The translations under genes were made by a program, and so were the position numbers. A stretch of 64,000 nt of DNA from IMG/VR virus record IMGVR_UViG_3300046507_000447, positions 1-64,000 of that record; one strand, written 5' to 3'. Of this stretch, positions 1-64,000 are shown one piece after another (positions within the stretch are counted from its first letter, which is position 1; each line of letters starts with the position of its first letter). This DNA comes from a virus. Below the pieces are notes generated by a model. The model was given only the letters and a program-made list of their open reading frames with translations, did not search any database and had not been told where the DNA came from.

Positions 1-2
1 AT

Positions 3-3000
3 GCAACGGCGGATCTGGCGAAGGCGGCGACCGGCCCCTTGCGCGAGGCCTTGAGCACGCAGCAGTCCGTTGTTGCTCGACTGAAGAATTCCTATGTGGA
101 CTTCGGACAGTCCCTGAAAACCCTGGCGCAGTCCACGGCGCAGATCGGCCCGCCGACGCAGCAGACGGCCGAAGCCTTCACTCGGCTCCAGAACGTGGCC
201 GCAGCCACCCGCAAGACGATCAGCGAAGAAGAGACTGCGCTGCGAGCCCTGGTGGCCGCTATGCGCGAGCCGATCACCTCGACGGCAGATCTCGCGGCGA
301 AACAGCAGCTCTTCACGTCCACGCTCACGCAGGGCGTGCGAGCCCTTGCCGAGACCACGGCGGCGATCGAGAAGGAAGCTGCGGCCGGCGCTCGCGTGGC
401 GGCGACCAATCGAGCCCGAGCTGCCTCCTATGCTGAAGTCGGCAACGCGACGCGCAAGACGGCGGACGATACCAATGCCGTCTCGGCCGCCAACGAGAAG
501 CTGTCCGAGAGCTACAAGAAGGTCGCCAACTCCAGCCGGCAAGCGCTCGACGTCTCGCAGCGTTTGAAGGCCGAAGTCCTGTCGCTGATCTCGACCTACG
601 GCGGGATCTACGGCGTGATCACGCTGCTCGGGCAGGTCATCGACAGCTACAAGGTGCTGGAGGCCGCCCAGAGCCGTCTCCGCGCCCTGAACAACGGTGA
701 CGAGGCCAAGTCCGCACAGGATCTCGATTTCGTGCGGCGGCAGGCGGATCGCCTGGGCATCTCGTTCGGCACGCTTGCTGAGGAATATACGAAGTTCGCT
801 GCCTCGACCAAGGGCACGATCATCCAGGGCGAGAAGACTAAGCAAGTATTTCTGAGTATCGCTGAAGCCGGCCGAGTAAATAAGTTGTCTCTGGACGACA
901 TGGCAGGTATTTTCAAGGCCGTTACCCAGATTGCAAGTAAAGGCAAGTTCCAACTTGAAGAACTTTCTGGGCAGTTGGGTGATAGACTTCCAGGCGCGCT
1001 GCAAATCCTGGCAGACGGTCTCGGAATTACTGTAGCACAGCTCCTAAAGCTCACAAAGAACGGTGAAGTTGCTTCTGGCGCTCTGGTAAACTTCGCGCAG
1101 GAGTTGGACAAGCGCTACGGTTCGGCCCTGGCGGCGTCGCTGGAGACGACGACGACCGCGCTCGGCCGCTTGCAGAACGCCTCCTTCAAGGCCCTCCTCT
1201 CGTTCGGCGAGGGCGGCTTTATCGAGGGCTTCACAAAGCTCATCAAGGATCTGACGCAGGTCTTGAATAGCGCGGACTTCCAAGCGCTGCTCGGCCACAT
1301 CTCTGGCGGCCTGGGTCTGCTCGCCCAGGCTCTCGGGCTCGCTGCGACCAACTGGCGGCTGCTGTCGGCCGCCGTGTCGGTATTCGTGGGCCTGAAGCTG
1401 GCCCCGGTGCTGATCGGTTTCGCCAAGGGCTTCGGTGACATGGTCACTGCGGTCAAGCTCGGCACGGTGGAGATCCGCGCGGCGCAGCAGCTCACAGCGG
1501 AAATCCCCGGCACGTTTACCCGCGCCGCGACTGCGGTCGGCTTGCTCGCGAATGGCTTCCGCGCGCTGCTGTCGTCTACCGGCGTGGGCCTCGCGCTTGC
1601 AGCCGTATCCTTCGCTATCACGTCCTGGGCAACGTCTGCGACCGAAGCCAGCAAGGCGATGGAAGTCCACCAGAAGATCGTGGATCAAGTCAAGAACGCC
1701 TACGACGGGGCGAAGGGCTCGGCGAAGAATTGGGCGGAAGTGATCAAGGGGATCACAAAAGACCAGGCAGTCACAAGCCTCCAGAACGTCACCAAGGCGT
1801 TGCAGGACCAGAGCAAAGCGGCGTTCGAGGGAACGCAGCAGCTCCGCGCGCTGGCGAGCCGTGGGCCGGCGCTCGATCAGCTCGGACAGAATACCCAGGC
1901 GGTCGCCAAGCAAATGCTGGCCCTGGTCGACTCGTTCGAGAAGTCCGCCAAGAGCGCCGACGACATCGATCGCTTCCGCCAGTCCATGGACTTGCTGGTT
2001 CGCTCGACGGACAACACGACGCTGAAGGACTTCGGCCGCGACGCGCGAGATAGCGCTGACGAGCTGAAGCCTTTTGCCAAGGCCGTTGATGACGCCCAGC
2101 TCGTCCTCAAAGTCTTGTTCGGCAACGCGGACGAGTCGTCTGCGGCCATGAACAAGCTCATGGGGATCTCGACTGATACCGGCAAGGAGATGGGCGACGC
2201 CGCTGTCGGTGGCGACACGTTCAACACGGCGCTCGATAAGCTCGACAAGACCGTCCTGCGCCTCACGGGCTCTCTCGATCACCTGAAGGATCGCCTTCAG
2301 CTCGACGCGGAATTCGAGGCGGCGGCCAAGGGCGCCAAGAACATGGGCGAGCTGAACACGGCGCTCGCGAAATACAATGAAGGCCTGAAAGCTCTCGACG
2401 GCAAGGAGGCGAACCGGATCTTCGGTAACGCTTCCAACGGCGTCCAGGCAGCAGCGAACCTCATCCGTGACCGCGAGAATTTCAGCCCCTCGTCCTATTT
2501 CGACGTCAACCATGAGCGCGTGGGCTTCGGCTCCGACACTGTGACCGATATCGACGGCACGTTCCGAGAAGTCGTCAAGGGTATGACGACGACGCTTGAA
2601 GCGGCCAATCGGGATCTCTACCGCCGCATCGGCGAGTTTCAAAACGGCATCGTCCAAAAGATCGGCGCGGATCGGTTCAACAGTTTTTCGGCGCAAGAAC
2701 AGGGCGCCCTCACGTCGATTGCCTACAACTACGGCTCGCTCCCCGACCGCATCACTGACGCGGTTAAGAATGGATCGAAGGAAGAGATCGCCACGGCTAT
2801 CCAGGGGCTTGGCGGCGATAACGGCGGCATCAACCGGAAGCGTCGGAACATTGAAGCTGCCGCCTTCAGCAATGACGACCAGGACGCCCAGAACAAGAAG
2901 TTCGATAAGGATCGCGAAGACGAGCAGAAGAAGGAAGCCGCCACCAAACAGCGTATCGCCGACGGCCAGACGGAGATCGAGCAGCAGACGCTCATCAACG

Positions 3001-4055
3001 ACGGCAAGGGTCGAGAAGCTGCGATCACCGAAGCCATTGCCAAGGCCAAAAAAGAAAACCCGGCTATCAACGCGCAAGAGATCGCGGCGATCACCGAGCA
3101 GGCGGGCAAGCTGTATGACCTGAAACAGGTCAGCAAGGATATCAAGGACGACAAGAAGGAAGCCGTCGCCGCCGAGCAACAGGTTAACGCCCTGCTCGCG
3201 CAGCAGAACGCGCTCGCGCAGCAATACAAGAACCAGATTAAGACCGGCGACACGACCGGCGCGGCGGCTACCAAGGAGCAGTTGGCCGGCATCAACGCCG
3301 AGCTGCTGAAGGCGATCGACAACGCCGAGGCGATGTGGAAGTCTATCGGCGGCCCGGTGGCGGACGCTGCGATCACGCGCCTGGAGACCGCCCGCATCAA
3401 GGCGTCCCAGCTTTCCGTCCAGGCCAAACAAAACTTTATCGATTGGGAGAAGGTCGGCAATCTGTTCGTGGACGGATTGACCAACGCCTTCGACCAGTTC
3501 GCCCAGGCCGTGGCCAACGGAGAGAACGTCGCGGAAGCCGCCCGCGACGCCTTCCTGAAGTTCGCTGCTGATTTCTTGATCGAGATCGGCAAGATGATCA
3601 TCCGGCAGGCGTTGTTCAACCTCCTGCGCGGCCTGGGCGGACCTTTCGCCAACCTCGGGCTCGGGGCAGGCGCAGCAACCGCGCACACGGGCGGTCTGGT
3701 CGGTAGCTCGCGCGTCGGCTCGGGCAACCAGACACGCAACGTCAACCCGGCAATCTTCTCGGCCGCGCCTCGTTTCCACACGGGCGGGATCGTCGGCCTG
3801 CGCCCTGGTGAAGTCCCGATCATCGCCAAGCAAGGCGAGGAGGTTCTGAAGGAGAACGACCCCCGGCATATCCTCAACGGTGGCGGCGGCATGATGGCCG
3901 GCCCCGGCCCTGCGGCTGCGCCCAACATCAAGATCGTCAATTCCTTCGACGCGCCGTCGGTTGTCAGTGACGCGCTCTCGACCGTTACCGGCGAGCAAGC
4001 GGTTCTGAACGTCATCAAGAAGAACCGTGGCGCGGTTCGCGACATTACGAGGTAA
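3..4055 (+). CDS. Tail tape measure protein with embedded lysozyme-like domain (5' end cut by window)
   Basis: The frame is open from base 3, so the true start lies before the window. A tape-measure domain covers about 640-1130 (the stretch with LGISFGTLAEEY and QLEELSGQLGDRLPGAL). At about 2430-2880 there is a lysozyme-like domain with Glu (codon 2475) and Asp (codon 2502) nine residues apart, as E11 and D20 in T4 lysozyme, then GFGSDT and AYNYGSLP. A coiled, charged segment follows. The C-terminus has the usual amphipathic helix and two HTGG(L/I)VG motifs. The protein sets tail length and may cut peptidoglycan during DNA entry. G+C drops at 841-1080 without loss of frame. Confidence 0.93.
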   Translation, partial: ATADLAKAATGPLREALSTQQSVVARLKNSYVDFGQSLKTLAQSTAQIGPPTQQTAEAFTRLQNVAAATRKTISEEETALRALVAAMREPITSTADLAAKQQLFTSTLTQGVRALAETTAAIEKEAAAGARVAATNRARAASYAEVGNATRKTADDTNAVSAANEKLSESYKKVANSSRQALDVSQRLKAEVLSLISTYGGIYGVITLLGQVIDSYKVLEAAQSRLRALNNGDEAKSAQDLDFVRRQADRLGISFGTLAEEYTKFAASTKGTIIQGEKTKQVFLSIAEAGRVNKLSLDDMAGIFKAVTQIASKGKFQLEELSGQLGDRLPGALQILADGLGITVAQLLKLTKNGEVASGALVNFAQELDKRYGSALAASLETTTTALGRLQNASFKALLSFGEGGFIEGFTKLIKDLTQVLNSADFQALLGHISGGLGLLAQALGLAATNWRLLSAAVSVFVGLKLAPVLIGFAKGFGDMVTAVKLGTVEIRAAQQLTAEIPGTFTRAATAVGLLANGFRALLSSTGVGLALAAVSFAITSWATSATEASKAMEVHQKIVDQVKNAYDGAKGSAKNWAEVIKGITKDQAVTSLQNVTKALQDQSKAAFEGTQQLRALASRGPALDQLGQNTQAVAKQMLALVDSFEKSAKSADDIDRFRQSMDLLVRSTDNTTLKDFGRDARDSADELKPFAKAVDDAQLVLKVLFGNADESSAAMNKLMGISTDTGKEMGDAAVGGDTFNTALDKLDKTVLRLTGSLDHLKDRLQLDAEFEAAAKGAKNMGELNTALAKYNEGLKALDGKEANRIFGNASNGVQAAANLIRDRENFSPSSYFDVNHERVGFGSDTVTDIDGTFREVVKGMTTTLEAANRDLYRRIGEFQNGIVQKIGADRFNSFSAQEQGALTSIAYNYGSLPDRITDAVKNGSKEEIATAIQGLGGDNGGINRKRRNIEAAAFSNDDQDAQNKKFDKDREDEQKKEAATKQRIADGQTEIEQQTLINDGKGREAAITEAIAKAKKENPAINAQEIAAITEQAGKLYDLKQVSKDIKDDKKEAVAAEQQVNALLAQQNALAQQYKNQIKTGDTTGAAATKEQLAGINAELLKAIDNAEAMWKSIGGPVADAAITRLETARIKASQLSVQAKQNFIDWEKVGNLFVDGLTNAFDQFAQAVANGENVAEAARDAFLKFAADFLIEIGKMIIRQALFNLLRGLGGPFANLGLGAGAATAHTGGLVGSSRVGSGNQTRNVNPAIFSAAPRFHTGGIVGLRPGEVPIIAKQGEEVLKENDPRHILNGGGGMMAGPGPAAAPNIKIVNSFDAPSVVSDALSTVTGEQAVLNVIKKNRGAVRDITR

Positions 4056-4058
4056 CGT

Positions 4059-5294
4059 GTGACGATCTATTCGAACGTCTTCCCGACTCACGACCAGCCC
4101 TATCGCTTGTTCCCGTTGCGCCACAACTGGAACACGCCCTTCCGCACGAACTATGAATTCAAGACGGACATCATCGTCTCGGGCAACGGCAAGGAGCAGC
4201 GCCGCGCCGTCCGGTACGAGCCGCGTGCATCGTTCGAGTTCACATGCAACTACAAGGATAATGAGAAGTACCTGTTCGATCGGTTCATGGACCAGGATCC
4301 GAAGAAGCTTTGCTGGGTCGCGGAGGAATGCAAGACGGCCTTCACCTCGATCGCGATGGACGAGGACGAGACGTCCGTCAAGTTTCGCGGCGGCCGGCCC
4401 GAGTGGATGCCGGTTAACCCGGCAGGCCTGAACGTGATCCTGCAATACGAGGGCCAGACCGAGACGCGCGTCGTCCAGGCGTGCAGCGACAACGTCATGA
4501 CCTTCACCGAACACAACAAGTCGGTCTGGCCTGCGGGCACGAGGATCATGGCTGGGGCTCTCGCTCGCGTGCGTCCGGATCCGACGTCTGGCCGTCTCAC
4601 CAATCGAGCCGGCACGGTAAACGTCGCCTTCGATATGAACCCGAGCTTCGCCACCTTCACGCCGGGAGTGGGCGACCAGACGTTCCTCGGCTTCCGCGAG
4701 ATCATCCCGTGGGAAATCAATTGGGGCGCGAACCCCGAGGTCACGCACGCTTGGCCGCGCGACGATGTCGATTATGGCTACGGCATGATCCAGACATTTA
4801 CGCCCATCAACTTTCCCGGAAGGATCAACAAATTCAGCTACTGGCGCAAGGGGTGGCAGAATTCCTATAACATGATCGACTTTTTCTTCCGCATGAAGGG
4901 CCGCAACCGGGAGTTCTTCGCGCCCGGATACGAGCGTGCGATCCCTTATTACGCGGCGGCGCAGGGCAACAAGTCGATCCTGATCAAGGGTCTCGATTTC
5001 GCCTACACCTACATGGGCAGCACGGTCTACCGCCGCGTCGCAATTCGGTTGAAAGACGGCTCGCTGATCCATCGGCAAGTTGACTTTATCGAGGCGCTCC
5101 CGGATACCAACACATCGGTTATCTGGCTCACGGAAGACCTCCCGGAAGTCCCGGTCGCGCCGGCCGAGACGAACGGCATCTGGTGGGTCACAGTCTCCAG
5201 GTTTGCGAGCGACATCCTCACGGTCGATTGGCTGACGGATGATATCGCGCAGATCACGTTCAACCTGCAAAACCTGGAGAACTACGACGTATGA
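4059..5294 (+). CDS. Tail protein downstream of tape measure (distal tail/baseplate-type)
   Basis: A 411-residue protein with a GTG start 3 bases after the tape-measure stop. It is rich in aromatic residues and beta-type segments and lacks signals for export. Position between tape measure and the BR0599-type protein matches the lambda M/L or distal-tail slot, where proteins form the ring joining tube and tip. I recognise no specific catalytic motif. The role is inferred from order alone. It overlaps the next gene by ATGA, so the two are probably translationally coupled. Confidence 0.75.
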   Translation: MTIYSNVFPTHDQPYRLFPLRHNWNTPFRTNYEFKTDIIVSGNGKEQRRAVRYEPRASFEFTCNYKDNEKYLFDRFMDQDPKKLCWVAEECKTAFTSIAMDEDETSVKFRGGRPEWMPVNPAGLNVILQYEGQTETRVVQACSDNVMTFTEHNKSVWPAGTRIMAGALARVRPDPTSGRLTNRAGTVNVAFDMNPSFATFTPGVGDQTFLGFREIIPWEINWGANPEVTHAWPRDDVDYGYGMIQTFTPINFPGRINKFSYWRKGWQNSYNMIDFFFRMKGRNREFFAPGYERAIPYYAAAQGNKSILIKGLDFAYTYMGSTVYRRVAIRLKDGSLIHRQVDFIEALPDTNTSVIWLTEDLPEVPVAPAETNGIWWVTVSRFASDILTVDWLTDDIAQITFNLQNLENYDV

Positions 5295-6112
5295 CGTTCA
5301 AACAGTATGAGCAGGACCAGGAACGCGGCGCGCCGATCAACATTTTCGAGTTCATTGCCGGCGACCAGACCTACAAATATTGCTCGGCCACGGGCTACTA
5401 TCAGGGCGCGACGCCGATCCCGATCTCTGCGGAGTCGGTGAAGACCCAGGCGAAGTTCGAGAAGACCGAGCTGGTCATCACCCTGCCGGTAGACACGGAT
5501 CTCGCGCGGCTCTTCCTGCCCTATCCGCCGCCCTATGTCGTGCGCGTCATCATGCGCCAGATGCATCTCACGGATCCCAGCCAGCAAGCGCTCGCCGTCT
5601 GGACGGGCCGCGTGCTCACGGTCGGTCGGGAAAAGGATGAAGCCAAGCTCACATGCGACAGCACGATCCTGTCCTTCAAGCGCCCAGGCCTGCGCCGCAA
5701 TTTCCAGCACGGTTGCCCGCTGCTGCTCTATGGCCAGGGCCTCGGCCAGTGCAACGTCAACCGCGAAGGCTTCAAGGTCACGACGGTCGTTGAAGACATC
5801 AACCCCGACGGCTCGCTCCAACTCCCGGTCGGCTGGAACGGCGCCTGGGCCTCGGACAAGTTTCGCGGCGGCATGATCAAATGGGTATCGAGCGTCGGCC
5901 AGGAGACGCGCGGCGTCATCGCCACGACCGACACGACGATCAAGTTCGGCGGTCTGCTGCGCGAGATCGTAGCCGGCGACACGATCACTCTCTATCTCGG
6001 ATGCCGCCACGACCTGGACGATTGCCGGGACACGTTTGCCAACGCGGTGAACTACGGCGGCCAACCCTGGATCCCATTCAAGAACCCGATCAAGCAACAT
6101 CCGTATTGGTGA
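5291..6112 (+). CDS. DUF2163/BR0599-type tail-tip protein
   Basis: A 273-residue protein. The C-terminal half has the family's cysteine pattern: FQHGC and QCNVN near residues 140-155, then GCRHDLDDCRDTF near 240, ending in GGQPWIP and a proline-rich tail. The same fold family is found in gene transfer agent and lambda L-like tail-tip proteins, where the cysteines may bind metal or an iron-sulfur cluster. Start ATG overlaps the preceding stop (ATGA). It likely sits in the tail-tip complex with the hub at 6533-9028. Confidence 0.8.
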   Translation: MTFKQYEQDQERGAPINIFEFIAGDQTYKYCSATGYYQGATPIPISAESVKTQAKFEKTELVITLPVDTDLARLFLPYPPPYVVRVIMRQMHLTDPSQQALAVWTGRVLTVGREKDEAKLTCDSTILSFKRPGLRRNFQHGCPLLLYGQGLGQCNVNREGFKVTTVVEDINPDGSLQLPVGWNGAWASDKFRGGMIKWVSSVGQETRGVIATTDTTIKFGGLLREIVAGDTITLYLGCRHDLDDCRDTFANAVNYGGQPWIPFKNPIKQHPYW

Positions 6113-6115
6113 GCC

Positions 6116-6346
6116 ATGCTGTTCAACATCCTCATCGGTCTCGCGCTGCTGATCATCGGCTACTTCATCATGCCGAAACCGAAGGCCCCCAAGCCTGACG
6201 AGGTGCAGCAGTTGGAAGCGCCGACGGCTTCGGCCGGCAAACAGGCTCCCGTGATCTTCGGCGACAAGCTGTATAAAGAGGCGAACTTCAACTGGTACGG
6301 GAACATCCAAAACGTCCGCAAGAAAAAGAAGAGCAAGAAGAAGTGA
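6116..6346 (+). CDS. Small membrane-anchored tail-module protein
   Basis: A 76-residue protein with one N-terminal transmembrane helix (about residues 3-18, LFNILIGLALLIIGYFIM) followed by a soluble part and a very basic lysine-rich end. It lies in the slot between the BR0599-type protein and the tip hub, where lambda-like phages often have short proteins with a hydrophobic N-terminus. Function is unknown; it may be an assembly factor at the membrane or be injected. It overlaps the next gene by GTGA. Confidence 0.7.
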   Translation: MLFNILIGLALLIIGYFIMPKPKAPKPDEVQQLEAPTASAGKQAPVIFGDKLYKEANFNWYGNIQNVRKKKKSKKK

Positions 6347-6540
6347 CCCAGCCTATCACCCTACGCGAGGCGCGCGACGCTGGTTTCTGTGTGAAAGGGC
6401 AGCGGGAGTTCCTGAATGCCTCGGGCGTGGATTGGCGAGACTATGTCCGCAATGGTATCGAGGTTGACCGCGCGCTTTCTCTCGACGGCTGGGCCGGCCC
6501 CATAAACAAGATCCTGGCGAAGAGGGAAACCCGTGGGTAA
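6343..6540 (+). CDS. Small conserved tail-module protein (TLREARDAGFC type)
   Basis: A 65-residue protein with GTG start in a GTGA overlap. The pattern R-x2-GFC-x2-GxREF-x5-VDWRDYVRNGI resembles a short protein commonly encoded just before the tail-tip hub in lambda- and Mu-like phages. No function is known to me. The tight overlaps on both sides suggest it is made in step with the tip hub. Confidence that it is a real gene is high; the role is open. Confidence 0.7.
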   Translation: MTQPITLREARDAGFCVKGQREFLNASGVDWRDYVRNGIEVDRALSLDGWAGPINKILAKRETRG

Positions 6541-9028
6541 ATCTCAAAAGACCCCCTATCAGGAATACTATATCAGCTTCGACATGGCCGTCTGCCACGG
6601 CCCGATCGACCATTTGGTGCAGCTCTATTTCGAAGAGAAGCCGGTCCTACCCACGGACAATTCGGGGATCGCCGGCCCGTCCATCTGGCAGATCGATGAG
6701 CCTGATCTATTCGGCGGCAACGAGCGCGAAGGCGGTATCGTCGGCACGGCTGCATGGCGCATCGGTGACGCGACGCAAGTCCTGCCGCCCGAGCTGGCCC
6801 GCAAGATGCAGGTCTCGGCAAGCTTTGCCCCTGGCTATCGGGGGATCGCCTGCCTCGCACTCTACGGCGACGACAACAGCGACCGCGAAGGCGCAGTGGT
6901 AGCCGACAACAATCCGCGCGTGCCGTCGGTCTGGATGCGCCTGCGCCGGTACAGCGCCACGCTCGGCAACAACACGAACGTTATCCTCGCGCCGGTCCTG
7001 GAAGCCTACCTGGACTCCAACCCGGCTAACATCATCCACGAAGTGCTCACCAATCCATTCTGGGGGGCCGGGGCGAGCGCGGACGAGTTCGACGTGCCGA
7101 AGTGGCTCGCGGCGGCGCAAACGCTCTATGACGAGAAGCTCGGCCTTTCTGTCGTATGGACCCGGCAAGGCACGGTCGAGGATTTCGTCCAGGAGGTTCT
7201 CGATCACATCAACGGCATGGTCTTCTTCGATCCCTATGCCGGCAAGGCCGTGCTGAAGCTGGTCCGCGACGACTATGACCGCGACAGCCTGCCGCTCTTC
7301 GGCCCCGACAATTGCGAGCTGACGAGCTACAAGGACTCACTCTGGGGCGAGACGGCCAACGAGGTTGTCGTCACCTGGACGGATCCGCTCGGCGAGCTAT
7401 CGGGCGACGGTGCGAGCACGATCACCTATCAGGAGCCCGGTAACATCGCCATGCAGGGCGACGTCGTGTCGGTGAACCGCAACTATTACATGGTGCAGAA
7501 TGCCGAGCTGGCGGCACGCCTTTGCATGCGCGAGCTTCAGACGGAGTCGGCCCCGCTGCGCAGCGTGAACCTGGAGGTCATGCGGTCGGCTTGGTTCAAC
7601 CTGGACGGTTCCCCGATCCTTCCGGGCGACGTTGTCAAGTTCAAGTGGGAGCCCTACAATATCGAGCAGCTCTTCTTGCGCGTGCTCAATATCGATTGGG
7701 GGACGGTCGATCAGTCTACTATCCAGGTAGAATTGATCGAGGATATCTTCTCGTTCCAGCTCGCCGAGTTCGCGCTTCCGGGTGGCCCCGAGTGGGAAGA
7801 CCCCGGCCAGGATCCCGACAGCTCGGACTATCTCGCGATCCCCGCCAAGTTTTTCGCCGCGCCCATCTCGCTCATCCAGCAAGACTTCGGTGCGGACGCT
7901 GCGCCCTATCTCGCAGACGATAGCTACTACCCGCAGATCCTCATCGGCGTTTGCGTGACGCCGCTCCCTGGGAGCTATGACGACAAGGGGGCGCTGATCG
8001 CCGGCCAGCCCGATCTCCAGTCTTTCGAGATGTGGACCCCCGGCACGGACTTGACCGGCGCGGCCGGATGGGACGACCTCGGCGAGAAACAGCTCACGGG
8101 CAAAGGCCAGCTCAAGGTGCGGCTGGTCCAGGAGGTTATCAGCACGCTCTTCTTCGAAAACAAGATGGGCGGCGACGGCCCGCAGGTTGGCCGCTACGCG
8201 ATCATCGGAGACGGATCTGAGTACACAGATGAATGGATCCTTTTTGAAGAGAAGGTAGCCTCGAACACCTGGAGGGTTCGGCGCGGCGTGCTCGACACGG
8301 TCCCGCATATCTGGGAGGTCGGAACCTCGCTCTACTTCATCTCGGAGTCGTTCGATGCCTACGATACGGGCACCAGCCTCGCCTTCCACGACGAGCAGTA
8401 TAAGCTCCAGCCGCGCACCAGCAAAGGCTTCCGCACTTTCGAAGGCGTGGTCCCGGTCACGACGAACCGACCCGATCGCCCGTACCTCCCATACCGTCCC
8501 GCGAACGTGCTCATGGCCGGCAAGATGTTCGGCCTGATCGATGAGAGCCAGTTGTTCGATCGCGAGACCTCAGCGGACGACACGAACGAGCCGCGCGAGC
8601 ATTGGGTCTTTCACATCACCTGGAGCCGGCGCAACCGCAAGCTGGAGGACAGCGTCGTCTACCGGTGGGATGATGCAGACCTCTTGCCCGAAGACGGCCA
8701 GACGACCTCGATCCTGGTCTACGGTGGGCCAGACGCAACCGGGCCGCTGGTCGATCGCATCGACGGGATCACGGGCACGGACTACGATTTCTCGATCATC
8801 GAACACACGGCGACGCTGACAAACCTGTCGCTGAAATTCATCTCGCAGCGCGACGGCTACGACAGCTTGCAGGGCCTTGTCCTGAACCTCGATCTCTATA
8901 TCAAGGGCTTCGGTTCGGATTACGGTTGGCTCTACGGCGGCTGGCCGGCTTCGGCTCTCGCCACACACGTCGGCGCGGAGATCGAGCTGCCGGGGATCAC
9001 CGTCGAAGGCGTCATTAACGAGGTTTGA
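6533..9028 (+). CDS. Tail-tip hub / central fibre protein (J-like, phage_tail_3 type)
   Basis: An 831-residue protein, GTG start overlapping the previous gene by 8 bases. The middle (about residues 220-330, with VEDFVQEVLDHINGMVFFD and TSYKDSLWGETANEVVV) has the look of the putative phage tail hub family found in alphaproteobacterial phages. It should close the tail tube and carry the receptor-binding proteins encoded downstream. The last 20 residues contain one IELPGITVEG unit of the LP repeat that is amplified in the protein at 15655-17442. Confidence 0.8.
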   Translation: MGKSQKTPYQEYYISFDMAVCHGPIDHLVQLYFEEKPVLPTDNSGIAGPSIWQIDEPDLFGGNEREGGIVGTAAWRIGDATQVLPPELARKMQVSASFAPGYRGIACLALYGDDNSDREGAVVADNNPRVPSVWMRLRRYSATLGNNTNVILAPVLEAYLDSNPANIIHEVLTNPFWGAGASADEFDVPKWLAAAQTLYDEKLGLSVVWTRQGTVEDFVQEVLDHINGMVFFDPYAGKAVLKLVRDDYDRDSLPLFGPDNCELTSYKDSLWGETANEVVVTWTDPLGELSGDGASTITYQEPGNIAMQGDVVSVNRNYYMVQNAELAARLCMRELQTESAPLRSVNLEVMRSAWFNLDGSPILPGDVVKFKWEPYNIEQLFLRVLNIDWGTVDQSTIQVELIEDIFSFQLAEFALPGGPEWEDPGQDPDSSDYLAIPAKFFAAPISLIQQDFGADAAPYLADDSYYPQILIGVCVTPLPGSYDDKGALIAGQPDLQSFEMWTPGTDLTGAAGWDDLGEKQLTGKGQLKVRLVQEVISTLFFENKMGGDGPQVGRYAIIGDGSEYTDEWILFEEKVASNTWRVRRGVLDTVPHIWEVGTSLYFISESFDAYDTGTSLAFHDEQYKLQPRTSKGFRTFEGVVPVTTNRPDRPYLPYRPANVLMAGKMFGLIDESQLFDRETSADDTNEPREHWVFHITWSRRNRKLEDSVVYRWDDADLLPEDGQTTSILVYGGPDATGPLVDRIDGITGTDYDFSIIEHTATLTNLSLKFISQRDGYDSLQGLVLNLDLYIKGFGSDYGWLYGGWPASALATHVGAEIELPGITVEGVINEV

Positions 9029-9029
9029 T

Positions 9030-9791
9030 ATGACAGTAGATTTGGGGCAGGCGGGAACATTTCATCTCTACCCGTCGCAGGATAACAACTACACGCGCGG
9101 GCTCAACCTGAACTGGATCGCCATGTCCATGCTCATGAGCCCGTCGGTGATCAGCAAGACGACCTCGATCCCCGGTTCGGCCGACGAGGGCGATCAATAT
9201 ATCGACCCCGCGACATTGCGTGTCTTCGCCTGGAACGACGGCTTTACCGACAACGATCCCAACGGCGGTCCGCCAAACGTTTCGCCGGCCGGCTGGTATT
9301 CCCTGGCCCCGAAGCCCGGTCTCTTCATGCACGTACAGGATGAAGAGAAGGTATACATGTATACCAATGAGGGTCTCTGGATGGAGATCTGGGACATCAA
9401 CGCGACGCATCATCCGGTCGCCCGCGAGCTGCCCTTCTATTCTCCAGGCGGCTTGCGTCCTGGCGCAACGATCTTCTCCTATGTCGCAGCTCTCCAACTC
9501 ACGCTTCCGGCCGGATCCGTTGCGGGCGGGGCGGCTTGCGAGGTCGCGCCGACAGGTGAAGTCGTGCTCGGCATCAACAAGAGCGGCGCGCAGGTCGGCA
9601 CGATCACCTTCGCCTCGGGCTCGACGTCGGGGGTCATCAACATCCCTGCCGAAGTCATCGTCCAGCCGGCGCTCCCCGGTGAGAACATGTATGTCCAGGC
9701 GAACATGATGACGATCGTCTCTCCCGGCGATGTCCACGGGCTCGTCGGTCTGTCGTTAACACTGCGCGGCGAAATTCAGGCGATCGACTAA
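9030..9791 (+). CDS. DUF2793-type tail protein
   Basis: A 253-residue protein directly after the hub. The first half holds an N-terminal segment with GDQYIDP, GWYSLAPKPG and GLWMEI, resembling the DUF2793 family of alphaproteobacterial phages. The C-terminal part is a beta-rich domain with a hydrophobic core. Probably a tail-tip accessory or fibre-attachment protein. Its stop codon overlaps the next start (TAATG). Confidence 0.65.
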   Translation: MTVDLGQAGTFHLYPSQDNNYTRGLNLNWIAMSMLMSPSVISKTTSIPGSADEGDQYIDPATLRVFAWNDGFTDNDPNGGPPNVSPAGWYSLAPKPGLFMHVQDEEKVYMYTNEGLWMEIWDINATHHPVARELPFYSPGGLRPGATIFSYVAALQLTLPAGSVAGGAACEVAPTGEVVLGINKSGAQVGTITFASGSTSGVINIPAEVIVQPALPGENMYVQANMMTIVSPGDVHGLVGLSLTLRGEIQAID

Positions 9792-10546
9792 TGGTCACAC
9801 TGGCAAACCCGAAACCGGGATATCCACAATTCGCGCGGACAAACTCCTCGCGGTATCTGCGCGCCTATATGCGCGGGCTCTGGGCGAAGGGGGAACAACG
9901 CTGGGACAAAGACGTTGACCAGAATTTTTCCTGGTTCGGCTACTGGACCCCGCAGCAAGCGATCTATCGTTTGGAGCTGGACACGCAGCAGATGCCGCCG
10001 TGGTACTCGCCTTACTATGTCAAGCTGATCTGGGATCCGAAGCATTCCATTCCGCAACCTCCTGGCGACGATACGGCAGTCGATACCGTCTATGAAGCGA
10101 CACGGACCTGGGCGTCCTGGGCGGCTCCGATCGAGGGTGCGTCGGCCTACATTTTCGCCGATCGGATGATGGTCATGTATTCGGGCGGCGAGTGGAAGCC
10201 CATAGCTCGGCTAGTCGATCGGAAGTTCAATTGCGAGATTGCGATCTGCGCGGTCGGGCTCAAGGCCAACATGAAGATGGTGTCGAAGGTCATCGACCAG
10301 CCGATCCGGATCTACGCCCAGAACAACCAGAGCCGGATGCGCGGCGGCGACTATCGCTATACCTATCCGCTCCGCAAGAACGGCGTGGATATCGGCGTTG
10401 TCTTCCAGGGCAAATTCACCTCGGGGTGCTCGGTTGAATTCGACACGGACTTCGCCAAGGGCGATGTTCTCTCGATCGACTTCCCGGCCGGGGCAACCCG
10501 AGATCAAACCTTCGCCGTCAGCTTGCTTGGGGAGTACCTCCTTTGA
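9791..10546 (+). CDS. Hypothetical tail-fibre module protein
   Basis: A 251-residue protein, aromatic-rich in its N-terminal half (WFGYWTPQQAIYRLEL) and beta-rich in its C-terminal half. No family recognised. It is coupled to its neighbours by a TAATG overlap upstream and a TTGA overlap downstream, so it belongs to the tail-tip operon. A structural role is likely from context. Confidence 0.6.
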   Translation: MVTLANPKPGYPQFARTNSSRYLRAYMRGLWAKGEQRWDKDVDQNFSWFGYWTPQQAIYRLELDTQQMPPWYSPYYVKLIWDPKHSIPQPPGDDTAVDTVYEATRTWASWAAPIEGASAYIFADRMMVMYSGGEWKPIARLVDRKFNCEIAICAVGLKANMKMVSKVIDQPIRIYAQNNQSRMRGGDYRYTYPLRKNGVDIGVVFQGKFTSGCSVEFDTDFAKGDVLSIDFPAGATRDQTFAVSLLGEYLL

Positions 10547-12861
10547 CCAGATACCTCACTGCGCAGCCGTTGCTCGCCGCGCCCTTCCTCCGCGTCTGGG
10601 AGAACTATGCCGGGGGCCTGCCGCCGAAAGAGCTGCCCTACTCGCCGGAAGTCGCCGGCCGGGTGATCGGGACGCGCTTCAGCCAGAACCTCGATCTCAT
10701 GGCCACGGTGAGCAATTACCGGCGCGCTGACGTCGCGGGCATCGGCAACCCTTCGACGCCGGTCGCGCAGAACGCCGCCTACTACTTCTCGCCGGATGAC
10801 AACTATGTGCTCATGGGCGGCGACGCTACGGTCCTCCCCGTGGTGCTGCCGGCCCTGTTCAAACGGCGCGGCCCCTACTACATGCCGGTTGATGTCGGAG
10901 CCCTGCCGCTGCCATCGTCTGCTGTCGTCACGCGCGCGGCGCTGTCGAAGGGCGGCACGGTGATCGCGGTCTCGACCAGCGATGCGCCGAACGACGTCAA
11001 GGTCTACCTGAAGAACGGCGCGCTCGAAACCTGGGCGCTGGCGACGACGCTGCATCCGAACACGGACTCCGGAGCGGATCTCAGCGCCAGCCCGTTGAAG
11101 ATCGCCGACGACGCAAGCTTCCTATTCGTGGTCGGCGGCTTCGGCCTGGGCTCGATGTATGTCCTGACGAGCGGCGTCTACACGGCGGCCGGCCCAACCG
11201 CGACGACGGCCTCCTGGATCCGCGACGTGGTCAAGCGGACGAACGGCGATTGGTGGGCCTTGCTCTCCGATACCGCGCTTGGCTTCAAAGGCCCGCCGCA
11301 GGTCTGGGGCTATATCGCGGGCGTCTGGACGGCGATCGACACGACGTTGACGTTCCCTGTTGCCAACGGGGTCGAGGCGGTCTCCTCGCATTTCGCACAC
11401 GGCGGCGAGATCGTCGTCTTCACCGTCGCGCGCAACACGACGTTCGGCAGCAGCGCGGACCAGGAAAAATCCCTCGGGATTATCCACGCCTACAACGGCA
11501 CGGACTACACGCTGATCACGGAGTATTCGGTGATCCCAGGCGGGGCGATCTGCCTGCTGGTTGCCGAGCCGAAAGTTTCTCCTGACGGGAATTTCATCGC
11601 CGTCGGTTGCAGGCTCTCCTCCAGCGCAGGCGGGCACACGCGGCCGATCTATGTCTACCAATGCACGGGCGGCGTGGGCACGTCCACGGTGACGCTGCTC
11701 CACACCTTCACGTCTCCCGGCGACGTCGGGCAGCAGACCTTCCAACCCTACGGCTTCTCGCCGGATAACTCTGTACTCCATGCGCAGTGGAACGGCTCGG
11801 GCGGCGCGGCCGACGGCAACTTCCATCTGAACATGGTCACGCCCTGGGCCAACAACAATCCGATGAAGGAAGCGCCTGGAGTCGATAGCAAGCTGGTAAC
11901 GATCCCGGTCTATAGTCCGCACGGGCAGGTCGCGTTCACGCTGACGCCGGGAGGTCTCGTCGCCACGGTGAAAGACGGCTCGGGAAACTATATCGACATG
12001 ACGGTCCTGGAGGGCACGTTCATCTCGCTTTGGGATCGCATCGCAGGCGGCGAGGTCGGCCAGTTTGCCGAGCGCAACTTCATCCAGCATCCGCTCAATA
12101 CGGTGATCACCGATCTACTGTTTTCACCAGGCAGTCACATCTTCACTTACCACGCGGAAAGGCCTGGGGATCCTGATCAGACGGGGCTCGGCCGCTACAT
12201 CTATGACATCCACATTCCGCAGTTCATCTCCTACCGAGGGGTCATCCGGAACGCGGGCGACCTCGCTTCGCTGCTGGCCTTCCATCCGGCCGAGACGCAT
12301 TTCGTCACGGTCTTCAAGAACGCGGGCGGCAACAATATCCAGTTGTCCCACTTCACGAATTCGATCTACGATTTCACCCATCTCGATACCGACGGCGTGG
12401 AATACGGGCCGCCCGCGTTCTCGCCTTGCGAGGTCGTCATCGTGGCTCACGGCGGCGATCAGCCCTATTCCGCGTTCAATCATCTCTCGTCGCCTGATAG
12501 CCTTGTCGAGCAGACCTTGCCGATCATGGATTGGGACGAGACCTCGAACATCAACGCCGTGGTTTTCACGCCCGATTGCGACGGCCTGATCATCGTCACC
12601 GACGACAACATCCAGATCCGGGATCCGGCAGGCGGCGGCGTGCTGGACGAGCAGCCGGCCGAAGTTCCCGATCCGCAGATCCTGCCGGATCCCGATGACC
12701 CGAGCCAGATCATCATCGCCCCGAGCAACGGCGGCGGGGGTGGCGGTGGCGGGGGTGACGGCGGCCCGAGCTGGGGAGTCGATGTGCCTTCGAAGACGGT
12801 GGATAACCTTTCATACTTGCCATTCGTCAGCATCTCAGTGACCTTCCGGACATGGCGATAG
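10543..12861 (+). CDS. Large beta-propeller protein, probable receptor-binding or tail-tip adhesin
   Basis: A 772-residue protein with TTG start in a TTGA overlap, supported by GGGGAG about 9 bases upstream. It contains spaced WD-like repeats (YYFSPDDNYVLMG, VSPDGNFIAVG, YGFSPDNSVLHA, LLFSPGSHIFTY, LAFHPAETHFVTV, AVVFTPDCDGLIIV), fitting one or two beta-propellers. A linker with nine glycines (about 12730-12755) precedes a short C-terminal segment with lower G+C. Propellers in phage tails usually bind host surface or scaffold fibres. A paralogous propeller lies at 13775-15208. Confidence 0.75.
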   Translation: MTRYLTAQPLLAAPFLRVWENYAGGLPPKELPYSPEVAGRVIGTRFSQNLDLMATVSNYRRADVAGIGNPSTPVAQNAAYYFSPDDNYVLMGGDATVLPVVLPALFKRRGPYYMPVDVGALPLPSSAVVTRAALSKGGTVIAVSTSDAPNDVKVYLKNGALETWALATTLHPNTDSGADLSASPLKIADDASFLFVVGGFGLGSMYVLTSGVYTAAGPTATTASWIRDVVKRTNGDWWALLSDTALGFKGPPQVWGYIAGVWTAIDTTLTFPVANGVEAVSSHFAHGGEIVVFTVARNTTFGSSADQEKSLGIIHAYNGTDYTLITEYSVIPGGAICLLVAEPKVSPDGNFIAVGCRLSSSAGGHTRPIYVYQCTGGVGTSTVTLLHTFTSPGDVGQQTFQPYGFSPDNSVLHAQWNGSGGAADGNFHLNMVTPWANNNPMKEAPGVDSKLVTIPVYSPHGQVAFTLTPGGLVATVKDGSGNYIDMTVLEGTFISLWDRIAGGEVGQFAERNFIQHPLNTVITDLLFSPGSHIFTYHAERPGDPDQTGLGRYIYDIHIPQFISYRGVIRNAGDLASLLAFHPAETHFVTVFKNAGGNNIQLSHFTNSIYDFTHLDTDGVEYGPPAFSPCEVVIVAHGGDQPYSAFNHLSSPDSLVEQTLPIMDWDETSNINAVVFTPDCDGLIIVTDDNIQIRDPAGGGVLDEQPAEVPDPQILPDPDDPSQIIIAPSNGGGGGGGGGDGGPSWGVDVPSKTVDNLSYLPFVSISVTFRTWR

Positions 12862-12907
12862 CTGTTTGATTCGGCTATGACCGAAAAAACCTCCTGGAGA
12901 TCTTCCC

Positions 12908-13327
12908 ATGGCCATCGTCCATATCGATACCGACTCTTCAATCCTGCTGCTCGATACCTTCTGCGCGCGGCTTAACGGCGGCACGCTGGTCATTTACGAC
13001 GGCGCGATGCCCGCCGACGTGAGCACGGCGATCACCACGCAGAAGGATCTCGCGACCTTCGATCTGGCGAGCCCCGCTTTTGCCGATGCAACCGCGACCA
13101 GCACGGGCGCGGAAGCTCTGCTGGAGACCGTTCCGTCTGTCGTCGCTGACGATACTGGCAACGCTGTCTTCGGCCGGTTCTTCGACAACGCAGGCACGGC
13201 TCGACTGGACGCCGACTGCTCCATCGCTTCCGGATCCGGCGCGATCAAGCTGAACGCGGTCGCGGTTGCGGCGAACGTCAACCTCGCCGTGATCTCCTTC
13301 AAGTTCACCCAGCGCAAGTCCAGCTAA
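12908..13327 (+). CDS. Small fibre-associated protein, paralogue 1 of 3
   Basis: A 139-residue protein. It shares with the proteins at 13340-13771 and 15218-15643 the pattern (N)GGTLxIY-x-G-x-xPA-x3-TAIT-x-QxxLATF and later a FFDxxG/xxGxI segment. A GGAGATCTTCCC ribosome site precedes the ATG. The three copies alternate with the propeller and ConA-like genes, so they may be small trimeric caps or adaptors of fibres. No catalytic motif seen. Confidence 0.7.
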   Translation: MAIVHIDTDSSILLLDTFCARLNGGTLVIYDGAMPADVSTAITTQKDLATFDLASPAFADATATSTGAEALLETVPSVVADDTGNAVFGRFFDNAGTARLDADCSIASGSGAIKLNAVAVAANVNLAVISFKFTQRKSS

Positions 13328-13339
13328 GAGGGCAACAGA

Positions 13340-13771
13340 ATGACCACTTCCATTTCCGCCGAACGCGCCAAGGTCATGCTTGACGCCGGCAATGTCCTGG
13401 TGAACGGCGGCACGATCGAGGTCTACCAGGGCACGCGCCCTGCGACGGTCGATACCGCGATCACCTCCCAGGTTCTGCTCGGCGTCTTCACGATCGGCGC
13501 GACGGCGTTTGCCGCTGCCACCCAGATCACGGGCTATTCCACGGCGACCGCCAACACGATCGCCCCGGTGGACGCCGACGTGACCGGCACGGCGCAGTTC
13601 TATCGCGCCAAGAAGTCCGACGGCTCGCCCTGGGAAGACGGCAAGATCACCGACACGGCGGGCGACGGCGACATGAAGATGGCGAACGTCGCCGTGGTCG
13701 AGGACGTCGAAATGAAGATCGTCTCCTGGACTGAGTATATGCCCTACGCCGCAGACCTGCCGGCCCCTTGA
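13340..13771 (+). CDS. Small fibre-associated protein, paralogue 2 of 3
   Basis: A 143-residue protein, 12 bases after paralogue 1, with a GAGGGCAACAG ribosome site. It keeps NGGTIEVYQGTRPATVDTAI near residue 25 and a GSPWEDGKITDTAG turn near residue 100. Clear homology to its neighbour suggests tandem duplication followed by divergence. Probably virion-associated. Confidence 0.7.
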   Translation: MTTSISAERAKVMLDAGNVLVNGGTIEVYQGTRPATVDTAITSQVLLGVFTIGATAFAAATQITGYSTATANTIAPVDADVTGTAQFYRAKKSDGSPWEDGKITDTAGDGDMKMANVAVVEDVEMKIVSWTEYMPYAADLPAP

Positions 13772-13774
13772 TCC

Positions 13775-15208
13775 ATGACAACCGGAAACCCCCACCTCGC
13801 GTGCTGGACGGCGCTGGACGGAATTCTCCGTCTGTATGAGCTTGACTCGAACAACGTGTTCGTCCAGATCGCGTCGTCCAGTTGCGCGCACTCGGGATCT
13901 GTCCCGAGCCTGCCGTTCATCTCGTTCGGGGTTTCCGACACACGCCTGATCGATTACCGCAACGACAACCCTGGCGCCACGAGCGGCCAGAAATTCGAGC
14001 TGCGCGACTTCGATCTCGCGATCAAGGATGTCAAGAACTATGGCCAGAATGTCGGGACGACCGACGGCTGGTTTGTCGGCGCGGCGATGCCGGCCTTCAA
14101 CGTCTTCACGGTGCTGAACAAGGCGCAGTCGGCGAACTATAATATCGTGGTCGCTGACGCCTTCGCCAATGACGGTTCGCTCCCCGTGACGACGCGGCAG
14201 AACGCCGTCGCCTTCTCGCCGAATGCCCAGGTCGCCGCCTTCGCGAATGACCTCGGCTTGAACATCCTGAAATACAACGGGACCGGCATCAACTACGGCG
14301 AGCCGGTCTACGATCCGACCTTCTTCGATAAGGGGATCGAGTATCCCCTGTCGGCGCTTGGCTGGTCTCCGGACAGCAAGTATCTGGTCTCGGGCAAGAA
14401 GCTGACATCGGGCATCCAGATCTGGGTTCGCTCGGGCACGGACATCGGCCTTGCTTTCGAGCTGGACGAGCCGACCTCGGGTGACATGGGCGGCGTCCAG
14501 GCTATCGCGTGGCGCTTCGACGGGCGCTATGTCGCGGTCTCCTATAACAACGCAGGCGTGTTTACTACGGTCATATACTACCGTCGTGGCGATTACCTGA
14601 TCAAGGGCCAGACGATCTCGAATTTCGGCAGCATGCTCAACTGGCTGGCCGACGGCTCGTACCTCCTGGACGCCGGCCAGAAGAAGGCTCAGCGTTATGA
14701 CGGTGACGGGGCTATGTCCTCGGCCAACGGCATGATGACGAACCTCCAGAGCGCGGTCGGCGTGGCGGCGATCTCCGGGCAGGTCAAGAGCGCGCAGCCG
14801 CTGCCCTCGATCTACGATGTGGCCCTGAACGCCTTCACCATGCAGACCGTCCACACGGCGAACATCAAGGTCATGTTGGTCAAGGACGCGATCTACGACC
14901 AGACGGCGACGAACCTCACTGCGCTCCTGGCGAAGGAAGTCTCGGGCAGCAACTGGCCGGCAGGCGGCAAAGTCCTTACCGGCGTCAGCTACGACGCATC
15001 CGTCGCCGGGACGGTCAAGATCAAATTCGACAACGTCACACAGATAATTACCTCGCCGACCCTTACGTTGAACGGTCTGGTCTTCTATGACGCAACCAAT
15101 TCGATGCCTCTCATGTTCGTCGGCTACAGCTCGAACGTGACGATCGACTCGACCAAAACAATCAGCATCGAAGGCGCGGCCGGAAATCTGGCACGCTTCC
15201 TTGCATAG
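13775..15208 (+). CDS. Second beta-propeller protein with phage C-terminal domain
   Basis: A 477-residue protein. Residues about 1-310 carry propeller-like repeats (VAFSPNAQVAAFANDLG, LGWSPDSKYLVSG, AIAWRFDGRYVAVS, LNWLADGSYLLDAG). Residues about 360-477 form another domain (VMLVKDAIYDQTATNLTALL, then VSGSNWPAGGKVLTGV) that I know as a stand-alone head or tail-fibre-associated phage protein. This is therefore a fusion of a recognition domain with a virion-attachment domain. Confidence 0.7.
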   Translation: MTTGNPHLACWTALDGILRLYELDSNNVFVQIASSSCAHSGSVPSLPFISFGVSDTRLIDYRNDNPGATSGQKFELRDFDLAIKDVKNYGQNVGTTDGWFVGAAMPAFNVFTVLNKAQSANYNIVVADAFANDGSLPVTTRQNAVAFSPNAQVAAFANDLGLNILKYNGTGINYGEPVYDPTFFDKGIEYPLSALGWSPDSKYLVSGKKLTSGIQIWVRSGTDIGLAFELDEPTSGDMGGVQAIAWRFDGRYVAVSYNNAGVFTTVIYYRRGDYLIKGQTISNFGSMLNWLADGSYLLDAGQKKAQRYDGDGAMSSANGMMTNLQSAVGVAAISGQVKSAQPLPSIYDVALNAFTMQTVHTANIKVMLVKDAIYDQTATNLTALLAKEVSGSNWPAGGKVLTGVSYDASVAGTVKIKFDNVTQIITSPTLTLNGLVFYDATNSMPLMFVGYSSNVTIDSTKTISIEGAAGNLARFLA

Positions 15209-15217
15209 GGGGCCATC

Positions 15218-15643
15218 GTGACGACAAGCGTTCCTTCCGCCGAAGCTCTCGCCGTTTGCAATCGCGAGGTTGACAAGCTCGACGCCGGCAGTGGATCCGG
15301 CACGCTGAAGATCTATGGCGGCACGCGCGCCGTCAATTCTGACACGGCCCCAGGAACGACCGCGCTGGCGACCATGACATTCGCCAAGCCGGCTTTCGGT
15401 GACGCGGCCATGTCCGGACAGGTTGCCATCGCCACGATGAACGCCGCGCCGAACTTCACCGTCACCAATGCCGGCACAGCGACGTGGTTCCGCACCTTCG
15501 ACAGCGCGGGCAACGTGGTCTATGACGGCGATGTCACGGCGGCCTCGGGCTCGGGCGATCTGAAGCTGTCTCTGCTGGCCCTGCCGGCCGGCAAGACCAT
15601 GACGCCTGTCGCTTTGACCTTCCGCGTTCCGACCGGTTCGTAA
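15218..15643 (+). CDS. Small fibre-associated protein, paralogue 3 of 3
   Basis: A 141-residue protein, GTG start preceded by AGGGGGCC. It has SGTLKIYGGTRAVNSDTAP, LATMTFAKPAF and FRTFDSAGNVVYDG, the same order of motifs as paralogues 1 and 2 but with more divergence. It is separated from them by the second propeller gene, as if gene and propeller were duplicated as a pair. Confidence 0.7.
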   Translation: MTTSVPSAEALAVCNREVDKLDAGSGSGTLKIYGGTRAVNSDTAPGTTALATMTFAKPAFGDAAMSGQVAIATMNAAPNFTVTNAGTATWFRTFDSAGNVVYDGDVTAASGSGDLKLSLLALPAGKTMTPVALTFRVPTGS

Positions 15644-15654
15644 GGAGAAGATCC

Positions 15655-17442
15655 GTGGCTGGCGGCTTTAACGCAACGATCAACTTCGACACGATCCCGC
15701 GCAACTACGACCAGCAGGGCCGCGAGTGGTTGCCCATTCCTGGCTTCGGCGGCATGCCGAATTTCATCCAGAACTCCTTGACGTCTGGCGGCTATTCCAT
15801 GGACAGCCGCCCGAACCTGGGCGGTTTGAGCGTCGCGGATAACGACCTGATCGCCGGCACGCAAGACTTCGAAGTCAATGTGATTTTCTATCTGGAGGAC
15901 ACTGTCAACGAGCAGATCGTCCTCGCCAATCGCGGCGGCGCGTCGGGGGATCCGGGCGGCAACGTTGATGGCCAGTTCATTATCGAGGTCTACAACAACA
16001 CGTTCGTCTTTTACCTCGGCTCGACTGGCTTCGCGCAGACTGGCGGCCCGGTCCCAGGCTGGAACAACCTGCTCCTGACGCGAACCGGCACGCATTTCGT
16101 GGCCAAGAACAACGGCACGCAGTTCGCCACCTTCGACACGGCAAACAACTTCCCGTTCTCCCGCTGGACCGTCGGCCAGCTCGGCGTCGCCGTGGTCAAC
16201 CTGCCGCTGCTCGGTTGGGTGGATTACTTTTCCGTCAGCGGGAACGTCCAGGTCAACGGCGCGTCCGTCTGGCCGGGTTTCCGATCGACCGGCTATATCG
16301 ACCTGTCCGACCCCGAATACCAGACGCAATCCGTCGGCCTGAAGTCGGGCATTATCGAGCTGCGGCCGAGCGACATCGCAGTCAACGCCCTGAACAGCGG
16401 CCAGTTCGCGCTCATCAAATCCCGTGCGCCGGCCGTGCGCGCCCGCATCCGGACGGACGGCAACCAGATCGAGATGAAGTCCGGTCTGCCCGCCGTGCGC
16501 GCCAAGATCCTCGGCGACGTCGTCTCGATCATCAAGTCCGGTTTGCCCGCTGTTCGCGCGCGCATCGTCGCGCAGCAGCCCCACGGCTTGACCGGCAACT
16601 CGCTGCTGCCTGCCGTGCGCGCCCGCCTCGTCGCCGCGACTCCGATCGCCGTCAACATTGAAAGCGCCCTGCCTGCCGTGCGCGCCAGCATCGCGGGCTC
16701 GGCGGCAATCGCTGCGGATATCAAGTCCGGTCTGCCTGCGGTGCGCGCGAGCGGTTATATCGCGACGCCGGCCCTAGCTATGATCGAGAGCGTGCTGCCC
16801 GCCGTGCGCGCCAGGATCGTCGGCTTGGCCGGCTACGGGATAGACGTTCATTCGGTGCTGCCAGCCGTCCAGGCGCGGATCGTCGGCGCGGCACAGATCG
16901 CCGTCAAGATCGTCTCGAACCTGCCGGCCGTGCGTGCGCAGATCATCGCGCAGTCCGTCAACATCACCGACGTCCAGTCCCGGCTCCAGGCCGTGCGGGC
17001 TCGCATCGTCGCGGGCATCACGACCCAGATCAACGGCAATGTCGAGCTGCCCGCGTTCGGCGCGAGCGGCGAGATCCTCGTCGTCAACCAGATCATCGGC
17101 GACCTGGAGCTGCCGGGGATCAGCGGCGAGGGCATGATCATCCAGTTCATCGCCGTCAGTGGCAATGTCGAGCTTCCTGGTCTGGGCGTCGAAGGCGAGA
17201 TCTCGTCCTTCATGAGCATCAATGGCGATGTCGAGCTACCTGCGTTCGGTGTGACCGGCGAGATCATGCAAATGCAGACGATCGTCGGCGAGATCGAGCT
17301 GCCGGCTTTCGGCGTGGTCGGGCTCTTGCGCGTCGGCGACCAGCCTGTCATTCACACGGGATCCCAGCCGGATCTCGCCACGGACTCTCCCGGCGTCGGC
17401 GGGGGGATCTATCTCGGAACCGACGAAATAAGGATGGGCTAA
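15655..17442 (+). CDS. ConA/LamG-like protein with C-terminal LP-repeat array
   Basis: A 595-residue protein, GTG start with AAGGAGAAGATCC upstream. Residues about 55-200 look like a concanavalin-A/LamG sandwich (DFEVNVIFYLED, GWNNLLLTRTGTHFVAKNNG, FSRWTVGQLGV). From about residue 255 to 560 there are about 15 units of 18-24 residues built around LPAVRAxI, changing into ELPAFGxxGEI in the last five. Related LPALxxxG repeats occur in phage tail proteins. This is probably an extended beta-rich stalk with a sugar-binding head. Confidence 0.75.
   Translation: MAGGFNATINFDTIPRNYDQQGREWLPIPGFGGMPNFIQNSLTSGGYSMDSRPNLGGLSVADNDLIAGTQDFEVNVIFYLEDTVNEQIVLANRGGASGDPGGNVDGQFIIEVYNNTFVFYLGSTGFAQTGGPVPGWNNLLLTRTGTHFVAKNNGTQFATFDTANNFPFSRWTVGQLGVAVVNLPLLGWVDYFSVSGNVQVNGASVWPGFRSTGYIDLSDPEYQTQSVGLKSGIIELRPSDIAVNALNSGQFALIKSRAPAVRARIRTDGNQIEMKSGLPAVRAKILGDVVSIIKSGLPAVRARIVAQQPHGLTGNSLLPAVRARLVAATPIAVNIESALPAVRASIAGSAAIAADIKSGLPAVRASGYIATPALAMIESVLPAVRARIVGLAGYGIDVHSVLPAVQARIVGAAQIAVKIVSNLPAVRAQIIAQSVNITDVQSRLQAVRARIVAGITTQINGNVELPAFGASGEILVVNQIIGDLELPGISGEGMIIQFIAVSGNVELPGLGVEGEISSFMSINGDVELPAFGVTGEIMQMQTIVGEIELPAFGVVGLLRVGDQPVIHTGSQPDLATDSPGVGGGIYLGTDEIRMG
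16420..17330 (+). repeat. Coding repeat array, about 15 LP units
   Basis: Units begin near 16425 and recur every 54-69 bases inside the gene at 15655-17442. Ten units centre on LPAVRA(R/S/K)I (one is LPAVQARI, one LQAVRARI) and five on ELP(A/G)(F/I/L)G-x2-GE(I/M). Synonymous codons differ between units, so this is not a recent slippage product. Confidence 0.8.
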
Positions 17443-17723
17443 TGGCACAGACCACAAAGATCACGATCACCAACGACGCCTGGACGGCCATGCCGAAAGA
17501 CGGCCCGTTCGTTTGCGTTCAACCGCAGGCCCCGATGTCGATGATTGTCCGCATTGATGACGTGGCTCCAGACGACGAGGACGTGACCGGGCTCATCATT
17601 GCCGGCGCGAACGGAGAAAACGCGCCCAGGAGCTTCTCTGCCGGCAACGTGCCCGACGGAGCAATCCTCTATGCTCGCACTAAAGATCAGGCGGATGCAG
17701 AGCTGACGGTCATCACTTACTGA
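17442..17723 (+). CDS. Small beta-rich structural protein ending the tail module
   Basis: A 93-residue protein starting in a TAATG overlap with the LP-repeat gene. It is predicted mostly beta, with no transmembrane segment. Short proteins of this kind (PxG-x-FVCVQP start, AILYARTKDQADAELTV end) often close phage fibre operons. Its 3' end overlaps by 11 bases the minus-strand gene at 17713-18045, with no obvious terminator between. Confidence 0.65.
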   Translation: MAQTTKITITNDAWTAMPKDGPFVCVQPQAPMSMIVRIDDVAPDDEDVTGLIIAGANGENAPRSFSAGNVPDGAILYARTKDQADAELTVITY

Positions 17724-18045
17724 CGCGCCCTCGTACCACGTTATAGCGGACGTTCCTGTCCATCACTTCAGCCAGCGTGCCGAAGCTGCGACGGCCCGCT
17801 TCCTGGTCCTCGTGGTTCCATTGCGACGCCATGCGGCACAGCAGCGTCCAGGCTTTCAACATCTTCGCGTTCGGTCGATCGAAGCGCATGCTCATGACGA
17901 TGTCGTAGGCTTCCGCCCCGCGCGTCTTGCGGCGATTGTTCCAGGTCGTGCCACATGCGTGGGAGCAGAACCTTTTCACGAAACGCACAGAGCCACCCAC
18001 GGGCTCGCGGCATTCCCAGCATCCGGCCGTCCCACGATTATTCAT
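17713..18045 (-). CDS. Zinc-finger protein (CxxC...CxxxC) of rhizobial type
   Basis: A 110-residue protein read against the surrounding late genes. The N-terminus has CWEC at residues 9-12 and FCSHAC about 15 residues later, a four-cysteine zinc site, followed by TWNNRRKTRGAEAYDIVMSMRFDRP-type helices. Very similar small proteins occur in alphaproteobacterial genomes and phages. It may bind nucleic acid. There is no clear ribosome site, and a candidate promoter at 18050-18078 would give a nearly leaderless message. Confidence 0.7.
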   Translation of the reverse strand: MNNRGTAGCWECREPVGGSVRFVKRFCSHACGTTWNNRRKTRGAEAYDIVMSMRFDRPNAKMLKAWTLLCRMASQWNHEDQEAGRRSFGTLAEVMDRNVRYNVVRGRVSK

Positions 18046-18049
18046 GTTG

Positions 18050-18078
18050 ATAACTCTCTACTAACTGTTGCCTGACTT
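18050..18078 (-). promoter_or_regulatory. Possible minus-strand promoter with degenerate operator
   Basis: Read on the minus strand: AAGTCA, a 17-base spacer starting GGCAAC, then AGTTAT. The layout copies the operator-in-spacer promoters at 24780, 27687 and 34067, but the second half-site (GTAGAG) is poor. Transcription would begin at or next to the ATG at 18045. Confidence 0.3.
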
Positions 18079-18154
18079 CTGTGTACTCGGAGCCGCGACT
18101 GGAAGCAATCGCCCGAATGAGCTATGCAGGTTTTATAGTTAACGGAGCGGCCAG

Positions 18155-19384
18155 ATGAACCTCACAACCCTATATGCGGCGATCGGCCAGAGCGATTTCA
18201 AGAAGTCGCTTTCGCCCGCCCAGCGCAACACGATCGAGCTGATCGTCAACCAGTGGAAAGTCTTCGGCTACCCCTCCGACAACGCCCTAGCCTATGTCCT
18301 GGCGACTGCGCAGTGGGAGACGGCCAACAAGATGGTCCCCGTGCGCGAGACCCTGGCATCCACCGACAAGAGCGCGATGGCGATCCTCGAACGCGACTTC
18401 AAGGCCGGCAAGCTGAAGTGGGTCAAGACGCCTTACTGGCGCACGGGTTACTTCGGTCGCGGTATGGTGCAGCTCACCCACGAGGACAACTACAGCGGGC
18501 CGATCCGCGACGCCGTGATGGAGACGTTCGGCAAGGCATTCGATATCCACAAGGATCCATCGCTGCTCATCACGAACCCCGACATCTCGTGCTTTGTCCT
18601 GATCGAGGGCATGACAAAAGGTGTCACCCTCAAGGCGGACTTCACGCCGTGGGCGTTGGAGACGTTCATCAACGACAAAAAGGTGGACTATCTCGGCGCG
18701 CGGAAGACCGTGAACCCCGGCGACAAGAGCAGCGTCACCAAGATCAAGGATCTCGCGTTGCTCTGGGAGGAGGCTATCCGGGAAGCCCGTCGTGATGACG
18801 ACGAGCAATTCCTGGGACCGGCAGGCCCCGACGTGAAGGGCCAGGGTCTCTATGACGGGCGCGTGCATTCCGAGGTTCGTGACGTCCAGGAGTTGCTCGC
18901 CAAGAAGCTCTACCCGGTCGGCCAGATCGACGGCAAGTGGGGCGACCGAACGGCAGCAGCGGTTCTCGCGTTCCGCCGCAAGAACGGACTACCACTCACC
19001 GACGAGGACATCACCGATAAGGACTTCCTGGCGGCCCTGGCCGTGGGTGATGAGATGGAGCTTCCGACCTCCCGTACCGAGGCGACGGCGGCGGATCTGC
19101 GCGCGCAGGGGTCCAAGACGATCGCGATAGCCGATAAGCTCAAGTGGGTCGGCTCGCTCGCGATCGGCGGCGGCGGTCTGCAAGCGGTAAACTCTGGGCT
19201 CGATACCGTCGATCAGGTGAACACCACGCTCTCGCGGGTCCACGATGTTACCGCGACGGTAGTGAAATTCCTCCAGGACAACTTCCTCTTCCTGGCGGCC
19301 GGCATCGGTGCGGTCGTGGTGTGGCAGGCGATCCGGATCACCAAGGCGAAGGTCCAGGCTCACCGTGAAGGGAAGGACGTCTAA
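18155..19384 (+). CDS. Endolysin: GH19-like muramidase, peptidoglycan-binding domain, C-terminal membrane anchor
   Basis: A 409-residue protein. Residues about 45-130 show a chitinase/GH19-like lysozyme domain (ATAQWETAN with candidate catalytic Glu55, then YFGRGMVQLTHEDNY). Residues about 225-285 form a PG_binding_1 domain (GQIDGKWGDRTAAAVLAFRRKNGL in part). Residues about 376-395 are a transmembrane helix followed by a basic tail. It cleaves peptidoglycan at lysis. A C-terminal rather than N-terminal anchor is unusual. ATG follows AACGGAGCGGCCAG. Confidence 0.85.
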   Translation: MNLTTLYAAIGQSDFKKSLSPAQRNTIELIVNQWKVFGYPSDNALAYVLATAQWETANKMVPVRETLASTDKSAMAILERDFKAGKLKWVKTPYWRTGYFGRGMVQLTHEDNYSGPIRDAVMETFGKAFDIHKDPSLLITNPDISCFVLIEGMTKGVTLKADFTPWALETFINDKKVDYLGARKTVNPGDKSSVTKIKDLALLWEEAIREARRDDDEQFLGPAGPDVKGQGLYDGRVHSEVRDVQELLAKKLYPVGQIDGKWGDRTAAAVLAFRRKNGLPLTDEDITDKDFLAALAVGDEMELPTSRTEATAADLRAQGSKTIAIADKLKWVGSLAIGGGGLQAVNSGLDTVDQVNTTLSRVHDVTATVVKFLQDNFLFLAAGIGAVVVWQAIRITKAKVQAHREGKDV

Positions 19385-19734
19385 TGCCCTTGTTCCTCAC
19401 TGGACTCTGGACGTTCGTCAAGTCGCCGCTCGGGCTCGGCCTGGGCGCGGCTTTCGCTATCCTGGTTTTCGTCCAGGTCCAACGCAACGACGCGGCCGAC
19501 GGTGCTGCGGCCGAGTGCAAGGCCGACGTATATCAGCAACAGCTAAAGGATCTACAGACCAAGCTCGATGCTGCCCAGGCTCTCGCCAAGACGAACCAGG
19601 ACAAGGCCGATCAAACCGAAGCGGCCCGTGCAGCGGCCCAGAAAGAAGCCGATGATCTCAAAGCGACACTTCCACCGGACGGCAATCCTCCTATCCCTCC
19701 CGCTGTTCGTCATCGGGTGCAACAGCTCAAATGA
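19384..19734 (+). CDS. i-spanin (Rz-like)
   Basis: A 116-residue protein in a TAATG overlap with the endolysin. One N-terminal transmembrane helix (about residues 13-32, SPLGLGLGAAFAILVFVQV) is followed by a long coiled coil (about 45-95) rich in Ala, Lys, Glu and Gln. This is the layout of inner-membrane spanins, which pair with a lipoprotein in the outer membrane to fuse the two membranes at lysis. The Rz1-like gene starts inside it in another frame. Confidence 0.85.
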   Translation: MPLFLTGLWTFVKSPLGLGLGAAFAILVFVQVQRNDAADGAAAECKADVYQQQLKDLQTKLDAAQALAKTNQDKADQTEAARAAAQKEADDLKATLPPDGNPPIPPAVRHRVQQLK

Positions 19735-19945
19735 CAAGCCGGCCATCGTCGCGACCGTCACGCCGATCCCCGATCTCGCTGCGACAACGGCTCTGCCTTG
19801 CCGGGATCCTGGTGTGGCTGCGAATTACGGAGACGCCCTCGTGGACACTCGTGTCTGGGGCCTTTGCGAGCGCGGCAGGCACATGGATACCGTCGCCGCA
19901 TACAAAAACGTACAGAGAACATTTGGGGGTCGGCAGGCCCCTTGA
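19652..19945 (+). CDS. o-spanin lipoprotein (Rz1-like), nested start in Rz
   Basis: A 97-residue product from ATG 19652 in the +2 frame relative to the i-spanin. It begins MISKRHFHRTAILL, then a hydrophobic stretch ending in the lipobox VIGC, then a proline- and threonine-containing periplasmic part. It should be lipidated at that Cys and sit in the outer membrane. The first 83 bases overlap the i-spanin; the rest runs past its stop, so the pair is overlapping rather than fully embedded. Confidence 0.8.
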   Translation: MISKRHFHRTAILLSLPLFVIGCNSSNDKPAIVATVTPIPDLAATTALPCRDPGVAANYGDALVDTRVWGLCERGRHMDTVAAYKNVQRTFGGRQAP

Positions 19946-19970
19946 CCGGTAACGCGCACGCGCGTATCAG
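19942..19970 (+). promoter_or_regulatory. Candidate sigma70-type promoter for the holin-like genes
   Basis: TTGACC at 19942-19947, a 17-base spacer and TATCAG at 19965-19970. It overlaps the last codons of the o-spanin gene and points to the small membrane genes at 20087 and 20365. The remaining intergenic stretch to 20086 holds no ORF. Confidence 0.4.
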
Positions 19971-20060
19971 CAACTTGTTTTGGTGTGTACTCGCTAGATG
20001 TAGCCATTGTGCGGCAAGCCCCAACCCGTCAATTTATGGTCGCCAAGGTAGTAACTCCGA

Positions 20061-20075
20061 TTCGGCACGGCCGAA
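20061..20075 (+). promoter_or_regulatory. Small hairpin touching the ribosome site of the holin-like gene
   Basis: TTCGGC-ACG-GCCGAA is a perfect 6-bp inverted repeat whose 3' arm runs into GAAGGTAGG, the likely ribosome site for ATG 20087. It could hold down translation of the downstream membrane protein. This is a reading of the sequence only. Confidence 0.35.
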
Positions 20076-20086
20076 GGTAGGTTTAA

Positions 20087-20368
20087 ATGTTCTGGGGTAG
20101 GGGCGATAGTTCCAAGCTCTCGACCGAAGAACGGGCTCTCTACGACAACCTGCGCCGGCTAGAAGAAACCGGACACATTGTCGGGACGACTCCGGATCAG
20201 ACGGCGACGGCGTTTAGCGCGATCAAGTTTTTCGGAAGCGTTACCGCCACCTCGGGGATGATCGCCGGGGCGCGGAACGTCATGTACTGGATCGGCGGCT
20301 TGGCCTTTTTCTGGTGGACTTCCAAGGATACGATCGTCGCGTTCCTGCGGCATGTGGTGCAGCCATGA
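20087..20368 (+). CDS. Small membrane protein, candidate holin
   Basis: A 93-residue protein. A soluble N-terminal helix pair is followed by a weakly hydrophobic segment (about 45-62) and a clear aromatic transmembrane helix (about 65-83, VMYWIGGLAFFWW). It lies right after the spanins, in a lysis cassette that otherwise lacks a holin, which is why I propose that role. One or two transmembrane segments would make it class II or III. Not proven by any family motif. Confidence 0.5.
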   Translation: MFWGRGDSSKLSTEERALYDNLRRLEETGHIVGTTPDQTATAFSAIKFFGSVTATSGMIAGARNVMYWIGGLAFFWWTSKDTIVAFLRHVVQP

Positions 20369-20856
20369 GAGGGATGGGTGTCTTGCGCTGGTTTAAATAT
20401 CGCATGATCGAGCTGGCCGTCGCCCTGCCTATCCTGGCTTGCTCGCTCTATCTGATCCAGAACATCCAGGACCAGCGGAAGGTCGGCGTGCCCGCGAGCG
20501 CGTGGTTCTCTGTCACCGACATCTTCGTTCCGGACCACGCTTCGGGCGAGGATGTCACCATGACCTATGACCGGACGATCAAGGAAGAGGTTCGAGGCTT
20601 CTGGTTGATCGAGGCGCAGCGGCAGGACAATGCGTCCGGTTCGTTTGTTTCGGAATGCTCGGCCTCGGGGATCAGCGAATACGAGCCCCAGGATTACATC
20701 CCAAACAATCAGGTGAAGTGGTCCTGGTTCATGGGCGACAAATGCCTGGAGCTTCCTGGCGGCACGTACCGGCTCCGTGGATCCTGGGTCTTGCGTCGCC
20801 CGAGCTGGCCCGACAAGAAGATCGCGACCTATTCGAACCTCTTCAAGATCTACTAG
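20365..20856 (+). CDS. Membrane-anchored protein with periplasmic domain
   Basis: A 163-residue protein from the ATG in the ATGA overlap with the preceding gene. One N-terminal transmembrane helix (about residues 12-31, MIELAVALPILACSLYLI) is followed by a beta-rich domain with two cysteines (SECSAS and DKCLELPGG) likely outside the cytoplasm. Could be an antiholin-like regulator or a structural cap; I do not recognise the family. Its stop codon shares CTAG with the convergent gene at 20853. Confidence 0.6.
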   Translation: MRGMGVLRWFKYRMIELAVALPILACSLYLIQNIQDQRKVGVPASAWFSVTDIFVPDHASGEDVTMTYDRTIKEEVRGFWLIEAQRQDNASGSFVSECSASGISEYEPQDYIPNNQVKWSWFMGDKCLELPGGTYRLRGSWVLRRPSWPDKKIATYSNLFKIY

Positions 20857-21440
20857 ACTGGCGACTCCTCTGTCGCCCGTCTCACCGTGGCGATAACCTT
20901 CTTCGCCTGTCGCGTCTGGGAGTCAGACAGCTCCCAATCTTCCCGGTATTTCGCGAGCACGTCCTGGGCGAATTCGATCTGCCAGGAGTCGAGATCCCGG
21001 TTGTCGTTATCCAGCGCCCAGGACAGCTCGTTCAACAGCGCTCGGCCGCCTCGGAACGGCTTCTTGCGGCGTGCCTGCTCTCGCTCGGCGTCGTTCATTT
21101 CAGCATCGTCAAACGAGCCCGCATATTGCTCTGCGCGGCGCTTCTCTCGCGCGGCGTGCTCAGCGTTGCGGACATCCTCGCGCTGCCTTGCACGGGCTTC
21201 CTGGGCTCGGGCCTTGGCCTCCCAAACATCCTCCCGCCGTTCGCCTCTTGGCGGCGCGCCTTCCTTGAAGACGACGCGATCGACATAGACGGTCTTGCCG
21301 GATAGCAGCAGTTCGACCAGCGTCTTCTTCTCGTCGGCGGCGATCTTCCGGATGAACCGCAGAGCGTTCAAAGCTTCGCCGTCATGCTCGCTCCCGAGCA
21401 TGCCGATAAACTTTTCGAGCTTGGATCTGCTGTCACTCAT
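20853..21440 (-). CDS. Conserved phage protein with DUF2786-like N-terminus
   Basis: A 195-residue protein, last gene of the minus-strand early block. Residues 7-40 (KFIGMLGSEHDGEALNALRFI, then a helix) resemble the start of DUF2786-type proteins that begin with a count-like LxMLGSxHxGE motif. The middle (about 60-120) is a long charged helix. Function unknown. Its stop overlaps the convergent late gene by four bases. Confidence 0.7.
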   Translation of the reverse strand: MSDSRSKLEKFIGMLGSEHDGEALNALRFIRKIAADEKKTLVELLLSGKTVYVDRVVFKEGAPPRGERREDVWEAKARAQEARARQREDVRNAEHAAREKRRAEQYAGSFDDAEMNDAEREQARRKKPFRGGRALLNELSWALDNDNRDLDSWQIEFAQDVLAKYREDWELSDSQTRQAKKVIATVRRATEESPV

Positions 21441-21634
21441 CAGAGGCTTACTATGCTATCGTATTGCCGGTTAAGGCGGTCCATCAAATCGTAATCGTTG
21501 ATCGCTTCGGCGGCGCGCCAACGGCGTCTCCACTCGCCCATGGCGAACATGAGGATCATGCGCCTATCGGATGGCCGCTCTTTGTCCGTGCTCAGCCGGC
21601 CGTAGCAATCGGTCACGTCAATGACGATGTTCAT
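21440..21634 (-). CDS. Small hypothetical early protein
   Basis: A 64-residue protein joined to its upstream neighbour by a 17-base overlap and to the downstream gene by a one-base overlap. Basic central helix (GEWRRRWRAAEAIND). No family recognised. Genuine coding is supported by the dense overlap pattern of the operon. Confidence 0.55.
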   Translation of the reverse strand: MNIVIDVTDCYGRLSTDKERPSDRRMILMFAMGEWRRRWRAAEAINDYDLMDRLNRQYDSIVSL

Positions 21635-21878
21635 CTTTCCAATCCCCTATGCCACCTGTCTTTTTCGGACGGATCCGCAGCGCATAGGCGAACTGTTTCG
21701 GCAGGGGTCTATTGAACTGCCGCCTCTCGCCGGGATCCGCGTTGAAGATACCCAGCAGGGAGGAAATAGCGCCGTTCGGTCTGACGCCGACGCGGTAGAC
21801 GAGGCGCGGGTTTCCCAGCGCCAGGACATGGTCATGCGTGCGCCGGTTGACGGCCCAATACAGAACGCTCGTGCTCAT
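21618..21878 (-). CDS. Small hypothetical early protein
   Basis: An 86-residue protein, start coupled to the end of the methyltransferase gene by ATGA. It has a beta-rich first half (VLALGNPRLVYRVGV) and a basic C-terminus ending in KDEHRH. No family recognised. Confidence 0.55.
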   Translation of the reverse strand: MSTSVLYWAVNRRTHDHVLALGNPRLVYRVGVRPNGAISSLLGIFNADPGERRQFNRPLPKQFAYALRIRPKKTGGIGDWKDEHRH

Positions 21879-22540
21879 ACAACCTCCATAAGCTCCGGGA
21901 AGAGGAGCGGATCGTTAAACTTGTCCTTCTCGTCACCATGCACAGACCAGACGCCGTGCTGCTGCCGGCCGAACATCTCGAAATAGGGACCGTCCACAAG
22001 GCGCTCGATCAGCGGAAAGATCTCATCCGGCTTGCGGCTGTGCTCGCGGCGCTTGGCGGCGATGAAACGCGGCACGTCCTTGCCGATGCGCTTCGGCCGG
22101 CCGACGGTATTCAGGAAGCATCGTTCCGCGTCCTGCTCTGTCTCGCCGAAGTATGTCTCGTAAACCATTTCCGCGTTCGCCCTGGTCCAGTGGCCCGTGC
22201 CCTGGAAGAACGTCTTGCCGTCCTTGTTGAGCTTGCCCCAGGTGAACCCGACCGTCTTGAATTTGAAGCCCCAGGCCTTCACAACTTCAAGGGCCAACTC
22301 GACATGGCTGTCGATGATCCACATGAATAGCACGCAATCCTTAGCGGCGAGGTCTTGGACAGGGAGCGCCTTCAGCTCGGGGATCGTCATGGTTTTGTAG
22401 TGGCGATCGGGCGACCGGCCCATGCCCTTGGCCGAGCGCGTGAGGTATTTCCAGGGCGGATCGCAGACGATCACCCGATACTTTTTGTAGCCGAACCCCT
22501 TGAACGGGCCGTCCTGGATCAGTTGCGTTTTCCCCTGCAC
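21875..22540 (-). CDS. MT-A70 family DNA N6-adenine methyltransferase
   Basis: A 221-residue protein. The catalytic DPPW is at residues 27-30, after a hydrophobic strand (YRVIVCD), with LFMWI as the following motif and HWTRANAE then RREHSRKPDE near the C-terminus, as in phage MT-A70 enzymes. It transfers a methyl group from SAM to adenine N6, probably in phage DNA to evade restriction. GTG start with AAGGGA seven bases upstream; the frame has a stop just before. The upstream small gene overlaps it by 200 bases. Confidence 0.85.
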   Translation of the reverse strand: MQGKTQLIQDGPFKGFGYKKYRVIVCDPPWKYLTRSAKGMGRSPDRHYKTMTIPELKALPVQDLAAKDCVLFMWIIDSHVELALEVVKAWGFKFKTVGFTWGKLNKDGKTFFQGTGHWTRANAEMVYETYFGETEQDAERCFLNTVGRPKRIGKDVPRFIAAKRREHSRKPDEIFPLIERLVDGPYFEMFGRQQHGVWSVHGDEKDKFNDPLLFPELMEVV

Positions 22541-22745
22541 GTAATTCCCTTATCCGCTGCCTCGCAGCATTTTTTAGCTGCTGGTTGTCTCGGCCGTGGT
22601 CGCCTTGCGGGCAACGCACGCCGATCATTTTATCGGCAAGGAAGACCTTCTCATGCCGGGTGCCTCGTTCAATTCGCCACGGCAAGCCGGTCGCCTCCAG
22701 GAAGGCCTCCAGCTCCTTCTTGAGCTTTCGATTGCTGCCGCTCAT
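22341..22745 (-). CDS. Small conserved protein overlapping the methyltransferase by 200 bases
   Basis: A 134-residue reading frame from ATG 22745, coupled by ATGA. Only the first 68 residues look like a known short phage protein (RKLKKELEAFLEATGLPW, RHEKVFLADK, ending LKNAARQRIRELRAG). That part ends where the methyltransferase begins. The remaining 66 residues are read through methyltransferase codons in another frame. Either the long overlap is real, or a stop was lost here by mutation or sequencing error. Confidence 0.6.
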   Translation of the reverse strand: MSGSNRKLKKELEAFLEATGLPWRIERGTRHEKVFLADKMIGVRCPQGDHGRDNQQLKNAARQRIRELRAGENATDPGRPVQGVRLQKVSGDRLRSALEIPHALGQGHGPVARSPLQNHDDPRAEGAPCPRPRR

Positions 22746-23029
22746 ACGACATCCAAATCGTCGCCGTAGTCCTCCTCTGGGGCCGGCTTATCGTCGGCCA
22801 GCCACTCGGCCCAGCTTCCACCGGGCGGCGGCCCCAGGACATAGGCGATGGCGAGCGCCGCGTCCGTGTTGTGGTTGATGTGATAGGAGGTCGAGCTGGT
22901 CGGGTTCTGCGCCGAGACCTGGACGACTCCGTCCTCTCGGAAGAAGATGTTGAGAGATCTTGTCAGCTTCTTCTTCTTGGCATTGCGCAGGACCGTCGCG
23001 GTGTCAGGCGGGAGATCGGTCCACATCAT
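22742..23029 (-). CDS. Hypothetical early protein
   Basis: A 95-residue protein between GapR-like and small conserved genes, with ATGA overlaps on both sides. It is mixed alpha/beta with an acidic end (EEDYGDDLDVV). The same -VV acidic ending recurs in proteins at 23334 and 48119. No family recognised. Confidence 0.55.
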   Translation of the reverse strand: MMWTDLPPDTATVLRNAKKKKLTRSLNIFFREDGVVQVSAQNPTSSTSYHINHNTDAALAIAYVLGPPPGGSWAEWLADDKPAPEEDYGDDLDVV

Positions 23030-23334
23030 ACGGCTCCGTCAGTTTCGTCGTCGGTATCGTCTTCGGCGGGGAGCATGCCGAGCGCCGCCTTGTAGGTGTC
23101 AACGAGGTTCTCGAACGTCTGCAACTCTTCAGCGTCTTGCTTACGATCGCGGATGACGCGGCGTATCACCTTGTTGTCGTAGCCCCGGCCCTTCGCCTCG
23201 CTATAGACATCCTTGATGTCCGTGCCGATCGTCGCCTTCTCTTCTTCCAGGCGCTCGATCCGTTCAACGAACTGGCGGAGCTCTGCGCCCGCGTTCGAGC
23301 CTGCGGATGTGTGAGGATCTTTCTTCTTCGCCAT
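23026..23334 (-). CDS. GapR-like nucleoid protein (DUF2312)
   Basis: A 102-residue protein with the DUF2312 signature: LRQFVERIERLEEEKATI, then DIKDVYSEAKGRGYDNKVIRRVI and RKQD. In Caulobacter GapR encircles overtwisted AT-rich DNA ahead of forks and polymerases. The phage copy keeps the coiled-coil helix and the basic second helix and ends in an acidic tail. It may compact phage DNA, help topoisomerases during replication, or interfere with host GapR. Overlaps neighbours by one and four bases. Confidence 0.88.
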   Translation of the reverse strand: MAKKKDPHTSAGSNAGAELRQFVERIERLEEEKATIGTDIKDVYSEAKGRGYDNKVIRRVIRDRKQDAEELQTFENLVDTYKAALGMLPAEDDTDDETDGAV

Positions 23335-23891
23335 TAGACCACGCTCATGTCGTCATCGTCTTCGGCAGGCGATGCGGTTTCTGTCTTCGGTTCCTCCTCG
23401 TGGATGACCCCGAGATGCGGGTCGATCGAGAAGGCACCCTCTCGCTTGAAAGCGTACCACTCGTCGCGCTTGACCTTCTTGACGCGAGGGTCATTCGGCT
23501 GGACCGCGCCGCCCTTGATCTGGAAGACCGCGTTGGCGTTCGGCCAGTAATAGAATGCGTTCTGGCTGAAGGTCTTGTCGCCGAAGACGATCGGCGAGAG
23601 ATCCGGCCCCGCGCCCTTTACCGGTTCGGCGGCGTCCGTCTCTTCGGTCGTGAGCATCAGGTGGCCGGCGAAACCGTCGGCGTCATCGAACAGCTTGCCG
23701 GATGCCGGGTGCGTGACCGTGCCGTCCGGATGGCGTATCGCCTCCTTGCTGGTGACGCCGGAACGGGCGGTCGCGAACAGCGGGAAGACCATGTTGTTCT
23801 GGATGTATTGCCAGCCCACGACGGCGGCGATAGGCATGCCGTCCCCGTCGATTAGCGTTGTCCCAGGCGCGGCCGGGATTGTCGTCGTCAT
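23334..23891 (-). CDS. Hypothetical early protein with acidic tail
   Basis: A 185-residue protein, start overlapping the DUF3310 stop by ATGA. Mostly beta with aromatic patches (WQYIQNNMVFPLF, NAFYYWPNANAVF). The C-terminus is acidic (AEDDDDMSVV), the type of tail seen in single-strand DNA-binding or polymerase-binding proteins. No family recognised. Confidence 0.6.
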   Translation of the reverse strand: MTTTIPAAPGTTLIDGDGMPIAAVVGWQYIQNNMVFPLFATARSGVTSKEAIRHPDGTVTHPASGKLFDDADGFAGHLMLTTEETDAAEPVKGAGPDLSPIVFGDKTFSQNAFYYWPNANAVFQIKGGAVQPNDPRVKKVKRDEWYAFKREGAFSIDPHLGVIHEEEPKTETASPAEDDDDMSVV

Positions 23892-24352
23892 GCGGCTTCT
23901 CCGTATGCTTCATTGATGAGGAGGGTGATCGCCTTCTTGATCCGCACAACGTATTTGGTCTGGTCGTTTTCCTGCGACCGGACCCAGCTATCGAGCGTCT
24001 TCAGAATGAGCGTTTCGGTGAGAGGCAAGCGGTTCGCCTCGCAATAGGTTTCGATGGAGATGCGGGGATCGTCCAGGGCGTCAAGCTGCACGCCGAGCGG
24101 TGCGACCAGGGCTCCGTTCATGACGCTGAAGGCGCGGAGCTTCCAGATCGGTTGGACCAGTTCAACGCGGAGATCCACGGTGTGCGCGGCCTTCTCCAGG
24201 TCGGCCTTGCCGCCCTTCGAACGGTGGCGGCTGACATATTTCAAGATCGTATGGGCGCAGGAGTCGTAGCCGTTGATCATTGTGAATTGCATCGGCTGAA
24301 CGGCGGAATTCTTGTAGTGGTTGCCGCCTACCTGAACCGAGAGAGCTGTCAT
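23888..24352 (-). CDS. DUF3310 family protein
   Basis: A 154-residue protein. Residues 8-55 show VGGNHYKNSAVQPMQF, YDSCAHTILKYVSRHRSKGG and DLEKA, the DUF3310 pattern common in phages, where it is sometimes linked to nucleotide metabolism enzymes. The rest is helical and specific. Molecular function is not established. Confidence 0.8.
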   Translation of the reverse strand: MTALSVQVGGNHYKNSAVQPMQFTMINGYDSCAHTILKYVSRHRSKGGKADLEKAAHTVDLRVELVQPIWKLRAFSVMNGALVAPLGVQLDALDDPRISIETYCEANRLPLTETLILKTLDSWVRSQENDQTKYVVRIKKAITLLINEAYGEAA

Positions 24353-24362
24353 TGTCGTCGTC

Positions 24363-24752
24363 CTAATTGATGATCTTGCGGGACGATTTCGCGACGGCTT
24401 TCAACTCCTCGGCAGTGAGCGCCCCACCGGGGATCTGCGCGCTGCCTTCCGCCATCTTCATGAGACCCAATTCGGTGACGTTCTTGGGGAGCCGTGGGCC
24501 TATCGACGTAATCGGCAAGCCCTGCATAAGCCAGGACTCAGTGCGTTCCAAGAAGAAAACCGCCACGTCCAGGAAACGAACGGGGGATTGTTCGGAGATG
24601 ATCTTCGCGCGGCGGATGATCTCCTCGGACACGGTGCGAACGTAGTCTGGGTTCGCGGTCGGCTGTCCCAGGAGCGCGAGACGCCGCCACTCCTGCATCC
24701 GGAATTCGAGCTTGGCTTCTTCCGGAGAGAGCCGGCTTGGTTGGACGCGCAT
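24363..24752 (-). CDS. Hypothetical early protein behind an operator-type promoter
   Basis: A 129-residue product from ATG 24752, chosen because GAGG lies six bases upstream; a TTG 12 bases earlier has no such site. Helical throughout, with a SPEEAKLEFRMQEWRRLALL start. First gene after the promoter at 24780-24808, so it leads the last transcription unit of the early block. Confidence 0.65.
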   Translation of the reverse strand: MRVQPSRLSPEEAKLEFRMQEWRRLALLGQPTANPDYVRTVSEEIIRRAKIISEQSPVRFLDVAVFFLERTESWLMQGLPITSIGPRLPKNVTELGLMKMAEGSAQIPGGALTAEELKAVAKSSRKIIN

Positions 24753-24779
24753 GATACCTCGCAATGAAATGATCCGGCG

Positions 24780-24808
24780 ACGCTACCCAACAAACAGTTG
24801 GCGGTCAA
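24780..24808 (-). promoter_or_regulatory. Promoter with operator in its spacer, copy A
   Basis: On the minus strand: TTGACC, a 17-base spacer made of GCCAAC-TGTTT-GTTGGG, then TAGCGT. The inverted half-sites fill the whole spacer. Predicted start near 24773, about 20 bases before ATG 24752. Same architecture as 27687 and 34067. Confidence 0.65.
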
Positions 24809-25086
24809 TCAGCCTTGGCGGCTATCAACAGGCGATCGATGCGGTGAAACTGGAAGGTCAAACCGCGAGCGCACGCAGCTATCGTGTCTTCGGATTGCAT
24901 GTGGACCTTGAAGGGTTTGATCCTCCGATCGGCCGGCATGAAGGCCGCGCTGGCGTTCCACCCTTGAGCGGTCCGCTCAATATCCTCAAGGGTTACGGCT
25001 ATCGGGAGCCCGAAGTGCGTGAACACCTCCCGGAGCCGGAAAGCCAGCGCGCGCCTATCGCTTACGGTTCTTCCCGCAAGTTCCAT
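24805..25086 (-). CDS. Hypothetical early protein
   Basis: A 93-residue mixed alpha/beta protein (REVFTHFGLPIAVTLEDIER, AAFMPADRR). Its last codons overlap the -35 box of the following promoter. No family recognised. Confidence 0.55.
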   Translation of the reverse strand: MELAGRTVSDRRALAFRLREVFTHFGLPIAVTLEDIERTAQGWNASAAFMPADRRIKPFKVHMQSEDTIAACARGLTFQFHRIDRLLIAAKAD

Positions 25087-25088
25087 GA

Positions 25089-25697
25089 TCAGTCTTTCGG
25101 TGCGGCGTCTTGCGCCTTCTGGCTATCGGGGCCGAAGATGCGTCCGAATTCCGCGCGCATGTAGATCATCATCGCAAGGTTCATGACGTCGATCATGTCG
25201 CCTTTGACGACGTGCTCGGCCAACATGGACGCGAGCTGCTCTTCACTGACCTCGGCCGAGTCCCACCAGCCGCCGTAACCCTGGCCGCGCTTCAGGCCGA
25301 GCTTGTCCTTCATCATCTTGGCGAAGCGATCGACCGCGAAATTGTCCACGATTGCGTCATCGCGCGCTTTGCATGCGGCGACAAAGCCATCCCAATTGAC
25401 CTTGCGTACCATGCCGAGACCTGTGTCGGTCCAGTAGCCGGCGCCAGTGGGATCCGCTGGATCTGGATGCGGTATCCTCCAGTGCGGCTCGTCGCTCTTC
25501 GGCAATTCCTTGCGGGCGCGCTCGAAGAAGCGCCCAGGCTGGTCGCCAGTCGGCGGCACGAACTGCGCCACGAGGTGCTTGCGGTTGAACTGCAAGCGCG
25601 TTTCTTCCATGTTCTGGCGAAAGGCCGGCCTGTTTTCCGGGATACAGTCGATGAACCAGCTCATCATCAGATCGAAAGTCTTGACTTCATTGGTCAC
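25089..25697 (-). CDS. Conserved phage protein (GRGGW...KGDxxDVMN type)
   Basis: A 202-residue protein. The C-terminal third (KRGQGYGGWWDSAEVSEEQL, then LAEHVVKGDMIDVMNLAMM) matches a motif I know from many phage early proteins, where a similar block follows varied N-terminal parts. Function unknown. Ten-base overlap with the gene upstream. Confidence 0.65.
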   Translation of the reverse strand: MTNEVKTFDLMMSWFIDCIPENRPAFRQNMEETRLQFNRKHLVAQFVPPTGDQPGRFFERARKELPKSDEPHWRIPHPDPADPTGAGYWTDTGLGMVRKVNWDGFVAACKARDDAIVDNFAVDRFAKMMKDKLGLKRGQGYGGWWDSAEVSEEQLASMLAEHVVKGDMIDVMNLAMMIYMRAEFGRIFGPDSQKAQDAAPKD

Positions 25698-25953
25698 GTT
25701 TGCGGAGCCCCTTCATATAGCCCAGGCTGTGCAGCATCTTTGCCAGCAGAACCCAGATCACTTCATCCTTGGCGCGGTGCCCCTCGACGCGGCCCCGCTT
25801 GTTCTCGAAGACGAAATCCGGCTTGCGGAAAACGGTTCCGTTGTAGTTGCGGGTCTCGTCTGTGCCGGTCCCGTCGTTCGCGATGTGCATCACGCCCAGG
25901 GTCGTAACCTTGCGCGTGATGGCAGAGTGCAGCTCGATCCGAATGACGATCAC
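25687..25953 (-). CDS. Conserved small phage protein (RIELHSA...NDGTG type)
   Basis: An 88-residue protein, GTG start in a GTGA overlap. It carries IRIELHSAITRKVTTLG followed by MHIANDGTGT, a pattern shared by a widespread family of short phage proteins of unknown function. A longer in-frame extension upstream lacks coding character and runs over two other genes, so I reject it. Confidence 0.75.
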   Translation of the reverse strand: MIVIRIELHSAITRKVTTLGVMHIANDGTGTDETRNYNGTVFRKPDFVFENKRGRVEGHRAKDEVIWVLLAKMLHSLGYMKGLRKRDQ

Positions 25954-26153
25954 GCCGCGACCCAATAGGAGAAGCATTCGATATAGCAACGGTTCGAAGG
26001 ATTGATCGCGCTCATCACCGAATGCTTCTTGAAGGTGCGGCTTCCCCAGACGACGACTTCCGGTTCGAGCCCAGGCATGAACGGCGGCAGGGAAATCGTC
26101 TGGACATAGCCGGCCGGGTTCCCGTTCTGGTTGGTGAATAGATCTACCAGCAT
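25950..26153 (-). CDS. Small hypothetical early protein
   Basis: A 67-residue protein. The ATG at 26153 is preferred over one 15 bases upstream because AGAAGAG precedes it and it forms a TAATG overlap with the previous gene. Beta-rich (GLEPEVVVWGSRTFKKHS). No family recognised. Confidence 0.55.
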   Translation of the reverse strand: MLVDLFTNQNGNPAGYVQTISLPPFMPGLEPEVVVWGSRTFKKHSVMSAINPSNRCYIECFSYWVAA

Positions 26154-26491
26154 TACTCTTCTCTCCATGTGTTCTGCCCGGTCTTGTCGCGGCAGAGATC
26201 AGCGGTTGGATCGTAGATGACGGCGTTGTCCGGTAGATGGGCCATGCAGACCGTCGCCATCTTGTTACCCGGCGTGTGTGCGGGGCTCGTGGCGAAAGCT
26301 TCCAGCGCCTTGTAACGCTTGTTGCCCTGGCCCTGGGACTCGCAGACGAAACACTCATAGCCCTCGCCGACGGGGAATTCCACCGGGGGTAGGTCGTAGA
26401 CTTCCGGTCGGCCGTCGGGACGCAACAGCTTTTGCAGCCAGTCGTTCCGCTCGTTCTTCTTGCCGGGAGTGATGATTTTACTGGAGGACAT
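26153..26491 (-). CDS. Hypothetical early protein with possible zinc site
   Basis: A 112-residue protein with four cysteines: CFVC at residues 48-51, one in TVCMAHL and one in DLCRDK. CxxC plus C/H pairs suggest a small zinc-binding domain. Start overlaps the upstream gene by 14 bases. Confidence 0.55.
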   Translation of the reverse strand: MSSSKIITPGKKNERNDWLQKLLRPDGRPEVYDLPPVEFPVGEGYECFVCESQGQGNKRYKALEAFATSPAHTPGNKMATVCMAHLPDNAVIYDPTADLCRDKTGQNTWREE

Positions 26492-26693
26492 TGGTTACTC
26501 CTGGAGCGTTCTGGACCTGTTGATCGAGGATCCGCTTGTCCGTGAAATGCATGAGGGTGAGGGTGCCTGGAGCGATGGCGAACTTCGGCCAGTCGCCTCG
26601 CGCGGGGCCTTCATAGATGACTTTCGTTCCCCAGACCACGATGACAGTGCCTGGCAGAATGAAAGACGTCGGGTAGATTTTAACGCCGCTCAT
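26478..26693 (-). CDS. Small hypothetical early protein
   Basis: A 71-residue, beta-rich protein (FILPGTVIVVWGTKVIYEG resembles the VVWGSRTF strand of the product at 25950-26153, so the two may be distant paralogues). ATGA overlap upstream. Confidence 0.55.
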   Translation of the reverse strand: MSGVKIYPTSFILPGTVIVVWGTKVIYEGPARGDWPKFAIAPGTLTLMHFTDKRILDQQVQNAPGVTNVLQ

Positions 26694-27031
26694 AGGGCGG
26701 GCTCCTTGTATTTGCGATAGACCCAGCGGCCATCCTCGCGCTCGACCCGGTCCCAGGCCAGCCTATGGACGCGCTGCATTTTCGAGCCGGCCATTTCAGG
26801 TGGGAAGGGGCTTTCCCGGCAAAGGAGATAGAAATGCAGGCCGTCCGGATCGAAGCTGTGCGTCACCGAATTCAGCCACACGGGCCGCCAGACTTTGTCG
26901 ACCGGAATGAAGATCGTCCGACAGACGCGGTTGACGTAAAGCTCGATCAGCTTTTCGAAGCGCGGGATCCACCAGAGCTGCACGCGCTTGAAGGTGGTTG
27001 GAAAGCAACGCTGGATGAGACGCGGGATCAT
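26690..27031 (-). CDS. Hypothetical early protein
   Basis: A 113-residue basic, aromatic-rich protein (LWWIPRFEKLIELYVNRVC, DRVEREDGRWVYRKYKEP). No transmembrane helix. ATGA overlaps on both sides. No family recognised. Confidence 0.55.
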   Translation of the reverse strand: MIPRLIQRCFPTTFKRVQLWWIPRFEKLIELYVNRVCRTIFIPVDKVWRPVWLNSVTHSFDPDGLHFYLLCRESPFPPEMAGSKMQRVHRLAWDRVEREDGRWVYRKYKEPAL

Positions 27032-27213
27032 AAGAACGCTTGGCCTTTTTCGGTGACGATGTAGATGACGCGACCGTTCAGCCGGTTTTCGTTGACATAG
27101 CCCTTGTTGATCAGGGCCTGGACGATCTTATGGATCAGGGGCGGCGAGGACTTGACCCCGCGCTTGATCAGGCGAAGGCATTCGACTTGCGACGGGGTCA
27201 AGCGGATCGTCAT
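27028..27213 (-). CDS. Small winged-helix protein
   Basis: A 61-residue protein: LTPSQVECLRLI, SPPLIHKIVQALINKGYV, then the wing NGRVIYIVTEKG. This is a minimal MarR/winged-helix fold, so it may bind DNA and act as a regulator or anti-host factor. Five bases separate it from the gene upstream. Confidence 0.6.
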   Translation of the reverse strand: MTIRLTPSQVECLRLIKRGVKSSPPLIHKIVQALINKGYVNENRLNGRVIYIVTEKGQAFL

Positions 27214-27217
27214 GGGC

Positions 27218-27658
27218 TCAGCCTACGTGCAGGTTCTGCAAGCCGCGTTCAGTTTCCTCGTCCAGCTCGCGCTCGACATCGGCCATCGTCTTCGGCTCTT
27301 CGTTGATCGCCGACTTGATCGGATCCGCTTTGGGCATGGCGATCGGCTGCGCGGTCGGGCGTTCGGCCAGCTCGAAACCGTTGGCGAGCGCATGACCTCG
27401 AATGATCTTCTCAGGGAGCGCGACCGGCTTCATCTGGTCGGCGGCGACGGTGGCAATCTGGCGGTCGAAGGACATGAGAAAATCGACCAGCAGCTCTTTG
27501 TCCAGGTGCGCGAACTTCTCGTCGGTCTTGATCGCGGCCTTGTAGATGGCGAGATGGAGGCCGGCGCGCGTGTGCGTCTTGGCTTCCTGTAGATCGGTGA
27601 AGTGCTGGCCGTCAGCGGTCTCGTAGGAGACGACGGCGCGGATAGGTACGTTGTTCAT
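27218..27658 (-). CDS. Hypothetical early protein, first gene behind operator-promoter B
   Basis: A 146-residue protein. Residues 1-35 (RAVVSYETADGQHFTDLQEAK) are followed by a helical middle and a charged end. GAAAGGGTCATCTC precedes ATG. It leads a unit driven from 27687-27715. No family recognised. Confidence 0.6.
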   Translation of the reverse strand: MNNVPIRAVVSYETADGQHFTDLQEAKTHTRAGLHLAIYKAAIKTDEKFAHLDKELLVDFLMSFDRQIATVAADQMKPVALPEKIIRGHALANGFELAERPTAQPIAMPKADPIKSAINEEPKTMADVERELDEETERGLQNLHVG

Positions 27659-27686
27659 GAGATGACCCTTTCAGTTGTCAATCAAG

Positions 27687-27730
27687 CGATAACCCAACTC
27701 ACTGTTGGGTGTCAATTCCCAAACGTTTGG
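27687..27730 (-). promoter_or_regulatory. Promoter with operator in its spacer, copy B, plus upstream palindrome
   Basis: On the minus strand: TTGACA (27715-27710), spacer CCCAAC-AGTGA-GTTGGG (exactly 17 bases), TTATCG (27692-27687). The half-sites are perfect inverted repeats. Just upstream of the -35 lies a second perfect palindrome CCAAACGTTTGG (27719-27730). The best example of this promoter family. Confidence 0.75.
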
Positions 27731-27751
27731 AAATGGATTTGAAAAGTTGGC

Positions 27752-27964
27752 TTATTTCGTCGGCAAAATTTTTCCGAGATTTTTCCGTTCCTCGAACCGT
27801 GCGCCCCGAAGCTTTTCGCGCAGCGCATAGGACAGGGTCTCCAGATAGGTGATTTCGGACTGCAAAACAGCGATCCGGGATTTCCTCGTGCGAATTTTGT
27901 CCACGGTGGATTTCAGGTCGCGCAGGATATACTCGGAAGTCTCGCTCAGCGGCTTGTCGGTCAT
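27752..27964 (-). CDS. Small coiled-coil early protein
   Basis: A 70-residue product from the ATG in an ATGA overlap with the gene at 27961; a longer start would cover that gene. Predicted as one long helix (ILRDLKSTVDKIRTRKSRIA and on). Likely a dimerising coiled coil. Followed by the operator region at 27687-27730. Confidence 0.55.
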   Translation of the reverse strand: MTDKPLSETSEYILRDLKSTVDKIRTRKSRIAVLQSEITYLETLSYALREKLRGARFEERKNLGKILPTK

Positions 27965-28200
27965 AGCATCCTCGTAAAAAAGAACAACGCGGCGGCCAAG
28001 ACGGCGAGACAGATCCAAACAGACGCTTCGATCCAAATTGGCCCCCAACGCAGCGAGAAATCGGTTTCCCAGGTCAAGGTGAGCTGGACGAACGGTTGAT
28101 GGACGCCCCAGAAATTGTGGATGCTCTCGCCGCCTTGCTGGTGGGCCGGTTCGCGCCCGCCGACCCAGCGATTACGATAAGGGAGCCGTGCCAGGATCAT
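27961..28200 (-). CDS. Small tail-anchored membrane protein
   Basis: A 79-residue protein with a hydrophobic C-terminal helix (about 58-76, ASVWICLAVLAAALFFF) and a soluble N-terminal part. Early expression and membrane location would fit superinfection exclusion or modification of host envelope functions. ATGA overlaps on both sides. Confidence 0.55.
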   Translation of the reverse strand: MILARLPYRNRWVGGREPAHQQGGESIHNFWGVHQPFVQLTLTWETDFSLRWGPIWIEASVWICLAVLAAALFFFTRML

Positions 28201-28913
28201 TGCTTCTCTCCCGCTTCGGCCTTTTCGCGCGCCCGTTTTAGATCGGCAGTTTGCTTGCGGATCTGCTCGTTGAAATCGTCCACGGTGATCTGGCCGAGGT
28301 TGATCTGGCCAAGCAGATTGCGGCCTTGTGTCAGACCTTCATCAAACGACTCGTACGAGAGCCAGGGCGTGAAGGAATAAAGCTCCATGATGGCCGCGAC
28401 GGTCTTCTTCGGCAGCAGCGCGTGCAGATCGGCGTCGTAGTTCGTCCCGAGCAACGGCATTGCCGAGCGCTTGCTTTCGGGATGAAGCGGAAACGCCTCG
28501 GCAAGACCCGTCAACAGCTTGTTCATGAGCGCCATGAACGTGCGTTCAGGGCTGGAGTCCTTCTCGATAGAAAATATCGCGCCCTCGGGAATTCGGCGAT
28601 GACCGGTTCGCATGTGCGGGAAAGGGAAGTCGTGCGATCGCCGGCTGAATTTTACCGCGACCATACCTTCACCTTGCCCGGTAGCAGTGGTGGCGCGGCT
28701 GACGTCCTGGGCGCTCCAGAGATCGGCGAGGCAGTTCTCGCATATGTCGGCCTTGTCGCGGAAGCTGTATGTCGTCTCCAGGCAGACCGTGCATTCGACG
28801 CGGCGTGAGCGTTCTTTCCGGCGTTCACGCCGCGCTTCCAGGACGTTCAGGCGAAGCTCATTCCCCACGGCGAGCTTAGAGATCTTCCGGTCTTCATCAC
28901 TCATATGGCGCAT
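28197..28913 (-). CDS. Hypothetical early protein with CxxC zinc site
   Basis: A 238-residue product. ATG 28913 is chosen over the TTG one codon earlier because AAGGAGGG lies seven bases upstream, and it forms TGATG with the previous stop. Residues about 40-62 hold CTVC and CENC, a four-cysteine zinc site, preceded by a very basic helix (RRERRKERSRR). The C-terminal half is helical. Possibly nucleic-acid binding. Confidence 0.6.
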   Translation of the reverse strand: MRHMSDEDRKISKLAVGNELRLNVLEARRERRKERSRRVECTVCLETTYSFRDKADICENCLADLWSAQDVSRATTATGQGEGMVAVKFSRRSHDFPFPHMRTGHRRIPEGAIFSIEKDSSPERTFMALMNKLLTGLAEAFPLHPESKRSAMPLLGTNYDADLHALLPKKTVAAIMELYSFTPWLSYESFDEGLTQGRNLLGQINLGQITVDDFNEQIRKQTADLKRAREKAEAGEKQ

Positions 28914-29122
28914 CAAAAGCCCTCCTTCTTCAGATCCACTTCGGTAATGATCGAGAGTAAGCGAATGGCCTCTTGATACCGCTCTTCATTCAAAGCGCGC
29001 TGTGTGGCGTCCCTGGCGGCGGCAACGGCTGCTCCGCGATCGTAGATGGGGCCGATTTCCGTGCCGTTGTCGCCGACGACGAAATGCGCCGGCCTGGAGA
29101 CCACGCGATACCGGACTGCCAT
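28913..29122 (-). CDS. Small hypothetical early protein
   Basis: A 69-residue protein: a beta hairpin (YRVVSRPAHFVVGDNGTEIG) then helices (AARDATQRALNEERYQEAIRLL in part). Its 3' end carries the strong ribosome site of the next gene. No family recognised. Confidence 0.5.
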   Translation of the reverse strand: MAVRYRVVSRPAHFVVGDNGTEIGPIYDRGAAVAAARDATQRALNEERYQEAIRLLSIITEVDLKKEGF

Positions 29123-29323
29123 TCAACTTTCCTCCCAGACTTCGATCGCCGACAAGCCGCGATCCATGAGTTCGAGCCCCGGCTTGTCGGTGCATATGCG
29201 GATCATGCTATATTGCGAAAGCCAGCCGATGCAGGAGATCACGTCACGAGTGGCCGGGATCTGTTTCTTGTCGCGGATGTCCTTGAGGACTTGGATGGCG
29301 AGAGACTTTTCAGGTTTGTTCAT
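29123..29323 (-). CDS. Small hypothetical early protein
   Basis: A 66-residue mostly helical protein (SLAIQVLKDIRDKKQIPATRD start). ATGA overlap with the zinc-ribbon gene upstream; directly abuts the next gene. No family recognised. Confidence 0.5.
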   Translation of the reverse strand: MNKPEKSLAIQVLKDIRDKKQIPATRDVISCIGWLSQYSMIRICTDKPGLELMDRGLSAIEVWEES

Positions 29324-29724
29324 CGCGCGTAATTCGGCCGTTTGTCGCCATGCTGGACGATCGTGAATTCCTTGCAGTCTGTTTCGGCGGCCGGATCATC
29401 CTGGTCGAAATACTTGCGGCAGAAACCAGGGGTCTTCGCGGACTGCTCATCGCGTGCTTTAGCCCGACCGCAGCAAGCGCAAAAGGGATCGTGGCCGGGT
29501 TCCGGTTTGAGCGCAGCTTCTTCCTCGTAGCGCTTGCCGCAGAACGGGCAATGCGACGCCTGGACAGCGACGGCCTTCATTTTACCCCGGCCCTTCTCGA
29601 TCTGCTCGGTTCCGATATAGGGCGTCGAGCCCAGGCCGTCCTTATCGAGGGTGATCAGCATCTGGATCCGCGTGTTGCGCTCAGCCAGGAGACCATTGAA
29701 TTTTTCCATGCAGTTGCAGGTCAT
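29320..29724 (-). CDS. Conserved phage zinc-ribbon protein
   Basis: A 134-residue product from ATG 29724 (GGAAG eight bases upstream; ATGA overlap with a short gene at 29721). The start MTCNCMEKFNGLLAERNTR, then IETEQ-like TEQIEKGRGK and CPFCGKRYEE, matches a common small phage family. A second cluster (FCACCGRAK) and C-terminal cysteines add another possible metal site. Function unknown. Confidence 0.7.
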   Translation of the reverse strand: MTCNCMEKFNGLLAERNTRIQMLITLDKDGLGSTPYIGTEQIEKGRGKMKAVAVQASHCPFCGKRYEEEAALKPEPGHDPFCACCGRAKARDEQSAKTPGFCRKYFDQDDPAAETDCKEFTIVQHGDKRPNYAR

Positions 29725-29858
29725 GGCTGAGCTTCCACTTTGTGCGCAGTGATCCGGAAGGGGCCGAAAGCGAAAACCCATTTTCCCGGCTTGCTTCTGA
29801 CGACGCCAGCTCTCCAGCTCGTCGGGAAGATTACAAGTCCAATTCCATAGTGCGACAT
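29721..29858 (-). CDS. Very small protein (45 residues)
   Basis: ATG 29858 is preceded by GAAAGGACAAACAG and the frame ends in an ATGA overlap with the zinc-ribbon gene. The product MSHYGIGLVIFPTSW... is beta-rich and basic, with a GKWVFAFGPFRIT strand pair. Coupling and ribosome site support it. No family recognised. Confidence 0.5.
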   Translation of the reverse strand: MSHYGIGLVIFPTSWRAGVVRSKPGKWVFAFGPFRITAHKVEAQP

Positions 29859-29880
29859 CTGTTTGTCCTTTCGGGGTATT

Positions 29881-29924
29881 GGCGGCCGGCTTATCTGGGC
29901 CAGGGGTGGGTAAAGCCGGCCGCC
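29881..29924. terminator. Long GC-rich inverted repeat between early genes
   Basis: GGCGGCCGGCTT and AAGCCGGCCGCC form a perfect 12-bp inverted repeat around a 20-base loop, between the 484-residue gene and the 45-residue gene. No U-run follows on the minus strand, so it may attenuate transcription, protect RNA ends or bind protein rather than act as a simple terminator. Confidence 0.45.
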
Positions 29925-29946
29925 TTCTCATCGGCTAGAAAGGGCT

Positions 29947-31401
29947 CTAGTCTTTCTTGGCCGAGGATAGGTTGAATTCGGCGATCTGTTTCGTGGCGCG
30001 GGCGATGGACGTTTCCACCTCGGAAGAGATGATCGCGAGAGCGATAGAGGGCGACAGGCCGTCTTGCTCAGCCATTTCTACCAATTCGTTGATCGCTTTT
30101 CGAGCCTCGACATGCGCTTCCACGGTGTGTTTGCACATGCGCTCGCAGATCTTCTTCGTCGTCGCTGCAAAGCTATCGAGGGTGAGCGGGTCTCGTTCTG
30201 CGGTATCCATTTTCACGCCTTCCGCGAACGCTTTGTAGGGATCCACCGGCAGTTCGTCGCTAACTGTTTCGAGGGTGAATTGAGGAACATTGCCGAGAAA
30301 CTTGTCGCCGGAATAAAGACCGCTCGGGCCGAAGAGGATCTTGGCCGAGGGGCCTTTGACCTGATAGCCCATGCCGAGAACCGGATCCATGGAGACCTTG
30401 CGTTCGGGCGGCGCGGTTACGGCCTTGAGCCATTCCTTAACCCGGATTTCGTATTCGGCCCCCGAAAGTGGGGTTTCAAGTACCCGTGCTGTAGCGCGAT
30501 CGAGTTCAACGCGGCGAGGCGCGTCGGTATCCAGCGAGAGGTGCCACGCCGGGTTAAACTTTTTACCGTGGACAATGAATTCCATGCCGTCCCAGCAGGC
30601 GTACTTGTCCCCAGGTTCGACAATGCATTCATTTAAGCGCTCGACAAAGACAAAGCCGGCCTTTGTGAGCCGCATGAAATCGCCATCACGTTCGACAAGT
30701 TTGCGATGAACTAAACGCTCGCCTCCTATGCCAAAAAGCCTATAGAAAATGTTTGTCATTAGCTGCCCGGTACGACCGCCGTAGAGATGCAACAGGCCGT
30801 GGGTCGCGCTCTCCGGGAAGCGCCAGACCTCGCCGGAAGAGATCTTTTCCTGGTGCTCCTGCTCTTTGGCCTTCTCCTCGGCGAGCGCCGCATCCGCAGT
30901 TTCAATCCGTTCAATCAGCGTCAGCCGGTCGAGGATGTGCTGGTCGATACGATCGAGGACATAGCGATACTGGCTCGGGTGGGCCAGTGTGATTTTCTGT
31001 AGCTTGCATTCGGTATTGATCTGCTCAAACAGCGCTTTGAACATGCCGAGTTCTGGGCCTTCCAATTCGCGCGCGGATCTCCAAATGCTTCGGAACCGGT
31101 CGAGGTATTCTGTCGATTTGATCACACGCTCCGGGGCTATCCGGGCAGCTCGTCGGGCGAGGTTGCGCAGAATGTCGCGGTTGCGCACTGCCGCAAAATG
31201 TGGCCAGCGGTCGCCGAGCTGGATGAAATTGAGCTTTTCACGCGGCGGCAGAGGCGGAATTTTCGTGTCGGTGATCTCGGGCTTGTCGAGAACCTTGCGC
31301 ACGGCCTCCCGGATGGTCTCGGCCAGGGCGTTCATGTTCGCGATCATTTCGTCGGTCCAGACCCTAATGGCCGGCTCAATCGATATCGTTACTTTCGCCA
31401 T
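29947..31401 (-). CDS. Large early protein of unknown function (484 residues)
   Basis: One of the three largest minus-strand genes. Charged helices dominate residues 15-200. A possible winged-helix-like stretch lies near 215-275 (HLYGGRTGQLMTNIFYRLFG, LVERDGDFMRLTKAGFVFVE). The middle contains beta strands around FNPAWHLSLDTD. No catalytic motif recognised. ATG has AATAGGAGAAACG upstream and sits behind the TTAGCC operator at 31418-31433, so its expression is probably controlled there. Confidence 0.65.
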   Translation of the reverse strand: MAKVTISIEPAIRVWTDEMIANMNALAETIREAVRKVLDKPEITDTKIPPLPPREKLNFIQLGDRWPHFAAVRNRDILRNLARRAARIAPERVIKSTEYLDRFRSIWRSARELEGPELGMFKALFEQINTECKLQKITLAHPSQYRYVLDRIDQHILDRLTLIERIETADAALAEEKAKEQEHQEKISSGEVWRFPESATHGLLHLYGGRTGQLMTNIFYRLFGIGGERLVHRKLVERDGDFMRLTKAGFVFVERLNECIVEPGDKYACWDGMEFIVHGKKFNPAWHLSLDTDAPRRVELDRATARVLETPLSGAEYEIRVKEWLKAVTAPPERKVSMDPVLGMGYQVKGPSAKILFGPSGLYSGDKFLGNVPQFTLETVSDELPVDPYKAFAEGVKMDTAERDPLTLDSFAATTKKICERMCKHTVEAHVEARKAINELVEMAEQDGLSPSIALAIISSEVETSIARATKQIAEFNLSSAKKD

Positions 31402-31417
31402 TCGTTTCTCCTATTAG

Positions 31418-31433
31418 TTAGCCATTCGGCTAA
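31418..31433 (-). promoter_or_regulatory. TTAGCC-N4-GGCTAA operator, copy 1
   Basis: A perfect inverted repeat TTAGCC-ATTC-GGCTAA just upstream of ATG 31401 and overlapping the stop of the ribbon-helix-helix gene at 31430. A -10-like TAACTA follows on the minus strand. A second copy lies at 38328-38343. Confidence 0.55.
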
Positions 31434-31609
31434 GTTTGACATGATGCGGCAGGATCCAGGCTGGCTTCCAAGCCTTTTTGGATGAGATGCCGGATAGCTT
31501 CGGTCTCAGTCGAAAAACGATGCTGGTGGCGATAGATCGAGATCGTCTCGGCCATTTCAGTCGAGATCGCGACCAGTTTTTTGACCGGGTGAGCGGGCTC
31601 AGGTTTCAT
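31430..31609 (-). CDS. Ribbon-helix-helix (CopG-type) regulator, 59 residues
   Basis: ATG 31609 to TAG 31430. The product has a strand (PVKKLVAISTEMAETI) followed by two helices with FSTETEAIRHLIQKGLEAS, a typical ribbon-helix-helix DNA-binding domain. It overlaps the gene upstream by 11 bases. Its own stop lies in an inverted-repeat operator, a natural candidate binding site. Not to be missed because it is under 60 residues. Confidence 0.7.
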   Translation of the reverse strand: MKPEPAHPVKKLVAISTEMAETISIYRHQHRFSTETEAIRHLIQKGLEASLDPAASCQT

Positions 31610-31868
31610 CGTCTTCTATCCACTCCTGCAAGCTCTCTTCCGGATCGTTTTCACGACCCCATTCTTCGGCCTCTTTGCGACTGTTGAAAGCTTGCGGCGA
31701 CCGAAAACAGACCGGGCCGATATCCGCTTCCCAGCAATCAATGAGCCATTCGCCAGCAGCAGAAAATATGCCTTCATTGGGATCCCAACAAACGGCAACA
31801 GCGTAGATCCGGCCGGGTTTTTTCCGGTTGAGCGTCTGTGCTTTCGGCTGCTCGGGTTTATCCACCAT
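31599..31868 (-). CDS. Hypothetical early protein
   Basis: An 89-residue product from ATG 31868, which overlaps the upstream stop by 11 bases; a longer start would cover 100 bases of that gene. Beta-rich (RIYAVAVCWDPNEGIFSAAG) with an acidic C-terminus. No family recognised. Confidence 0.55.
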   Translation of the reverse strand: MVDKPEQPKAQTLNRKKPGRIYAVAVCWDPNEGIFSAAGEWLIDCWEADIGPVCFRSPQAFNSRKEAEEWGRENDPEESLQEWIEDDET

Positions 31869-32661
31869 CGGCCTTCCCCAGGATCGCGCGCAGAAGACGG
31901 GTGTACCAGCCGTCGGTGCTTTCTTGCGGCCCCCACTCGCCGCCACCGTCCACGGTCTGCGGTTCCATCTCGACAATGGACAGCATTTCCTCGATCTCTT
32001 CTCGATTGAAGCCGGCCGGGAGTGGGGGTTCCACCCTTGCCTGGGGTGATGGTACTGCCTTGAGCAAGCTCAAGGCGTATTCCAGCCTCCCGTCACGGGC
32101 GTAGTCGTTGATGTCCATCTCCCCCATGGCGCGGCTATCCTCCTTCCAAGGATCGCCGTCATGCGTGTAGGCCAGGTAATCTTGAATCGTTTCGACGGCG
32201 GCCGCTAACGCGCTGCGAAGCATGTCGGCTTCAGCGTCATCGGAAGCACGGCAGACGTCGGCCGCCATCACATGTGAAACGGGTGGGGGCTCTTCCATTT
32301 TCGCCATCCGGTTCAGCGCGCCGCGTATCGAGGCGATGCGTCGCGGGTGGGTCTCGCCGCCTTCCTCGATCCACGAGAGCTGGCAATGCGCGATCTGGGC
32401 TTCCTCGGCCGGCGTTAGCGGGCCGACGAGCGTGCTGGTCTCGGCTTCAAGCTGGCGCTTGGACCACGTCAGACCGACATCTCGATAGCCGTATTTCTCG
32501 ATCGCCCTTTTCATGGCGTGGAGAATGTAAAACGGTCTGTTGATATCGGAAAATCCCCCCAGCTCGTTGCCCTGAAGCTCGGCCCAGAGGATCTCGACAT
32601 CAGCCAGGATCGACTTACGTTCCTCGTCGGTGAACAGGATTGGGTACGGTCGATCGGTCAT
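31858..32661 (-). CDS. Hypothetical early protein (267 residues)
   Basis: Start ATG 32661 follows AAAGAGAGAACCG; the 18 residues upstream are better explained by the overlapping gene at 32615-32806. N-terminal helical block (FTDEERKSILADVEILWAEL), then LTWSKRQLEAET and LLRSALAAAVETIQDYLAYT-like helices. No known domain. Confidence 0.55.
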   Translation of the reverse strand: MTDRPYPILFTDEERKSILADVEILWAELQGNELGGFSDINRPFYILHAMKRAIEKYGYRDVGLTWSKRQLEAETSTLVGPLTPAEEAQIAHCQLSWIEEGGETHPRRIASIRGALNRMAKMEEPPPVSHVMAADVCRASDDAEADMLRSALAAAVETIQDYLAYTHDGDPWKEDSRAMGEMDINDYARDGRLEYALSLLKAVPSPQARVEPPLPAGFNREEIEEMLSIVEMEPQTVDGGGEWGPQESTDGWYTRLLRAILGKADGG

Positions 32662-32806
32662 CGGTTCTCTCTTTTCGAAATGGCGAATTTTCAACCCAGA
32701 ACAACCAGAAGTCATAACGCGGCTCTTCGGCCGGCGTCAGCTTGGCGTCCTCGCGAATGCGGTATCGTTCGGCGTCACTCAGGTTTTTGGCCACGGGAGT
32801 CGGCAT
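32615..32806 (-). CDS. Small hypothetical early protein
   Basis: A 63-residue basic protein (NLSDAERYRIREDAKLTPAE). It overlaps the next gene by 47 bases and begins at the last base of the DUF7352 gene. No family recognised. Confidence 0.5.
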   Translation of the reverse strand: MPTPVAKNLSDAERYRIREDAKLTPAEEPRYDFWLFWVENSPFRKERTDDRSTVPNPVHRRGT

Positions 32807-33078
32807 CAGAACATCTCCTCGTAGATGTGCCAGACGAACGGCAACATGATAACCGAGCCGATATGCTGCGTGGCGGCAGCGGGGATAGGCTGGCCTGTCC
32901 CGACGATGTAGAACGTGCGCGTGGTACGGTCCTGCTCTTCAGTATCGACTTCGAACCAGAGAGAGATCTTTTCCGAATACCTCGTGTCCTGGCCCAGGTT
33001 GATGAACTTCGCGCCGCGCGGAAGTTCGAGCTGGAAAGCGTGCGCGAGTTCGACAGGGTATTTGAAGATCGTTCTCAT
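32806..33078 (-). CDS. DUF7352-type protein
   Basis: A 90-residue protein with the short conserved layout MRTIFKYPVELAHAFQLELP, GAKFINLGQD, SLWFEVDTEE, TFYIVGTGQPI and a final IGSVIMLPFVWHIYE strand. This matches a small family found in many phages and plasmids. Function unknown. ATGA overlap upstream. Confidence 0.75.
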   Translation of the reverse strand: MRTIFKYPVELAHAFQLELPRGAKFINLGQDTRYSEKISLWFEVDTEEQDRTTRTFYIVGTGQPIPAAATQHIGSVIMLPFVWHIYEEMF

Positions 33079-33632
33079 GCGAGGTTCTCATGCGCGTCGA
33101 GCGCGGCTTGCAGGTTCAAGAACACCTGATCGTCGCCACCCTTCTCGACCTTCCACGCGCGGATCTCGTTGATTGCTGCCTGGAGCAGCGAGCGCGTCAC
33201 CAGGATCGACGGATCGTGGGGTTCGCTTCCCTCGGCCATGGCCTTGAGCGTGTCATGCGAAGGGCCGACGAGCTTGTCCGGATCGCCGCCGAACGCACGG
33301 ATGACCTGCCGCCAAACATCGTCAAGAGTGCGACGATGGACATTGCGCAATGGCCGGTTCTGGACCTGCTCATTCCAGCGCTGGACGGCCCAATCGAGCA
33401 CAGATATCGGCGGTTGCGGCCATTCGCCGTCATCCGTCTCCACACGATACCGGATCCAGCCCGTGTCATCGATCTCGATATGCGTCACACGTTCTTTGTT
33501 GAGCAGCTCGCCGGCTCGCGGCAAAACCTCCAGCGCAAAGCGGCGAACCGTCATCTGCCCGGTAAAACCGCGCGGCATTTCATCGACACGGGTCATTTGT
33601 TGGTCGGCAACGGCCCAGGCTGTCTTGGTCAT
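33075..33632 (-). CDS. Conserved phage protein (RPLRNVHRRTLDDVWRQVI type)
   Basis: A 185-residue protein. Residues about 92-130 (NRPLRNVHRRTLDDVWRQVI, then FGGDPDKLVGPSHD) are a recurrent motif in phage early proteins. An alpha-helical C-terminus follows. Function unknown. ATGA overlap with the next gene upstream. Confidence 0.6.
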   Translation of the reverse strand: MTKTAWAVADQQMTRVDEMPRGFTGQMTVRRFALEVLPRAGELLNKERVTHIEIDDTGWIRYRVETDDGEWPQPPISVLDWAVQRWNEQVQNRPLRNVHRRTLDDVWRQVIRAFGGDPDKLVGPSHDTLKAMAEGSEPHDPSILVTRSLLQAAINEIRAWKVEKGGDDQVFLNLQAALDAHENLA

Positions 33633-34027
33633 GCGAGTTTCCTTTCGAGACGGTCGGAGAGGGGCTTCAAGGCGTTGTCCCAGATCTCAAGTGCTAGAGG
33701 ATTGTCGGAATGGTCGGCGATCACGTCGTAACCGTCATTGCCGTAGATGAGCCGGAACCAGCCGCACGCGCCAATTTCGTCGGGGAGGTGGACGGACAGC
33801 ACGTCCTCCTCTGTCGAATACATCGCTTTGAGGATGTGGTGATAGCGCTGCGAGCGCGTAACGACGGTTTCCTCGCCGTCGTTGATCGAAACCTGGAGTC
33901 CGCGCGCTATACAGGCTTTGATGAGACAGGAGACCATGCGACGCTCGGCGTCGATACGGCGGGCGAGAGCCCAGGCCTTGTCCTTTTGCGCGGCTTTATA
34001 GGCGCGCTGGAAGTCGTTCATACTCAT
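33629..34027 (-). CDS. Hypothetical early protein behind operator-promoter C
   Basis: A 132-residue protein (ATG 34027; an in-frame ATG follows two codons later). N-terminal basic helix (FQRAYKAAQKDKAWALARR) and beta-rich C-terminal half. First gene of the unit starting at 34067-34095. No family recognised. Confidence 0.6.
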   Translation of the reverse strand: MSMNDFQRAYKAAQKDKAWALARRIDAERRMVSCLIKACIARGLQVSINDGEETVVTRSQRYHHILKAMYSTEEDVLSVHLPDEIGACGWFRLIYGNDGYDVIADHSDNPLALEIWDNALKPLSDRLERKLA

Positions 34028-34066
34028 TCGACTAGAGCCTTTCGAATGTCGTTGGATGCAGCTCCG

Positions 34067-34095
34067 GTTCTAGGCAACAGATAGTTGGGTGTCAA
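34067..34095 (-). promoter_or_regulatory. Promoter with operator in its spacer, copy C
   Basis: On the minus strand: TTGACA (34095-34090), 17-base spacer CCCAAC-TATCT-GTTGCC, TAGAAC (34072-34067). Predicted start near 34060, about 33 bases before ATG 34027. Confidence 0.7.
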
Positions 34096-34185
34096 CTGAT
34101 AATTGGGCTTGCAAACAGCTTTCCACACGCCTATATCCATTCTCGTTGCAGCCGCAATCTGTGACAAGAATGACCTTTCGGGGAT

Positions 34186-34224
34186 AACGGCTCAGGGCTC
34201 CAACCTGGGCCGTTTCCTTTTTAT
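34186..34224 (+). terminator. Intrinsic terminator 1, plus strand
   Basis: An 11-bp stem (AACGGCTCAGG / CCTGGGCCGTT, one G-U pair) with a seven-base loop, followed by TCCTTTTTAT. No plus-strand gene precedes it within 13 kb of the late genes, so it must end a short non-coding transcript or guard the minus operon against antisense reads. Confidence 0.75.
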
Positions 34225-34266
34225 AGAAGCTGCCGCTCGGGTAAGAGTATCTGCTTCCGTACCCGG

Positions 34267-34310
34267 AAACCCTCGCGCCTTTGACCTGGAGCGAGGGTTT
34301 TTGCTTTTTA
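34267..34310 (+). terminator. Intrinsic terminator 2, plus strand
   Basis: A 10-bp perfect stem AAACCCTCGC / GCGAGGGTTT around a 14-base loop, followed by TTGCTTTTT. Only about 50 bases separate it from terminator 1. Both are followed by CTTTTTATAGARG. Confidence 0.75.
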
Positions 34311-34540
34311 TAGAGGTCGATCCTAGCATGGAAGGGAGCGACTCTCTCATGCAGAAATGTAGCGTCGATCGAGGGTCATCCGCCACCCAATGCATGGGGC
34401 GGTTGGACGGGAACGGCAGCATGGCGGGTTCGATCCCCGTCTGCCCCCTGGGGCAGCGCCAGTCGGAGGCATGCAGCTCTCACGAGGAGCAACACACGGA
34501 CGCCTTAAGGCCCTGCACCTGATCAGTGCGGGGCTTTTTG
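34311..34540 (+). ncRNA. Candidate structured non-coding RNA with tRNA-like T arm
   Basis: The stretch between terminators 2 and 3 has no credible reading frame but strong structure. TGCATG (34391-34396) can pair with CATGCA (34470-34475). Inside are a T-arm-like GCGGG-TTCGATC-CCCGT hairpin (34424-34440), CTGCCC-CCTG-GGGCAG (34441-34456) and TGGCG/CGCCA closing both. GGGGCGG (34396-34402) could instead pair with CTGCCCC like a tRNA acceptor, but only 52 bases separate the ends, too short for a full tRNA. Confidence 0.45.
34510..34540 (+). terminator. Intrinsic terminator 3, plus strand
   Basis: Nine-bp stem GCCCTGCAC / GTGCGGGGC (one G-U pair), loop CTGATCA, then TTTTTG. It ends the candidate RNA at 34311-34540 and abuts the stop of the minus-strand 31-residue gene. 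Confidence 0.75.
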
Positions 34541-34636
34541 CTATCGACGGTTTCGCCAGATGTAGAGAGCGGCGGCAAGCGCGCAGATGGCCGGCCACAC
34601 GAAAAGGCAGACGACGAGGATCTCTCTATCGCCCAT
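34541..34636 (-). CDS. Tiny membrane protein (31 residues)
   Basis: ATG 34636 to TAG 34541, overlapping the gene upstream by 11 bases, a spacing also used elsewhere in this operon. The product MGDREILVVCLFVWPAICAL... is one transmembrane helix with a basic end (WRNRR). Last gene of its unit before the plus-strand terminators. Plausible membrane effector; no family recognised. Confidence 0.5.
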   Translation of the reverse strand: MGDREILVVCLFVWPAICALAAALYIWRNRR

Positions 34637-34856
34637 GCCACCCCGGCCAAATGTCGTCGGCGCTTTTGCCGGCCGCCTCGTATCCTCGGATGTAGTCGGC
34701 GATGCCCGTCAGACCGATCTCCCCGCCGCATATGACGCATTTGCATTTCATGCCGAGGGTGACAGGCGAGGACAGGAATTCATGGCGCGGGCAGGCGTCC
34801 AGGAGAGCCCGGTTATCGGTCACACGCTGCCAGAGTCCGTCTGGGATCCTGGTCAT
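34626..34856 (-). CDS. Small early protein with CxxC site
   Basis: A 76-residue protein with CKCVICGGE near residues 38-46 plus a further Cys and His upstream (DACPRHEF), a likely zinc site. The C-terminus (ADYIRGYEAAGKSADDIWPGW) is helical. ATGA overlap upstream. Confidence 0.55.
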   Translation of the reverse strand: MTRIPDGLWQRVTDNRALLDACPRHEFLSSPVTLGMKCKCVICGGEIGLTGIADYIRGYEAAGKSADDIWPGWHGR

Positions 34857-35086
34857 TGAACCGTGTGATCGTTGACGCCGGGGATCTTATCCAGCTCGAA
34901 ATACATTTTGCTGACGGGATCCTGCGTGATGAGCGTGGCCGGGTGCGCGGTGAAGCGCATGTTCGAGCGGCGGACGGTGCCCATGCTGGTGAAGATCCAG
35001 AAGACCCCGTATTCGATGATGTCGATCGCGTGCGCCGGCCCGGTATCGAGCCGCATGGTGGCGCGCCTGGGCCGCTCATCGCTCAT
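34853..35086 (-). CDS. Small hypothetical early protein
   Basis: A 77-residue beta-rich protein (AIDIIEYGVFWIFTSMGTVRR). ATGA overlaps on both sides. No family recognised. Confidence 0.5.
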   Translation of the reverse strand: MSDERPRRATMRLDTGPAHAIDIIEYGVFWIFTSMGTVRRSNMRFTAHPATLITQDPVSKMYFELDKIPGVNDHTVQ

Positions 35087-35340
35087 GCTGCGGACTGCTG
35101 ACGTTCGGTCACACGGATTTGCCCGTAGACCTTTGGCATGAACACGCCGTCGCGCTTCTCCTGCGCCCAGCCGGCCGTGATGTCATAGGCGATGCAGTTG
35201 GGAATATGGACCTCGTCGCAGAAGACCTTGTCCACCTTCAGGCAGGCCTCGCGATCGTAGAAGGGGGAGAGCTTGGATGCGGAGAGCCTTGTCGGCAGGG
35301 AGCCGCTCAGGTTTGGCGATTTTGAAAAATCCGATCTCAT
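35083..35340 (-). CDS. Small hypothetical early protein
   Basis: An 85-residue protein with three cysteines (REACLKVDKVFCDEVHIPNC) and a beta-rich end. Start follows AAATTGAGCG, a weak ribosome site, and lies behind the inverted repeat at 35368-35425, which may be its regulatory region. Confidence 0.5.
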   Translation of the reverse strand: MRSDFSKSPNLSGSLPTRLSASKLSPFYDREACLKVDKVFCDEVHIPNCIAYDITAGWAQEKRDGVFMPKVYGQIRVTERQQSAA

Positions 35341-35367
35341 TCGCTCAATTTCCTATTTTGGAAAGGG

Positions 35368-35425
35368 GCGGCAATCGATTGGACCATTTTCGTTTTGGCA
35401 ACTTCACTGGTTTATCGATTGCCGC
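35368..35425. repeat. Distant 12-bp inverted repeat upstream of an early gene
   Basis: GCGGCAATCGAT (35368-35379) and ATCGATTGCCGC (35414-35425) are perfect inverted copies 34 bases apart, in the 131-base gap between the genes at 35083 and 35472. Spacing suits two operator sites bound by one dimer or a loop, rather than a hairpin terminator. Confidence 0.5.
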
Positions 35426-35471
35426 TGGACGTGCGATGCGTGATCGCCCGCCTGACGCGAAAGGATTAATC

Positions 35472-35969
35472 TCAAGGAGCGTCGAGCGCAACCTGGATCT
35501 GGGCAGTTTCGCACGCCGGGTTTTCCGGCAGGGCGTTATCCACACGATCGTTCACCCAGGCATTGCGGCAAACTTCCGTGGCGGCGAGCTTGAGCTGCTC
35601 GACCATGCGTGTTTTGTCCGGAGCATCCATGGTCTGCTGGACGCTGCCCACGTTCATTTTTTCAACATCAATGAGGGCTTGATAGACGACCCTGGCGCAG
35701 CGATCGAGCTTCTTCCCATCGGCAAGAGCGAGGTTGGCGAAGCAATCGGAGTTGGCAGTCGTGCGCCGAGAAGCTGGCTCGGGGAGCTGGGCGGCGATAT
35801 CTGTGACAACGGTAGCAACATGATCATTCCCTGCGCTGACGACGCGAAGCTCGCGATCGACCGGTTGGACGGAAGCCCAGAGTTCGCTCGGGCTGGAATA
35901 GGTGGATATCAGGCCGAAGGTCATGGTGGCAAGAACTGGTGCAGCGACCAGGGCGATGACGCGATGCAT
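35472..35969 (-). CDS. Exported early protein with four cysteines
   Basis: A 165-residue product. ATG 35969 is chosen because GGAGG lies six bases upstream. Residues about 1-25 (MHRVIALVAAPVLATMTFGL) form a signal peptide or anchor. The exported part has cysteines in NSDCFA, DRCARV, EVCRNA and PACETA, able to make two disulfides. Secretion early in infection suggests a role at the envelope, for example blocking further phage adsorption. Confidence 0.6.
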   Translation of the reverse strand: MHRVIALVAAPVLATMTFGLISTYSSPSELWASVQPVDRELRVVSAGNDHVATVVTDIAAQLPEPASRRTTANSDCFANLALADGKKLDRCARVVYQALIDVEKMNVGSVQQTMDAPDKTRMVEQLKLAATEVCRNAWVNDRVDNALPENPACETAQIQVALDAP

Positions 35970-36365
35970 AGGCATCCTCCGTTCGAATAGCGGCGCAAGC
36001 GACTCGCGCCTCAAATTCGCCTTGCCGCTCGGATTACCGCGTGTGTGATCTGCTGGCAATGCCATCTGGTGCCCCTCTCATGAGCATTCACAGCGTCTGT
36101 CTGTGTACTCAATTCTGGCCGGCGCTTTTCGAAAACGGGAACCGGCGAGGTTGCCAGGGCGACGGCCGTTCAAAATCGGGAACCGGCGAGCTTTTTAGGG
36201 GGAAGCCCAAAAAACGGCCGATCCCTGTCCAGGCAATAAACGATTATGCGCGCAAAAAGTTTCCTGGTCGAGGGGAACGAAAATTTCCCCGCGCGAAAAT
36301 CTTTCCCGCTCGCGTCACGTTATAACATTACGTTACGTTATAAAGTTACATTGCCCTGGTAGTGA
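35970..36365. other. Non-coding stretch with short repeats
   Basis: About 400 bases without a credible gene. CGGGAACCGGCGAG occurs at 36136-36149 and 36177-36190 (41 bases apart). ACGTTATAA occurs at 36317-36325 and 36335-36343. TGTGTACTC near 36104 also occurs before the endolysin and holin-like genes. Probably regulatory; ACGTTATAACAT is shared with the origin-like region. Confidence 0.5.
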
Positions 36366-36391
36366 AAAGCCCGGAAGGCGATCCGGGCTTT
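36366..36391 (-). terminator. Intrinsic terminator after minus-strand gene 36398
   Basis: AAAGCCCGG / CCGGGCTTT form a nine-bp stem around an eight-base loop (36375-36382). On the minus strand TTTT follows and the site lies 7 bases past the stop of the gene at 36398. On the plus strand TTTCGATTT follows, so it may work both ways. Confidence 0.65.
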
Positions 36392-36397
36392 CGATTT

Positions 36398-36628
36398 CTA
36401 TTCCTTGTCGCGACCCGTGTATTTGTCGAAACGTTCTGACGTTCGCGGCATAGCCATGCGGCAAGCCCATATCAGGCCGCCCCCGAATATCGCTCCTGGT
36501 AAGCCGTTTGCTAGATACTGCCAGACTGTGACGCCTATACAGCCGATCATTGCGAGCCGTGCCACATGGAATTGGAGAAGCCAATTGGCGATATCGAGCC
36601 CGATTTCATCATGCTCGTGTTTCTTCAT
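36398..36628 (-). CDS. Small membrane protein (two hydrophobic segments)
   Basis: A 76-residue product from the ATG in an ATGA overlap with the gene upstream. Two hydrophobic stretches about residues 23-40 (ARLAMIGCIGVTVWQYL) and 43-58 (PGAIFGGGLIWACRM). The end is charged. Likely inner-membrane; no family recognised. Confidence 0.55.
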   Translation of the reverse strand: MKKHEHDEIGLDIANWLLQFHVARLAMIGCIGVTVWQYLANGLPGAIFGGGLIWACRMAMPRTSERFDKYTGRDKE

Positions 36629-36873
36629 GCCTTGCGCTCGATTAGGAAAAGATAGGTCTGACAATCGGCTTGCCACGGGTATTCCTGCCAAGCGTCATGC
36701 ATCTTGCGGAACCCCGCGTCTTCGCACGAGACGCAAGAAGCCGACATGACGCCTTGCCGCTTACGGAATGCGTTCACCTGGACAACGTCGTCGCTATCCA
36801 GGCCCGAACTATCCCCGTTGACAAAATGCGAGGCCCAATAGGACGGCGCGACTAGTTCAAGCTTATCAAACAT
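36625..36873 (-). CDS. Conserved small protein (ASHFVNGDSSGL type)
   Basis: An 82-residue protein. The block YWASHFVNGDSSGLDSDDVVQ, cut here at 20 residues (YWASHFVNGDSSGLDSDDVV), matches a short family seen in phages and mobile elements (DUF6926-like), usually with two late cysteines as here (CVSCED). Function unknown. GGAGCAAAAACCG precedes ATG. Confidence 0.65.
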   Translation of the reverse strand: MFDKLELVAPSYWASHFVNGDSSGLDSDDVVQVNAFRKRQGVMSASCVSCEDAGFRKMHDAWQEYPWQADCQTYLFLIERKA

Positions 36874-36898
36874 CGGTTTTTGCTCCTTACGTTAAACC

Positions 36899-36932
36899 GG
36901 AAAAGCGCCGCCGGTTGCCCGTGGCGCTTTCC
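36899..36932 (-). terminator. Repeated hairpin with GCAA loop, copy 1
   Basis: On the minus strand AAGCGCC and GGCGCTT close an inner CGG-GCAA-CCG hairpin, followed by TTCC. It lies between the genes at 36943 and 36873. A near-identical copy is at 37712-37744. Weak U-run, so terminator, RNA stabiliser or protein site are all possible. Confidence 0.5.
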
Positions 36933-36942
36933 TTGTCTCGCG

Positions 36943-37188
36943 TTAGGCCTGGGACTCGAAGACGACTTTGCGCCCTCCGCGCGCGCCTATGACGATCACG
37001 AAACGGGACTCGGTATTGTCCCAGGAACTATTGACCATGGCGCTTGTGACGTCGTTCGCCTTGTATGGTTGCGCCTTGCGGTATTCTTCAATGGCGCGCC
37101 GGACGGAATGCATCCGCGACCCGGCATTAGCTTCCCTGGAAAAAATGCAGGTCTTTCCTGCAAAGAGGTCCGTGCGATAGCAGGTCAT
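36943..37188 (-). CDS. Small hypothetical early protein
   Basis: An 81-residue protein (SRMHSVRRAIEEYRKAQPYK helix, then RFVIVIGARGGRKVVFE strands), ATGA-coupled to the gene upstream. With the gene at 37185 it forms a two-gene unit between the paired hairpins. Confidence 0.55.
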   Translation of the reverse strand: MTCYRTDLFAGKTCIFSREANAGSRMHSVRRAIEEYRKAQPYKANDVTSAMVNSSWDNTESRFVIVIGARGGRKVVFESQA

Positions 37189-37670
37189 GCTTTGCCGCCT
37201 TCAAAACCCGCGTGGATTTCTTCGCGGCGAGCGACAGCGGCGGCCAAACATTCGGAGGCTAGATCGCTAGCGACATTCGAAAGATAAGCATTATCGGAAC
37301 CCGGCCAATTCGTATCAATGCACCATAGGGCGTAGTCGTATTGCCCGGTCAGTTCTATGTCGCCCTTGCGCCCTGTAAATGCTTGGACGCAAACCCCCGC
37401 CCAAACCATGCCGCCGCGCTTGTATGAATTCATTACCTTGCGCGCGTCGTCCGCCTGTTTTTCGAAGGGGACCGTCGGTTCTTCCCCTATATAGCCGTTG
37501 TCTTTCGGATCTTTGGACGGCCAAAAACCGTCAATCTCCTTATCCGGCGCGCCCGCGTCAGTGTCGTGAACAATGGTCGCGATAAAACGGATTCCATCGT
37601 GCGTCGCTTCGATCTGCATCCCGTCGCGGATTTTCCCTTTGATGATAGGAAATTCGATATTCGTTGTCAT
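37185..37670 (-). CDS. Hypothetical early protein
   Basis: A 161-residue product from ATG 37670 (TTGGAG about nine bases upstream; a longer start would cross the hairpin at 37712-37744). N-terminal beta domain (FPIIKGKIRDGMQIEATHDG), helical C-terminus (LASECLAAAVARREEIHAGF). No family recognised. Confidence 0.55.
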   Translation of the reverse strand: MTTNIEFPIIKGKIRDGMQIEATHDGIRFIATIVHDTDAGAPDKEIDGFWPSKDPKDNGYIGEEPTVPFEKQADDARKVMNSYKRGGMVWAGVCVQAFTGRKGDIELTGQYDYALWCIDTNWPGSDNAYLSNVASDLASECLAAAVARREEIHAGFEGGKA

Positions 37671-37711
37671 AGGGCTTGCTCCAAAATCCCGTTGATATCG
37701 GCATGAGGCCG

Positions 37712-37744
37712 GGAAAGCGCCAACGGTTGCCCGTGGCGCTTGCC
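37712..37744 (-). terminator. Repeated hairpin with GCAA loop, copy 2
   Basis: On the minus strand AAGCGCCA and TGGCGCTT enclose CGG-GCAA-CCG, followed by TCC. It sits just after the stop of the gene at 37750. Nearly the same sequence as 36899-36932, loop included, so both copies share origin or a conserved function. Confidence 0.5.
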
Positions 37745-37749
37745 TTGCA

Positions 37750-38112
37750 TCACACATTGCCGGTTAGACGCCTAAGCGCCTCATCCGCCGACATGGAGTC
37801 CAGTAGGCTTTCGACTTCCTCGCGTTTGCGGTTTTCGATTTCAGCCGCTTTGCGCCGCAACTCATTATCGGCAAGCCTTGCCGTGTTTCCGACAACGGTT
37901 TGCGCCGGGTCCACGCGGAAATAGAGCCACACTTCGCGCCCTGCCTTATCGACAAGCGTCAGTGTCCCAGATGGCTTAACTATCGCGGAATAGCCGTGGT
38001 TTGAAATGAGCCGGTTTGCAGTGTCGATATTGAGCGGGCCGCCAAAGCTACCGCTCATGACCTTTGTGGAGTCCGCGCCGAAAAGGCGAGTTTGATAGGC
38101 GACGCTAGTCAT
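37750..38112 (-). CDS. Hypothetical early protein
   Basis: A 120-residue protein. Beta-rich start (RLISNHGYSAIVKPSGTLTL, EVWLYFRVDPAQTVV) then a charged helix. Ribosome site GGAGCGCATGAA is almost the same as for the gene at 38114. No family recognised. Confidence 0.55.
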   Translation of the reverse strand: MTSVAYQTRLFGADSTKVMSGSFGGPLNIDTANRLISNHGYSAIVKPSGTLTLVDKAGREVWLYFRVDPAQTVVGNTARLADNELRRKAAEIENRKREEVESLLDSMSADEALRRLTGNV

Positions 38113-38113
38113 T

Positions 38114-38302
38114 TCATGCGCTCCAATTCTGGCATTTGCGGCAAGAGCTATAAACGCCGCCCATACCGGCCATTGCGTATTCCGAAATCAGGCGGGAGAC
38201 TTCGCGACGCATATCGCGGGCGCTGGCAAAGTCCGCACGGTCTAATTCGTCAACCGTCTCGCGTCCTTGCGGGCCTTTCCAATTCAAATAAATCACGGTC
38301 AT
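38114..38302 (-). CDS. Conserved small protein (ETVDEL...EYxMAGM type)
   Basis: A 62-residue product from ATG 38302, with GGAGCGCAAGAAA as ribosome site; a TTG 15 bases upstream lies inside that site. Pattern VIYLNWKGPQGRETVDEL, RREVSRLISEYAMAGM, VYSS matches a short family I associate with rhizobial phages and plasmids. Function unknown. Preceded by TTAGCC operator copy 2. Confidence 0.65.
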   Translation of the reverse strand: MTVIYLNWKGPQGRETVDELDRADFASARDMRREVSRLISEYAMAGMGGVYSSCRKCQNWSA

Positions 38303-38327
38303 TTTCTTGCGCTCCAATTCGCAATAG

Positions 38328-38343
38328 TTAGCCGTTTGGCTAA
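38328..38343 (-). promoter_or_regulatory. TTAGCC-N4-GGCTAA operator, copy 2
   Basis: TTAGCC-GTTT-GGCTAA upstream of ATG 38302. TAGTTAGCC and GGCTAA are the same as at 31418-31433; only the central bases differ. Likely bound by the same regulator. Confidence 0.55.
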
Positions 38344-38358
38344 ACTTCCTGGGAAGGT

Positions 38359-39831
38359 TTAGGCGTGTGCCGTCGTGTCGGCGGGTTCAATGTTCAACAG
38401 GTCCAGTTCGCCCGCGAGTCGCGCGCATTCGTTCCACGAAAACTTGTGGCAACCGGCCGTAAAGTCCCCATTGGGCTCGATAAGATCCACCTGGAAGTGG
38501 CCCACGCGGAGCGTCGCTCCGTTGCGCTTCCAGCTTTTGCCCGTGTCATGGCAAAGCTTGACGAAACGAAAGACCTTGATCGCGTCTTTCAGTGGCACGG
38601 TTGCGCCCTGGGATGTTTCCAGATTATCGCCGCGAACGCGCACAAGCGCGTTGCCCTTTTCATCGGCAAGGCGAACGTAGCGCAAATCAGAGTCCGTGCT
38701 ACCGGCTAACCAACGCTCGCGTTGTGTGCGTTCTTTTTCCATCCGCACGCGGTTTTCTTCGCGGATCCGCGCGTCTAGTTCTTCCGCGAATTCCCGCCCG
38801 ATCTGGACAAGCTTAGTGAGCAGTTCGCCGCGAATAAAACGGATTCCATCCATGTCGCGGAGCGCTGAAATCGCCCGCTGCAAATTGTGCTTTTCCAGGC
38901 CCACAAAATCGGTTCCGTGGGCCTTGTCGATCACGGCGCGCAAGGCCAATTTGTTGTTCCGGAAAGCATGCAAGGCGCGATGACGGGCGGCGCGCTCGAC
39001 ATAGTGAGCTGCATCCTCTTTCAGCTTTTTGTGACGCGCGGCGAGCACGGCTTGAAGCTTCTTAGGCAGGGTTTTGCCGTTGCGCTTGTAGCGATGATAT
39101 TCGAGTGCAATGCGCTTCATGACGTCGGCAACGTCTTCGCGACGACTTTTCAGCCACAACGGGTTTTCGAGCTGTCGCGCGACATGTTCGGCAAGTTGGG
39201 TATCGGAAATGGTCGCTGCGTTGCGCGCCTCTCTCAAGAGTTGTTCTGCCGCGTTCTTCTTGCCTAGCGCCGCTGCCTTGGCTTGCGCCGTCTCCGCGTC
39301 TCGATACCACTTCACAACGGAGCGCGTTTTGCCGGTAATCGCGGCGAAAAATACGGCAGTTTCAGGGTTCAGACTGAGAATGTGTTTGACCGTGAAAGCG
39401 TCAATCTGAGCCTTGAACCGGTCAGCAACTTCCGTTGTGATGTCATGGGAAAGCCGATGCAACGGCATGGTGATCGAAGTCAGATCGGGAACCGACAACG
39501 TACGCCCGTGGACGGCATGGCGCGCGTGGCTTTTGTGCTTGCCGGTGGACGTGGAATAGCCGTTCGAATTGAGCAGATAAACGCGCCCTTCCGTCGTCTC
39601 GACAATGGTTCCCAGGGCGAAATGTGTGCCATAGCTATAGAGCGTGCCATTGGCAAAGCTCATGCGATCGTCGCTTGAACGACCTTCGATAATTTCATTC
39701 TGAGCCCAGACGTGAGCCGTGTTTGAGTGGTCGCCGAAAACGTATCGGCGCCCTTGTTCCCGGTTTGCGGCAATGAGCGTGACCTTGGCGGGTTGCGCGG
39801 CGATCTGGATTTTAAGAGCTTCGATAGACAT
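38359..39831 (-). CDS. Large conserved phage protein of unknown function (490 residues)
   Basis: N-terminal block (about residues 30-115) has NTAHVWAQNEIIEGRSSDD, GTLYSYGTHFALG and YSTSTGKHKSHA, a layout I know from proteins of many phages and mobile elements. A long, very basic helical middle (residues 180-350) follows, then a C-terminal domain with ETSQGATVPLKDAIKVF and GCHKFSWNE. The basic helices suggest nucleic-acid contact. ATG is 8 bases after CAGGTC-free GAAAGG. Function not established. Confidence 0.65.
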   Translation of the reverse strand: MSIEALKIQIAAQPAKVTLIAANREQGRRYVFGDHSNTAHVWAQNEIIEGRSSDDRMSFANGTLYSYGTHFALGTIVETTEGRVYLLNSNGYSTSTGKHKSHARHAVHGRTLSVPDLTSITMPLHRLSHDITTEVADRFKAQIDAFTVKHILSLNPETAVFFAAITGKTRSVVKWYRDAETAQAKAAALGKKNAAEQLLREARNAATISDTQLAEHVARQLENPLWLKSRREDVADVMKRIALEYHRYKRNGKTLPKKLQAVLAARHKKLKEDAAHYVERAARHRALHAFRNNKLALRAVIDKAHGTDFVGLEKHNLQRAISALRDMDGIRFIRGELLTKLVQIGREFAEELDARIREENRVRMEKERTQRERWLAGSTDSDLRYVRLADEKGNALVRVRGDNLETSQGATVPLKDAIKVFRFVKLCHDTGKSWKRNGATLRVGHFQVDLIEPNGDFTAGCHKFSWNECARLAGELDLLNIEPADTTAHA

Positions 39832-39860
39832 GGTTTTGACCTTTCAGGGGATAGGGGGTT

Positions 39861-40061
39861 TCAGGCGAGCGCGGCGCGGAGCTTGTCGAGCACGGTAAAC
39901 GGGACTTCGTAATAATCTTCCCACGAGTCTTCCGCGTCTCCGGAAGCAAGAACCATTCGACTGCCTTGCCGGATATCGGTTGCGCCGAAAGCTTCGAGCA
40001 TGGCTTTGTTGTCCGCCCATTTCACAACGGCTTCAGGATCAACCGGCGTAAGCTTGTTCAT
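39861..40061 (-). CDS. Small hypothetical early protein
   Basis: A 66-residue acidic helical protein (DPEAVVKWADNKAMLEAFGA). ATGA overlap with the gene upstream. No family recognised. Confidence 0.5.
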   Translation of the reverse strand: MNKLTPVDPEAVVKWADNKAMLEAFGATDIRQGSRMVLASGDAEDSWEDYYEVPFTVLDKLRAALA

Positions 40062-40249
40062 CGCACGGTCCGCCTTTTCATCACGATAGACGTGCTGTCG
40101 GCAACCATATCGGCTAGGAGAATAGCGTTTGGTGTCCCCAACTTCTCAAGCGCGGAAGCGATCAAGGCGATGTCATCGCGCTCCAATTCCAGCTTTTGCG
40201 TCCTGACGCGACGTTCCGGGTTGTATGTCTGCGAAGAATTATTAGCCAT
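40058..40249 (-). CDS. Small hypothetical early protein
   Basis: A 63-residue basic helical protein (RTQKLELERDDIALIASALE). Overlaps the gene upstream by eight bases. No family recognised. Confidence 0.5.
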   Translation of the reverse strand: MANNSSQTYNPERRVRTQKLELERDDIALIASALEKLGTPNAILLADMVADSTSIVMKRRTVR

Positions 40250-41180
40250 CGTCCGACTCCTTGGAAATCTTCACTTCGCCGATGAATTTCCCGCAATCGG
40301 AATAGATCGCGGCGGCGGGAATGCCGTTCGTTTCGAAGTCAGTCGCAACGCGGCGCAACACGGCTCCAATCTCCGTTGCAGGCGAGGCCCAGTTTTCGAG
40401 CGTGGCAAAGCTCACTTCGATATGTTCCACGTCGGCAAACGCTTCCGCGCGTTCGTCGCGCTCCTTGATCGTCATAGGCGTTTCCAGAGACGACAAATCG
40501 GCAATGAGGATCGAGCCATCGGCAAGCCCTTCGAACGTGCTGTCGCGCCCGATGCAATCAATCGCTTCCGCCATGTTGGCGAAATGGGGCCTGGTAGTTT
40601 CAACAGGTTCAACGGCGGCAACCGGCTCTTTCGGCACATAGCTGGCATAGGGCGCGGTATAGCCGTAACGGATCTGCATCCGCGCCTTGGCTGCATAGTC
40701 GTGCCATGCGGAACCGTTCATCGGCTCATTGTACTTGAGACACATTGCAGCGGCGAAATTGGAAGCGGTTGCAGATTGGACTCCCAATGATCCAGCGGCT
40801 TCATTGTGAAAATTCTTTAGCGACACATACCGATATCCAGCGCGCGCGCCCAGAGTGCGAGCCGCGTTCAACACGAGGCCGAACACGTCACAATAGATCT
40901 CGATTGCCCGTTCCTGGATGTCGGCGCGTTGCCCAGCGGCAAGCGTGCGCGTTGCGTGGCCGAACTGGACCTTGACGCGGTTAGACACGGCAACGTCAAT
41001 CGATCGGTCGAAATACTGAAAGACCGTCGCATAATAGGTCCGCGACTTCGCCCAATCGAAAAACTCGATATCGAAGGTGAACATGGTCTTTGAGCCGTCC
41101 TGTTTCTGAGTGCGCGCGACGACGCCTTTCAGATCGGTTTGCAGCATGATTTTGAATGCTTCGTTGCTGTAATCGGTCAT
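40242..41180 (-). CDS. Hypothetical early protein (312 residues)
   Basis: ATG 41180 with AAAGG about nine bases upstream; the 83 codons before it read through two other genes in the wrong frame. N-terminal domain beta-rich (TMFTFDIEFFDWAKSRTYYA, RVKVQFGHATR). Middle helical (LVLNAARTLGARAGYRY). No family recognised. Large and near the origin-like region, so a DNA role is possible. Confidence 0.6.
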   Translation of the reverse strand: MTDYSNEAFKIMLQTDLKGVVARTQKQDGSKTMFTFDIEFFDWAKSRTYYATVFQYFDRSIDVAVSNRVKVQFGHATRTLAAGQRADIQERAIEIYCDVFGLVLNAARTLGARAGYRYVSLKNFHNEAAGSLGVQSATASNFAAAMCLKYNEPMNGSAWHDYAAKARMQIRYGYTAPYASYVPKEPVAAVEPVETTRPHFANMAEAIDCIGRDSTFEGLADGSILIADLSSLETPMTIKERDERAEAFADVEHIEVSFATLENWASPATEIGAVLRRVATDFETNGIPAAAIYSDCGKFIGEVKISKESDDG

Positions 41181-41185
41181 GGGGA

Positions 41186-41368
41186 TCAACCTTTGTTGGT
41201 GATGCAGAATGAGAGGGAAAGCTTGCCGATGCGGACGAACGTCAAGCCGCCGACCTTGCGTACAGAGAAGCGGGGGAGACGCGGCATGCGGACGGAAGGG
41301 CGTTCGGCGATAGCCATGGCGCTTGCCATCAACAGGGGCGCGGAGAAGGTGGCGAGGGCGATAGACAT
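41186..41368 (-). CDS. Small protein with hydrophobic N-terminus
   Basis: A 60-residue product from ATG 41368 (GGGGAG eight bases upstream). N-terminal hydrophobic segment (ALATFSAPLLMASAMAIA) could be a signal or anchor. The end LTFVRIGKLSLSFCI recalls short phage proteins of unknown role. Confidence 0.5.
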   Translation of the reverse strand: MSIALATFSAPLLMASAMAIAERPSVRMPRLPRFSVRKVGGLTFVRIGKLSLSFCITNKG

Positions 41369-41382
41369 GGTCCGATCTCCCC

Positions 41383-41622
41383 TTAGTTGGCCTGGACGCA
41401 ATAAGCGCCCTGGACAAGCTCGCTGGCATAGGTGGCTGTATTCATGCCTTCCATGCAATCGTCAAAGGTAAGGTCATAGTCGAGCGTCTGGATATCGCCG
41501 TTGTTATCGACCCAATCAAGGTTGTAGGTCGTATCGTCTGCCATGACCTGCGAGGCCATGTAGGCCATGCCAGAGAGGGCAAGGGTAGCAGACATGATAG
41601 TCGTCATAATCAAGGTACGCAT
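41383..41622 (-). CDS. Small exported protein
   Basis: A 79-residue protein with a signal peptide (about residues 1-28, ending ASQVMA before DDTTYN) and an acidic mature part with two cysteines (DDCMEG, GAYCVQ) able to form a disulfide. GGAGCTAGCTC precedes ATG. With 35472-35969 it is one of two clear secreted products of the early block. Confidence 0.6.
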   Translation of the reverse strand: MRTLIMTTIMSATLALSGMAYMASQVMADDTTYNLDWVDNNGDIQTLDYDLTFDDCMEGMNTATYASELVQGAYCVQAN

Positions 41623-42155
41623 GAGCTAGCTCCAATAGCTGTTGCAACCCCCTATATGGGGAGCCCTTGTCTTAGGCCTTTGTCAATGTGATTGCAACCG
41701 TAATCAGTGATCAATGGTAAACAAAGTTGCAAGCGCTCGTGCTTGCCGTACCCATGCCGAATGGCGCTCAGAGTCTAGCGAATAGAGGGGCTTAACCCCT
41801 ACTCCCTGGTAGCGCTTGTTTAGGGCTTTACGTGAATTCGTTTTAGCTAATGCAACCATGTCCACCCATGGCCGGTCGCCGGTATGGGGGTATGACCTAT
41901 GCAAGGCGTGCATGTCCTATAGGGGTATGAGCGTATGCCGGTATGGCCATGTAACGCTATAACATCAATACGTTAGGCCTACTAATAGAGGTCATGAGCA
42001 CGAGTAGAGGCAAGCGAGGGGCGAATGACGCACAGACGCGAGGTTGACCAGTGGTCGCTTGGGTCCCTCCCCTAGGTTGCAGGCTGACAGGGGGGCGCGG
42101 AGCCCTCGGTCGTCCACTCGATTCCGGATTTTCCCAGGCCCCGACAGCCGTTATT

Positions 42156-42173
42156 GTTACCCATATGGGTAAC
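42156..42173. repeat. 18-bp perfect palindrome in origin-like region
   Basis: GTTACCCATATGGGTAAC reads the same on both strands. Its half GTTAC also ends the 42331-42366 repeats, so the same protein may recognise both. Confidence 0.7.
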
Positions 42174-42330
42174 TATACTCGGTACATATTCGACCAGGAT
42201 ATCCTTTTGCCCCCAGGGTAACGTAATAACGTAACAATGTGAGGAAACACTGAAATACCGGGGCTAAATGACCTCGATTTGCGGATTTGCCGTTTTCCGG
42301 GTTTTCTGGGTAAATCGACAGTCATCACCC

Positions 42331-42366
42331 GTAATCGTCACTGTTACCGGTAATCGTCAATGTTAC
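42331..42366. repeat. Iteron pair 1
   Basis: GTAATCGTCACTGTTAC at 42331-42347 and GTAATCGTCAATGTTAC at 42350-42366, 19 bases apart, one mismatch. CACCCGTAA before and TTACGGGTG after make an outer inverted repeat. A weaker copy (GTAAATCGACAGT) starts near 42310. Confidence 0.75.
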
Positions 42367-42522
42367 GGGTGTGAGGGGTGTGACGACCGTGACAGCCCCT
42401 ATTTTAGCTTGTCTTATGAAAAACCTAATGATTTCAATATGTAAGACCCCCTAAGACAGGTGAGACAGCTATTCTATATAAAGGAATATTTTAGAAACCA
42501 TAATAAAGAGCGCGACCTGTAT

Positions 42523-42560
42523 ACGTAAGCATTACCAGCACACGTAAACATTACGAGCAC
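42523..42560. repeat. Iteron pair 2
   Basis: ACGTAAGCATTACCAGCAC at 42523-42541 and ACGTAAACATTACGAGCAC at 42542-42560 are exact tandem 19-base units with two mismatches, just after the AT-rich segment. Confidence 0.75.
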
Positions 42561-42743
42561 GCGAGGCACGAGGCCAAGCGGTGGGCATAAGGCGTGCGTA
42601 GCGCGTAGCGCCAATATACTTTAGGGAAAAGCTTGACTTCTGTCTCACTGGCTCAGCGGTATGAAAAACCCAGGATTCCCAGGGCCTTCGGCCTGAGACC
42701 CACGGTGAGACAAGATTTAGCCCGTCTCAGCAGGAATCAAGAA

Positions 42744-42761
42744 GGCCGGGTTTCCCCGGCC
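42744..42761 (-). terminator. Terminator after the primase-helicase gene
   Basis: On the minus strand GGCCGGG-GAAA-CCCGGCC followed by TTCTTG, 37 bases past the primase-helicase stop. A tight seven-bp GC stem with a GNRA loop. The U-run is imperfect. Confidence 0.55.
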
Positions 42762-42797
42762 ATTCTAACGTTTACCCGTAATGATCCCGCGTGCTCG

Positions 42798-45689
42798 TCA
42801 CACCACGTCGAAGTCATCTTCGGCGTCATCGCCCTGATAAATCGAGTATCCCTTGAGAATGTCGGCGTGTATGGCGCTTTCGCGGACGACCCAACGCCGC
42901 TGGGGCGATCCCATGATCCGGCGACGATTATCGCTGTTCTGAACGTCGCGGCCCCAACCGGGCAGCATTTGCATGGCCTTGCCGATGTTTTGGGTCGTTG
43001 CCGCGTCGGTGACGACGCCGTGCTGTTTATTGAGCGCGTGCTTGATAGCCTGCTCGCGGGTGAAGACGGTTCGCAGGACGAGCGTGTCATCATCCACGCC
43101 GTCGGCCAGATGCTCGCCGAACTGCGCGTGAACGACCGCGCCGATCTCCTGGGCGAACTGCGTGAAGGTGATCGGGGTTTCCAGCCATTCGAGGATAGCC
43201 TGCGCCCAGATCTCGTAGGTTTCTTCGGTTCGAGCCTCGCCTTGTAGCCGCAGGGCCTCGGCCTGGGCCGCAGAACCTTGAAGCGTGAGCGGCAGGGTCT
43301 CGTTGGGAAACTGGTCGCGCAGCTCGAAATAGGCGTGGACGGCCTCGGCCCAGATCTGATCGCGCTCAGCGTTGATCCCCTGGATATCTATGTACTCGCG
43401 ACGCTTTGTGACGACCGGCCAGTAGGAACGGTTGCCGGTGGGATCCTTGAGGTACTTTTTGTCGTTCGTCGTGCCCCAGCAGACGCAGACGCGAGGAAAC
43501 TCGCTGACGCGGCGATCGTAGGCCATGCGGACGTCGTCCACGGTTCTGCGCATGAACGCCTTGGCCGAGTTGTGGTCCGACTTGTGGAAACCGGACAATT
43601 CCGGAAGCTCGATCCCCCATTTGCCGGTGATCTCTTCGGCGACGCGCTGTTTCTCGTCCAGCTTGGCGGAAAGCTCGCCGAACCAGTCTTCCGAATAGAG
43701 CGCCATGATCAGCCAGGACTTACCGATGCCGGTCCAGCCCTCCAGGATCGGGGCGTAGTCGAACTTGTGGCCGGGTTCGAAGATCCGCGTCACGCTGGCG
43801 ACGATCGTCAACCGAGAAACCTGCCGGTGATAATCGTTGTCTTCCAGGTCGAGGTATCGGATCAAGAACGTGTCCAGGCGCGGCTTGCCATCCCACTTTT
43901 GGGTGAGCAGGTAGTCGCGGATCGGATGGAACGGCGTGATGCGGGCCGCCAGCTCGATCCCGTCGATCAGGTCGGCTTTCGTCGGCCGCATGCCATAGCC
44001 CTGGAGCTTCTCGGCGTTGTGCGGGCTCTCCAGGACGGCGCGAACCGTCATGTCGTGGTGATCCTGCCAACGGTCGCCGTTCTTCTTATCGCGGACGATG
44101 ACATTCGGCGCAGTCGTTATGCGCGGCCTGATATCGCGGGCGATGACGACGTTCTTGTCGAATTCGTTGAAACGGATCGCGTTGATGAGGCGGGGGTCGT
44201 TCTGGATGATTGTCGCCACATTGTGCAGCGTCGATTTGATCTCGGCGTTCTCGGTAAACTGGAGATCGCCTAGGAACCAGTTTTCGCGCGGCGTGCGCTT
44301 CTCGGATGGCTTCGGCCGGCCACCCACGGTCTTGGATCGTGGAGGGGCTTCAGTTTTGGCAGAGGGCGCATCTGGTTGCTCCGGTTCAACTTCTGCGAAT
44401 AGTCCATCGCCATCACCAGATCCGTCGTCGGCGGAACCGGTATCAGCCCCGCCTCCAGATCGACTATCATCGTCTCCCGGCCGTTCATCGTCACTATCGC
44501 CGCTGTCACGCCCTGAAGCGTGTAGATCCGCATTGTCGTCGCCATCTGTGAACTCCTGGGCCTCTACGCCCGCGTCCTCGAACATGGACCCGACCTCGAA
44601 CTTTTCCGAGACGCGGGTCTTCGCATATTCCTTGTCGGTCTTCAGCAGATCGACCAGGGCCTTATAGGACGGCATGTCCGTCGGCGTCATGCCCTCCTTC
44701 GCCTTGCTGTCGCTTTCACCGAAAAGGTGGACGCGGACGAGGTCGAAGGCGTTGACGTTCATATCGCAGATCGGGTCATGCCCGTGGTGCGAATACATGA
44801 ACATGCCGTTGTCATAGACGATCGCGCCGTTCGAGCTGGTCGAGCCCGCATAGGTGTAACGCGGGTGCCCGGAATTCTCGTCGCCAGGGATGTAGACGCC
44901 AGGAAGGAATTTCTCCATCGCGTCGAAGATGTCGTAGGTTCGGCAGAAGACGCCGACCGGCCCGCGCTTCGAACGCGGATCCTCGGCCTTGTCAGCGCGT
45001 TTGCGCAGATCTTCGTTCGGATGCTTCGGCAGGTTGGCGAAATTGCGCCAGTCGCCGAATATGGCCTCGAACTCGGCCAGGATCGCGTCGGGGTCGAGGA
45101 GCGCGCCGAACTGCTCGTAGGCGAAAAAGATCTTGCGATCGTTCTTTGAGCACGAGGGCTTGAACATCATCTGCGCGCCGCGATAGGAGACGACGTCCAC
45201 GAGGTTCATTTCGTGGTCGAGCTTCCAACCGATGAAGCGGACAATGGCCGTGTACTCGTCAACGTCCACCTTGCGCTTCATCGGCATGAACAGACGAACG
45301 CGGGGCTCTTCGACCGTGTGCCGGCGAGACGAATGCCAGAAGGCCTCATATTGGCTGATCGGCGTCAGACCCAGCTCGATCTCGTCCAGGATCGAGGCCG
45401 GCGCGTAATCGACGTCGATCGTCAGCATATCGCGCGGCAGGACGTTGCGGAGCGACCGATGGCCGTCTTTGCACTGTGCGCCCGAGATCCAACCGTTAAC
45501 GGCCTTGAGCTTGTCCTGCTCGTCTTTCGGCATGCGGTCGAACTGCTGCCGCGACTCCATGGTCACGGCCGGCTCTTTCAGGATCTTCTTGAGGGAGGAC
45601 CAGGACTCCGTCCGGTTCTTCGACTTGGCGAGGTTGTTGCCCCGGCCCTCGGCCCAGCCGACGACATATTGCTCAAATTTGCCTTGCAT
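42798..45689 (-). CDS. Primase-helicase: AEP-like N-terminus with VapE-type helicase
   Basis: A 963-residue protein. N-terminal part has primase-polymerase-like motifs: MLTIDVDYA (DxD, residues about 88-96) and HSSRRHT (SxH) followed by EPRVRLFMP. Residues about 370-470 are an acidic low-complexity linker. From about 530 the VapE superfamily 3-like helicase is seen: Walker A GWTGIGKSW, IELPELSGF, VDDVRMAYDRR, then TTNDKKYLKDPTGNRSYWPV. It should prime and unwind at the origin next door. First large gene of the minus block. Confidence 0.85.
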   Translation of the reverse strand: MQGKFEQYVVGWAEGRGNNLAKSKNRTESWSSLKKILKEPAVTMESRQQFDRMPKDEQDKLKAVNGWISGAQCKDGHRSLRNVLPRDMLTIDVDYAPASILDEIELGLTPISQYEAFWHSSRRHTVEEPRVRLFMPMKRKVDVDEYTAIVRFIGWKLDHEMNLVDVVSYRGAQMMFKPSCSKNDRKIFFAYEQFGALLDPDAILAEFEAIFGDWRNFANLPKHPNEDLRKRADKAEDPRSKRGPVGVFCRTYDIFDAMEKFLPGVYIPGDENSGHPRYTYAGSTSSNGAIVYDNGMFMYSHHGHDPICDMNVNAFDLVRVHLFGESDSKAKEGMTPTDMPSYKALVDLLKTDKEYAKTRVSEKFEVGSMFEDAGVEAQEFTDGDDNADLHASGRDSGDSDDERPGDDDSRSGGGADTGSADDGSGDGDGLFAEVEPEQPDAPSAKTEAPPRSKTVGGRPKPSEKRTPRENWFLGDLQFTENAEIKSTLHNVATIIQNDPRLINAIRFNEFDKNVVIARDIRPRITTAPNVIVRDKKNGDRWQDHHDMTVRAVLESPHNAEKLQGYGMRPTKADLIDGIELAARITPFHPIRDYLLTQKWDGKPRLDTFLIRYLDLEDNDYHRQVSRLTIVASVTRIFEPGHKFDYAPILEGWTGIGKSWLIMALYSEDWFGELSAKLDEKQRVAEEITGKWGIELPELSGFHKSDHNSAKAFMRRTVDDVRMAYDRRVSEFPRVCVCWGTTNDKKYLKDPTGNRSYWPVVTKRREYIDIQGINAERDQIWAEAVHAYFELRDQFPNETLPLTLQGSAAQAEALRLQGEARTEETYEIWAQAILEWLETPITFTQFAQEIGAVVHAQFGEHLADGVDDDTLVLRTVFTREQAIKHALNKQHGVVTDAATTQNIGKAMQMLPGWGRDVQNSDNRRRIMGSPQRRWVVRESAIHADILKGYSIYQGDDAEDDFDVV

Positions 45690-45692
45690 GGA

Positions 45693-45920
45693 TCAGACGC
45701 CCCGCGCCTGGAGGTCGTAGAGAAGAGCGCGCAGGTTTGCGATCGGGATCGTCCGATACTTGCCGCTCTTCCAATGGCGAACGAGATTGTAATCGACGCC
45801 CATCAATTCGGAGAGGGCTTTGGACTTGATATGAAAATCTATCATGGTCGAGCGGAGAAGAGCTGTTCGGTATTCCGTGTCTTTCCACAGGGGGTCGTTT
45901 GCCGGCGCGACCGTCATCAT
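45693..45920 (-). CDS. Small HTH regulator
   Basis: A 75-residue protein with a helix-turn-helix (KALSELMGVDYNLVRHWKSG, residues about 34-53) of the Cro/XRE type. It lies between the primase gene and a strong palindrome (45937-45963) that covers its own upstream region, so autoregulation is likely. ATG-ATG start; GAAGG about 10 bases upstream. Confidence 0.7.
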   Translation of the reverse strand: MMTVAPANDPLWKDTEYRTALLRSTMIDFHIKSKALSELMGVDYNLVRHWKSGKYRTIPIANLRALLYDLQARGV

Positions 45921-45936
45921 CGTCTAATACCTTCGG

Positions 45937-45963
45937 GCTAAAGTGTGACTATGACACTTTAGC
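45937..45963. promoter_or_regulatory. Palindromic operator upstream of the HTH gene
   Basis: GCTAAAGTGT (45937-45946) and ACACTTTAGC (45954-45963) form a perfect 10-bp inverted repeat with a seven-base spacer, directly before the start at 45920. Likely operator of this regulator or of the neighbour at 45975. Confidence 0.7.
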
Positions 45964-45974
45964 TACTCGGGGAA

Positions 45975-46271
45975 TCAGTGGTCCGCAAGAGCCAAGCCGT
46001 AAATATAGGGGGAAAACTGATCGATGGTCACGGTCGAACCCGGCAGGCCGCAGACCTTTTGCGCCTTGATTGGCGGAATTCTTCCCTTCTTTATCCACAG
46101 ATAAACTCCCCAATCGGACATGTTGAGGTGCTTCGACAGCATCTCGATCGACTTCACGCCGTCTGGATTGTGGATAACTTTGCCTTTTTCATTGATCGAG
46201 GACGGCGGGCACGCCTCCAGAAGTAGGTCGTGAAACGGGCCAAGATCCCGGTTTCTCAGTATTTTCGACAT
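45975..46271 (-). CDS. Cro/YdaS-like regulator
   Basis: A 98-residue protein with a helix-turn-helix at about residues 42-62 (IEMLSKHLNMSDWGVYLWIK) followed by GRIPPIKAQKVCGL, the form seen in Cro/YdaS proteins of phages. It starts the minus-strand block and faces the plus-strand replication genes, so it is placed to control the switch. GGAG eight bases before ATG. Confidence 0.75.
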   Translation of the reverse strand: MSKILRNRDLGPFHDLLLEACPPSSINEKGKVIHNPDGVKSIEMLSKHLNMSDWGVYLWIKKGRIPPIKAQKVCGLPGSTVTIDQFSPYIYGLALADH

Positions 46272-46283
46272 GCATTAGCTCCG

Positions 46284-46324
46284 ATTTCTAAGTCAGAAAT
46301 ACTCGCCCAACTGATAGTTGACAA
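46284..46324 (-). promoter_or_regulatory. Early switch promoter with two operators, copy D
   Basis: On the minus strand TTGTCA (46324-46319), 17-base spacer, TATTTC (46301-46296). CAAC-TATCA-GTTGGG lies four bases closer to the -35 than in the other copies. A second inverted repeat ATTTCT-AAGTC-AGAAAT (46284-46300) covers the -10 and start region. No clear plus-strand promoter for 46406 was resolved. Confidence 0.6.
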
Positions 46325-46405
46325 GAGCCGGTTTTCGATGCCACCAGTCTCCCCAGGCGACGGATCACCCGTAGCCTCCGACCAATTCCCCAAAAGGATT
46401 ATCTC

Positions 46406-46834
46406 ATGGCAACCACGGAAAATGTAGGGTTCGAAGCTGCGGCCCTGACGCTCGCGAAGGCGCTGGACGCTCACAGCAAAGCGCTGAACGATTTCGTCGC
46501 CAACTCTGGCGGCAAGCCTTCGACCGGCTCGACGGCCGGCGCAGCAACCGGCACGGGCACCAAGGCGACAGGCGCGGGCACCAAGAAAAAGGGTCCGACG
46601 ATTGACGACATCCAGGCGGCTTTCGGCGACTACATGAAGGTCGGCGACGTCGAAGTCCGCAAGGAGCGCAAGGGGCACGTCGTCAACATTGCCGGCAAGT
46701 TCGGTGCGGAACGCGCGACGCTCATCGATCCGAAGCATTTCGAAGAAGCCCTTGCCCTGCTCAAGGCCTACCAGGACGGCGAGGATCCGTTCGCTGAAGA
46801 CGGTGAAGCCGGCGAAGAAGAAAGCCCGGTCTAA
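46406..46834 (+). CDS. Acidic-tailed protein opening the replication operon
   Basis: A 142-residue protein with AAAAGGATTATCTC ribosome site. Helical N-terminus (residues 8-33), Gly/Thr/Ala low-complexity linker (35-60), small basic domain (TIDDIQAAFGDYMKVGD, VEVRKERKGHVVNIAGKFG) and an acidic C-terminus (EDGEAGEEESPV). First gene of the plus-strand replication unit. Acidic tails are common in phage replication accessory proteins. No family recognised. Confidence 0.65.
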   Translation: MATTENVGFEAAALTLAKALDAHSKALNDFVANSGGKPSTGSTAGAATGTGTKATGAGTKKKGPTIDDIQAAFGDYMKVGDVEVRKERKGHVVNIAGKFGAERATLIDPKHFEEALALLKAYQDGEDPFAEDGEAGEEESPV

Positions 46835-46841
46835 GCCACCC

Positions 46842-48119
46842 ATGACCGATCAGGCGCAAGAGCATTCAGTTCGCTCGCCGTCGTCAGCGCATCGCTGGCG
46901 GCGGTGCGCCGGATCAATCAATGCCGAACGCGGTCTGCCGGATCGCGTCGGTATCGAGGCCGCCGAGGGCACGCTGTTCCACGAACACGCGGAAGTCTGC
47001 GTTGTCACGGGGCTCGATCCCCAGGCGATGCTTCCTGGCGTCGAATGCGTCGTGAGCGGCCACAAGGTCGTGTATAACGACGAGATGGCGATGCACCTAC
47101 AAGGTGGCATCAACTACATTTACAACCGCATGGAGACCGCGACCTGGGAGACGAAAAACCCGGTCCTGATGGTCGAGCAGCGGGTGAAGATCGAGCCCTG
47201 GACGCTGGAGCCCGGTGGCTTCGGTACGTCCGACCTTTGCATGATCCTGGCGGATGAAAAGCGGATCGTCGTCTTCGATTGGAAGTACGGCTTGATCGCT
47301 GTCAGCCCTTATAAGAACGACCAGCTCATGCTCTACGCCCTGGGCTGCTGGGAGAGCTTGGCGTCCACGCATTTTGCCGGCGTTGATCCGTTCGAGATCG
47401 AGGTCGAGCTGACGATCTGGCAACCACGAGTGCCTGGAGCAGGCGGAACGTGGAAAACCACAATGGGAGACTTGCTTCTTGAGGGTGAACAAATCAAGAT
47501 CGACGCGGCGGCGACATACGAGTTTGATGCGCCGCGAACGCCAGGAACGAAACAGTGTCAATACTGCAAAGCCTCGGCGACTTGCGCGGAGCTTGCGCGC
47601 TACAATTTGGAGCAGTTCTCACTCAGATTTGACGACATTGACGATAGCCTCGAATACGGGATCGAGCTACCGGACCCGGATATATCGAGCTGGACGCCCG
47701 AACGCCGTGCCTATGTCCTGCTGCACAAAAAGGTTTTCGAGCGTTGGTTTAAGAAGCTCCATGAGGACGCGCTGGTGGCGTTCTCCCAGGGTCAAGACTA
47801 TCCGTTCATGAAGATGGTCACGGGCAAATCTGGCGACCGGTATTACCGGGAAAGCCAGAAGGAAACCGTGATCAAGATCCTCACCGAAGAGTTGAAGGGC
47901 AAGAAGATCTCGCCCGTCATCCACGAGCCGATCAGCCCCGCGCAGGCGCAGAAGGCCCTCGGCAAGAAGAAGTACGATCTGCTCCTAAAGGAGTATGTCG
48001 AGATACCTCCGGGCAAACCAATCCTGGTCCCCGAAACAGATCCGCGAATTGCCCTCCCGAACCTGGGCGAGCAGTTGGCAGAAGCCCTCAATGGCCTAGA
48101 AGACGACGGAGACGAATAA
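46842..48119 (+). CDS. DUF2800 Cas4-like nuclease (PD-(D/E)XK)
   Basis: A 425-residue protein from ATG 46842 (a longer frame only reads over the previous gene). N-terminal RSPSSAHRWRRCAGSI, GTLFHEHAE (His-containing motif), GTSDLCMIL and VVFDWKYGL give the catalytic core. CQYC...CAEL (with another Cys after) resembles the iron-sulfur cysteines of Cas4/RecB-type exonucleases. Such proteins pair with the DUF2815 SSB in phage recombination and replication. G+C falls near 47455-47660. Confidence 0.8.
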   Translation: MTDQAQEHSVRSPSSAHRWRRCAGSINAERGLPDRVGIEAAEGTLFHEHAEVCVVTGLDPQAMLPGVECVVSGHKVVYNDEMAMHLQGGINYIYNRMETATWETKNPVLMVEQRVKIEPWTLEPGGFGTSDLCMILADEKRIVVFDWKYGLIAVSPYKNDQLMLYALGCWESLASTHFAGVDPFEIEVELTIWQPRVPGAGGTWKTTMGDLLLEGEQIKIDAAATYEFDAPRTPGTKQCQYCKASATCAELARYNLEQFSLRFDDIDDSLEYGIELPDPDISSWTPERRAYVLLHKKVFERWFKKLHEDALVAFSQGQDYPFMKMVTGKSGDRYYRESQKETVIKILTEELKGKKISPVIHEPISPAQAQKALGKKKYDLLLKEYVEIPPGKPILVPETDPRIALPNLGEQLAEALNGLEDDGDE

Positions 48120-48778
48120 TGGCGAAAGAAAACGACAGCCTCGGGATGGTGACGCTCTTGAACGTGCGTCTCGGTTTCCCGTTCCTATTCCAGCGCGGCG
48201 AGCCCCAGAAGCGCGACGACGGCACGATGACGGAGGGCAACTTCCGCGCCTCGGGCATCATGTACACGACGCCGAAATACGCGGCGCAGACCAAGACAAA
48301 CCTCGCCAATCTGAAGAAGGCGCGTCTCGCCGTGATGGCCGCGAAGTTCGGCGAGAACCAAGCCAAATGGCCGAAGATCAAACCGGAAAAGCTTTGCACG
48401 CGCGACGGCAATCTCGAAAATTGGGATGGCTTCCAGGATAGCTGGTATTGCTCTGCAAGCGAGCAGACGCAGCCGCAGCTCTTCAGCCGTGTCCGCGACC
48501 CCAAGAACCCGAAGCTCTGGCTCCCGGCCACCCGCGAGCTGTTGTATGCCGGCTGCATGGTCTCCATGATCGTCCAGCTCTGGGTCCAGGACAACAAGCA
48601 CGGCCAGCGCGTCAACGCCAACCTGAAGGCTGTGCAGTTCTTCGCGCATAACGAACACTTCGCTGGCTCGGCTCCTATCGATCCGACCCAGGCCTTCACC
48701 GAAATCGAAGAAGAAGATCCCGGCACGATCGGCGGGGAATTCGGCACGGACGACGATGACGACGACTCCGTAGTTTGA
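48119..48778 (+). CDS. DUF2815 single-strand DNA-binding protein
   Basis: A 219-residue protein in a TAATG overlap. Pattern TLLNVRLGFPFLF, FRASGIMYTT, W(P)KIKPEK, LCTRDGN, LWLPATRELLYAGC, VNANLKAVQFF matches the Enc34/gp2.5-like OB-fold SSB family. The C-terminus is strongly acidic (DDDDDDSVV), the usual docking tail for polymerase and nuclease partners. Confidence 0.85.
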   Translation: MAKENDSLGMVTLLNVRLGFPFLFQRGEPQKRDDGTMTEGNFRASGIMYTTPKYAAQTKTNLANLKKARLAVMAAKFGENQAKWPKIKPEKLCTRDGNLENWDGFQDSWYCSASEQTQPQLFSRVRDPKNPKLWLPATRELLYAGCMVSMIVQLWVQDNKHGQRVNANLKAVQFFAHNEHFAGSAPIDPTQAFTEIEEEDPGTIGGEFGTDDDDDDSVV

Positions 48779-48791
48779 TCGGATCTGCGGC

Positions 48792-51017
48792 ATGAGCCTG
48801 ATCGAGCGATACATCACTGCCGTCGCGCAGATAGCCGAACAAGAGGCTATCTCGGACGCCGTAAAGCGAGATCTGGCCCGTGCCGCAAACCGGGCGATCC
48901 AGCTCGGCTCGGCCCTTTATCGTTTCCACCACGACTTCGAAACCTATTGCGACGTCAGCCTGCCGGATGTCGGTGCTGACGCCTATTCGCGCCACCCCTC
49001 GCTCGATCCGCTCATGTGCGCCTATGCGTGCAACGACGAGGAGGTTCTTCAGTGGGTGCCCGCTGAAGGCCAGCGTATGCCGGTCATCCTGCGGGATGCG
49101 CTCCGGGATCCCAAGGCGGTCAAATTCGCCTGGAACAAACCCTTCGAATGGTCGATCTGGGCGAACGCGCTCGGCATCGTGACGCCGCATGAGCAGTGGC
49201 GAGATCCGATGATCCTGGCCTTCTCGCTCTCGCTCCCTGGCTCCCTGGCAAAGGCGGGCGAGGTTGTCGATCTGCCGCCGCACCTGACGAAGATGAAGGA
49301 CGGCGCGGCCCTGATCCGCCTGTTCTGCGCGCCGCAGACGCCGTCGAAGAAGAAGCCGTTCACCCGCGCCCTTCCGCATCACTTCCCCGAAAAGTGGGAA
49401 ACGTTCAAGCAGTACAACCGAACGGACGTGGAAGCCGAGCGCGCCATTTATCGCCGCATCCGCAAATACGATATGCCCCAGGAAGAGTGGGAGCTTTGGC
49501 ATATCGACCAGGAGATCAACCAAGCCGGCATCCCCATCAACATGAACCTCGTGACCAACGCGATCGAGGTCTATGAGACGCTTATTGACGACCGCATTAC
49601 CCGGATGCGCGAGATCACCAAGCTTGCAAATCCAAACTCAAACGAGCAGCTTCTCAAATGGCTCCGCGAGTTTGGGTATCCTTTCGAGGATATGAAGAAG
49701 GGTCACATCTCGCGTGCGCTTGAGAAGTTGGATCAACAGTTCAAGGATGGCGAATTCGATGAATACGATGCCCAATCACGTCTGGAGCTGGAACAGGTTC
49801 GAGAAGTCCTCGGGATGCGTCTTGAGGTCTCGGCAGCATCGCCGAAGAAATACTATGCGCTCGATCGCGCGACTGTTGAAGATGGCGACGGTGGATCGGT
49901 TCTTCGCAATGCCTTCCAGTTCAACGGTGCCGGCCGAACATGGCGCTGGGCGGGACGGCTATATCAGGCTCAAAACCTTCCGCGTCCAGACAAGGCGCTG
50001 GAAAAGGGCATTGCGATCCATGTTCGCAACCTAGAATTCCTACGACCGGCTGAGATCGACTTCCTCTACCCGAAGCCGATCAAGCTCCTCCAGGCGGGCC
50101 TTCGCCCCTGCGCGCAGGCCCCCGAGGGTTACACCTTCATCGACGCCGACTTGTCCGCGATTGAGAACCGCGTGCTTGGCTGGATGGCCGGCTGTTCCAA
50201 GATCTTGCGCGTCTTCCTGGAGAACCGCGACCCCTATATCGACTTCGCCACCTACATGTATGGGATCCCCTACGACGAGCTGATGGCCGACTATAAGGCA
50301 GGGCTCGGGGAACGCCGCCAGACGGCCAAGCCAGGGGTTCTCGGCTGCGGCTACATGCTCGGGGCCGGCCAGCAGCATTACAACCGCGTGACCGCTGAAA
50401 TGGAAGCCAACGGCTTGCTCGGCTACGCCTGGGGCATGGGCATTACGTCCTTCACGCCCGAGCAGTCGAAGCTATCGGTCGAGACCTTCCGCCGTGAATT
50501 CAAGGAGGTTGTCGATTTCTGGTATGCGATCGAGCGCGCGGCCAAGCGCTGCGTTCGAACCGGCCAGCCGACATCCTGCCGCATGATCAATTTCGACATG
50601 AAGGCCCCGTTCCTTCGCATGATCCTGCCCTCGGGCCGAGCACTGCATTACTGCCGGCCGAAGCTGGAGATGATCCGCGCGCCCTGGGGCGAGCTGAAGG
50701 AGACCCTCACCTACGAGGGCCTGAACGACAAGAACCAATGGACCCGCGTCGCCACTCACCCCGGCAAGCTTACAGAGAACGCCGACCAAGCGATGGCCCG
50801 AGATCTGCTGGCCCACGGCATGCGGCTGGCGAAACGCGAGCATGGCCTGGATCTCCGCATCCATGTACACGATCAGCTCGTCGGCCTGTCGCGGATCGAC
50901 CGCGCGGAGGAAGAATTGAAGATCCTGATCCAGTGCATGGAAGTGAACCCGTGGTGGGCGCAGGATCTGCCGCTGGGCTCGAACGGCTTCATCTCTCCGA
51001 TCTTCATCAAGAATTGA
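48792..51017 (+). CDS. Family A DNA polymerase with 3'-5' exonuclease domain
   Basis: A 741-residue protein. N-terminal DFETYCD (Asp48 and Glu50) begins the DEDD exonuclease. Polymerase motif A is DLSAIENR (Asp453), motif B RRQTAKPGVLGCGYM (Lys513, Tyr521), motif C HVHDQLVG (Asp694). It should replicate the phage genome with the SSB and helicases next to it. Codon use shifts to lower G+C at about 49605-50045 (58 of 120 G+C at 49621-49740), before the palm, without frame change. Confidence 0.92.
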   Translation: MSLIERYITAVAQIAEQEAISDAVKRDLARAANRAIQLGSALYRFHHDFETYCDVSLPDVGADAYSRHPSLDPLMCAYACNDEEVLQWVPAEGQRMPVILRDALRDPKAVKFAWNKPFEWSIWANALGIVTPHEQWRDPMILAFSLSLPGSLAKAGEVVDLPPHLTKMKDGAALIRLFCAPQTPSKKKPFTRALPHHFPEKWETFKQYNRTDVEAERAIYRRIRKYDMPQEEWELWHIDQEINQAGIPINMNLVTNAIEVYETLIDDRITRMREITKLANPNSNEQLLKWLREFGYPFEDMKKGHISRALEKLDQQFKDGEFDEYDAQSRLELEQVREVLGMRLEVSAASPKKYYALDRATVEDGDGGSVLRNAFQFNGAGRTWRWAGRLYQAQNLPRPDKALEKGIAIHVRNLEFLRPAEIDFLYPKPIKLLQAGLRPCAQAPEGYTFIDADLSAIENRVLGWMAGCSKILRVFLENRDPYIDFATYMYGIPYDELMADYKAGLGERRQTAKPGVLGCGYMLGAGQQHYNRVTAEMEANGLLGYAWGMGITSFTPEQSKLSVETFRREFKEVVDFWYAIERAAKRCVRTGQPTSCRMINFDMKAPFLRMILPSGRALHYCRPKLEMIRAPWGELKETLTYEGLNDKNQWTRVATHPGKLTENADQAMARDLLAHGMRLAKREHGLDLRIHVHDQLVGLSRIDRAEEELKILIQCMEVNPWWAQDLPLGSNGFISPIFIKN

Positions 51018-51020
51018 CCC

Positions 51021-51320
51021 ATGGCCGAGAACCAGATCGAAAAGTCCGTCGTCGCCCTGGCCGAAAAAGCCGGCTGGTTCGTGCGCAAGCTCGAATGGCA
51101 GGGCAACCGCAATGCGCCCGATCGGATCTTCATCAAAGGCGGCAGGGTCGTCTTCATCGAATTCAAGGATCGCGGTGAAGAGGCTCGCCTCACACAGGAA
51201 GACGAGATCGCCGACATGGTCGCACACGGCGCGGAGGTCCATGTCTGCGACGGCATCGGCAAGGCCTGTCGCGTCCTTGGCATCCCGTTCGTCGTTGACC
51301 CCTTGAGGCCCCACTACTGA
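51021..51320 (+). CDS. VRR-NUC domain nuclease
   Basis: A 99-residue minimal VRR-NUC: ENQIEKSVVALAEKAGW, NRNAPDRIFI, VVFIEFKDRG (catalytic D, E and K of the PD-(D/E)XK fold) and QEDEIADMVAHGAEVHV. Phage forms are stand-alone and probably cut branched DNA. Three bases after the polymerase, one-base overlap with the helicase (TGATG). Confidence 0.9.
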   Translation: MAENQIEKSVVALAEKAGWFVRKLEWQGNRNAPDRIFIKGGRVVFIEFKDRGEEARLTQEDEIADMVAHGAEVHVCDGIGKACRVLGIPFVVDPLRPHY

Positions 51321-52849
51321 TGCCGCAGACACACATCCCGACCAAACATCGCGGCGACCCGATTGCCTGCGCTGCGCTCTACGGCAAGAACTGGCGGCGG
51401 CCGAAGCTGCTGGCCGATGTCGAAGCGCTGGAATTCCTCTACGGGCCGACGGAAAACCGGCTGAACTACAAGCATGTGCGCGACTACCAGTGGTGGATGT
51501 ATAACGCCATCATGAACCACGAGGCGGTCTTCCTCGGCGCGGAGATGGGCCTGGGCAAGACCGGCGCGACGCTGATGGCGATTGTCGAGCTGCTGGAATA
51601 TGGCGGCGTCAGCAAGGTGCTGATCGTCGCGCCTCTCCGCGTGGCCGAGAACACATGGCCGGAAGAGATCGCCAAATGGGATTTCGCGCGGCATCTCAGC
51701 TATTCGGTGATCTCGGGGGACGAGGACGAGCGGATCGCCGCCTGCATGATGAAGGCCCAGGTCTACATCATCAACCGCGAGAACCTGCCCTGGCTCCAGA
51801 AGCATCTCATCGGTCGCGCCTGGAATTTCGACATGCTGGTCTACGACGAGGCCAGCCGCTTGAAGGCCGGCAGCAAGAAGACGGAGTCGAAGCGGATCTC
51901 GGAATTCGGCGTGCTCTCGCGCATGCGCTTCACCTTCAAGAAGGTCGTGCTCCTCTCGGGAACGCCGGCCCCGAACGGGCTCATCGATCTCTGGGGGCCG
52001 ATCTACATCTGCGACAAGGGCAGGCGGCTCGGAAGCTCGATCACGGCCTATCGCGATCGCTGGTTCCGCAAGGACGAATACGCGAACAAATATGAGCCCT
52101 TTGACCACTCGCAGCGCGAGATCATGGGCAGCATCAACGACATCTTCTACTCTCTGCGCGAGAGCGACTACCTAAAGCTTCCGCCGCTCATGATGCGCGA
52201 CCACAAGGTCACTCTGCCGCCAAAGGCCATGGAGATCTATAAGCGCATGGAGCGGGACATGATCCTGCGCGAGTTGAATGTGGAAGCTGTGAACAACGGG
52301 GTCCTAACCAACAAACTGTTGCAGCTAGCCAACGGCTCGTTGTATTTGGACGATAAGACGGCGCATCCGATCCACGACGCGAAGCTGGACGCGCTCGACA
52401 GCATTATGATGGAGGCCTACGGCAAGCCCGTGCTGCTGGCCTACAGCTACAAGTTTGACCTGGAGAAGATCAAGAAGCGATATCCCTTCGCCAGGATCTA
52501 CGGCGACAGCCCCAACGATAACCGCGACTGGAATGCCGGCAAGATCAAGCTGCTGATTACCCACCCAGCCAGCGCCGGCCACGGGCTCAATTTCCAGCAT
52601 GGCGGAAATATCGCGGTCTGGTATGGCCTGACATGGTCGCTGGAGCTTTATTTGCAGTTCCGCAAGCGGCTGCATCGGTCGGGGCAGAAAGCCGATCATG
52701 TCATGATGCATCGCATCCTGGCGGCCAACACGGTGGATATGAATTTGGTGAAGGCTCTCGATCGAAAGGGCGTCACTCAGGACGGTATAACGGACACGGT
52801 TCGCGTGCGAATTGAACAGGTGCAGCAGCAATGGAAAATGGCGGCATAG
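51320..52849 (+). CDS. SNF2-family helicase/ATPase
   Basis: A 509-residue protein. Walker A EMGLGKT (residues 75-81), motif Ia VLIVAPLRV, motif II VYDEAS (Asp176), motif III LLSGTPAPNG, and later LITHPASAGHGLNFQ and QFRKRLHRSGQ. Similar short SNF2 proteins lie beside VRR-NUC genes in many phages, probably for replication-fork or recombination processing. The 3' end overlaps TerS by 19 bases. Confidence 0.9.
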   Translation: MPQTHIPTKHRGDPIACAALYGKNWRRPKLLADVEALEFLYGPTENRLNYKHVRDYQWWMYNAIMNHEAVFLGAEMGLGKTGATLMAIVELLEYGGVSKVLIVAPLRVAENTWPEEIAKWDFARHLSYSVISGDEDERIAACMMKAQVYIINRENLPWLQKHLIGRAWNFDMLVYDEASRLKAGSKKTESKRISEFGVLSRMRFTFKKVVLLSGTPAPNGLIDLWGPIYICDKGRRLGSSITAYRDRWFRKDEYANKYEPFDHSQREIMGSINDIFYSLRESDYLKLPPLMMRDHKVTLPPKAMEIYKRMERDMILRELNVEAVNNGVLTNKLLQLANGSLYLDDKTAHPIHDAKLDALDSIMMEAYGKPVLLAYSYKFDLEKIKKRYPFARIYGDSPNDNRDWNAGKIKLLITHPASAGHGLNFQHGGNIAVWYGLTWSLELYLQFRKRLHRSGQKADHVMMHRILAANTVDMNLVKALDRKGVTQDGITDTVRVRIEQVQQQWKMAA

Positions 52850-53535
52850 ATCAGGCGACGACCGACACGGCGCGCAAGCGTCGCGAGGCCCGGAAGCGGG
52901 ACGCCCAGAGAAACGCAAAGACGCTCGGCCAGGACAAGGAGAGCGGTTACGACGGCAACGTCTCGGCCGGCGTCGTCGTCAAGGGCGTAACGATTACCTG
53001 GCTCGCGGCGGTCTTCAACATGGACATTCGCCGGGTGAATTTGCTCATGCGCGAGTGCCCGCCCCTGACACGCGGGATCAGCAAGCAAGGCGGCTATGTC
53101 TATGATATCGCCATCGCCGCGTCCTATCTCGTGACGCCTCGGGTGAACGTGTCGGAGTATGTGAAGAACATGCGCCCGGAAGACATGCCCACGAAATTCC
53201 AGGAAGGTTTCTGGTCGGCGCAGATCAAGAAACAGACCTGGATGACCAAGGCGAAAATGCTCTGGCATACGATCGACGTCACCCGGAAATTCTCCGAAAC
53301 ATTCCTCAAGGTCAACAACTCGATCGAGGGATGGGAAGAGGAAATCGAGAAGCGCGCGCTGCTGCCGGAAGATGTCCGGAAAGCCCTCAATTTCGAGACG
53401 CGACGCCTGAAAGCGCTGATCTTCAAGGAGATCGCCGAGATGGGCAAAGAGACGCCGCCACAAACCTCAGAACTGATCGACGTGATCCTGGATACCGCGA
53501 ATGACCCTACAAACGACATCAACGAAGTGGTTTGA
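52831..53535 (+). CDS. terS: Terminase small subunit (DUF1441-like)
   Basis: A 234-residue protein. Basic N-terminus, HTH-like TITWLAAVFNMDIRRVNLLM, and MRPEDMPTKFQEGFWSAQIK in the middle, as in DUF1441/Nu1-type small subunits. It would bind packaging sites and recruit TerL. The end is acidic. It overlaps TerL by 35 bases. Confidence 0.8.
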   Translation: MENGGIDQATTDTARKRREARKRDAQRNAKTLGQDKESGYDGNVSAGVVVKGVTITWLAAVFNMDIRRVNLLMRECPPLTRGISKQGGYVYDIAIAASYLVTPRVNVSEYVKNMRPEDMPTKFQEGFWSAQIKKQTWMTKAKMLWHTIDVTRKFSETFLKVNNSIEGWEEEIEKRALLPEDVRKALNFETRRLKALIFKEIAEMGKETPPQTSELIDVILDTANDPTNDINEVV

Positions 53536-55678
53536 CGAAGCCGCGCCCTTCGACGCCTACCTGGAAGATATCATCGCGCGCGCGGCGGAAAGCGTCAGCC
53601 CGAAAGAGGATCTGAACGTTGCCCAGGCGGCCGAGCGCTACCGCATCATGGTCGGCGGCGGCGTCGAAGGTGAATGGGATAATCGAGAGACCCCCTATCT
53701 CGTAGAGCCCATGGAGGAGATGACCAATCGCCTCTATGAGAGCGTCATCTTTGTCGGCCCCTCGCAGTGCGGCAAGACCGAGCTTTTCCTGAACTGGCTC
53801 ACCTGGACCGTCATGTGCAGCCCCGCCGACATGATGCTGGTCCAGACGGCCATGGCGACCGCGCGCGACTTCTCGATGCGCCGTATCGACCGCATGCACA
53901 AAGCGTCGAAGGACGTCGGCAACAAGGTGCTGGTCGATAACACCTACGACAAGCAATATGCGAGCGGCATGATCTGCCAAGTCTCCTGGCCCTCCAGCAA
54001 CGAGCTTTCCGGCAAGCCGATCCCACGCGTGTTCGAGACCGACTACGACCGTATGACCCAGGACGTGGACGGCGAAGGAACGCCCTATGTCCTCGGCAAG
54101 GCCCGTATCACCTCCTTCAAGAAGCGCGGCAAGATCGTCGTGGAGTCGTCGCCCGGTTTCCCGATCAAGGATCCGCAGTGGACGCGGCGCGGCCACGAGG
54201 CGCCCCCGGCTGAAGGGATCCTCTCGCTCTACAACGCGGGCGATCGGCGGCGCTGGTATTGGCGCTGCGTTCGCTCGACCTGCCGCAAGACATTCGAGCC
54301 GACCTGGGAGCTGATGGAATACCCAGACAGCGAGGATCCGCTGGAAGCCGGCGAGATGGCGCGGCTGCGTTGCCCGCATTGCAATCTCAAATACTCGCAC
54401 GACTTCTCGAACGACGCTCCTGGCAAGTCCGAGATGAACGCGGAGCACGCGCGCTGGATCAAGGAAGGCCAGCTCTGGATGCCGAACGGCTCGATCACGG
54501 GCGAGGCACGGCGCGCCAACTCGGCGAGCTTCTTCCTGGAGGGCGTGTGCGCGGCTTTCGCGAAATGGTCCAACCTCGTGATCGACTATCGAGCAGCGCA
54601 GAAGACGCTCGCCGAGACTGGATCCGAGGAGGAGCTGAAGACCGTCACCAACACCAAGCTCGGGCGCGGCTACCTACCCCAGGCGCAGGCGCAGGCCCGC
54701 CTTGCAGACGAGATCGCCAAGCGCGCCAGCACGGATTGGGGTGAGAAGGTCGTGCCGTTCGGCGCGCGCTTCCTGGTCGCCACGATCGATGCGCAGACCA
54801 ACCGTTTCGAGGTCATGATCACAGCGGTCGGCGCGGAAGACGTCTGGATCATCGACCGTTTCCCGATCAAGTATTCGAAGCGCGAGGATCCGGCGAAGGC
54901 TGGCCAGTTCCTGCCGATCGACCCCGGCGCGAACCCCGAGGATTGGCGGCATATCCTCTACGAGGTCATGCAACAGAGTTACCCTCTCCAGGGCGACGAG
55001 ACCCGGCACATGTCGATCTACATGACCTTCTGCGACAGCGCCGGTAAGGAAGGCTTCACCCGAAATGCTTATTCGTTCTACCGCTGGCTCGGCCAGGGTT
55101 ACAGCGACAGGTCCGAGGTCGTCACGAAAGAGCAGCAAGAGCTTTACCCGTGGCAGGGTGGATTCCAGCAGCACTTCCAATTGACCAAGGGTGAGAGCAC
55201 GCCGAGCGCCGCTTCGGTCAAGATCACCTATCCGGATGCTCAGCGTAAGGACCGTTTCGCGGGCGCTCGCGGTGACGTCCCGGTCATGTTCATCAACACG
55301 ACGACGATGAAGAACCATGTGGACGGCGTGCTCAATCGCCTGGAGACGGGCGGCCGGGTGAACTTCCCGAAATGGCTCCCGCACTATGTCTACAAGGAGT
55401 TGACCACGGAAACCAAGAACCCGAAAACCGGGCTCTGGGAAAATCTGACGGGGCATCGCAACGAATCGTGGGATTTGTTAGTGTATTTGTATGCGGGCCT
55501 CTTGCACCCCAGAATTCATTGGGAGCATATCCCTTGGGATGATCCGGACCCGTTCGCGGCAGATTGGGCTAACAACTCATTCGTTTACAGTATCGAGACG
55601 GAAGTGACCCCGTTCGAAGAAGCCGCCAGAGACGACGACGGTGATCTGGAAGAACTTGGCCGCATGCTGAACGACTAG
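53501..55678 (+). CDS. terL: Terminase large subunit, GpA family
   Basis: A 725-residue protein. ATPase: Walker A GPSQCGKT (86-93), Walker B VFETDYDRM (Asp181). A CxxxxC...CxxC zinc ribbon (near 54270-54390) separates it from the nuclease, which starts LVATIDAQTN (Asp430). GpA-type enzymes package from cos or headful sites; which applies here is not visible. ATG inside TerS. A short stretch near 55460-55600 has lower G+C. Confidence 0.92.
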   Translation: MTLQTTSTKWFDEAAPFDAYLEDIIARAAESVSPKEDLNVAQAAERYRIMVGGGVEGEWDNRETPYLVEPMEEMTNRLYESVIFVGPSQCGKTELFLNWLTWTVMCSPADMMLVQTAMATARDFSMRRIDRMHKASKDVGNKVLVDNTYDKQYASGMICQVSWPSSNELSGKPIPRVFETDYDRMTQDVDGEGTPYVLGKARITSFKKRGKIVVESSPGFPIKDPQWTRRGHEAPPAEGILSLYNAGDRRRWYWRCVRSTCRKTFEPTWELMEYPDSEDPLEAGEMARLRCPHCNLKYSHDFSNDAPGKSEMNAEHARWIKEGQLWMPNGSITGEARRANSASFFLEGVCAAFAKWSNLVIDYRAAQKTLAETGSEEELKTVTNTKLGRGYLPQAQAQARLADEIAKRASTDWGEKVVPFGARFLVATIDAQTNRFEVMITAVGAEDVWIIDRFPIKYSKREDPAKAGQFLPIDPGANPEDWRHILYEVMQQSYPLQGDETRHMSIYMTFCDSAGKEGFTRNAYSFYRWLGQGYSDRSEVVTKEQQELYPWQGGFQQHFQLTKGESTPSAASVKITYPDAQRKDRFAGARGDVPVMFINTTTMKNHVDGVLNRLETGGRVNFPKWLPHYVYKELTTETKNPKTGLWENLTGHRNESWDLLVYLYAGLLHPRIHWEHIPWDDPDPFAADWANNSFVYSIETEVTPFEEAARDDDGDLEELGRMLND

Positions 55679-55686
55679 GAGCTTGG

Positions 55687-55920
55687 ATGACCTGCCTTAC
55701 AGCCGACGAACGGACCCAACTGACAAAGTGGCTGACCGAGGCGAGACAAGCCTATCACAACGTCAGCATCGGCGGCATGGCCCGCGTGTTTGTTGACCAG
55801 ACCGGCGAGCGCGTCGAATACGGCCCGACCAACGCGGCCCAGCTCGCCAAGTACATTTTCACATTGGAAGTCCGTCTAGGGCTCGCAGACACGGGGCCGG
55901 CTACGACATGGATGGTATGA
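55687..55920 (+). CDS. gpW-like head-tail joining protein
   Basis: A 77-residue protein with the gpW layout: two helices around a hairpin (LTKWLTEARQAYHNVSIGGM, VFVDQTGERVEYGPTNAAQL, then KYIFTLEVRLG). It lies between TerL and portal as in lambda. It would plug the portal after packaging. Overlaps the portal gene by 13 bases. Confidence 0.8.
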   Translation: MTCLTADERTQLTKWLTEARQAYHNVSIGGMARVFVDQTGERVEYGPTNAAQLAKYIFTLEVRLGLADTGPATTWMV

Positions 55921-57620
55921 TGGATCGGGATATTCAAGCGGAGATCGACGCGGATATCCGCGATGTCGTCGGCACGGTTCCAGGGCAAGGCCAGGACATG
56001 GCAATCGGCGGCGCCTATGAAGGGGCCAGCCAGTTTGACCAGTGGCTCGCGACCTGGGAAGCGTCCACGGCGTCGGCCGACGTTGACATGCTCGGCACGA
56101 AACAGATGGCCGATGCGCGCTCGCGCGACGTCCTGCGCAATGACGGCTACATCCAGTCGGGCGCGAACATCACCAAGGACAACATCGTCGGCGCGTCCTA
56201 TCTGCTGAACGCGAAGCCGAATTCCGAAGTACTCGGCCTGGACGAGGTCTGGGAAGAAGAATTCCAGCAGGAGGTCGAAGCCAAGTTCACTCTGGCCGCC
56301 GAGAGCCCGCGCTGCTGGTTTGACCGCTCGCGCAGCAAGACCTTTACCGGCATGATCCGTTTGGCCGTCGGCATCTACACCTATGCGGGCGAGATCCTGG
56401 CGACGTCCGATTGGGTCCGCAACGATCGCACGCGGCCCTTCAAGACGGCGGTCCAGATGATCGACCTTGATCGGCTCGCGAACCCGTGGTCCTCGCCCGA
56501 TGTCATGGGCTACGGCGTCTATGATGGCCGGATCGTCCGTGGCGGCGTCCACCAGGACAAGTTCGGCGCGCCCATCGGCTACTATATCCGCAACGCGCAT
56601 CCGTCGGAATTCGACCGGTACGCCGACATCAACGACTTCACTTATGTCCCGGTGAGCAAGCCCTGGGGCCGCCTCCAGGTCATGCACCTGAAGGAAGAAG
56701 TTCGCGCCGGCCAGACCCGCGCGGTCGCCGATGTCGTCGCCGGCCTGAAGACGATCAAGATCACCAGCAAGTTCCGTGACCTGACGCTGCAACAGGCGGC
56801 AGTCAACGCGATGATCGCGGCCTCGATCGAGTCCGACCTGCCCCCGGAAGCGGCGTTCGCAGCGCTGGGCGGCGGCAAGGTCACGTCGCCGGGTGAGGTC
56901 GTCGGCAAATACGGCCGGGAATATCTTGAGGCGATCACCAAGTTCGTCGGCAAGCGCGGCATAACTGTCGACAACGTGAAGATCCCTCACTTCTTCCCAG
57001 GCACGCGCCTGAACCTGCGCAACTCGGGCGCGCCCGGTGGCGTCGGCCAGGAATTCGAGCAATCCCTTCTTCGCCACACGGCGGCGATCCTGGGCGTCTC
57101 CTACGAGCAGCTTTCGAAGGACTATTCGAAGACCAACTATTCCTCCGCTCGCGCCGGTTTCAACGAGACGTGGAAGTTCATGCAGGGCCGTAAGAAGCTC
57201 GTCGCCGACCGGTTCGCCACCAACATTTACATGCTCTGGTTCGAAGAGATGATGAATGCCGGCGAGATCGAGGCCATGAAATATTCCAAGGCCCCGAACT
57301 ATTACGAGGGCATCAACGCGGAAGCCTACACCTCGTGCGATTGGATCGGCGCTGCTCGCGGCCAGATCGATGAGCTGAAGGAAACCCAGGCCGCCGTGCT
57401 CCGTATCAAGTTCGGCCTCGGCACGCATGAGGACGAGCTGGCGAAGATGGGCAAGGACTGGCGCAAGGTCTATAAGCAGCTCGAACGCGAGCAGAAGGAA
57501 CGTGACGCTCGCGGCATCGTTCTCCAGGAGGACAACTCCGTAAACGCAGCGTCCGGTTCGCCTCGCGAGCAGGACAAACAGAATTCAGACGGAGCCGATG
57601 CCAATGCCCTCGCCGCTTAA
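55908..57620 (+). CDS. Portal protein (lambda gpB type)
   Basis: A 570-residue protein. ADARSRDVLRNDGYIQSGAN and NIVGASYLLNAKPN at the start, DLDRLANPW and VYDGRIVRGGVH in the middle, TNYSSARAGFNETWKFMQGR near residue 415, as in lambda-type portals. Forms the dodecameric vertex channel. ATG 55908 is used; ATGs at 55917 and 55920 are possible too. Overlaps the protease gene by 23 bases. Confidence 0.9.
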   Translation: MDGMMDRDIQAEIDADIRDVVGTVPGQGQDMAIGGAYEGASQFDQWLATWEASTASADVDMLGTKQMADARSRDVLRNDGYIQSGANITKDNIVGASYLLNAKPNSEVLGLDEVWEEEFQQEVEAKFTLAAESPRCWFDRSRSKTFTGMIRLAVGIYTYAGEILATSDWVRNDRTRPFKTAVQMIDLDRLANPWSSPDVMGYGVYDGRIVRGGVHQDKFGAPIGYYIRNAHPSEFDRYADINDFTYVPVSKPWGRLQVMHLKEEVRAGQTRAVADVVAGLKTIKITSKFRDLTLQQAAVNAMIAASIESDLPPEAAFAALGGGKVTSPGEVVGKYGREYLEAITKFVGKRGITVDNVKIPHFFPGTRLNLRNSGAPGGVGQEFEQSLLRHTAAILGVSYEQLSKDYSKTNYSSARAGFNETWKFMQGRKKLVADRFATNIYMLWFEEMMNAGEIEAMKYSKAPNYYEGINAEAYTSCDWIGAARGQIDELKETQAAVLRIKFGLGTHEDELAKMGKDWRKVYKQLEREQKERDARGIVLQEDNSVNAASGSPREQDKQNSDGADANALAA

Positions 57621-59016
57621 CGCAGCCCCCGCGCGCTCGCCGTTCATGGATACCGTGACGCAGAACCCTCTGCTCATGGAACCGCACCACGCGGGCTTCC
57701 TGGCCTCTTCGCTCGAACACATGATGCAGGACGAGCGGGTCGCGGTCGAGATCTCGCGCCCGACGATGGACGCGCAGTCGGATCGGGATTTCTGGGGCGA
57801 CGGCACGGACGAGGACTGGCGCACATACTATCGCCCCTACAAGGTGATCGGCGGCATCCTCCAGATCCCCGTCATGGGCACGCTGCTCGACAAGTTCTCG
57901 TTTCAGTTCGGTCGGTGGGCAACGGGCTATAAATACATTGAAATGGCGCTGAAAAGGGGATTGTCCGACTCGGCGGTTTACGGCATCGCTTTGGTTGTCG
58001 ATTCGCCGGGTGGCATGGTCGCCGGTTGTTTTGAGTTGTGCGCCAAGATTTATGACGCACGGTCTGAGAAACCGATCCGCGCCTTCGCGACCGACAGCGC
58101 CTACTCTGCCGCGTATGCCCTTGCGTGTTCCGCCAGTGTGCTCGTCGTCTCTACGAGCGGCGGCGTCGGCTCTATCGGCGTCGTGACGATGCATGTTTCC
58201 TACGCCGATGCTTTGAAGCAATGGGGCCTGGAGGTCACTTTCGTCTTCGCCGGCAAGCATAAGGTGGACGGGAATTCCTACGAAAGCCTGCCCGATGCAG
58301 TAAAGGCCCGAATTCAGACACGCATCAACAAGATTTACGGGGTCTTCACCTCGACCGTCGCGAAACATCGTGACATGGATGAGGAAGACGTTAAGGCCAC
58401 GGAAGCGCTCACCTATGACGCGGAAGAGGCAACAGCAAATGGGCTCGCCGACCGCATCGGGGCTCTTGACGAAGAACTAGTCGTCTTCTCGGAAGACGTG
58501 GCTCAACAAGGAGATGATTTTATGGCTGAAACCCAGGCAAACACGACCGGCAAGAAGGACGGCAGCGACGACAGCGTCTCGCTTTCCGCGCACAACAAGG
58601 CCGTGAACGACGCTCGCGCTGAAGGCGTTGCAGCCGGCAAGGCCGAAGCTTCGACCGCCGAGCGCACGCGCATCGCCGCGATCCTCGGTTCGGATGAAGC
58701 CAAGACGCGCTCCAAGGCCGCCATGAACGTTGCCATGAAGACCGGCATGTCGCTGGAAGATGCCAAGGCGTTCCTGGCCGATATGCCGGAAGAGAAGGCC
58801 GAAGCTGCGCCGCAGACGGACGCGACCGGCAAGAACCAGGGCCGCAACCATTTCGCCGAAGCCATGGACAAGGGCAAGAGCCCGGATGTCGGCTCCGGTG
58901 ACAGCACGGACGCGAACGCTACCGGCGAGGAAGATACCACGCAGGGTCGCGTCAACTCGATCCTGTCGGCGTACGGTGGCGAAGCCGGCGTCGGCCCGAG
59001 CAAGAAGCGCGCGTAA
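57598..59016 (+). CDS. Head maturation protease (S49) fused to scaffold
   Basis: A 472-residue protein. Residues 85-290 form an S49/ClpP-like serine protease: GILQIPVMGTL, VVDSPGGMVAG, DSAYSAAYALAC (likely nucleophile Ser170) and FAGKHKVDGN (likely base Lys). After residue 308 a charged helical scaffold follows. This is the lambda C/Nu3 arrangement. Codon use is less G+C-rich at about 57900-58350. Start may also be ATG 57604. Confidence 0.88.
   Translation: MPMPSPLNAAPARSPFMDTVTQNPLLMEPHHAGFLASSLEHMMQDERVAVEISRPTMDAQSDRDFWGDGTDEDWRTYYRPYKVIGGILQIPVMGTLLDKFSFQFGRWATGYKYIEMALKRGLSDSAVYGIALVVDSPGGMVAGCFELCAKIYDARSEKPIRAFATDSAYSAAYALACSASVLVVSTSGGVGSIGVVTMHVSYADALKQWGLEVTFVFAGKHKVDGNSYESLPDAVKARIQTRINKIYGVFTSTVAKHRDMDEEDVKATEALTYDAEEATANGLADRIGALDEELVVFSEDVAQQGDDFMAETQANTTGKKDGSDDSVSLSAHNKAVNDARAEGVAAGKAEASTAERTRIAAILGSDEAKTRSKAAMNVAMKTGMSLEDAKAFLADMPEEKAEAAPQTDATGKNQGRNHFAEAMDKGKSPDVGSGDSTDANATGEEDTTQGRVNSILSAYGGEAGVGPSKKRA
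58522..59016 (+). CDS. Nested scaffold protein (Nu3-like) from internal start
   Basis: Within the protease gene, in frame, AAGGAGATGATTTT precedes ATG 58522 (codon 309), a far better ribosome site than is needed by chance. The 164-residue product is Ala/Lys/Glu-rich and helical, ending in a basic PSKKRA. In lambda the same design makes scaffold in excess over protease. Predicted internal scaffold for capsid assembly, later cleaved. Confidence 0.75.
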   Translation: MAETQANTTGKKDGSDDSVSLSAHNKAVNDARAEGVAAGKAEASTAERTRIAAILGSDEAKTRSKAAMNVAMKTGMSLEDAKAFLADMPEEKAEAAPQTDATGKNQGRNHFAEAMDKGKSPDVGSGDSTDANATGEEDTTQGRVNSILSAYGGEAGVGPSKKRA

Positions 59017-59051
59017 GCCTTAACCCCGAACTGCCATAGGAGATCTTTACG

Positions 59052-59498
59052 ATGGCGATCGACAACATCATTCCGCGCGCCGATCCGGCCGCCGCTCATT
59101 TCAAGACGGCGTCCTATGCCAGCGCGCCCGAGCCCTTCTTCGGTGACGCCGAAGTTATCGATATCGATGTGCCGTATACCCTGGCCGCCGATACCGATCT
59201 GGCCGAACTGACGGTCGTGAACTACAACCCGGCTAACGGTTCCGTCACCAAGGCGGTCGTTTCTTCCGGCGCGTCGAACGCGAACGCCATCCTCGGCATG
59301 CCGCTGAAGGGTCTTAACGGCGCTACCGGCCGCGTGGGCATCCACACGTCGGGCCATTGGGACAGCCGCGCTCTCATCTGGGACGCGACCTTCACCACGC
59401 AGACCCTCAAGGACAATGCGTTCCTTGCCGGCTCGCGTCCGATGATCCGCGTCTCGGCCGGTAAGTTCAACAACGCCGCAGTCGATCAAGCCTACTAA
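59052..59498 (+). CDS. Head decoration protein (gpD-like)
   Basis: A 148-residue protein. Typical features are the short N-terminal arm, YTLAADTDLAELTVVNYN, AILGMPLKGLNG, then HTSGHWDSRALIWD and RPMIRVS. It trimerises on the expanded capsid and stabilises it. GAGATCTTTACG precedes ATG. 35 bases from the protease gene. Confidence 0.88.
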   Translation: MAIDNIIPRADPAAAHFKTASYASAPEPFFGDAEVIDIDVPYTLAADTDLAELTVVNYNPANGSVTKAVVSSGASNANAILGMPLKGLNGATGRVGIHTSGHWDSRALIWDATFTTQTLKDNAFLAGSRPMIRVSAGKFNNAAVDQAY

Positions 59499-59538
59499 GG
59501 CTTAGTCACCCAACCGCAACTCGCAAGAGGATCTACTT

Positions 59539-60591
59539 ATGGACCCGACAGTATATGACAGCGCAACGCTCCTCGGCGTGTTCTGGTCTGACGAATACAT
59601 GAAGCCGCCAGAGAACTACTGGCTGAACAACTTCTACACGACTGAAGTGCAGTTCACGACTGAAGAGATCGACCTTTCGAAGATCACCGATATTCGCAAG
59701 CTCGCGCCTTTCGTCGTTCCGACACTCCAGGGCACGCCGATCTATTCCGCCGCTGAACGTCTCGCAACCTTCGCGCCGGCTTATATCAAGGCGAAAGATC
59801 CGGTCTCGGCAACTCGCATGATCCGCCGCGCTGCGGGTTACGGCGAGCTTGGCCGTGGTCGCACGGTTCTCACCCCGAAACAGCGTTACGACACGATCGT
59901 CGCCGACGTCATTCGCCAGCATCGTAATGCGGTCGAGCGTCGTTGGGAATGGATGGCTTCCAAGGGCATCCTGGACGCGGCGATTACCCTCAAGGACGAC
60001 CGTTACCCGGAACGCATCGTCAACTTCGGTCGCGCTTCTTCCAACACGGTTGTCCTCACGGGCGGCGCGCGTTGGGGCCAGACCGGCGTCGATATCCTGG
60101 ACAGCCTCCAGGGCTTCTTGAACATCGTGCGCAACGCGAAGTTCGGCGGCCCCGCCAATCGTCTGACGATCGGCGCGAACGTGTGGTCTGTCATGCGCAA
60201 GGACCAGGGCATCCGCGAGTTCCTGAACACGCAGTATAAGCTCGGGGCCAACATCAACCTGAAGCTCGGCTTGCTCCAGGGCCTCCAGGTCGAATACGTC
60301 GGCAATATCGAGACGATCGAAGTCTACGTTTATTCCGACTATTACCAGGATCCGGACGGCACGGTGCAGCCCTACATGTCGCCCAACGACATCGTGCTCA
60401 CTGGCCCCTCGGTTTCCGGCGTTCGTGCGTTCGGCGCGATCCAGGACATCGACGCGCAGCTCCAGGCTCTGCCGGTCTTCATGAAGCTCTGGAACGAGAA
60501 GGATCCGTCCGCGACGCTGATCCTCACTCAGTCGGCGCCCATGATGGTCCCGATCAACCCGAACGCTACGCTCAAGGCGACAGTCGTCTAA
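59539..60591 (+). CDS. Major capsid protein (lambda gpE family)
   Basis: A 350-residue protein. TEEIDLSKITDIRKLAPFV at the start, PKQRYDTIVADVIRQHRNAV (cut at 20), KGILDAAITLKDDRYPERIV region and LQGLQVEYVGNIETIEVYVY region in the order of the Phage_cap_E fold. Builds the icosahedral shell. High, uniform G+C codon use and AAGAGGATCTACTT ribosome site fit strong expression. Confidence 0.93.
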   Translation: MDPTVYDSATLLGVFWSDEYMKPPENYWLNNFYTTEVQFTTEEIDLSKITDIRKLAPFVVPTLQGTPIYSAAERLATFAPAYIKAKDPVSATRMIRRAAGYGELGRGRTVLTPKQRYDTIVADVIRQHRNAVERRWEWMASKGILDAAITLKDDRYPERIVNFGRASSNTVVLTGGARWGQTGVDILDSLQGFLNIVRNAKFGGPANRLTIGANVWSVMRKDQGIREFLNTQYKLGANINLKLGLLQGLQVEYVGNIETIEVYVYSDYYQDPDGTVQPYMSPNDIVLTGPSVSGVRAFGAIQDIDAQLQALPVFMKLWNEKDPSATLILTQSAPMMVPINPNATLKATVV

Positions 60592-60670
60592 GCGATAGTT
60601 TCTCCCAGGACAGGATCGGCGGGCCACAAACCCGCTGTTCTTGACTCCCGCCCAAACGAGGAAGTCCCCT

Positions 60671-61201
60671 ATGGTCTCCAAAGTAATTGCCCTCCACACG
60701 ATCCACCTGACAATCAAGCCGGGTGTCGCCGCTAACCGCGTGACCGGTGAGGCCGCTATCGCCCCCGTGGTCAAGGAAGTCCCTGGCGGCACGGCTTTTA
60801 CCCCGCGCACGCAGACAGAATTCAACGAGCTGATGAAGCTCGGCGCCATCCGCCTGCCGGGTGAAGACGAGTCGATCGACAGTTTCCGCACGCTCGAACT
60901 GGACGACGATGACCGCGAGGTTAAGTCGCGCCCCGGCAAGACGGATGAAGAAATCCGTGCGGCCCAGGCCCAGGCTGACGCCGACCAGAAGAAGCGCGAT
61001 GCTGCTGCTGCGAAGGTCAAGGCTGACGCTGAAGCCAAGCTGAAGGCGCAGTCCACCCCCAAGGTCAAGCCGGCCAAGGAAAAGGCCGCTGATCCGCTGA
61101 AGGCCGCCAAGGAAGGCGACGTCGGCGGCACGGACGAAGGCAAGACCGGTGAGCAGCAGTCGTCCGGTGAGCAGTCTGGCGACAACGACGACGTGGTCTA
61201 A
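60671..61201 (+). CDS. Head-module protein with charged low-complexity tail (FI position)
   Basis: A 176-residue product from ATG 60671 (GAGGAAGTCCCCT upstream). N-terminal 80 residues form a small domain (VSKVIALHTIHLTIKPG, FTPRTQTEFNELMKLGAIR). The rest is an Ala/Lys/Glu helix and a Gly/Ser/Asp tail ending DNDDVV. Lies where lambda has FI, a packaging accessory protein. One-base overlap with the next gene. Confidence 0.65.
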   Translation: MVSKVIALHTIHLTIKPGVAANRVTGEAAIAPVVKEVPGGTAFTPRTQTEFNELMKLGAIRLPGEDESIDSFRTLELDDDDREVKSRPGKTDEEIRAAQAQADADQKKRDAAAAKVKADAEAKLKAQSTPKVKPAKEKAADPLKAAKEGDVGGTDEGKTGEQQSSGEQSGDNDDVV

Positions 61202-61716
61202 TGGCCGGATTTCGCGAGATCAAAGATCGCGCGCGCAGGGATCTCCACACAGCGTTGGAGGTTCCTGCGTTTTATATTGATCCGCTGGGCGAAGCCGCCC
61301 TCGGCGTGACCGTTCGTGTCCACAATAGCTGGCTCGCCAAGGGCGATGTTCCCGGCACAAGTTTCCGCTTCGGCGAGATCCGCGAAGACACTCCCAAGCT
61401 CATCTTCTTGTTTGACCAGATCGACCCCGAACCTTTGGCCGTGGTGATGATCTCGGCGATCGAAGGCTATCGTGTTCGGGTTCCGGACCCCCGTTATCTC
61501 CAGACGGTCATGGCCGGGGCGACCGCGCTGGACCCGACTGAGCTGGCCCTTTACCCCAATCCCGATATGGGCATGGTCATCTATGGGAATGTCGAGCTGC
61601 CGGGGATCGGCGCGGACGAGCCCGGTGATCTCCCAGGCATCGGCGTCGAAGCAATGCTCGTTGTCTTCAACCTGATCGACGGCGAGGTCGAGCTACCGCT
61701 CATCTCGGGAGACTGA
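61201..61716 (+). CDS. Head-tail connector-type protein with LP units
   Basis: A 171-residue protein. FREIKDRARRDLHTALEVPA, GVTVRVHNSWLAKG, DVPGTSFRFGEI and YRVRVPDPRYL resemble phage head-tail adaptor/joining proteins. The C-terminal 45 residues contain GNVELPGIG, GDLPGIGVE and GEVELPLI, the same LP unit as the tail protein at 15655-17442. This tail is unusual for a connector. Confidence 0.7.
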   Translation: MAGFREIKDRARRDLHTALEVPAFYIDPLGEAALGVTVRVHNSWLAKGDVPGTSFRFGEIREDTPKLIFLFDQIDPEPLAVVMISAIEGYRVRVPDPRYLQTVMAGATALDPTELALYPNPDMGMVIYGNVELPGIGADEPGDLPGIGVEAMLVVFNLIDGEVELPLISGD

Positions 61717-61718
61717 TC

Positions 61719-62360
61719 ATGGCTGATAGCTTCATCTTCGCCGTGAACGGCATCGACAACCTGCACGACTTCCAGCTCAAGAAGGACGAGACCGAACTTC
61801 TCGCGCTCCAGACGATCAACCGCATTGCTGCTACGACGCGCAAAGACGCCGCCGACAAGATCCGCGCAGAGGTTGCATTCGGCCAGTCATATCTCAACCC
61901 AGCGAACAAGCGCCTCTATGTCTCGCAGCAAGCGCGCAAGGGTTCGCTGGAGGCGGTCATCACGGCACGCGGCCGGCCGACATCCCTGGCCCGGTTCATC
62001 GTCGGCGGCACGGCGGCGATTGGCCAGGAGGGCGTCACGGTCGAGGTCGGCCAGGGCCGCATCAAGCATCTCGATCACGCCTTCCTGATCAAGCTCCGCG
62101 CCGGCACGAGCGACGTTGAAACGCGGTTCAACCTCGGCCTCGCCGTGCGTCTGAAACCGGGCAACGATCTGCGGAACAAGCGCGCGAACGTGATCAAATT
62201 GAATAGCGGCCTGCACATCCTTTACGGGCCGTCGGTATCCCAGATCTTCCTTGCCAACGATGGAACCGGCGTCGCAGACGATCTGGTTCCGGATATCCTG
62301 GACGGCATGCAGGAAGAATTTCTCCGACTTGTGAGGTTGAAGCAAAGTGGCAAGCTATGA
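61719..62360 (+). CDS. Minor tail protein Z-like (tail completion)
   Basis: A 213-residue protein: helical N-terminus (LLALQTINRIAATTRKDAAD), IRAEVAFGQSYLNP, RLYVSQQARKGSLEAVI, RGRPTSLARF, as in gpZ-type tail proteins. It would join tail to connector. Overlaps the next gene by 14 bases. Confidence 0.8.
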   Translation: MADSFIFAVNGIDNLHDFQLKKDETELLALQTINRIAATTRKDAADKIRAEVAFGQSYLNPANKRLYVSQQARKGSLEAVITARGRPTSLARFIVGGTAAIGQEGVTVEVGQGRIKHLDHAFLIKLRAGTSDVETRFNLGLAVRLKPGNDLRNKRANVIKLNSGLHILYGPSVSQIFLANDGTGVADDLVPDILDGMQEEFLRLVRLKQSGKL

Positions 62361-62880
62361 ATTTGCGGATCCATTCCGGCTGCGGATTAAGAAGAACCTC
62401 GCGGCGCTGCTGGAGGCGATCTCGATTGCCGACGGCTACCACTTCGACCTGAAGGGAAAGGTCTTTCGAGGCCGGGTACTCTTCGGCCCGAAAGACCCTA
62501 CGCCGATGATCGCCATCCTCGAAACGCCGTTGCAGGACGGGGCGTATCCAACGCCGCGCGACAACCCTGCGCAGTATGCCCGGTGGGATTTGACGATCCA
62601 GGGGTTCGTCCTTGACGACGAGAAGAACCCAACAGATCCTGCCGACATTCTAGCGGCCGACGTGAGTCGGGCTTTAGGTGTGGAAAAGGCGGCCAGAAGC
62701 GGCGGAAGAGAAGATAACAACCTGTTCAATATGCGCGGACTTGTTACAGATCTCATCATCGGACAACCCGTAAGTCGTCCTGGGGATGAGCTGTCCGCCA
62801 AGGCCTTTTTCTACATACCCATTACTCTCGGCCTATCCGAGGACACGAGCAAGCCCTATGGCGAGCAAATCACGCCTTAA
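62347..62880 (+). CDS. Tail terminator-like protein (gpU position)
   Basis: A 177-residue protein, GTG start with GAGGTTGAAGCAAA upstream. FADPFRLRIKKNLAALLEAI, YHFDLKGKVFRGRVLFG, ARWDLTIQGFVLD and LGVEK fit the small alpha/beta fold of tail terminators. Location between gpZ-like and tail tube agrees. Lower G+C near 62570-62830. Confidence 0.75.
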   Translation: MASYEFADPFRLRIKKNLAALLEAISIADGYHFDLKGKVFRGRVLFGPKDPTPMIAILETPLQDGAYPTPRDNPAQYARWDLTIQGFVLDDEKNPTDPADILAADVSRALGVEKAARSGGREDNNLFNMRGLVTDLIIGQPVSRPGDELSAKAFFYIPITLGLSEDTSKPYGEQITP

Positions 62881-62894
62881 CCAGTGAGGACAAT

Positions 62895-64000
62895 ATGGCG
62901 AAGGACTTCAAAGATTATACCCTGGGTCGCGGGCGTGTGCTGCTTTCCCGTTTCGTACCGGGCACGCAGAAGCCGTCGGGCTTCCTCTACATGGGCAACA
63001 CGCCTGAATTCAATCTGACGATTGAGTCCGACAACCTGGACCACTTCTCGTCTGACGAGGGTATCCGCGAAAAGGACGACGGCGTCACGCTGGAAGTCAC
63101 GCGCTCGGGCTCGATCATCACCGACAACATCGCCCCGGACAACGTCGCATACTTCTTCTTCGGCGAAACCCAGACGATCACGACGGCAAGCGCCGCCCTG
63201 TCCACGTCCACGATCGAAGGCGTCCGCAAGGACTATTCGTATCTCGTCGGCGCGACGGACATCAACCCGGTCGGCGTTCGCGGCATCAACCCGGTAGACT
63301 TCGAAGTTCGTGAGTCCGGTGGCCTGCGCGCTTCCGGCACGTTGACCTTCACGGCCAACGCCTCGATCGGCGACACGGTGACGATCAACGGACAGGTCTA
63401 CACCTTCCAGAGCGCGCTCGCCGTTGCCAACGACGTCCTGCTCGGTTCGTCCGCTGCTCGCACGGCGGCCAACCTCGTCGCTGCGATCAACGGTGCGGCC
63501 GGCGTCGGTGTCGGATATGCGGCCGGTACGGTTGCCAATGCCGGCGTGACTGCTGCCGCCACGACCAACATCGTCACGCTGACGGCGCGCCTCAAGGGCA
63601 CGGCCGGCAACGCGATTACGCTGGTCGAGAACGGCACGAACACGACCGTCTCGGGCGCGACGCTTGCGGGCGGCACGGCATCCGGCGCGCTGTACGTCAT
63701 CGTTGATGACTACACGATCAACTACGACACGGGCCGCCTGACGATCGTCGCGACCGGTGCGATCGCCGATGACTCGGATATCGACGTTGCCTACAGCCTC
63801 CTTGCCAACACGCGCGAGCGTGTGATCTCCGGCACGGATCCGGTTGAAGGCGCGCTGATGTACGAAGCCAACAACCCCAAGGGCAAGCAAATCGACTACT
63901 ACATGCCCTACATCCAGATCAGCCCGAACGGCGACTATTCGCTCAAGGGTGACGAGTGGCAGCAGATCCCGTTCACTCTTCAGATCCTCAAGCCCAAATC
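62895..64000 (+). CDS. Major tail tube protein with inserted domain (3' end cut by window)
   Basis: ATG 62895 with GAGGA seven bases upstream; open for 368 codons to the window end. The tube fold starts with FLYMGNTPEFNLTIESDNLD. Residues about 145-255 are an inserted phage domain (TVTINGQVYTFQSAL, AARTAANLVAAIN, LKGTAGNAITLVENGT, TLAGGTA), followed by VDDYTINYDTGRLTIV and return to the tube fold. It polymerises around the tape measure. The insert would face outward on the tail. Confidence 0.88.
   Translation, partial: MAKDFKDYTLGRGRVLLSRFVPGTQKPSGFLYMGNTPEFNLTIESDNLDHFSSDEGIREKDDGVTLEVTRSGSIITDNIAPDNVAYFFFGETQTITTASAALSTSTIEGVRKDYSYLVGATDINPVGVRGINPVDFEVRESGGLRASGTLTFTANASIGDTVTINGQVYTFQSALAVANDVLLGSSAARTAANLVAAINGAAGVGVGYAAGTVANAGVTAAATTNIVTLTARLKGTAGNAITLVENGTNTTVSGATLAGGTASGALYVIVDDYTINYDTGRLTIVATGAIADDSDIDVAYSLLANTRERVISGTDPVEGALMYEANNPKGKQIDYYMPYIQISPNGDYSLKGDEWQQIPFTLQILKPK

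Follow-up and report, generated by a model that had tools for sequence, protein, structure and literature searches.

A palindromic operator recurring in early promoters of a Casjensviridae-like phage and its probable reader, a phage-encoded Cro-like protein

The analyzed DNA, referred to here as the window, is a stretch of 64,000 nucleotides from a 65.9 kb record of a Casjensviridae-like phage. It contains four leftward promoters, the features of which, together with the genes behind them, are given in Table 1. Three of these promoters (24, 27 and 34 kb) have the same build, with a palindrome in the spacer, and all of them read as described in the original prediction; the operator of the fourth, said to be moved by four bases, is indeed displaced, namely towards the -35 box. 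Its core, CAACTATCAGTTG (46308-46320), overlaps the -35 box and lies 4 bases nearer to it than in the centred sites. Each site had also been placed just before a gene start, and the -10 boxes of all four promoters end 25-40 bases upstream of a plausible ATG (24752, 27658, 34027 and 46271). The imperfect fifth copy of the operator is located 18 bp from the first operator of the 34-kb promoter and overlaps the -35 box of that promoter. The three centred sites have weak -10 boxes and did not appear among the predictions of a generic sigma-70 scan of the 24-43 kb region. A T-run is absent after all four sites.

Table 1. Promoters, additional operator copy and associated genes in the window
Feature	Position	Strand	Description
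Promoter TTGACC-GCCAACTGTTTGTTGGG-TAGCGT	24808-24780	-	Operator centred in 17-bp spacer
Promoter TTGACA-CCCAACAGTGAGTTGGG-TTATCG	27715-27687	-	Operator centred in 17-bp spacer
Promoter TTGACA-CCCAACTATCTGTTGCC-TAGAAC	34095-34067	-	Operator centred in 17-bp spacer
Promoter TTGTCA-ACTATCAGTTGGGCGAG-TATTTC	46324-46296	-	17-bp spacer; heads the operon of the Cro-like gene and primase
Imperfect fifth operator copy GTCAACTGATAATTGGG (plus-strand letters)	34091-34107	-	7 of 8 arm bases
First gene behind the 24-kb promoter	24363..24764	-	133 aa from TTG; ATG at 24752 likelier
DUF3310 gene, second in the 24-kb operon	23888..24352	-	154 aa
First gene behind the 27-kb promoter	27218..27658	-	146 aa
First gene behind the 34-kb promoter	33629..34027	-	132 aa; without Pfam match
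Primase/helicase with VapE-like domain, downstream of the Cro-like gene	42798..45689	-	
Second small HTH protein P0001	45693..45920	-	75 aa; weak HTH_26 match, below cut-off
Cro-like HTH protein P0002, proposed binder	45975..46271	-	98 aa

The Cro-like profile and fold of P0002 were recognized by weak matches. The profile of its family matched the Cro-type chains 5w8y (E-value = 3.5e-5) and 3bd1 (E-value = 2e-4), and the Pfam families YdaS_toxin and P22_Cro were found in 22 and 9 of the 28 family members, respectively, while P0002 alone gave no Pfam match at an E-value of 0.01. In the best row of the structural comparison, the P0002 model was superimposed on the Cro protein of Xfaso1 (3bd1) with Z = 6.4 and an rmsd of 2.2 over 61 residues; a Foldseek search against the PDB returned nothing at an E-value of 0.001 or better (3bd1 at E-value = 1.8). 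The gene of this protein heads an operon, presumably expressed early, the promoter of which carries the palindromic operator.

The frequency of the motif was compared with chance expectation. The layout TTGACNNCCAACN5GTTGNNTA, with up to two mismatches, was found 3 times at an expected mean of 0.02, and none of 100 shuffled sequences reached this number; the stricter form TTGAC-N3-CAAC-N5-GTTG likewise occurred 3 times, and its version with reversed arms was not found. Chance was therefore rejected as the source of the layout. The bare core CAAC-N5-GTTG was found 6 times versus 0.71 in 400 dinucleotide shuffles, none of which reached 6; the reversed core GTTG-N5-CAAC, however, was nearly as frequent (5 in the record, 4 of them in the window), so that the number of bare cores, taken by itself, is not a strong argument. 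The full-arm pattern CCCAAC-N5-GTTGGG with up to three mismatches was not enriched (31 found, 25.75 expected), and the core ranked only 9th among 3328 dyads of the window. Four of the six exact cores of the window are at the promoters, and the other two (52309 and 52330) are within the helicase gene, where they were rejected as operators; the core at 52309 is kept along with its coding context (L013, L017). In 17 further records, the bare core exceeded the reversed control in 7, equalled it in 6 and fell below it in 4. Since whole-record counts are mostly not above the control, the case rests on the register and place of the motif.

The promoter of the Cro-like gene was studied in relatives, which were gathered by exonuclease homology (one list comprised 80 of 236 matches). 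A total of 135 sequences were scanned (130 loci, four others and the window), at least 90 of which had a Cro-like match at an E-value of 0.01. Matches at 1e-9 or better corresponded to at least 41 distinct proteins, from which five without an exact TTGTCA were left out, leaving 36; rows L042 and L046 of the 41 came from the promoter-pattern scan, and the same contigs were obtained by the exonuclease search (L078 and L069). Among the matches listed, GTTG stood five bases after CAAC exactly in 16 of the 36 TTGTCA-bearing upstream regions and with at least three of four bases in 31, whereas at other offsets of GTTG the same 36 regions gave 0-1 exact and at most 5 partial occurrences. When each distinct 17-mer from the matches listed was counted once, the exact form was found in 12 of 31, and the partial or exact form in 26 of 31. 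After clustering of the proteins at 70%, 24 of the 28 representatives among the matches listed kept at least three of four right-arm bases, with a background of 2.8%. Thus, among the matches listed, the arms at the Cro promoter are kept at one spacing and the centre drifts; it should be noted that the left arm is confounded here with the conserved -35 box (TTGTCAAC). The identity of the right arm was associated with tryptophan at position 4 of the recognition helix (13/17 vs. 3/19 among the matches listed; Fisher test, 5.6e-4, kinship ignored).

The scan of related phages also revealed spacer-centred operators ahead of orthologous genes. Such operators were found in G012 and G013 (two in each), G009, G007, S-ESS1 and G011. 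Promoters orthologous to that of the DUF3310 operon (24 kb) and carrying the operator were present in six relatives, and those orthologous to the 27-kb promoter were present in G012 and G013. The 146-aa protein is homologous to the products of the first genes after the operators G012:11644 (E-value = 3.6e-16) and G013:52733 (E-value = 1e-17), and a homologue of the first gene behind the 24-kb promoter follows the operator G012:15997. No orthologue of the 34-kb site was found among the sites of the nine relatives compared. In the ten records with DUF3310 according to Pfam, including the window, an exact core was located within 700 bases ahead of this gene in six and was absent in four (G010, G020, N133 and Phobos); beyond these ten, a DUF3310-like gene was recognized behind the operator in G012 and G013. 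The letters of CAAC and GTTG are retained in the orthologous promoters, and no paired changes in step were found. The claim of a shared operator at several early promoters is therefore borne out both by a layout far above chance and by its retention at orthologous places in relatives.

A scan of viral contigs with the layout yielded 19 stretches in 17 contigs. Seven stretches in five contigs were accompanied by a Cro-like gene, and the remaining 12 contigs had no Cro-like match; on inspection by eye, L228 and L231 of these 12 resembled fragments of relatives, L226 could be read either way, and the remainder looked like chance occurrences. An earlier scan of viral contigs with TTGACACCCAACN5GTTGG had given seven stretches, none matching ten window proteins, and these were taken as chance without a control. 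No relatives were obtained by the primase, or by megablast of the 24-46.5 kb region in phages. Of the 228 stretches from bacterial genomes, one, in L209 (contig of a Phreatobacter MAG), encoded a relative, and its single core looks coding.

Related palindromes numbered 28 in Achromobacter phage AchV4 and 27 in Klebsiella phage N133, against an expectation of about 1.4. Both phages have an integrase as well as a CI-like protein (phrog_2967), the gene of which is immediately preceded by a palindrome, and in them the binder could just as well be a repressor of the CI type. In the window record, which is possibly incomplete, neither a CI-type repressor (phrog_2967 or HTH_3) nor a tyrosine integrase (PF00589) was found; the gene at 52831-53535, considered as a CI homologue, proved to be the terminase small subunit. 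A CI-like protein and a tyrosine integrase were likewise not found in S-ESS1, Phobos, PspYZU01 and four fragments of relatives, the sole phrog_2967 match of S-ESS1 being its Cro-like gene. Ruegeria phage V16, with a CI-like protein and an integrase, had one core versus zero of the control, and no core in its 20-61 kb part.

An operator located inside several early promoters and kept at the matching promoters of relatives indicates that one small phage-made repressor probably turns down several early gene blocks jointly. We consider it likely that a single early repressor encoded by the phage uses all four sites as its operators, P0002 being the best candidate for this role. According to the proposed mechanism, the target of a P0002 dimer would be CAAC-N5-GTTG; at the promoter of its own gene, where the operator overlaps the -35 box, the protein would limit its own operon, that is, the Cro-like gene, the second HTH gene and the primase gene, and at the three further early promoters, where the operator fills the 17-bp spacer, the bound dimer would block RNA polymerase. 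As the Cro-like protein accumulates after infection, it would lower the activity of the four leftward early units at the same time.

The HTH protein at 45693 had been named as a possible binder on a par with that at 45975, which appears to fit better. The P0001 gene belongs to the operon that immediately follows the conserved operator, and among the matches listed a homologue accompanies 6 of 16 exact sites, including those of the nearest relatives of the window; in the same set, however, it was not found at the other 10 and was present in 9 of 41 loci, and in S-ESS1 and AchV4 no P0001-like gene separates the Cro-like gene from the primase. The role of general binder was therefore not upheld for P0001, and we regard it as very unlikely to be the reader of these sites. 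A somewhat less doubtful, although still improbable, reading is that another phage regulator binds, such as a CI-like protein in temperate relatives, the window operators being leftovers of a temperate ancestor. The CI-like proteins, upstream palindromes and integrases of AchV4 and N133 are consistent with it, yet the sites are kept in S-ESS1, where neither protein was found. The lowest probability is assigned to a spacer site of a MerR-like activator or an RNA hairpin in place of a repressor operator. The weak -10 boxes of the centred sites would suit an activator, and inverted repeats can form hairpins, but spacers of MerR promoters are 19-20 bp long, those of the window are 17 bp, and the letters of the arms are kept in orthologous promoters without pairwise change. 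A hairpin or terminator was rejected, as the sites lie upstream of the expected start and are not followed by a T-run.

An unlikely possibility is that the operators are bound by an XRE regulator of the host, belonging to the PraR/CdxA family, through which the early units would answer to host state (density or stress). In its favour, SELEX with PraR of A. caulinodans and, as cited there, of R. leguminosarum selected exactly CAAC-N5-GTTG, according to PMC5527310; TgrL of Caulobacter phage phiCbK, of the same family, had overexpression ChIP-seq sites overlapping those of host proteins (PMC10688885); and the phage record yielded no HTH_3 protein. On the other hand, the sequence derived for PraR promoters in PMC4149787 is TTGCAA, which differs from CAAC-N5-GTTG. 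The core is also over-represented in Achromobacter and Klebsiella phages, and in many phages the motif is located at the promoter of a regulator that the phage itself encodes. PraR-like plasmid matches belonged to ten genera, which we take to be alphaproteobacterial, among the matches listed, with 44 further genera besides. Comparison of P0002 with PraR by hhalign gave a probability of 8.6%, i.e., P0002 is not PraR-like. Contig L041, without a Cro-like match, contains four cores within approximately 200 bases, and one of these falls in an XRE-like reading frame, so that the core may be reached repeatedly. With similarly small probability, the phage Cro and host PraR read the same operator, their regulons being cross-wired in an alphaproteobacterial host. 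If so, host PraR could restrain the early units according to the cell state, and the phage Cro could take over PraR genes (attachment, biofilm), as may be compared with PraR-like TgrL of phiCbK overlapping host sites.

The Cro-like P0002, the preferred binder, resembles Cro proteins of the lambda type (Xfaso1 Cro, 3bd1; N15 Cro, 2hin/6on0; P22 Cro) in being a small HTH protein encoded before replication genes, in profile and fold, and in the palindromic operator at its own promoter; in contrast to them, the window record has no detected CI-like partner or tyrosine integrase, and three early promoters far from this gene carry the same operator. In the stoperator systems of cluster A mycobacteriophages, too, a phage genome has multiple copies of a single repressor site, but, according to PMC9283540 and PMC6550527, they are asymmetric and stop elongation, whereas the window sites are palindromes inside promoters; a stoperator-type spread between genes, away from promoters, is not the case for the six exact cores. 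AchV4 and N133, with sites between late genes, are closer to the stoperator kind. The lysogeny module of AchV4, according to PMC7996906, includes a YdaS/Cro-like gp71, homologous to P0002, and a CI-like gp78; the words "operator" and "palindrom" are absent from the main text of that paper. The original prediction did not mention PraR, an alphaproteobacterial host regulator, the SELEX consensus of which coincides with the core (PMC5527310). The HTH proteins PraR, PhrR and CdxA, with a consensus identical to CAAC-N5-GTTG (PMC5527310 and PMC10688885), are host-encoded and have no convincing similarity to P0002.

Searches of an open-access collection of papers brought up no description of an operator of this kind in such phages. 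The sites described here provide a testable early control circuit for the little-characterized Casjensviridae-like phages, with one operator and a named candidate regulator, in two promoter layouts in the window phage and a third in its relatives. Matched variants of the operator and recognition helix offer material for studying how this Cro branch reads DNA. These data suggest that several early operons lying apart from one another can be under the control of a Cro-like protein for which no CI partner was detected.

The 65,902-base record from which the window derives is viral and classed as linear, and matches to phage exonuclease, annealing protein, polymerase, helicase, terminase, portal, protease and capsid families were found in the window. 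The closest match of the terminase was that of Synechococcus virus S-ESS1 (~45% identity), and the seven records retrieved from around matches of this kind are all assigned to Casjensviridae. All four promoters read as originally described: in three, the operator is centred in the 17-bp spacer between TTGAC(A/C) and the -10 box, while in the fourth, the cro promoter, it lies four bases nearer the -35 box. The shuffled-sequence comparison suggested with the original prediction gave 0.02 occurrences of the layout versus 3 found, and with the arms reversed the full layout was absent from the window. The bare core CAAC-N5-GTTG occurred six times in the window versus 0.71 in shuffles (0 of 400 reached six); this count is weak evidence, since the reversed form occurs five times in the whole record. 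In whole-record counts, only 7 of 17 further records had more copies of the bare core than of its reversed form. Two of the six exact cores lie within the helicase gene and were discounted as operators. The longer arms CCCAAC/GTTGGG originally proposed showed no enrichment at three mismatches.

Relatives were gathered by exonuclease homology (50 loci, plus 80 of 236 loci). A profile of the Cro-like 45975 protein gave 90 matches among 135 sequences; at a cut-off of E 1e-9, 41 distinct proteins remained, 36 of them with TTGTCA upstream. In these 36 regions, GTTG exactly five bases past CAAC was complete in 16 and retained at least three of four bases in 31; other offsets gave at most one exact case. 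The left arm is inseparable from the conserved -35 box. A TATATN-like -10 box was found at 17 bp, and the middle five bases of the core were not clearly conserved. With each distinct 17-mer counted once, 12 of 31 were exact and 26 of 31 kept at least three right-arm bases, as did 24/28, 18/22 and 8/11 cluster representatives at 70, 60 and 50% protein identity, respectively. From this conservation, the cro-promoter site, originally called displaced, is probably the ancestral one.

The spacer-centred layout was also found in other relatives' stretches, including S-ESS1, and in the fragment contig L228, where it precedes a gene resembling, by eye, the first gene behind G013:48957. A third register was present in G012 and G013, with TTGTGC followed at once by the core and a -10 box at 17 bp. 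Four further cores among 20 fetched stretches look like chance hits in coding sequence.

Positions of the promoters, proteins and other features discussed
Feature	Record	Position
cro promoter	window	46324-46296
34-kb promoter, centred	window	34095-34067
27-kb promoter, centred	window	27715-27687
24-kb promoter, centred	window	24808-24780
Cro-like HTH protein (98 aa)	window	45975-46271
Second HTH protein (75 aa)	window	45693-45920
Low-coding region	window	41700-42790
Centred layout	G012	11644, 15997
Centred layout	G013	48957, 52733
Centred layout	G009	10728
Centred layout	G007	19181
Centred layout	S-ESS1	42422
Centred layout	G011	
Third register	G012	7179
Third register	G013	58147
Probable chance hit	G013	35743
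Probable chance hit	G009	9534
Probable chance hit	G021	10528
Probable chance hit	G017	57215
Four-core cluster	L041	3200-3560

Judged by sequence, the genes downstream of the operators in the window and in the relatives are orthologous. The 24-kb operon contains a DUF3310 gene, as do operons behind the sites of G012, G013, G009, G007, S-ESS1 and G011, and the first gene of the 27-kb promoter has homologues behind G012:11644 and G013:52733; the 34-kb promoter had no orthologue among the sites compared. Pfam detected DUF3310 in 10 of 21 records searched, and an exact core lay at most 700 bases ahead of it in six of these ten (window, AchV4, G007, G009, G011 and S-ESS1) and was absent there in four. 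The DUF3310-like genes of G012 and G013, which lack a Pfam match, are outside this unbiased count because BLASTP identified them among the genes behind the sites.

The 45975 family profile retrieved the Cro-type chains 5w8y and 3bd1, and YdaS_toxin and P22_Cro matches were found in 22 and 9 of 28 members, respectively. For the structure model (mean pLDDT 77.8), Foldseek returned nothing at E 0.001, and Xfaso1 Cro was the best second-look row (Z 6.4). The second HTH protein had homologues at 9 of the 41 loci; of the 16 exact sites, 6 had one, and these include the window's nearest relatives. Neither HTH_3 or CI-like proteins nor a tyrosine integrase turned up in searches of the window's record. 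An exact GTTG arm accompanied Trp at recognition-helix position 4 in 13 of 17 cases versus 3 of 19, which, uncorrected for kinship, is only a hint of a link.

The predicted operators could instead be read by a host PraR-type regulator, since their core is the sequence described as selected by PraR of A. caulinodans and, as cited there, of R. leguminosarum (PMC5527310); another paper gives TTGCAA as the PraR promoter consensus (PMC4149787). A search with an approximate PraR fragment gave alphaproteobacterial genera among the matches listed (ten named, 44 more). In phages AchV4 (L032/L033) and N133 (L034/L035), the core ranked second and fourth, respectively, of 3328 dyads, the top dyad in both being the shifted TCAA-N7-TTGA. 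From these results, a phage protein is therefore favoured as the predicted binder, with a host reader as a possible alternative. The whole AchV4 and N133 records (NC_052974, NC_052975) contain 28 and 27 palindromes TTCAAC-N5-GTTGAA with up to two mismatches, versus about 1.4 expected; 13 and 18 are centred between annotated genes, with intergenic DNA making up only 5.0% and 9.9%. Some lie directly upstream of CI-like genes and some also between late structural genes, a stoperator-like spread. Both phages have an integrase; AchV4 is described as behaving lytically, with no stable lysogens obtained, and the main text of that paper contains neither "operator" nor "palindrom" (PMC7996906).

In contig L041, which has no Cro-like match, four cores occur in ~200 bases, one of which, by eye, falls within a reading frame that is XRE-like; a different repressor may therefore share this core. 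G022, the contig of L128, has six cores versus none of the control pattern, several T/A-flanked as in AchV4 and N133, and a Cro-like match at 5e-10. The ~1-kb low-coding region adjoining the primase gene of the window, with several short repeated words (by eye), is possibly a replication origin.

The window sites are a real operator family conserved across several promoters, an assessment that holds after the reversed control and the narrower DUF3310 count because it rests on register and orthology. Most likely, this family constitutes the regulon of the Cro-like early repressor, which would bind these promoters, repress them and set their timing.

Follow-up and report, generated by a model that had tools for sequence, protein, structure and literature searches.

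A candidate replication origin between the cohesive end and the primase-helicase gene of a Chi-like phage

Introduction

A noncoding interval rich in short repeats lies directly 3' of a primase-helicase gene in a phage genome, raising the question of whether replication starts there and, if so, which protein reads which repeats. The DNA we analyzed (the window) comprises 64,000 of the 65,902 bases in IMG/VR record IMGVR_UViG_3300046507_000447. A preliminary description read positions 41860-42743 as an origin beside the primase-helicase, with 19-bp repeats as the iterons of an initiator that may be new. The origin beside the primase-helicase is kept in our reading; the new initiator and the 19-bp pairs as its iterons are not. 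We judge from sequence comparison, with a probability of roughly 80%, that a Casjensviridae genome has its left end at 42092-42797, where the cohesive-end site cosN is followed by a replication origin and the 3' terminus of the initiator gene, and that the primase-helicase reads TRAGAC repeats within it.

The pri-rep-ori replicon of PICI/SaPI elements such as SaPIbov1 and EcCICFT073 has its origin directly 3' of the initiator-helicase gene; two iteron sets flank an AT-rich region, and primase and helicase are sometimes fused (PMC6092414). The class of origin proposed here is known from that layout. The open-licence papers searched contained no description of a Chi-like phage origin.

Results

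The window phage belongs to the Casjensviridae (Chi/Nazgul/DSS3-P1-like). Its polymerase, primase-helicase, exonuclease and terminase match those of S-ESS1, Ruegeria phages DSS3-P1 and V16, RcPutin, Chi and BcepNazgul, with identities of up to 52% between its polymerase and those of Casjensviridae phages. Polymerase homologues over at least 80% of the length occur in about 1,300 public phage records, not all of them Casjensviridae. The primase strand diverges from the exonuclease, polymerase, helicase, terminase and structural genes, a gene order also found in S-ESS1, RcPutin, Chi and DSS3-P1. With this order and its own terminase genes, the phage does not resemble a PICI satellite, which needs a helper phage's capsid. 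Positions 1-127 and 65776-65902 of the record are identical (127 bases), so the assembly is probably complete and circular, with a length of about 65,775 bp. When viral contigs were searched with the primase, a single-protein scan gave no match and an alignment scan found relatives. Matches in a DNA search of phages with the region as query were confined to its coding part, and an Rfam search gave no match.

The genome ends of Chi have been mapped to a 12-nt cos, 5'-GGTGCGCAGAGC (PMC4342425), and the RcPutin group has 5' overhangs of 12 bases (PMC8601537). By homology to the Chi cos, a 12-nt 5' cohesive end, GGGGCGCGGAGC, is predicted at 42092-42103 (+ strand), left of the primase. A conserved element, GGGTCCCTCC, lies 31 nt left of cosN at 42061-42070 (+). 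It recurs at the same place in V11 (DSS3-P1 type), L011, L024, L014 and BcepNazgul. The related IMG/VR contigs L021 (64,556 bp) and L023 (65,630 bp) carry it at their right ends. Both of these contigs start and end at cos, with a 13-nt terminal overlap, and contigs L026, L042 and L044 start at the cos site. The region of the preliminary description, which missed this site, therefore begins left of a genome end. Several GGTATG-type repeats lie left of cos, at 41880-41950. The GenBank records LC553736 and NC_052970 (SAP012 and V18) carry apparent sequencing-adapter sequence at their ends.

The gene at 42798-45689 (- strand) encodes a VapE-type primase-helicase of 963 aa (phrog_256, PF05272), our proposed origin-binding initiator. 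Its stop, at 42798, directly adjoins the repeat interval, and a terminator-like hairpin follows the gene at 42744-42761 (-). By profile the protein matches PDB 7pds, staphylococcal PriRep1 with dsDNA, across the helicase and into the beginning of the C-terminal domain (E 5.6e-82), and its predicted fold matches the same structure (E 3e-26, TM-score 0.76 on the target; mean pLDDT 78.5). A C-terminal winged-helix-like domain is predicted at 42798-43097 (-), with a modest pLDDT of 74; searched alone it gave weak winged-helix matches, the best to 7pds at a nonsignificant E of 0.06. The adjacent protein is thus homologous to the VapE/PriRep1 initiator helicase, contrary to the suggestion of a new initiator. 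Two other genes had been named as candidates. The product of 40242-41180 has no family match and that of 38359-39831 belongs to phrog_7247, a family of unassigned function shared only with S-ESS1 among the records compared; neither belongs to a DNA-binding or Rep family. None of the neighboring proteins tested matched a Rep family, whereas a RepA/pi-type plasmid origin has a Rep-type initiator gene close by and a DnaA box within the origin.

Between cos and this gene lies an AT-rich core, a candidate unwinding element at 42414-42493; no other 80 bp of the genome are as AT-rich (70%, versus 64% at the next best place). Eight copies of TRAGAC occur in the 706-bp interval against 0.12 expected, at 320 (inverted), 351, 361 and 370 (direct), 551, 603, 615 and 633 from cos, four of them left and four right of the AT core. 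In PICI/SaPI, too, two iteron sets flank an AT-rich region. The copies at 361 and 370 were picked for their position beside the AT core and define the motif; leaving them out, six further copies against 0.12 expected give a Poisson p of about 4e-9. The left-hand copies are an inverted TAAGAC at 42411-42416 (-) and the direct iterons GTAAGAC, CTAAGACAG and GTGAGACAG at 42441-42468 (+), placed like the double direct iteron of relatives. The right-hand set consists of GTGAGAC at 42642-42648 (-), CTGAGAC (42693) and GTGAGAC (42705) at 42693-42711 (+), and CTGAGAC at 42724-42730 (-). GTGAGAC/GTCTCAC copies reported earlier are confirmed and belong to a larger set, STRAGAC, which has 11 copies in 64 kb, seven of them within 42441-42730. 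A degenerate 7-mer search of the window alone was only marginal (best motif seven copies, equalled in 3 of 60 shuffles), so the TRAGAC assignment rests on position. A degenerate direct triple, GTGTGAG/GTGTGAC/CGTGACAG at 42369-42395 (+), is a weak match to the motif. Its three units lie at 278, 287 and 297 from cos, where the direct triple of relatives belongs, with spacings of 9 and 10 nt versus 7-10 and 10-11 in Chi, DSS3-P1, V16 and L010.

In about 20 relatives the stretch from cos to the primase-helicase stop likewise has an AT-rich core with short repeats around it, the repeats differing from phage to phage. The comparison is descriptive, with the relatives' iterons assigned partly by eye and then counted. 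The repeats are GTTACAA in Chi, GTGACAG in Suzuki, TTCGGACC in Nazgul, GGTGAGAG in RcPutin, TGGAACAC in DSS3-P1, TGTCCGAT in V16, GTGTGAC in L010, CCCTGCAA in L011 and GATACCCC in L023. Chi, YSD1, Seifer, DSS3-P1, V16 and L010 share the order of three direct iterons, one inverted, two direct, AT core and one inverted. Measured from cos, the direct triple, inverted iteron, direct pair and second inverted iteron lie at about 225-243, 261, 310-317 and 421 in Chi, YSD1 and Seifer, at 405-424, 447, 492-500 and 605 in DSS3-P1, and at 95-116, 129, 172-181 and 317 in L010. RcPutin, S-ESS1, L026 and UF_RH7 fit in part only. The same layout is found 3' of vapE in three Gram-positive phages (Enterococcus phage phiFL4A, Corynebacterium phage Adelaide and Listeria phage LWP01) and is probably shared by vapE-type phages in general. 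Like the window, the left ends of Chi and BcepNazgul, members of the same family, have a 12-nt 5' cos, a repeat-rich noncoding interval and a primase on the opposite strand. They differ from it in their iterons, and Chi has an HTH gene inside the interval, which the window lacks.

A natural exchange bears on which protein reads these repeats. DSS3-P1 and V16 are nearly identical around the locus, and their primases share 99% identity over residues 1-350, versus 33% in the helicase and 35% at the C-terminus. DNA identity is about 50% or less from around residue 350 through the iterons and returns to 93% near cos. The two iteron types were thus swapped together with the helicase and C-terminus. 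In L014, whose second half is V16-like, the repeats (TGTTCCATT) resemble those of V16 (TGTCCGATT). Chi, YSD1, Seifer, Smarc5 and SAP012 have C-termini 65-79% identical and keep GTTACA/GTAACA iterons, with most other sequence in the interval changed. The joint change of helicase, C-terminus and repeats argues that the VapE/PriRep-type primase-helicase next to the repeats is very probably the initiator; linkage alone could also account for it, as the swapped DNA is contiguous.

The two 19-bp tandem pairs are indeed present and flank the AT core, at 42327-42345/42346-42364 (GTAA-N9-TTAC twice) and 42523-42541/42542-42560 (ACGTAA-N-CATTAC-N-AGCAC), both on the + strand, with 17 of 19 positions identical in each. 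Among 1,000 dinucleotide shuffles of 41860-42743, 13 had a single tandem pair with a period of 12-30 and an identity of 84% or more; no shuffle had two. Only five other pairs of this kind occur in the 64 kb, none with a period of 19. Each family has only two copies, fewer than the several 17-22 bp direct iterons of a RepA/pi-type plasmid. The 18-bp palindrome GTTACCCATATGGGTAAC was likewise found, at 42156-42173. It shares GTAA/TTAC half-sites with both 19-bp families, with GGGTAACGTAATAACGTAAC at 42216-42235 and with TTTACCCGTAATG at 42771-42783 on the primase side, so these may be one site family and not two. Such sites are nearly confined to this interval.

Enrichment of GGGTAA in this interval is seen in the window, L010, L011 and L021; the motif is present in L022 and L023 and absent from DSS3-P1, V16, RcPutin, L024, L026 and others. 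Its presence is independent of iteron type, which makes it probable that the GTAA/TTAC sites have a different reader from the iterons. The position that iterons occupy in relatives is held by TRAGAC in the window, which speaks against the 19-bp families as the initiator's iterons. From these comparisons the 19-bp pairs are probably part of a second, GTAA/TTAC family that may have an operator, accessory-initiator or terminase role. The terminase small subunit was considered as its reader; it is found in most relatives, whether or not they have the sites, and is therefore uninformative.

The preliminary description had named a skew minimum elsewhere as evidence against an origin here. The GC-skew minimum does lie elsewhere, at 22.8 kb, with the maximum near 47.9 kb. 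As the skew tracks the direction of the genes, its extremes cannot locate the origin. With up to one mismatch the window has 36 DnaA boxes, as many as in shuffles, and no exact one is in the interval. Two exact matches, TTATCCACA at 46091-46099 (+) and 46169-46177 (-), lie 70 nt apart inside a small gene near divergent operons, possibly marking an alternative start or arising by chance.

Discussion

In the mechanism we propose, the C-terminal winged-helix-like domain of the primase-helicase would bind TRAGAC-type iterons on either side of the AT core (42414-42510). The helicase would load itself at these iterons and open the AT-rich core, its priming domain would start replication, and the phage's own polymerase would continue. 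The GTAA/TTAC sites, including the 19-bp pairs, would serve another factor: a regulator, an accessory initiator or the terminase. Binding, unwinding and initiation by the primase-helicase are inferred from homology, repeats, layout and the natural swap.

Like PICI/SaPI, the window would have its origin 3' of the helicase gene with flanking iterons, and its helicase is homologous to PriRep1 (7pds). Unlike them, it belongs to a full tailed phage that encodes polymerase, terminase and capsid proteins of its own, and its putative origin lies beside cosN with an extra family of GTAA/TTAC sites. The alpha protein of phage P4 combines primase, helicase and origin binding, and acts with an ori and crr that carry short iterons. 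The P4 crr is a separate, distant element, unlike the layout here. The Sfi21-type replication module of Streptococcus thermophilus phages is also similar, with a repeat-bearing origin downstream of a primase-helicase gene.

Alternatively, a repressor, for example the small HTH protein encoded at 45693-45920, could use the GTAA/TTAC sites as operators to control promoters in the interval. The two-fold symmetry of the sites is consistent with this, and so is the finding that L021-L023, the only relatives with a detected homologue of the HTH protein, have GGGTAA sites as well. However, L010 and L011 have the sites with no HTH homologue detected, no such sites lie near the divergent genes at 46 kb, and we found no sigma-70-like promoter in 41500-43000. 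Operators would also explain the GTAA/TTAC family only, and we consider this role possible but rather unlikely.

Contigs L042 and L044 count against reading by the primase-helicase. Their primases are 92-100% identical throughout, whereas the two contigs diverge between about +70 and +750, where the repeats shift between GTGACAG and TTGACAG. Each encodes a small protein in this segment (150 and 141 aa, respectively; 42% identical to each other) that is matched by a profile of the primase C-terminal domain (E 1.3e-11 and 7.3e-10). These stand-alone copies lie at L063:344-769 (L044; +) and L064:700-1200 (L042; -); no separate gene for the domain was found in the window. Judging by the profile matches, the domain that recognizes the repeats can apparently also occur as a separate gene inside the origin, in which case the exception fits the reading proposed here. 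Two readers might act at once, the primase-helicase through TRAGAC and a second protein through GTAA/TTAC, with the domain split off in L042 and L044 and changing with the repeats as the helicase stays constant. We regard this arrangement, too, as possible but rather unlikely.

A less likely alternative keeps the origin in this interval but has the primase-helicase read the GTAA/TTAC sites, that is, the 19-bp pairs and the palindrome, with TRAGAC secondary. The pairs lie on either side of the AT core and exceed shuffled sequence most clearly, the sites are nearly restricted to the interval, and the iterons of Chi itself are GTTACA. On the other hand, GGGTAA-type sites occur beside different iterons in L010, L011 and L021-L023, so they do not track the initiator, and it is TRAGAC that occupies the position beside the AT core.

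The repeats are very unlikely to be cosB-like terminase-binding sites of a packaging site, even with cosN 53 nt left of the palindrome and GTAA/TTAC sites 1 and 2 placed where cosB of lambda would lie, since the repeats extend to +630 and flank the AT core, those of DSS3-P1 and V16 change with the helicase half as the cos-proximal part stays constant, and the layout also occurs 3' of vapE in phages without a visible cos. The Chi group (Chi, SAP012, Smarc5, YSD1 and Seifer) does have IHF-like sites at +59/60 and about +155 from cos, fixed positions that recall lambda cosB and would favor such a role; none was found in the window.

If the primase-helicase does read TRAGAC at an origin here, the layout would pinpoint the origin by inspection across a large phage family. 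The adjoining cos raises the question of how one segment serves both replication and packaging. Natural exchanges of helicase halves with their repeats would be ready-made pairs for studying which residues recognize which repeats. DSS3-P1 and V16 have a second diverged block, at about 18860-19459 in DSS3-P1, with roughly 35% aligned identity at its lowest. It sits between stretches of 97-99% identity, and its gene is annotated as an endolysin in DSS3-P1 versus a phosphofructokinase in V16.
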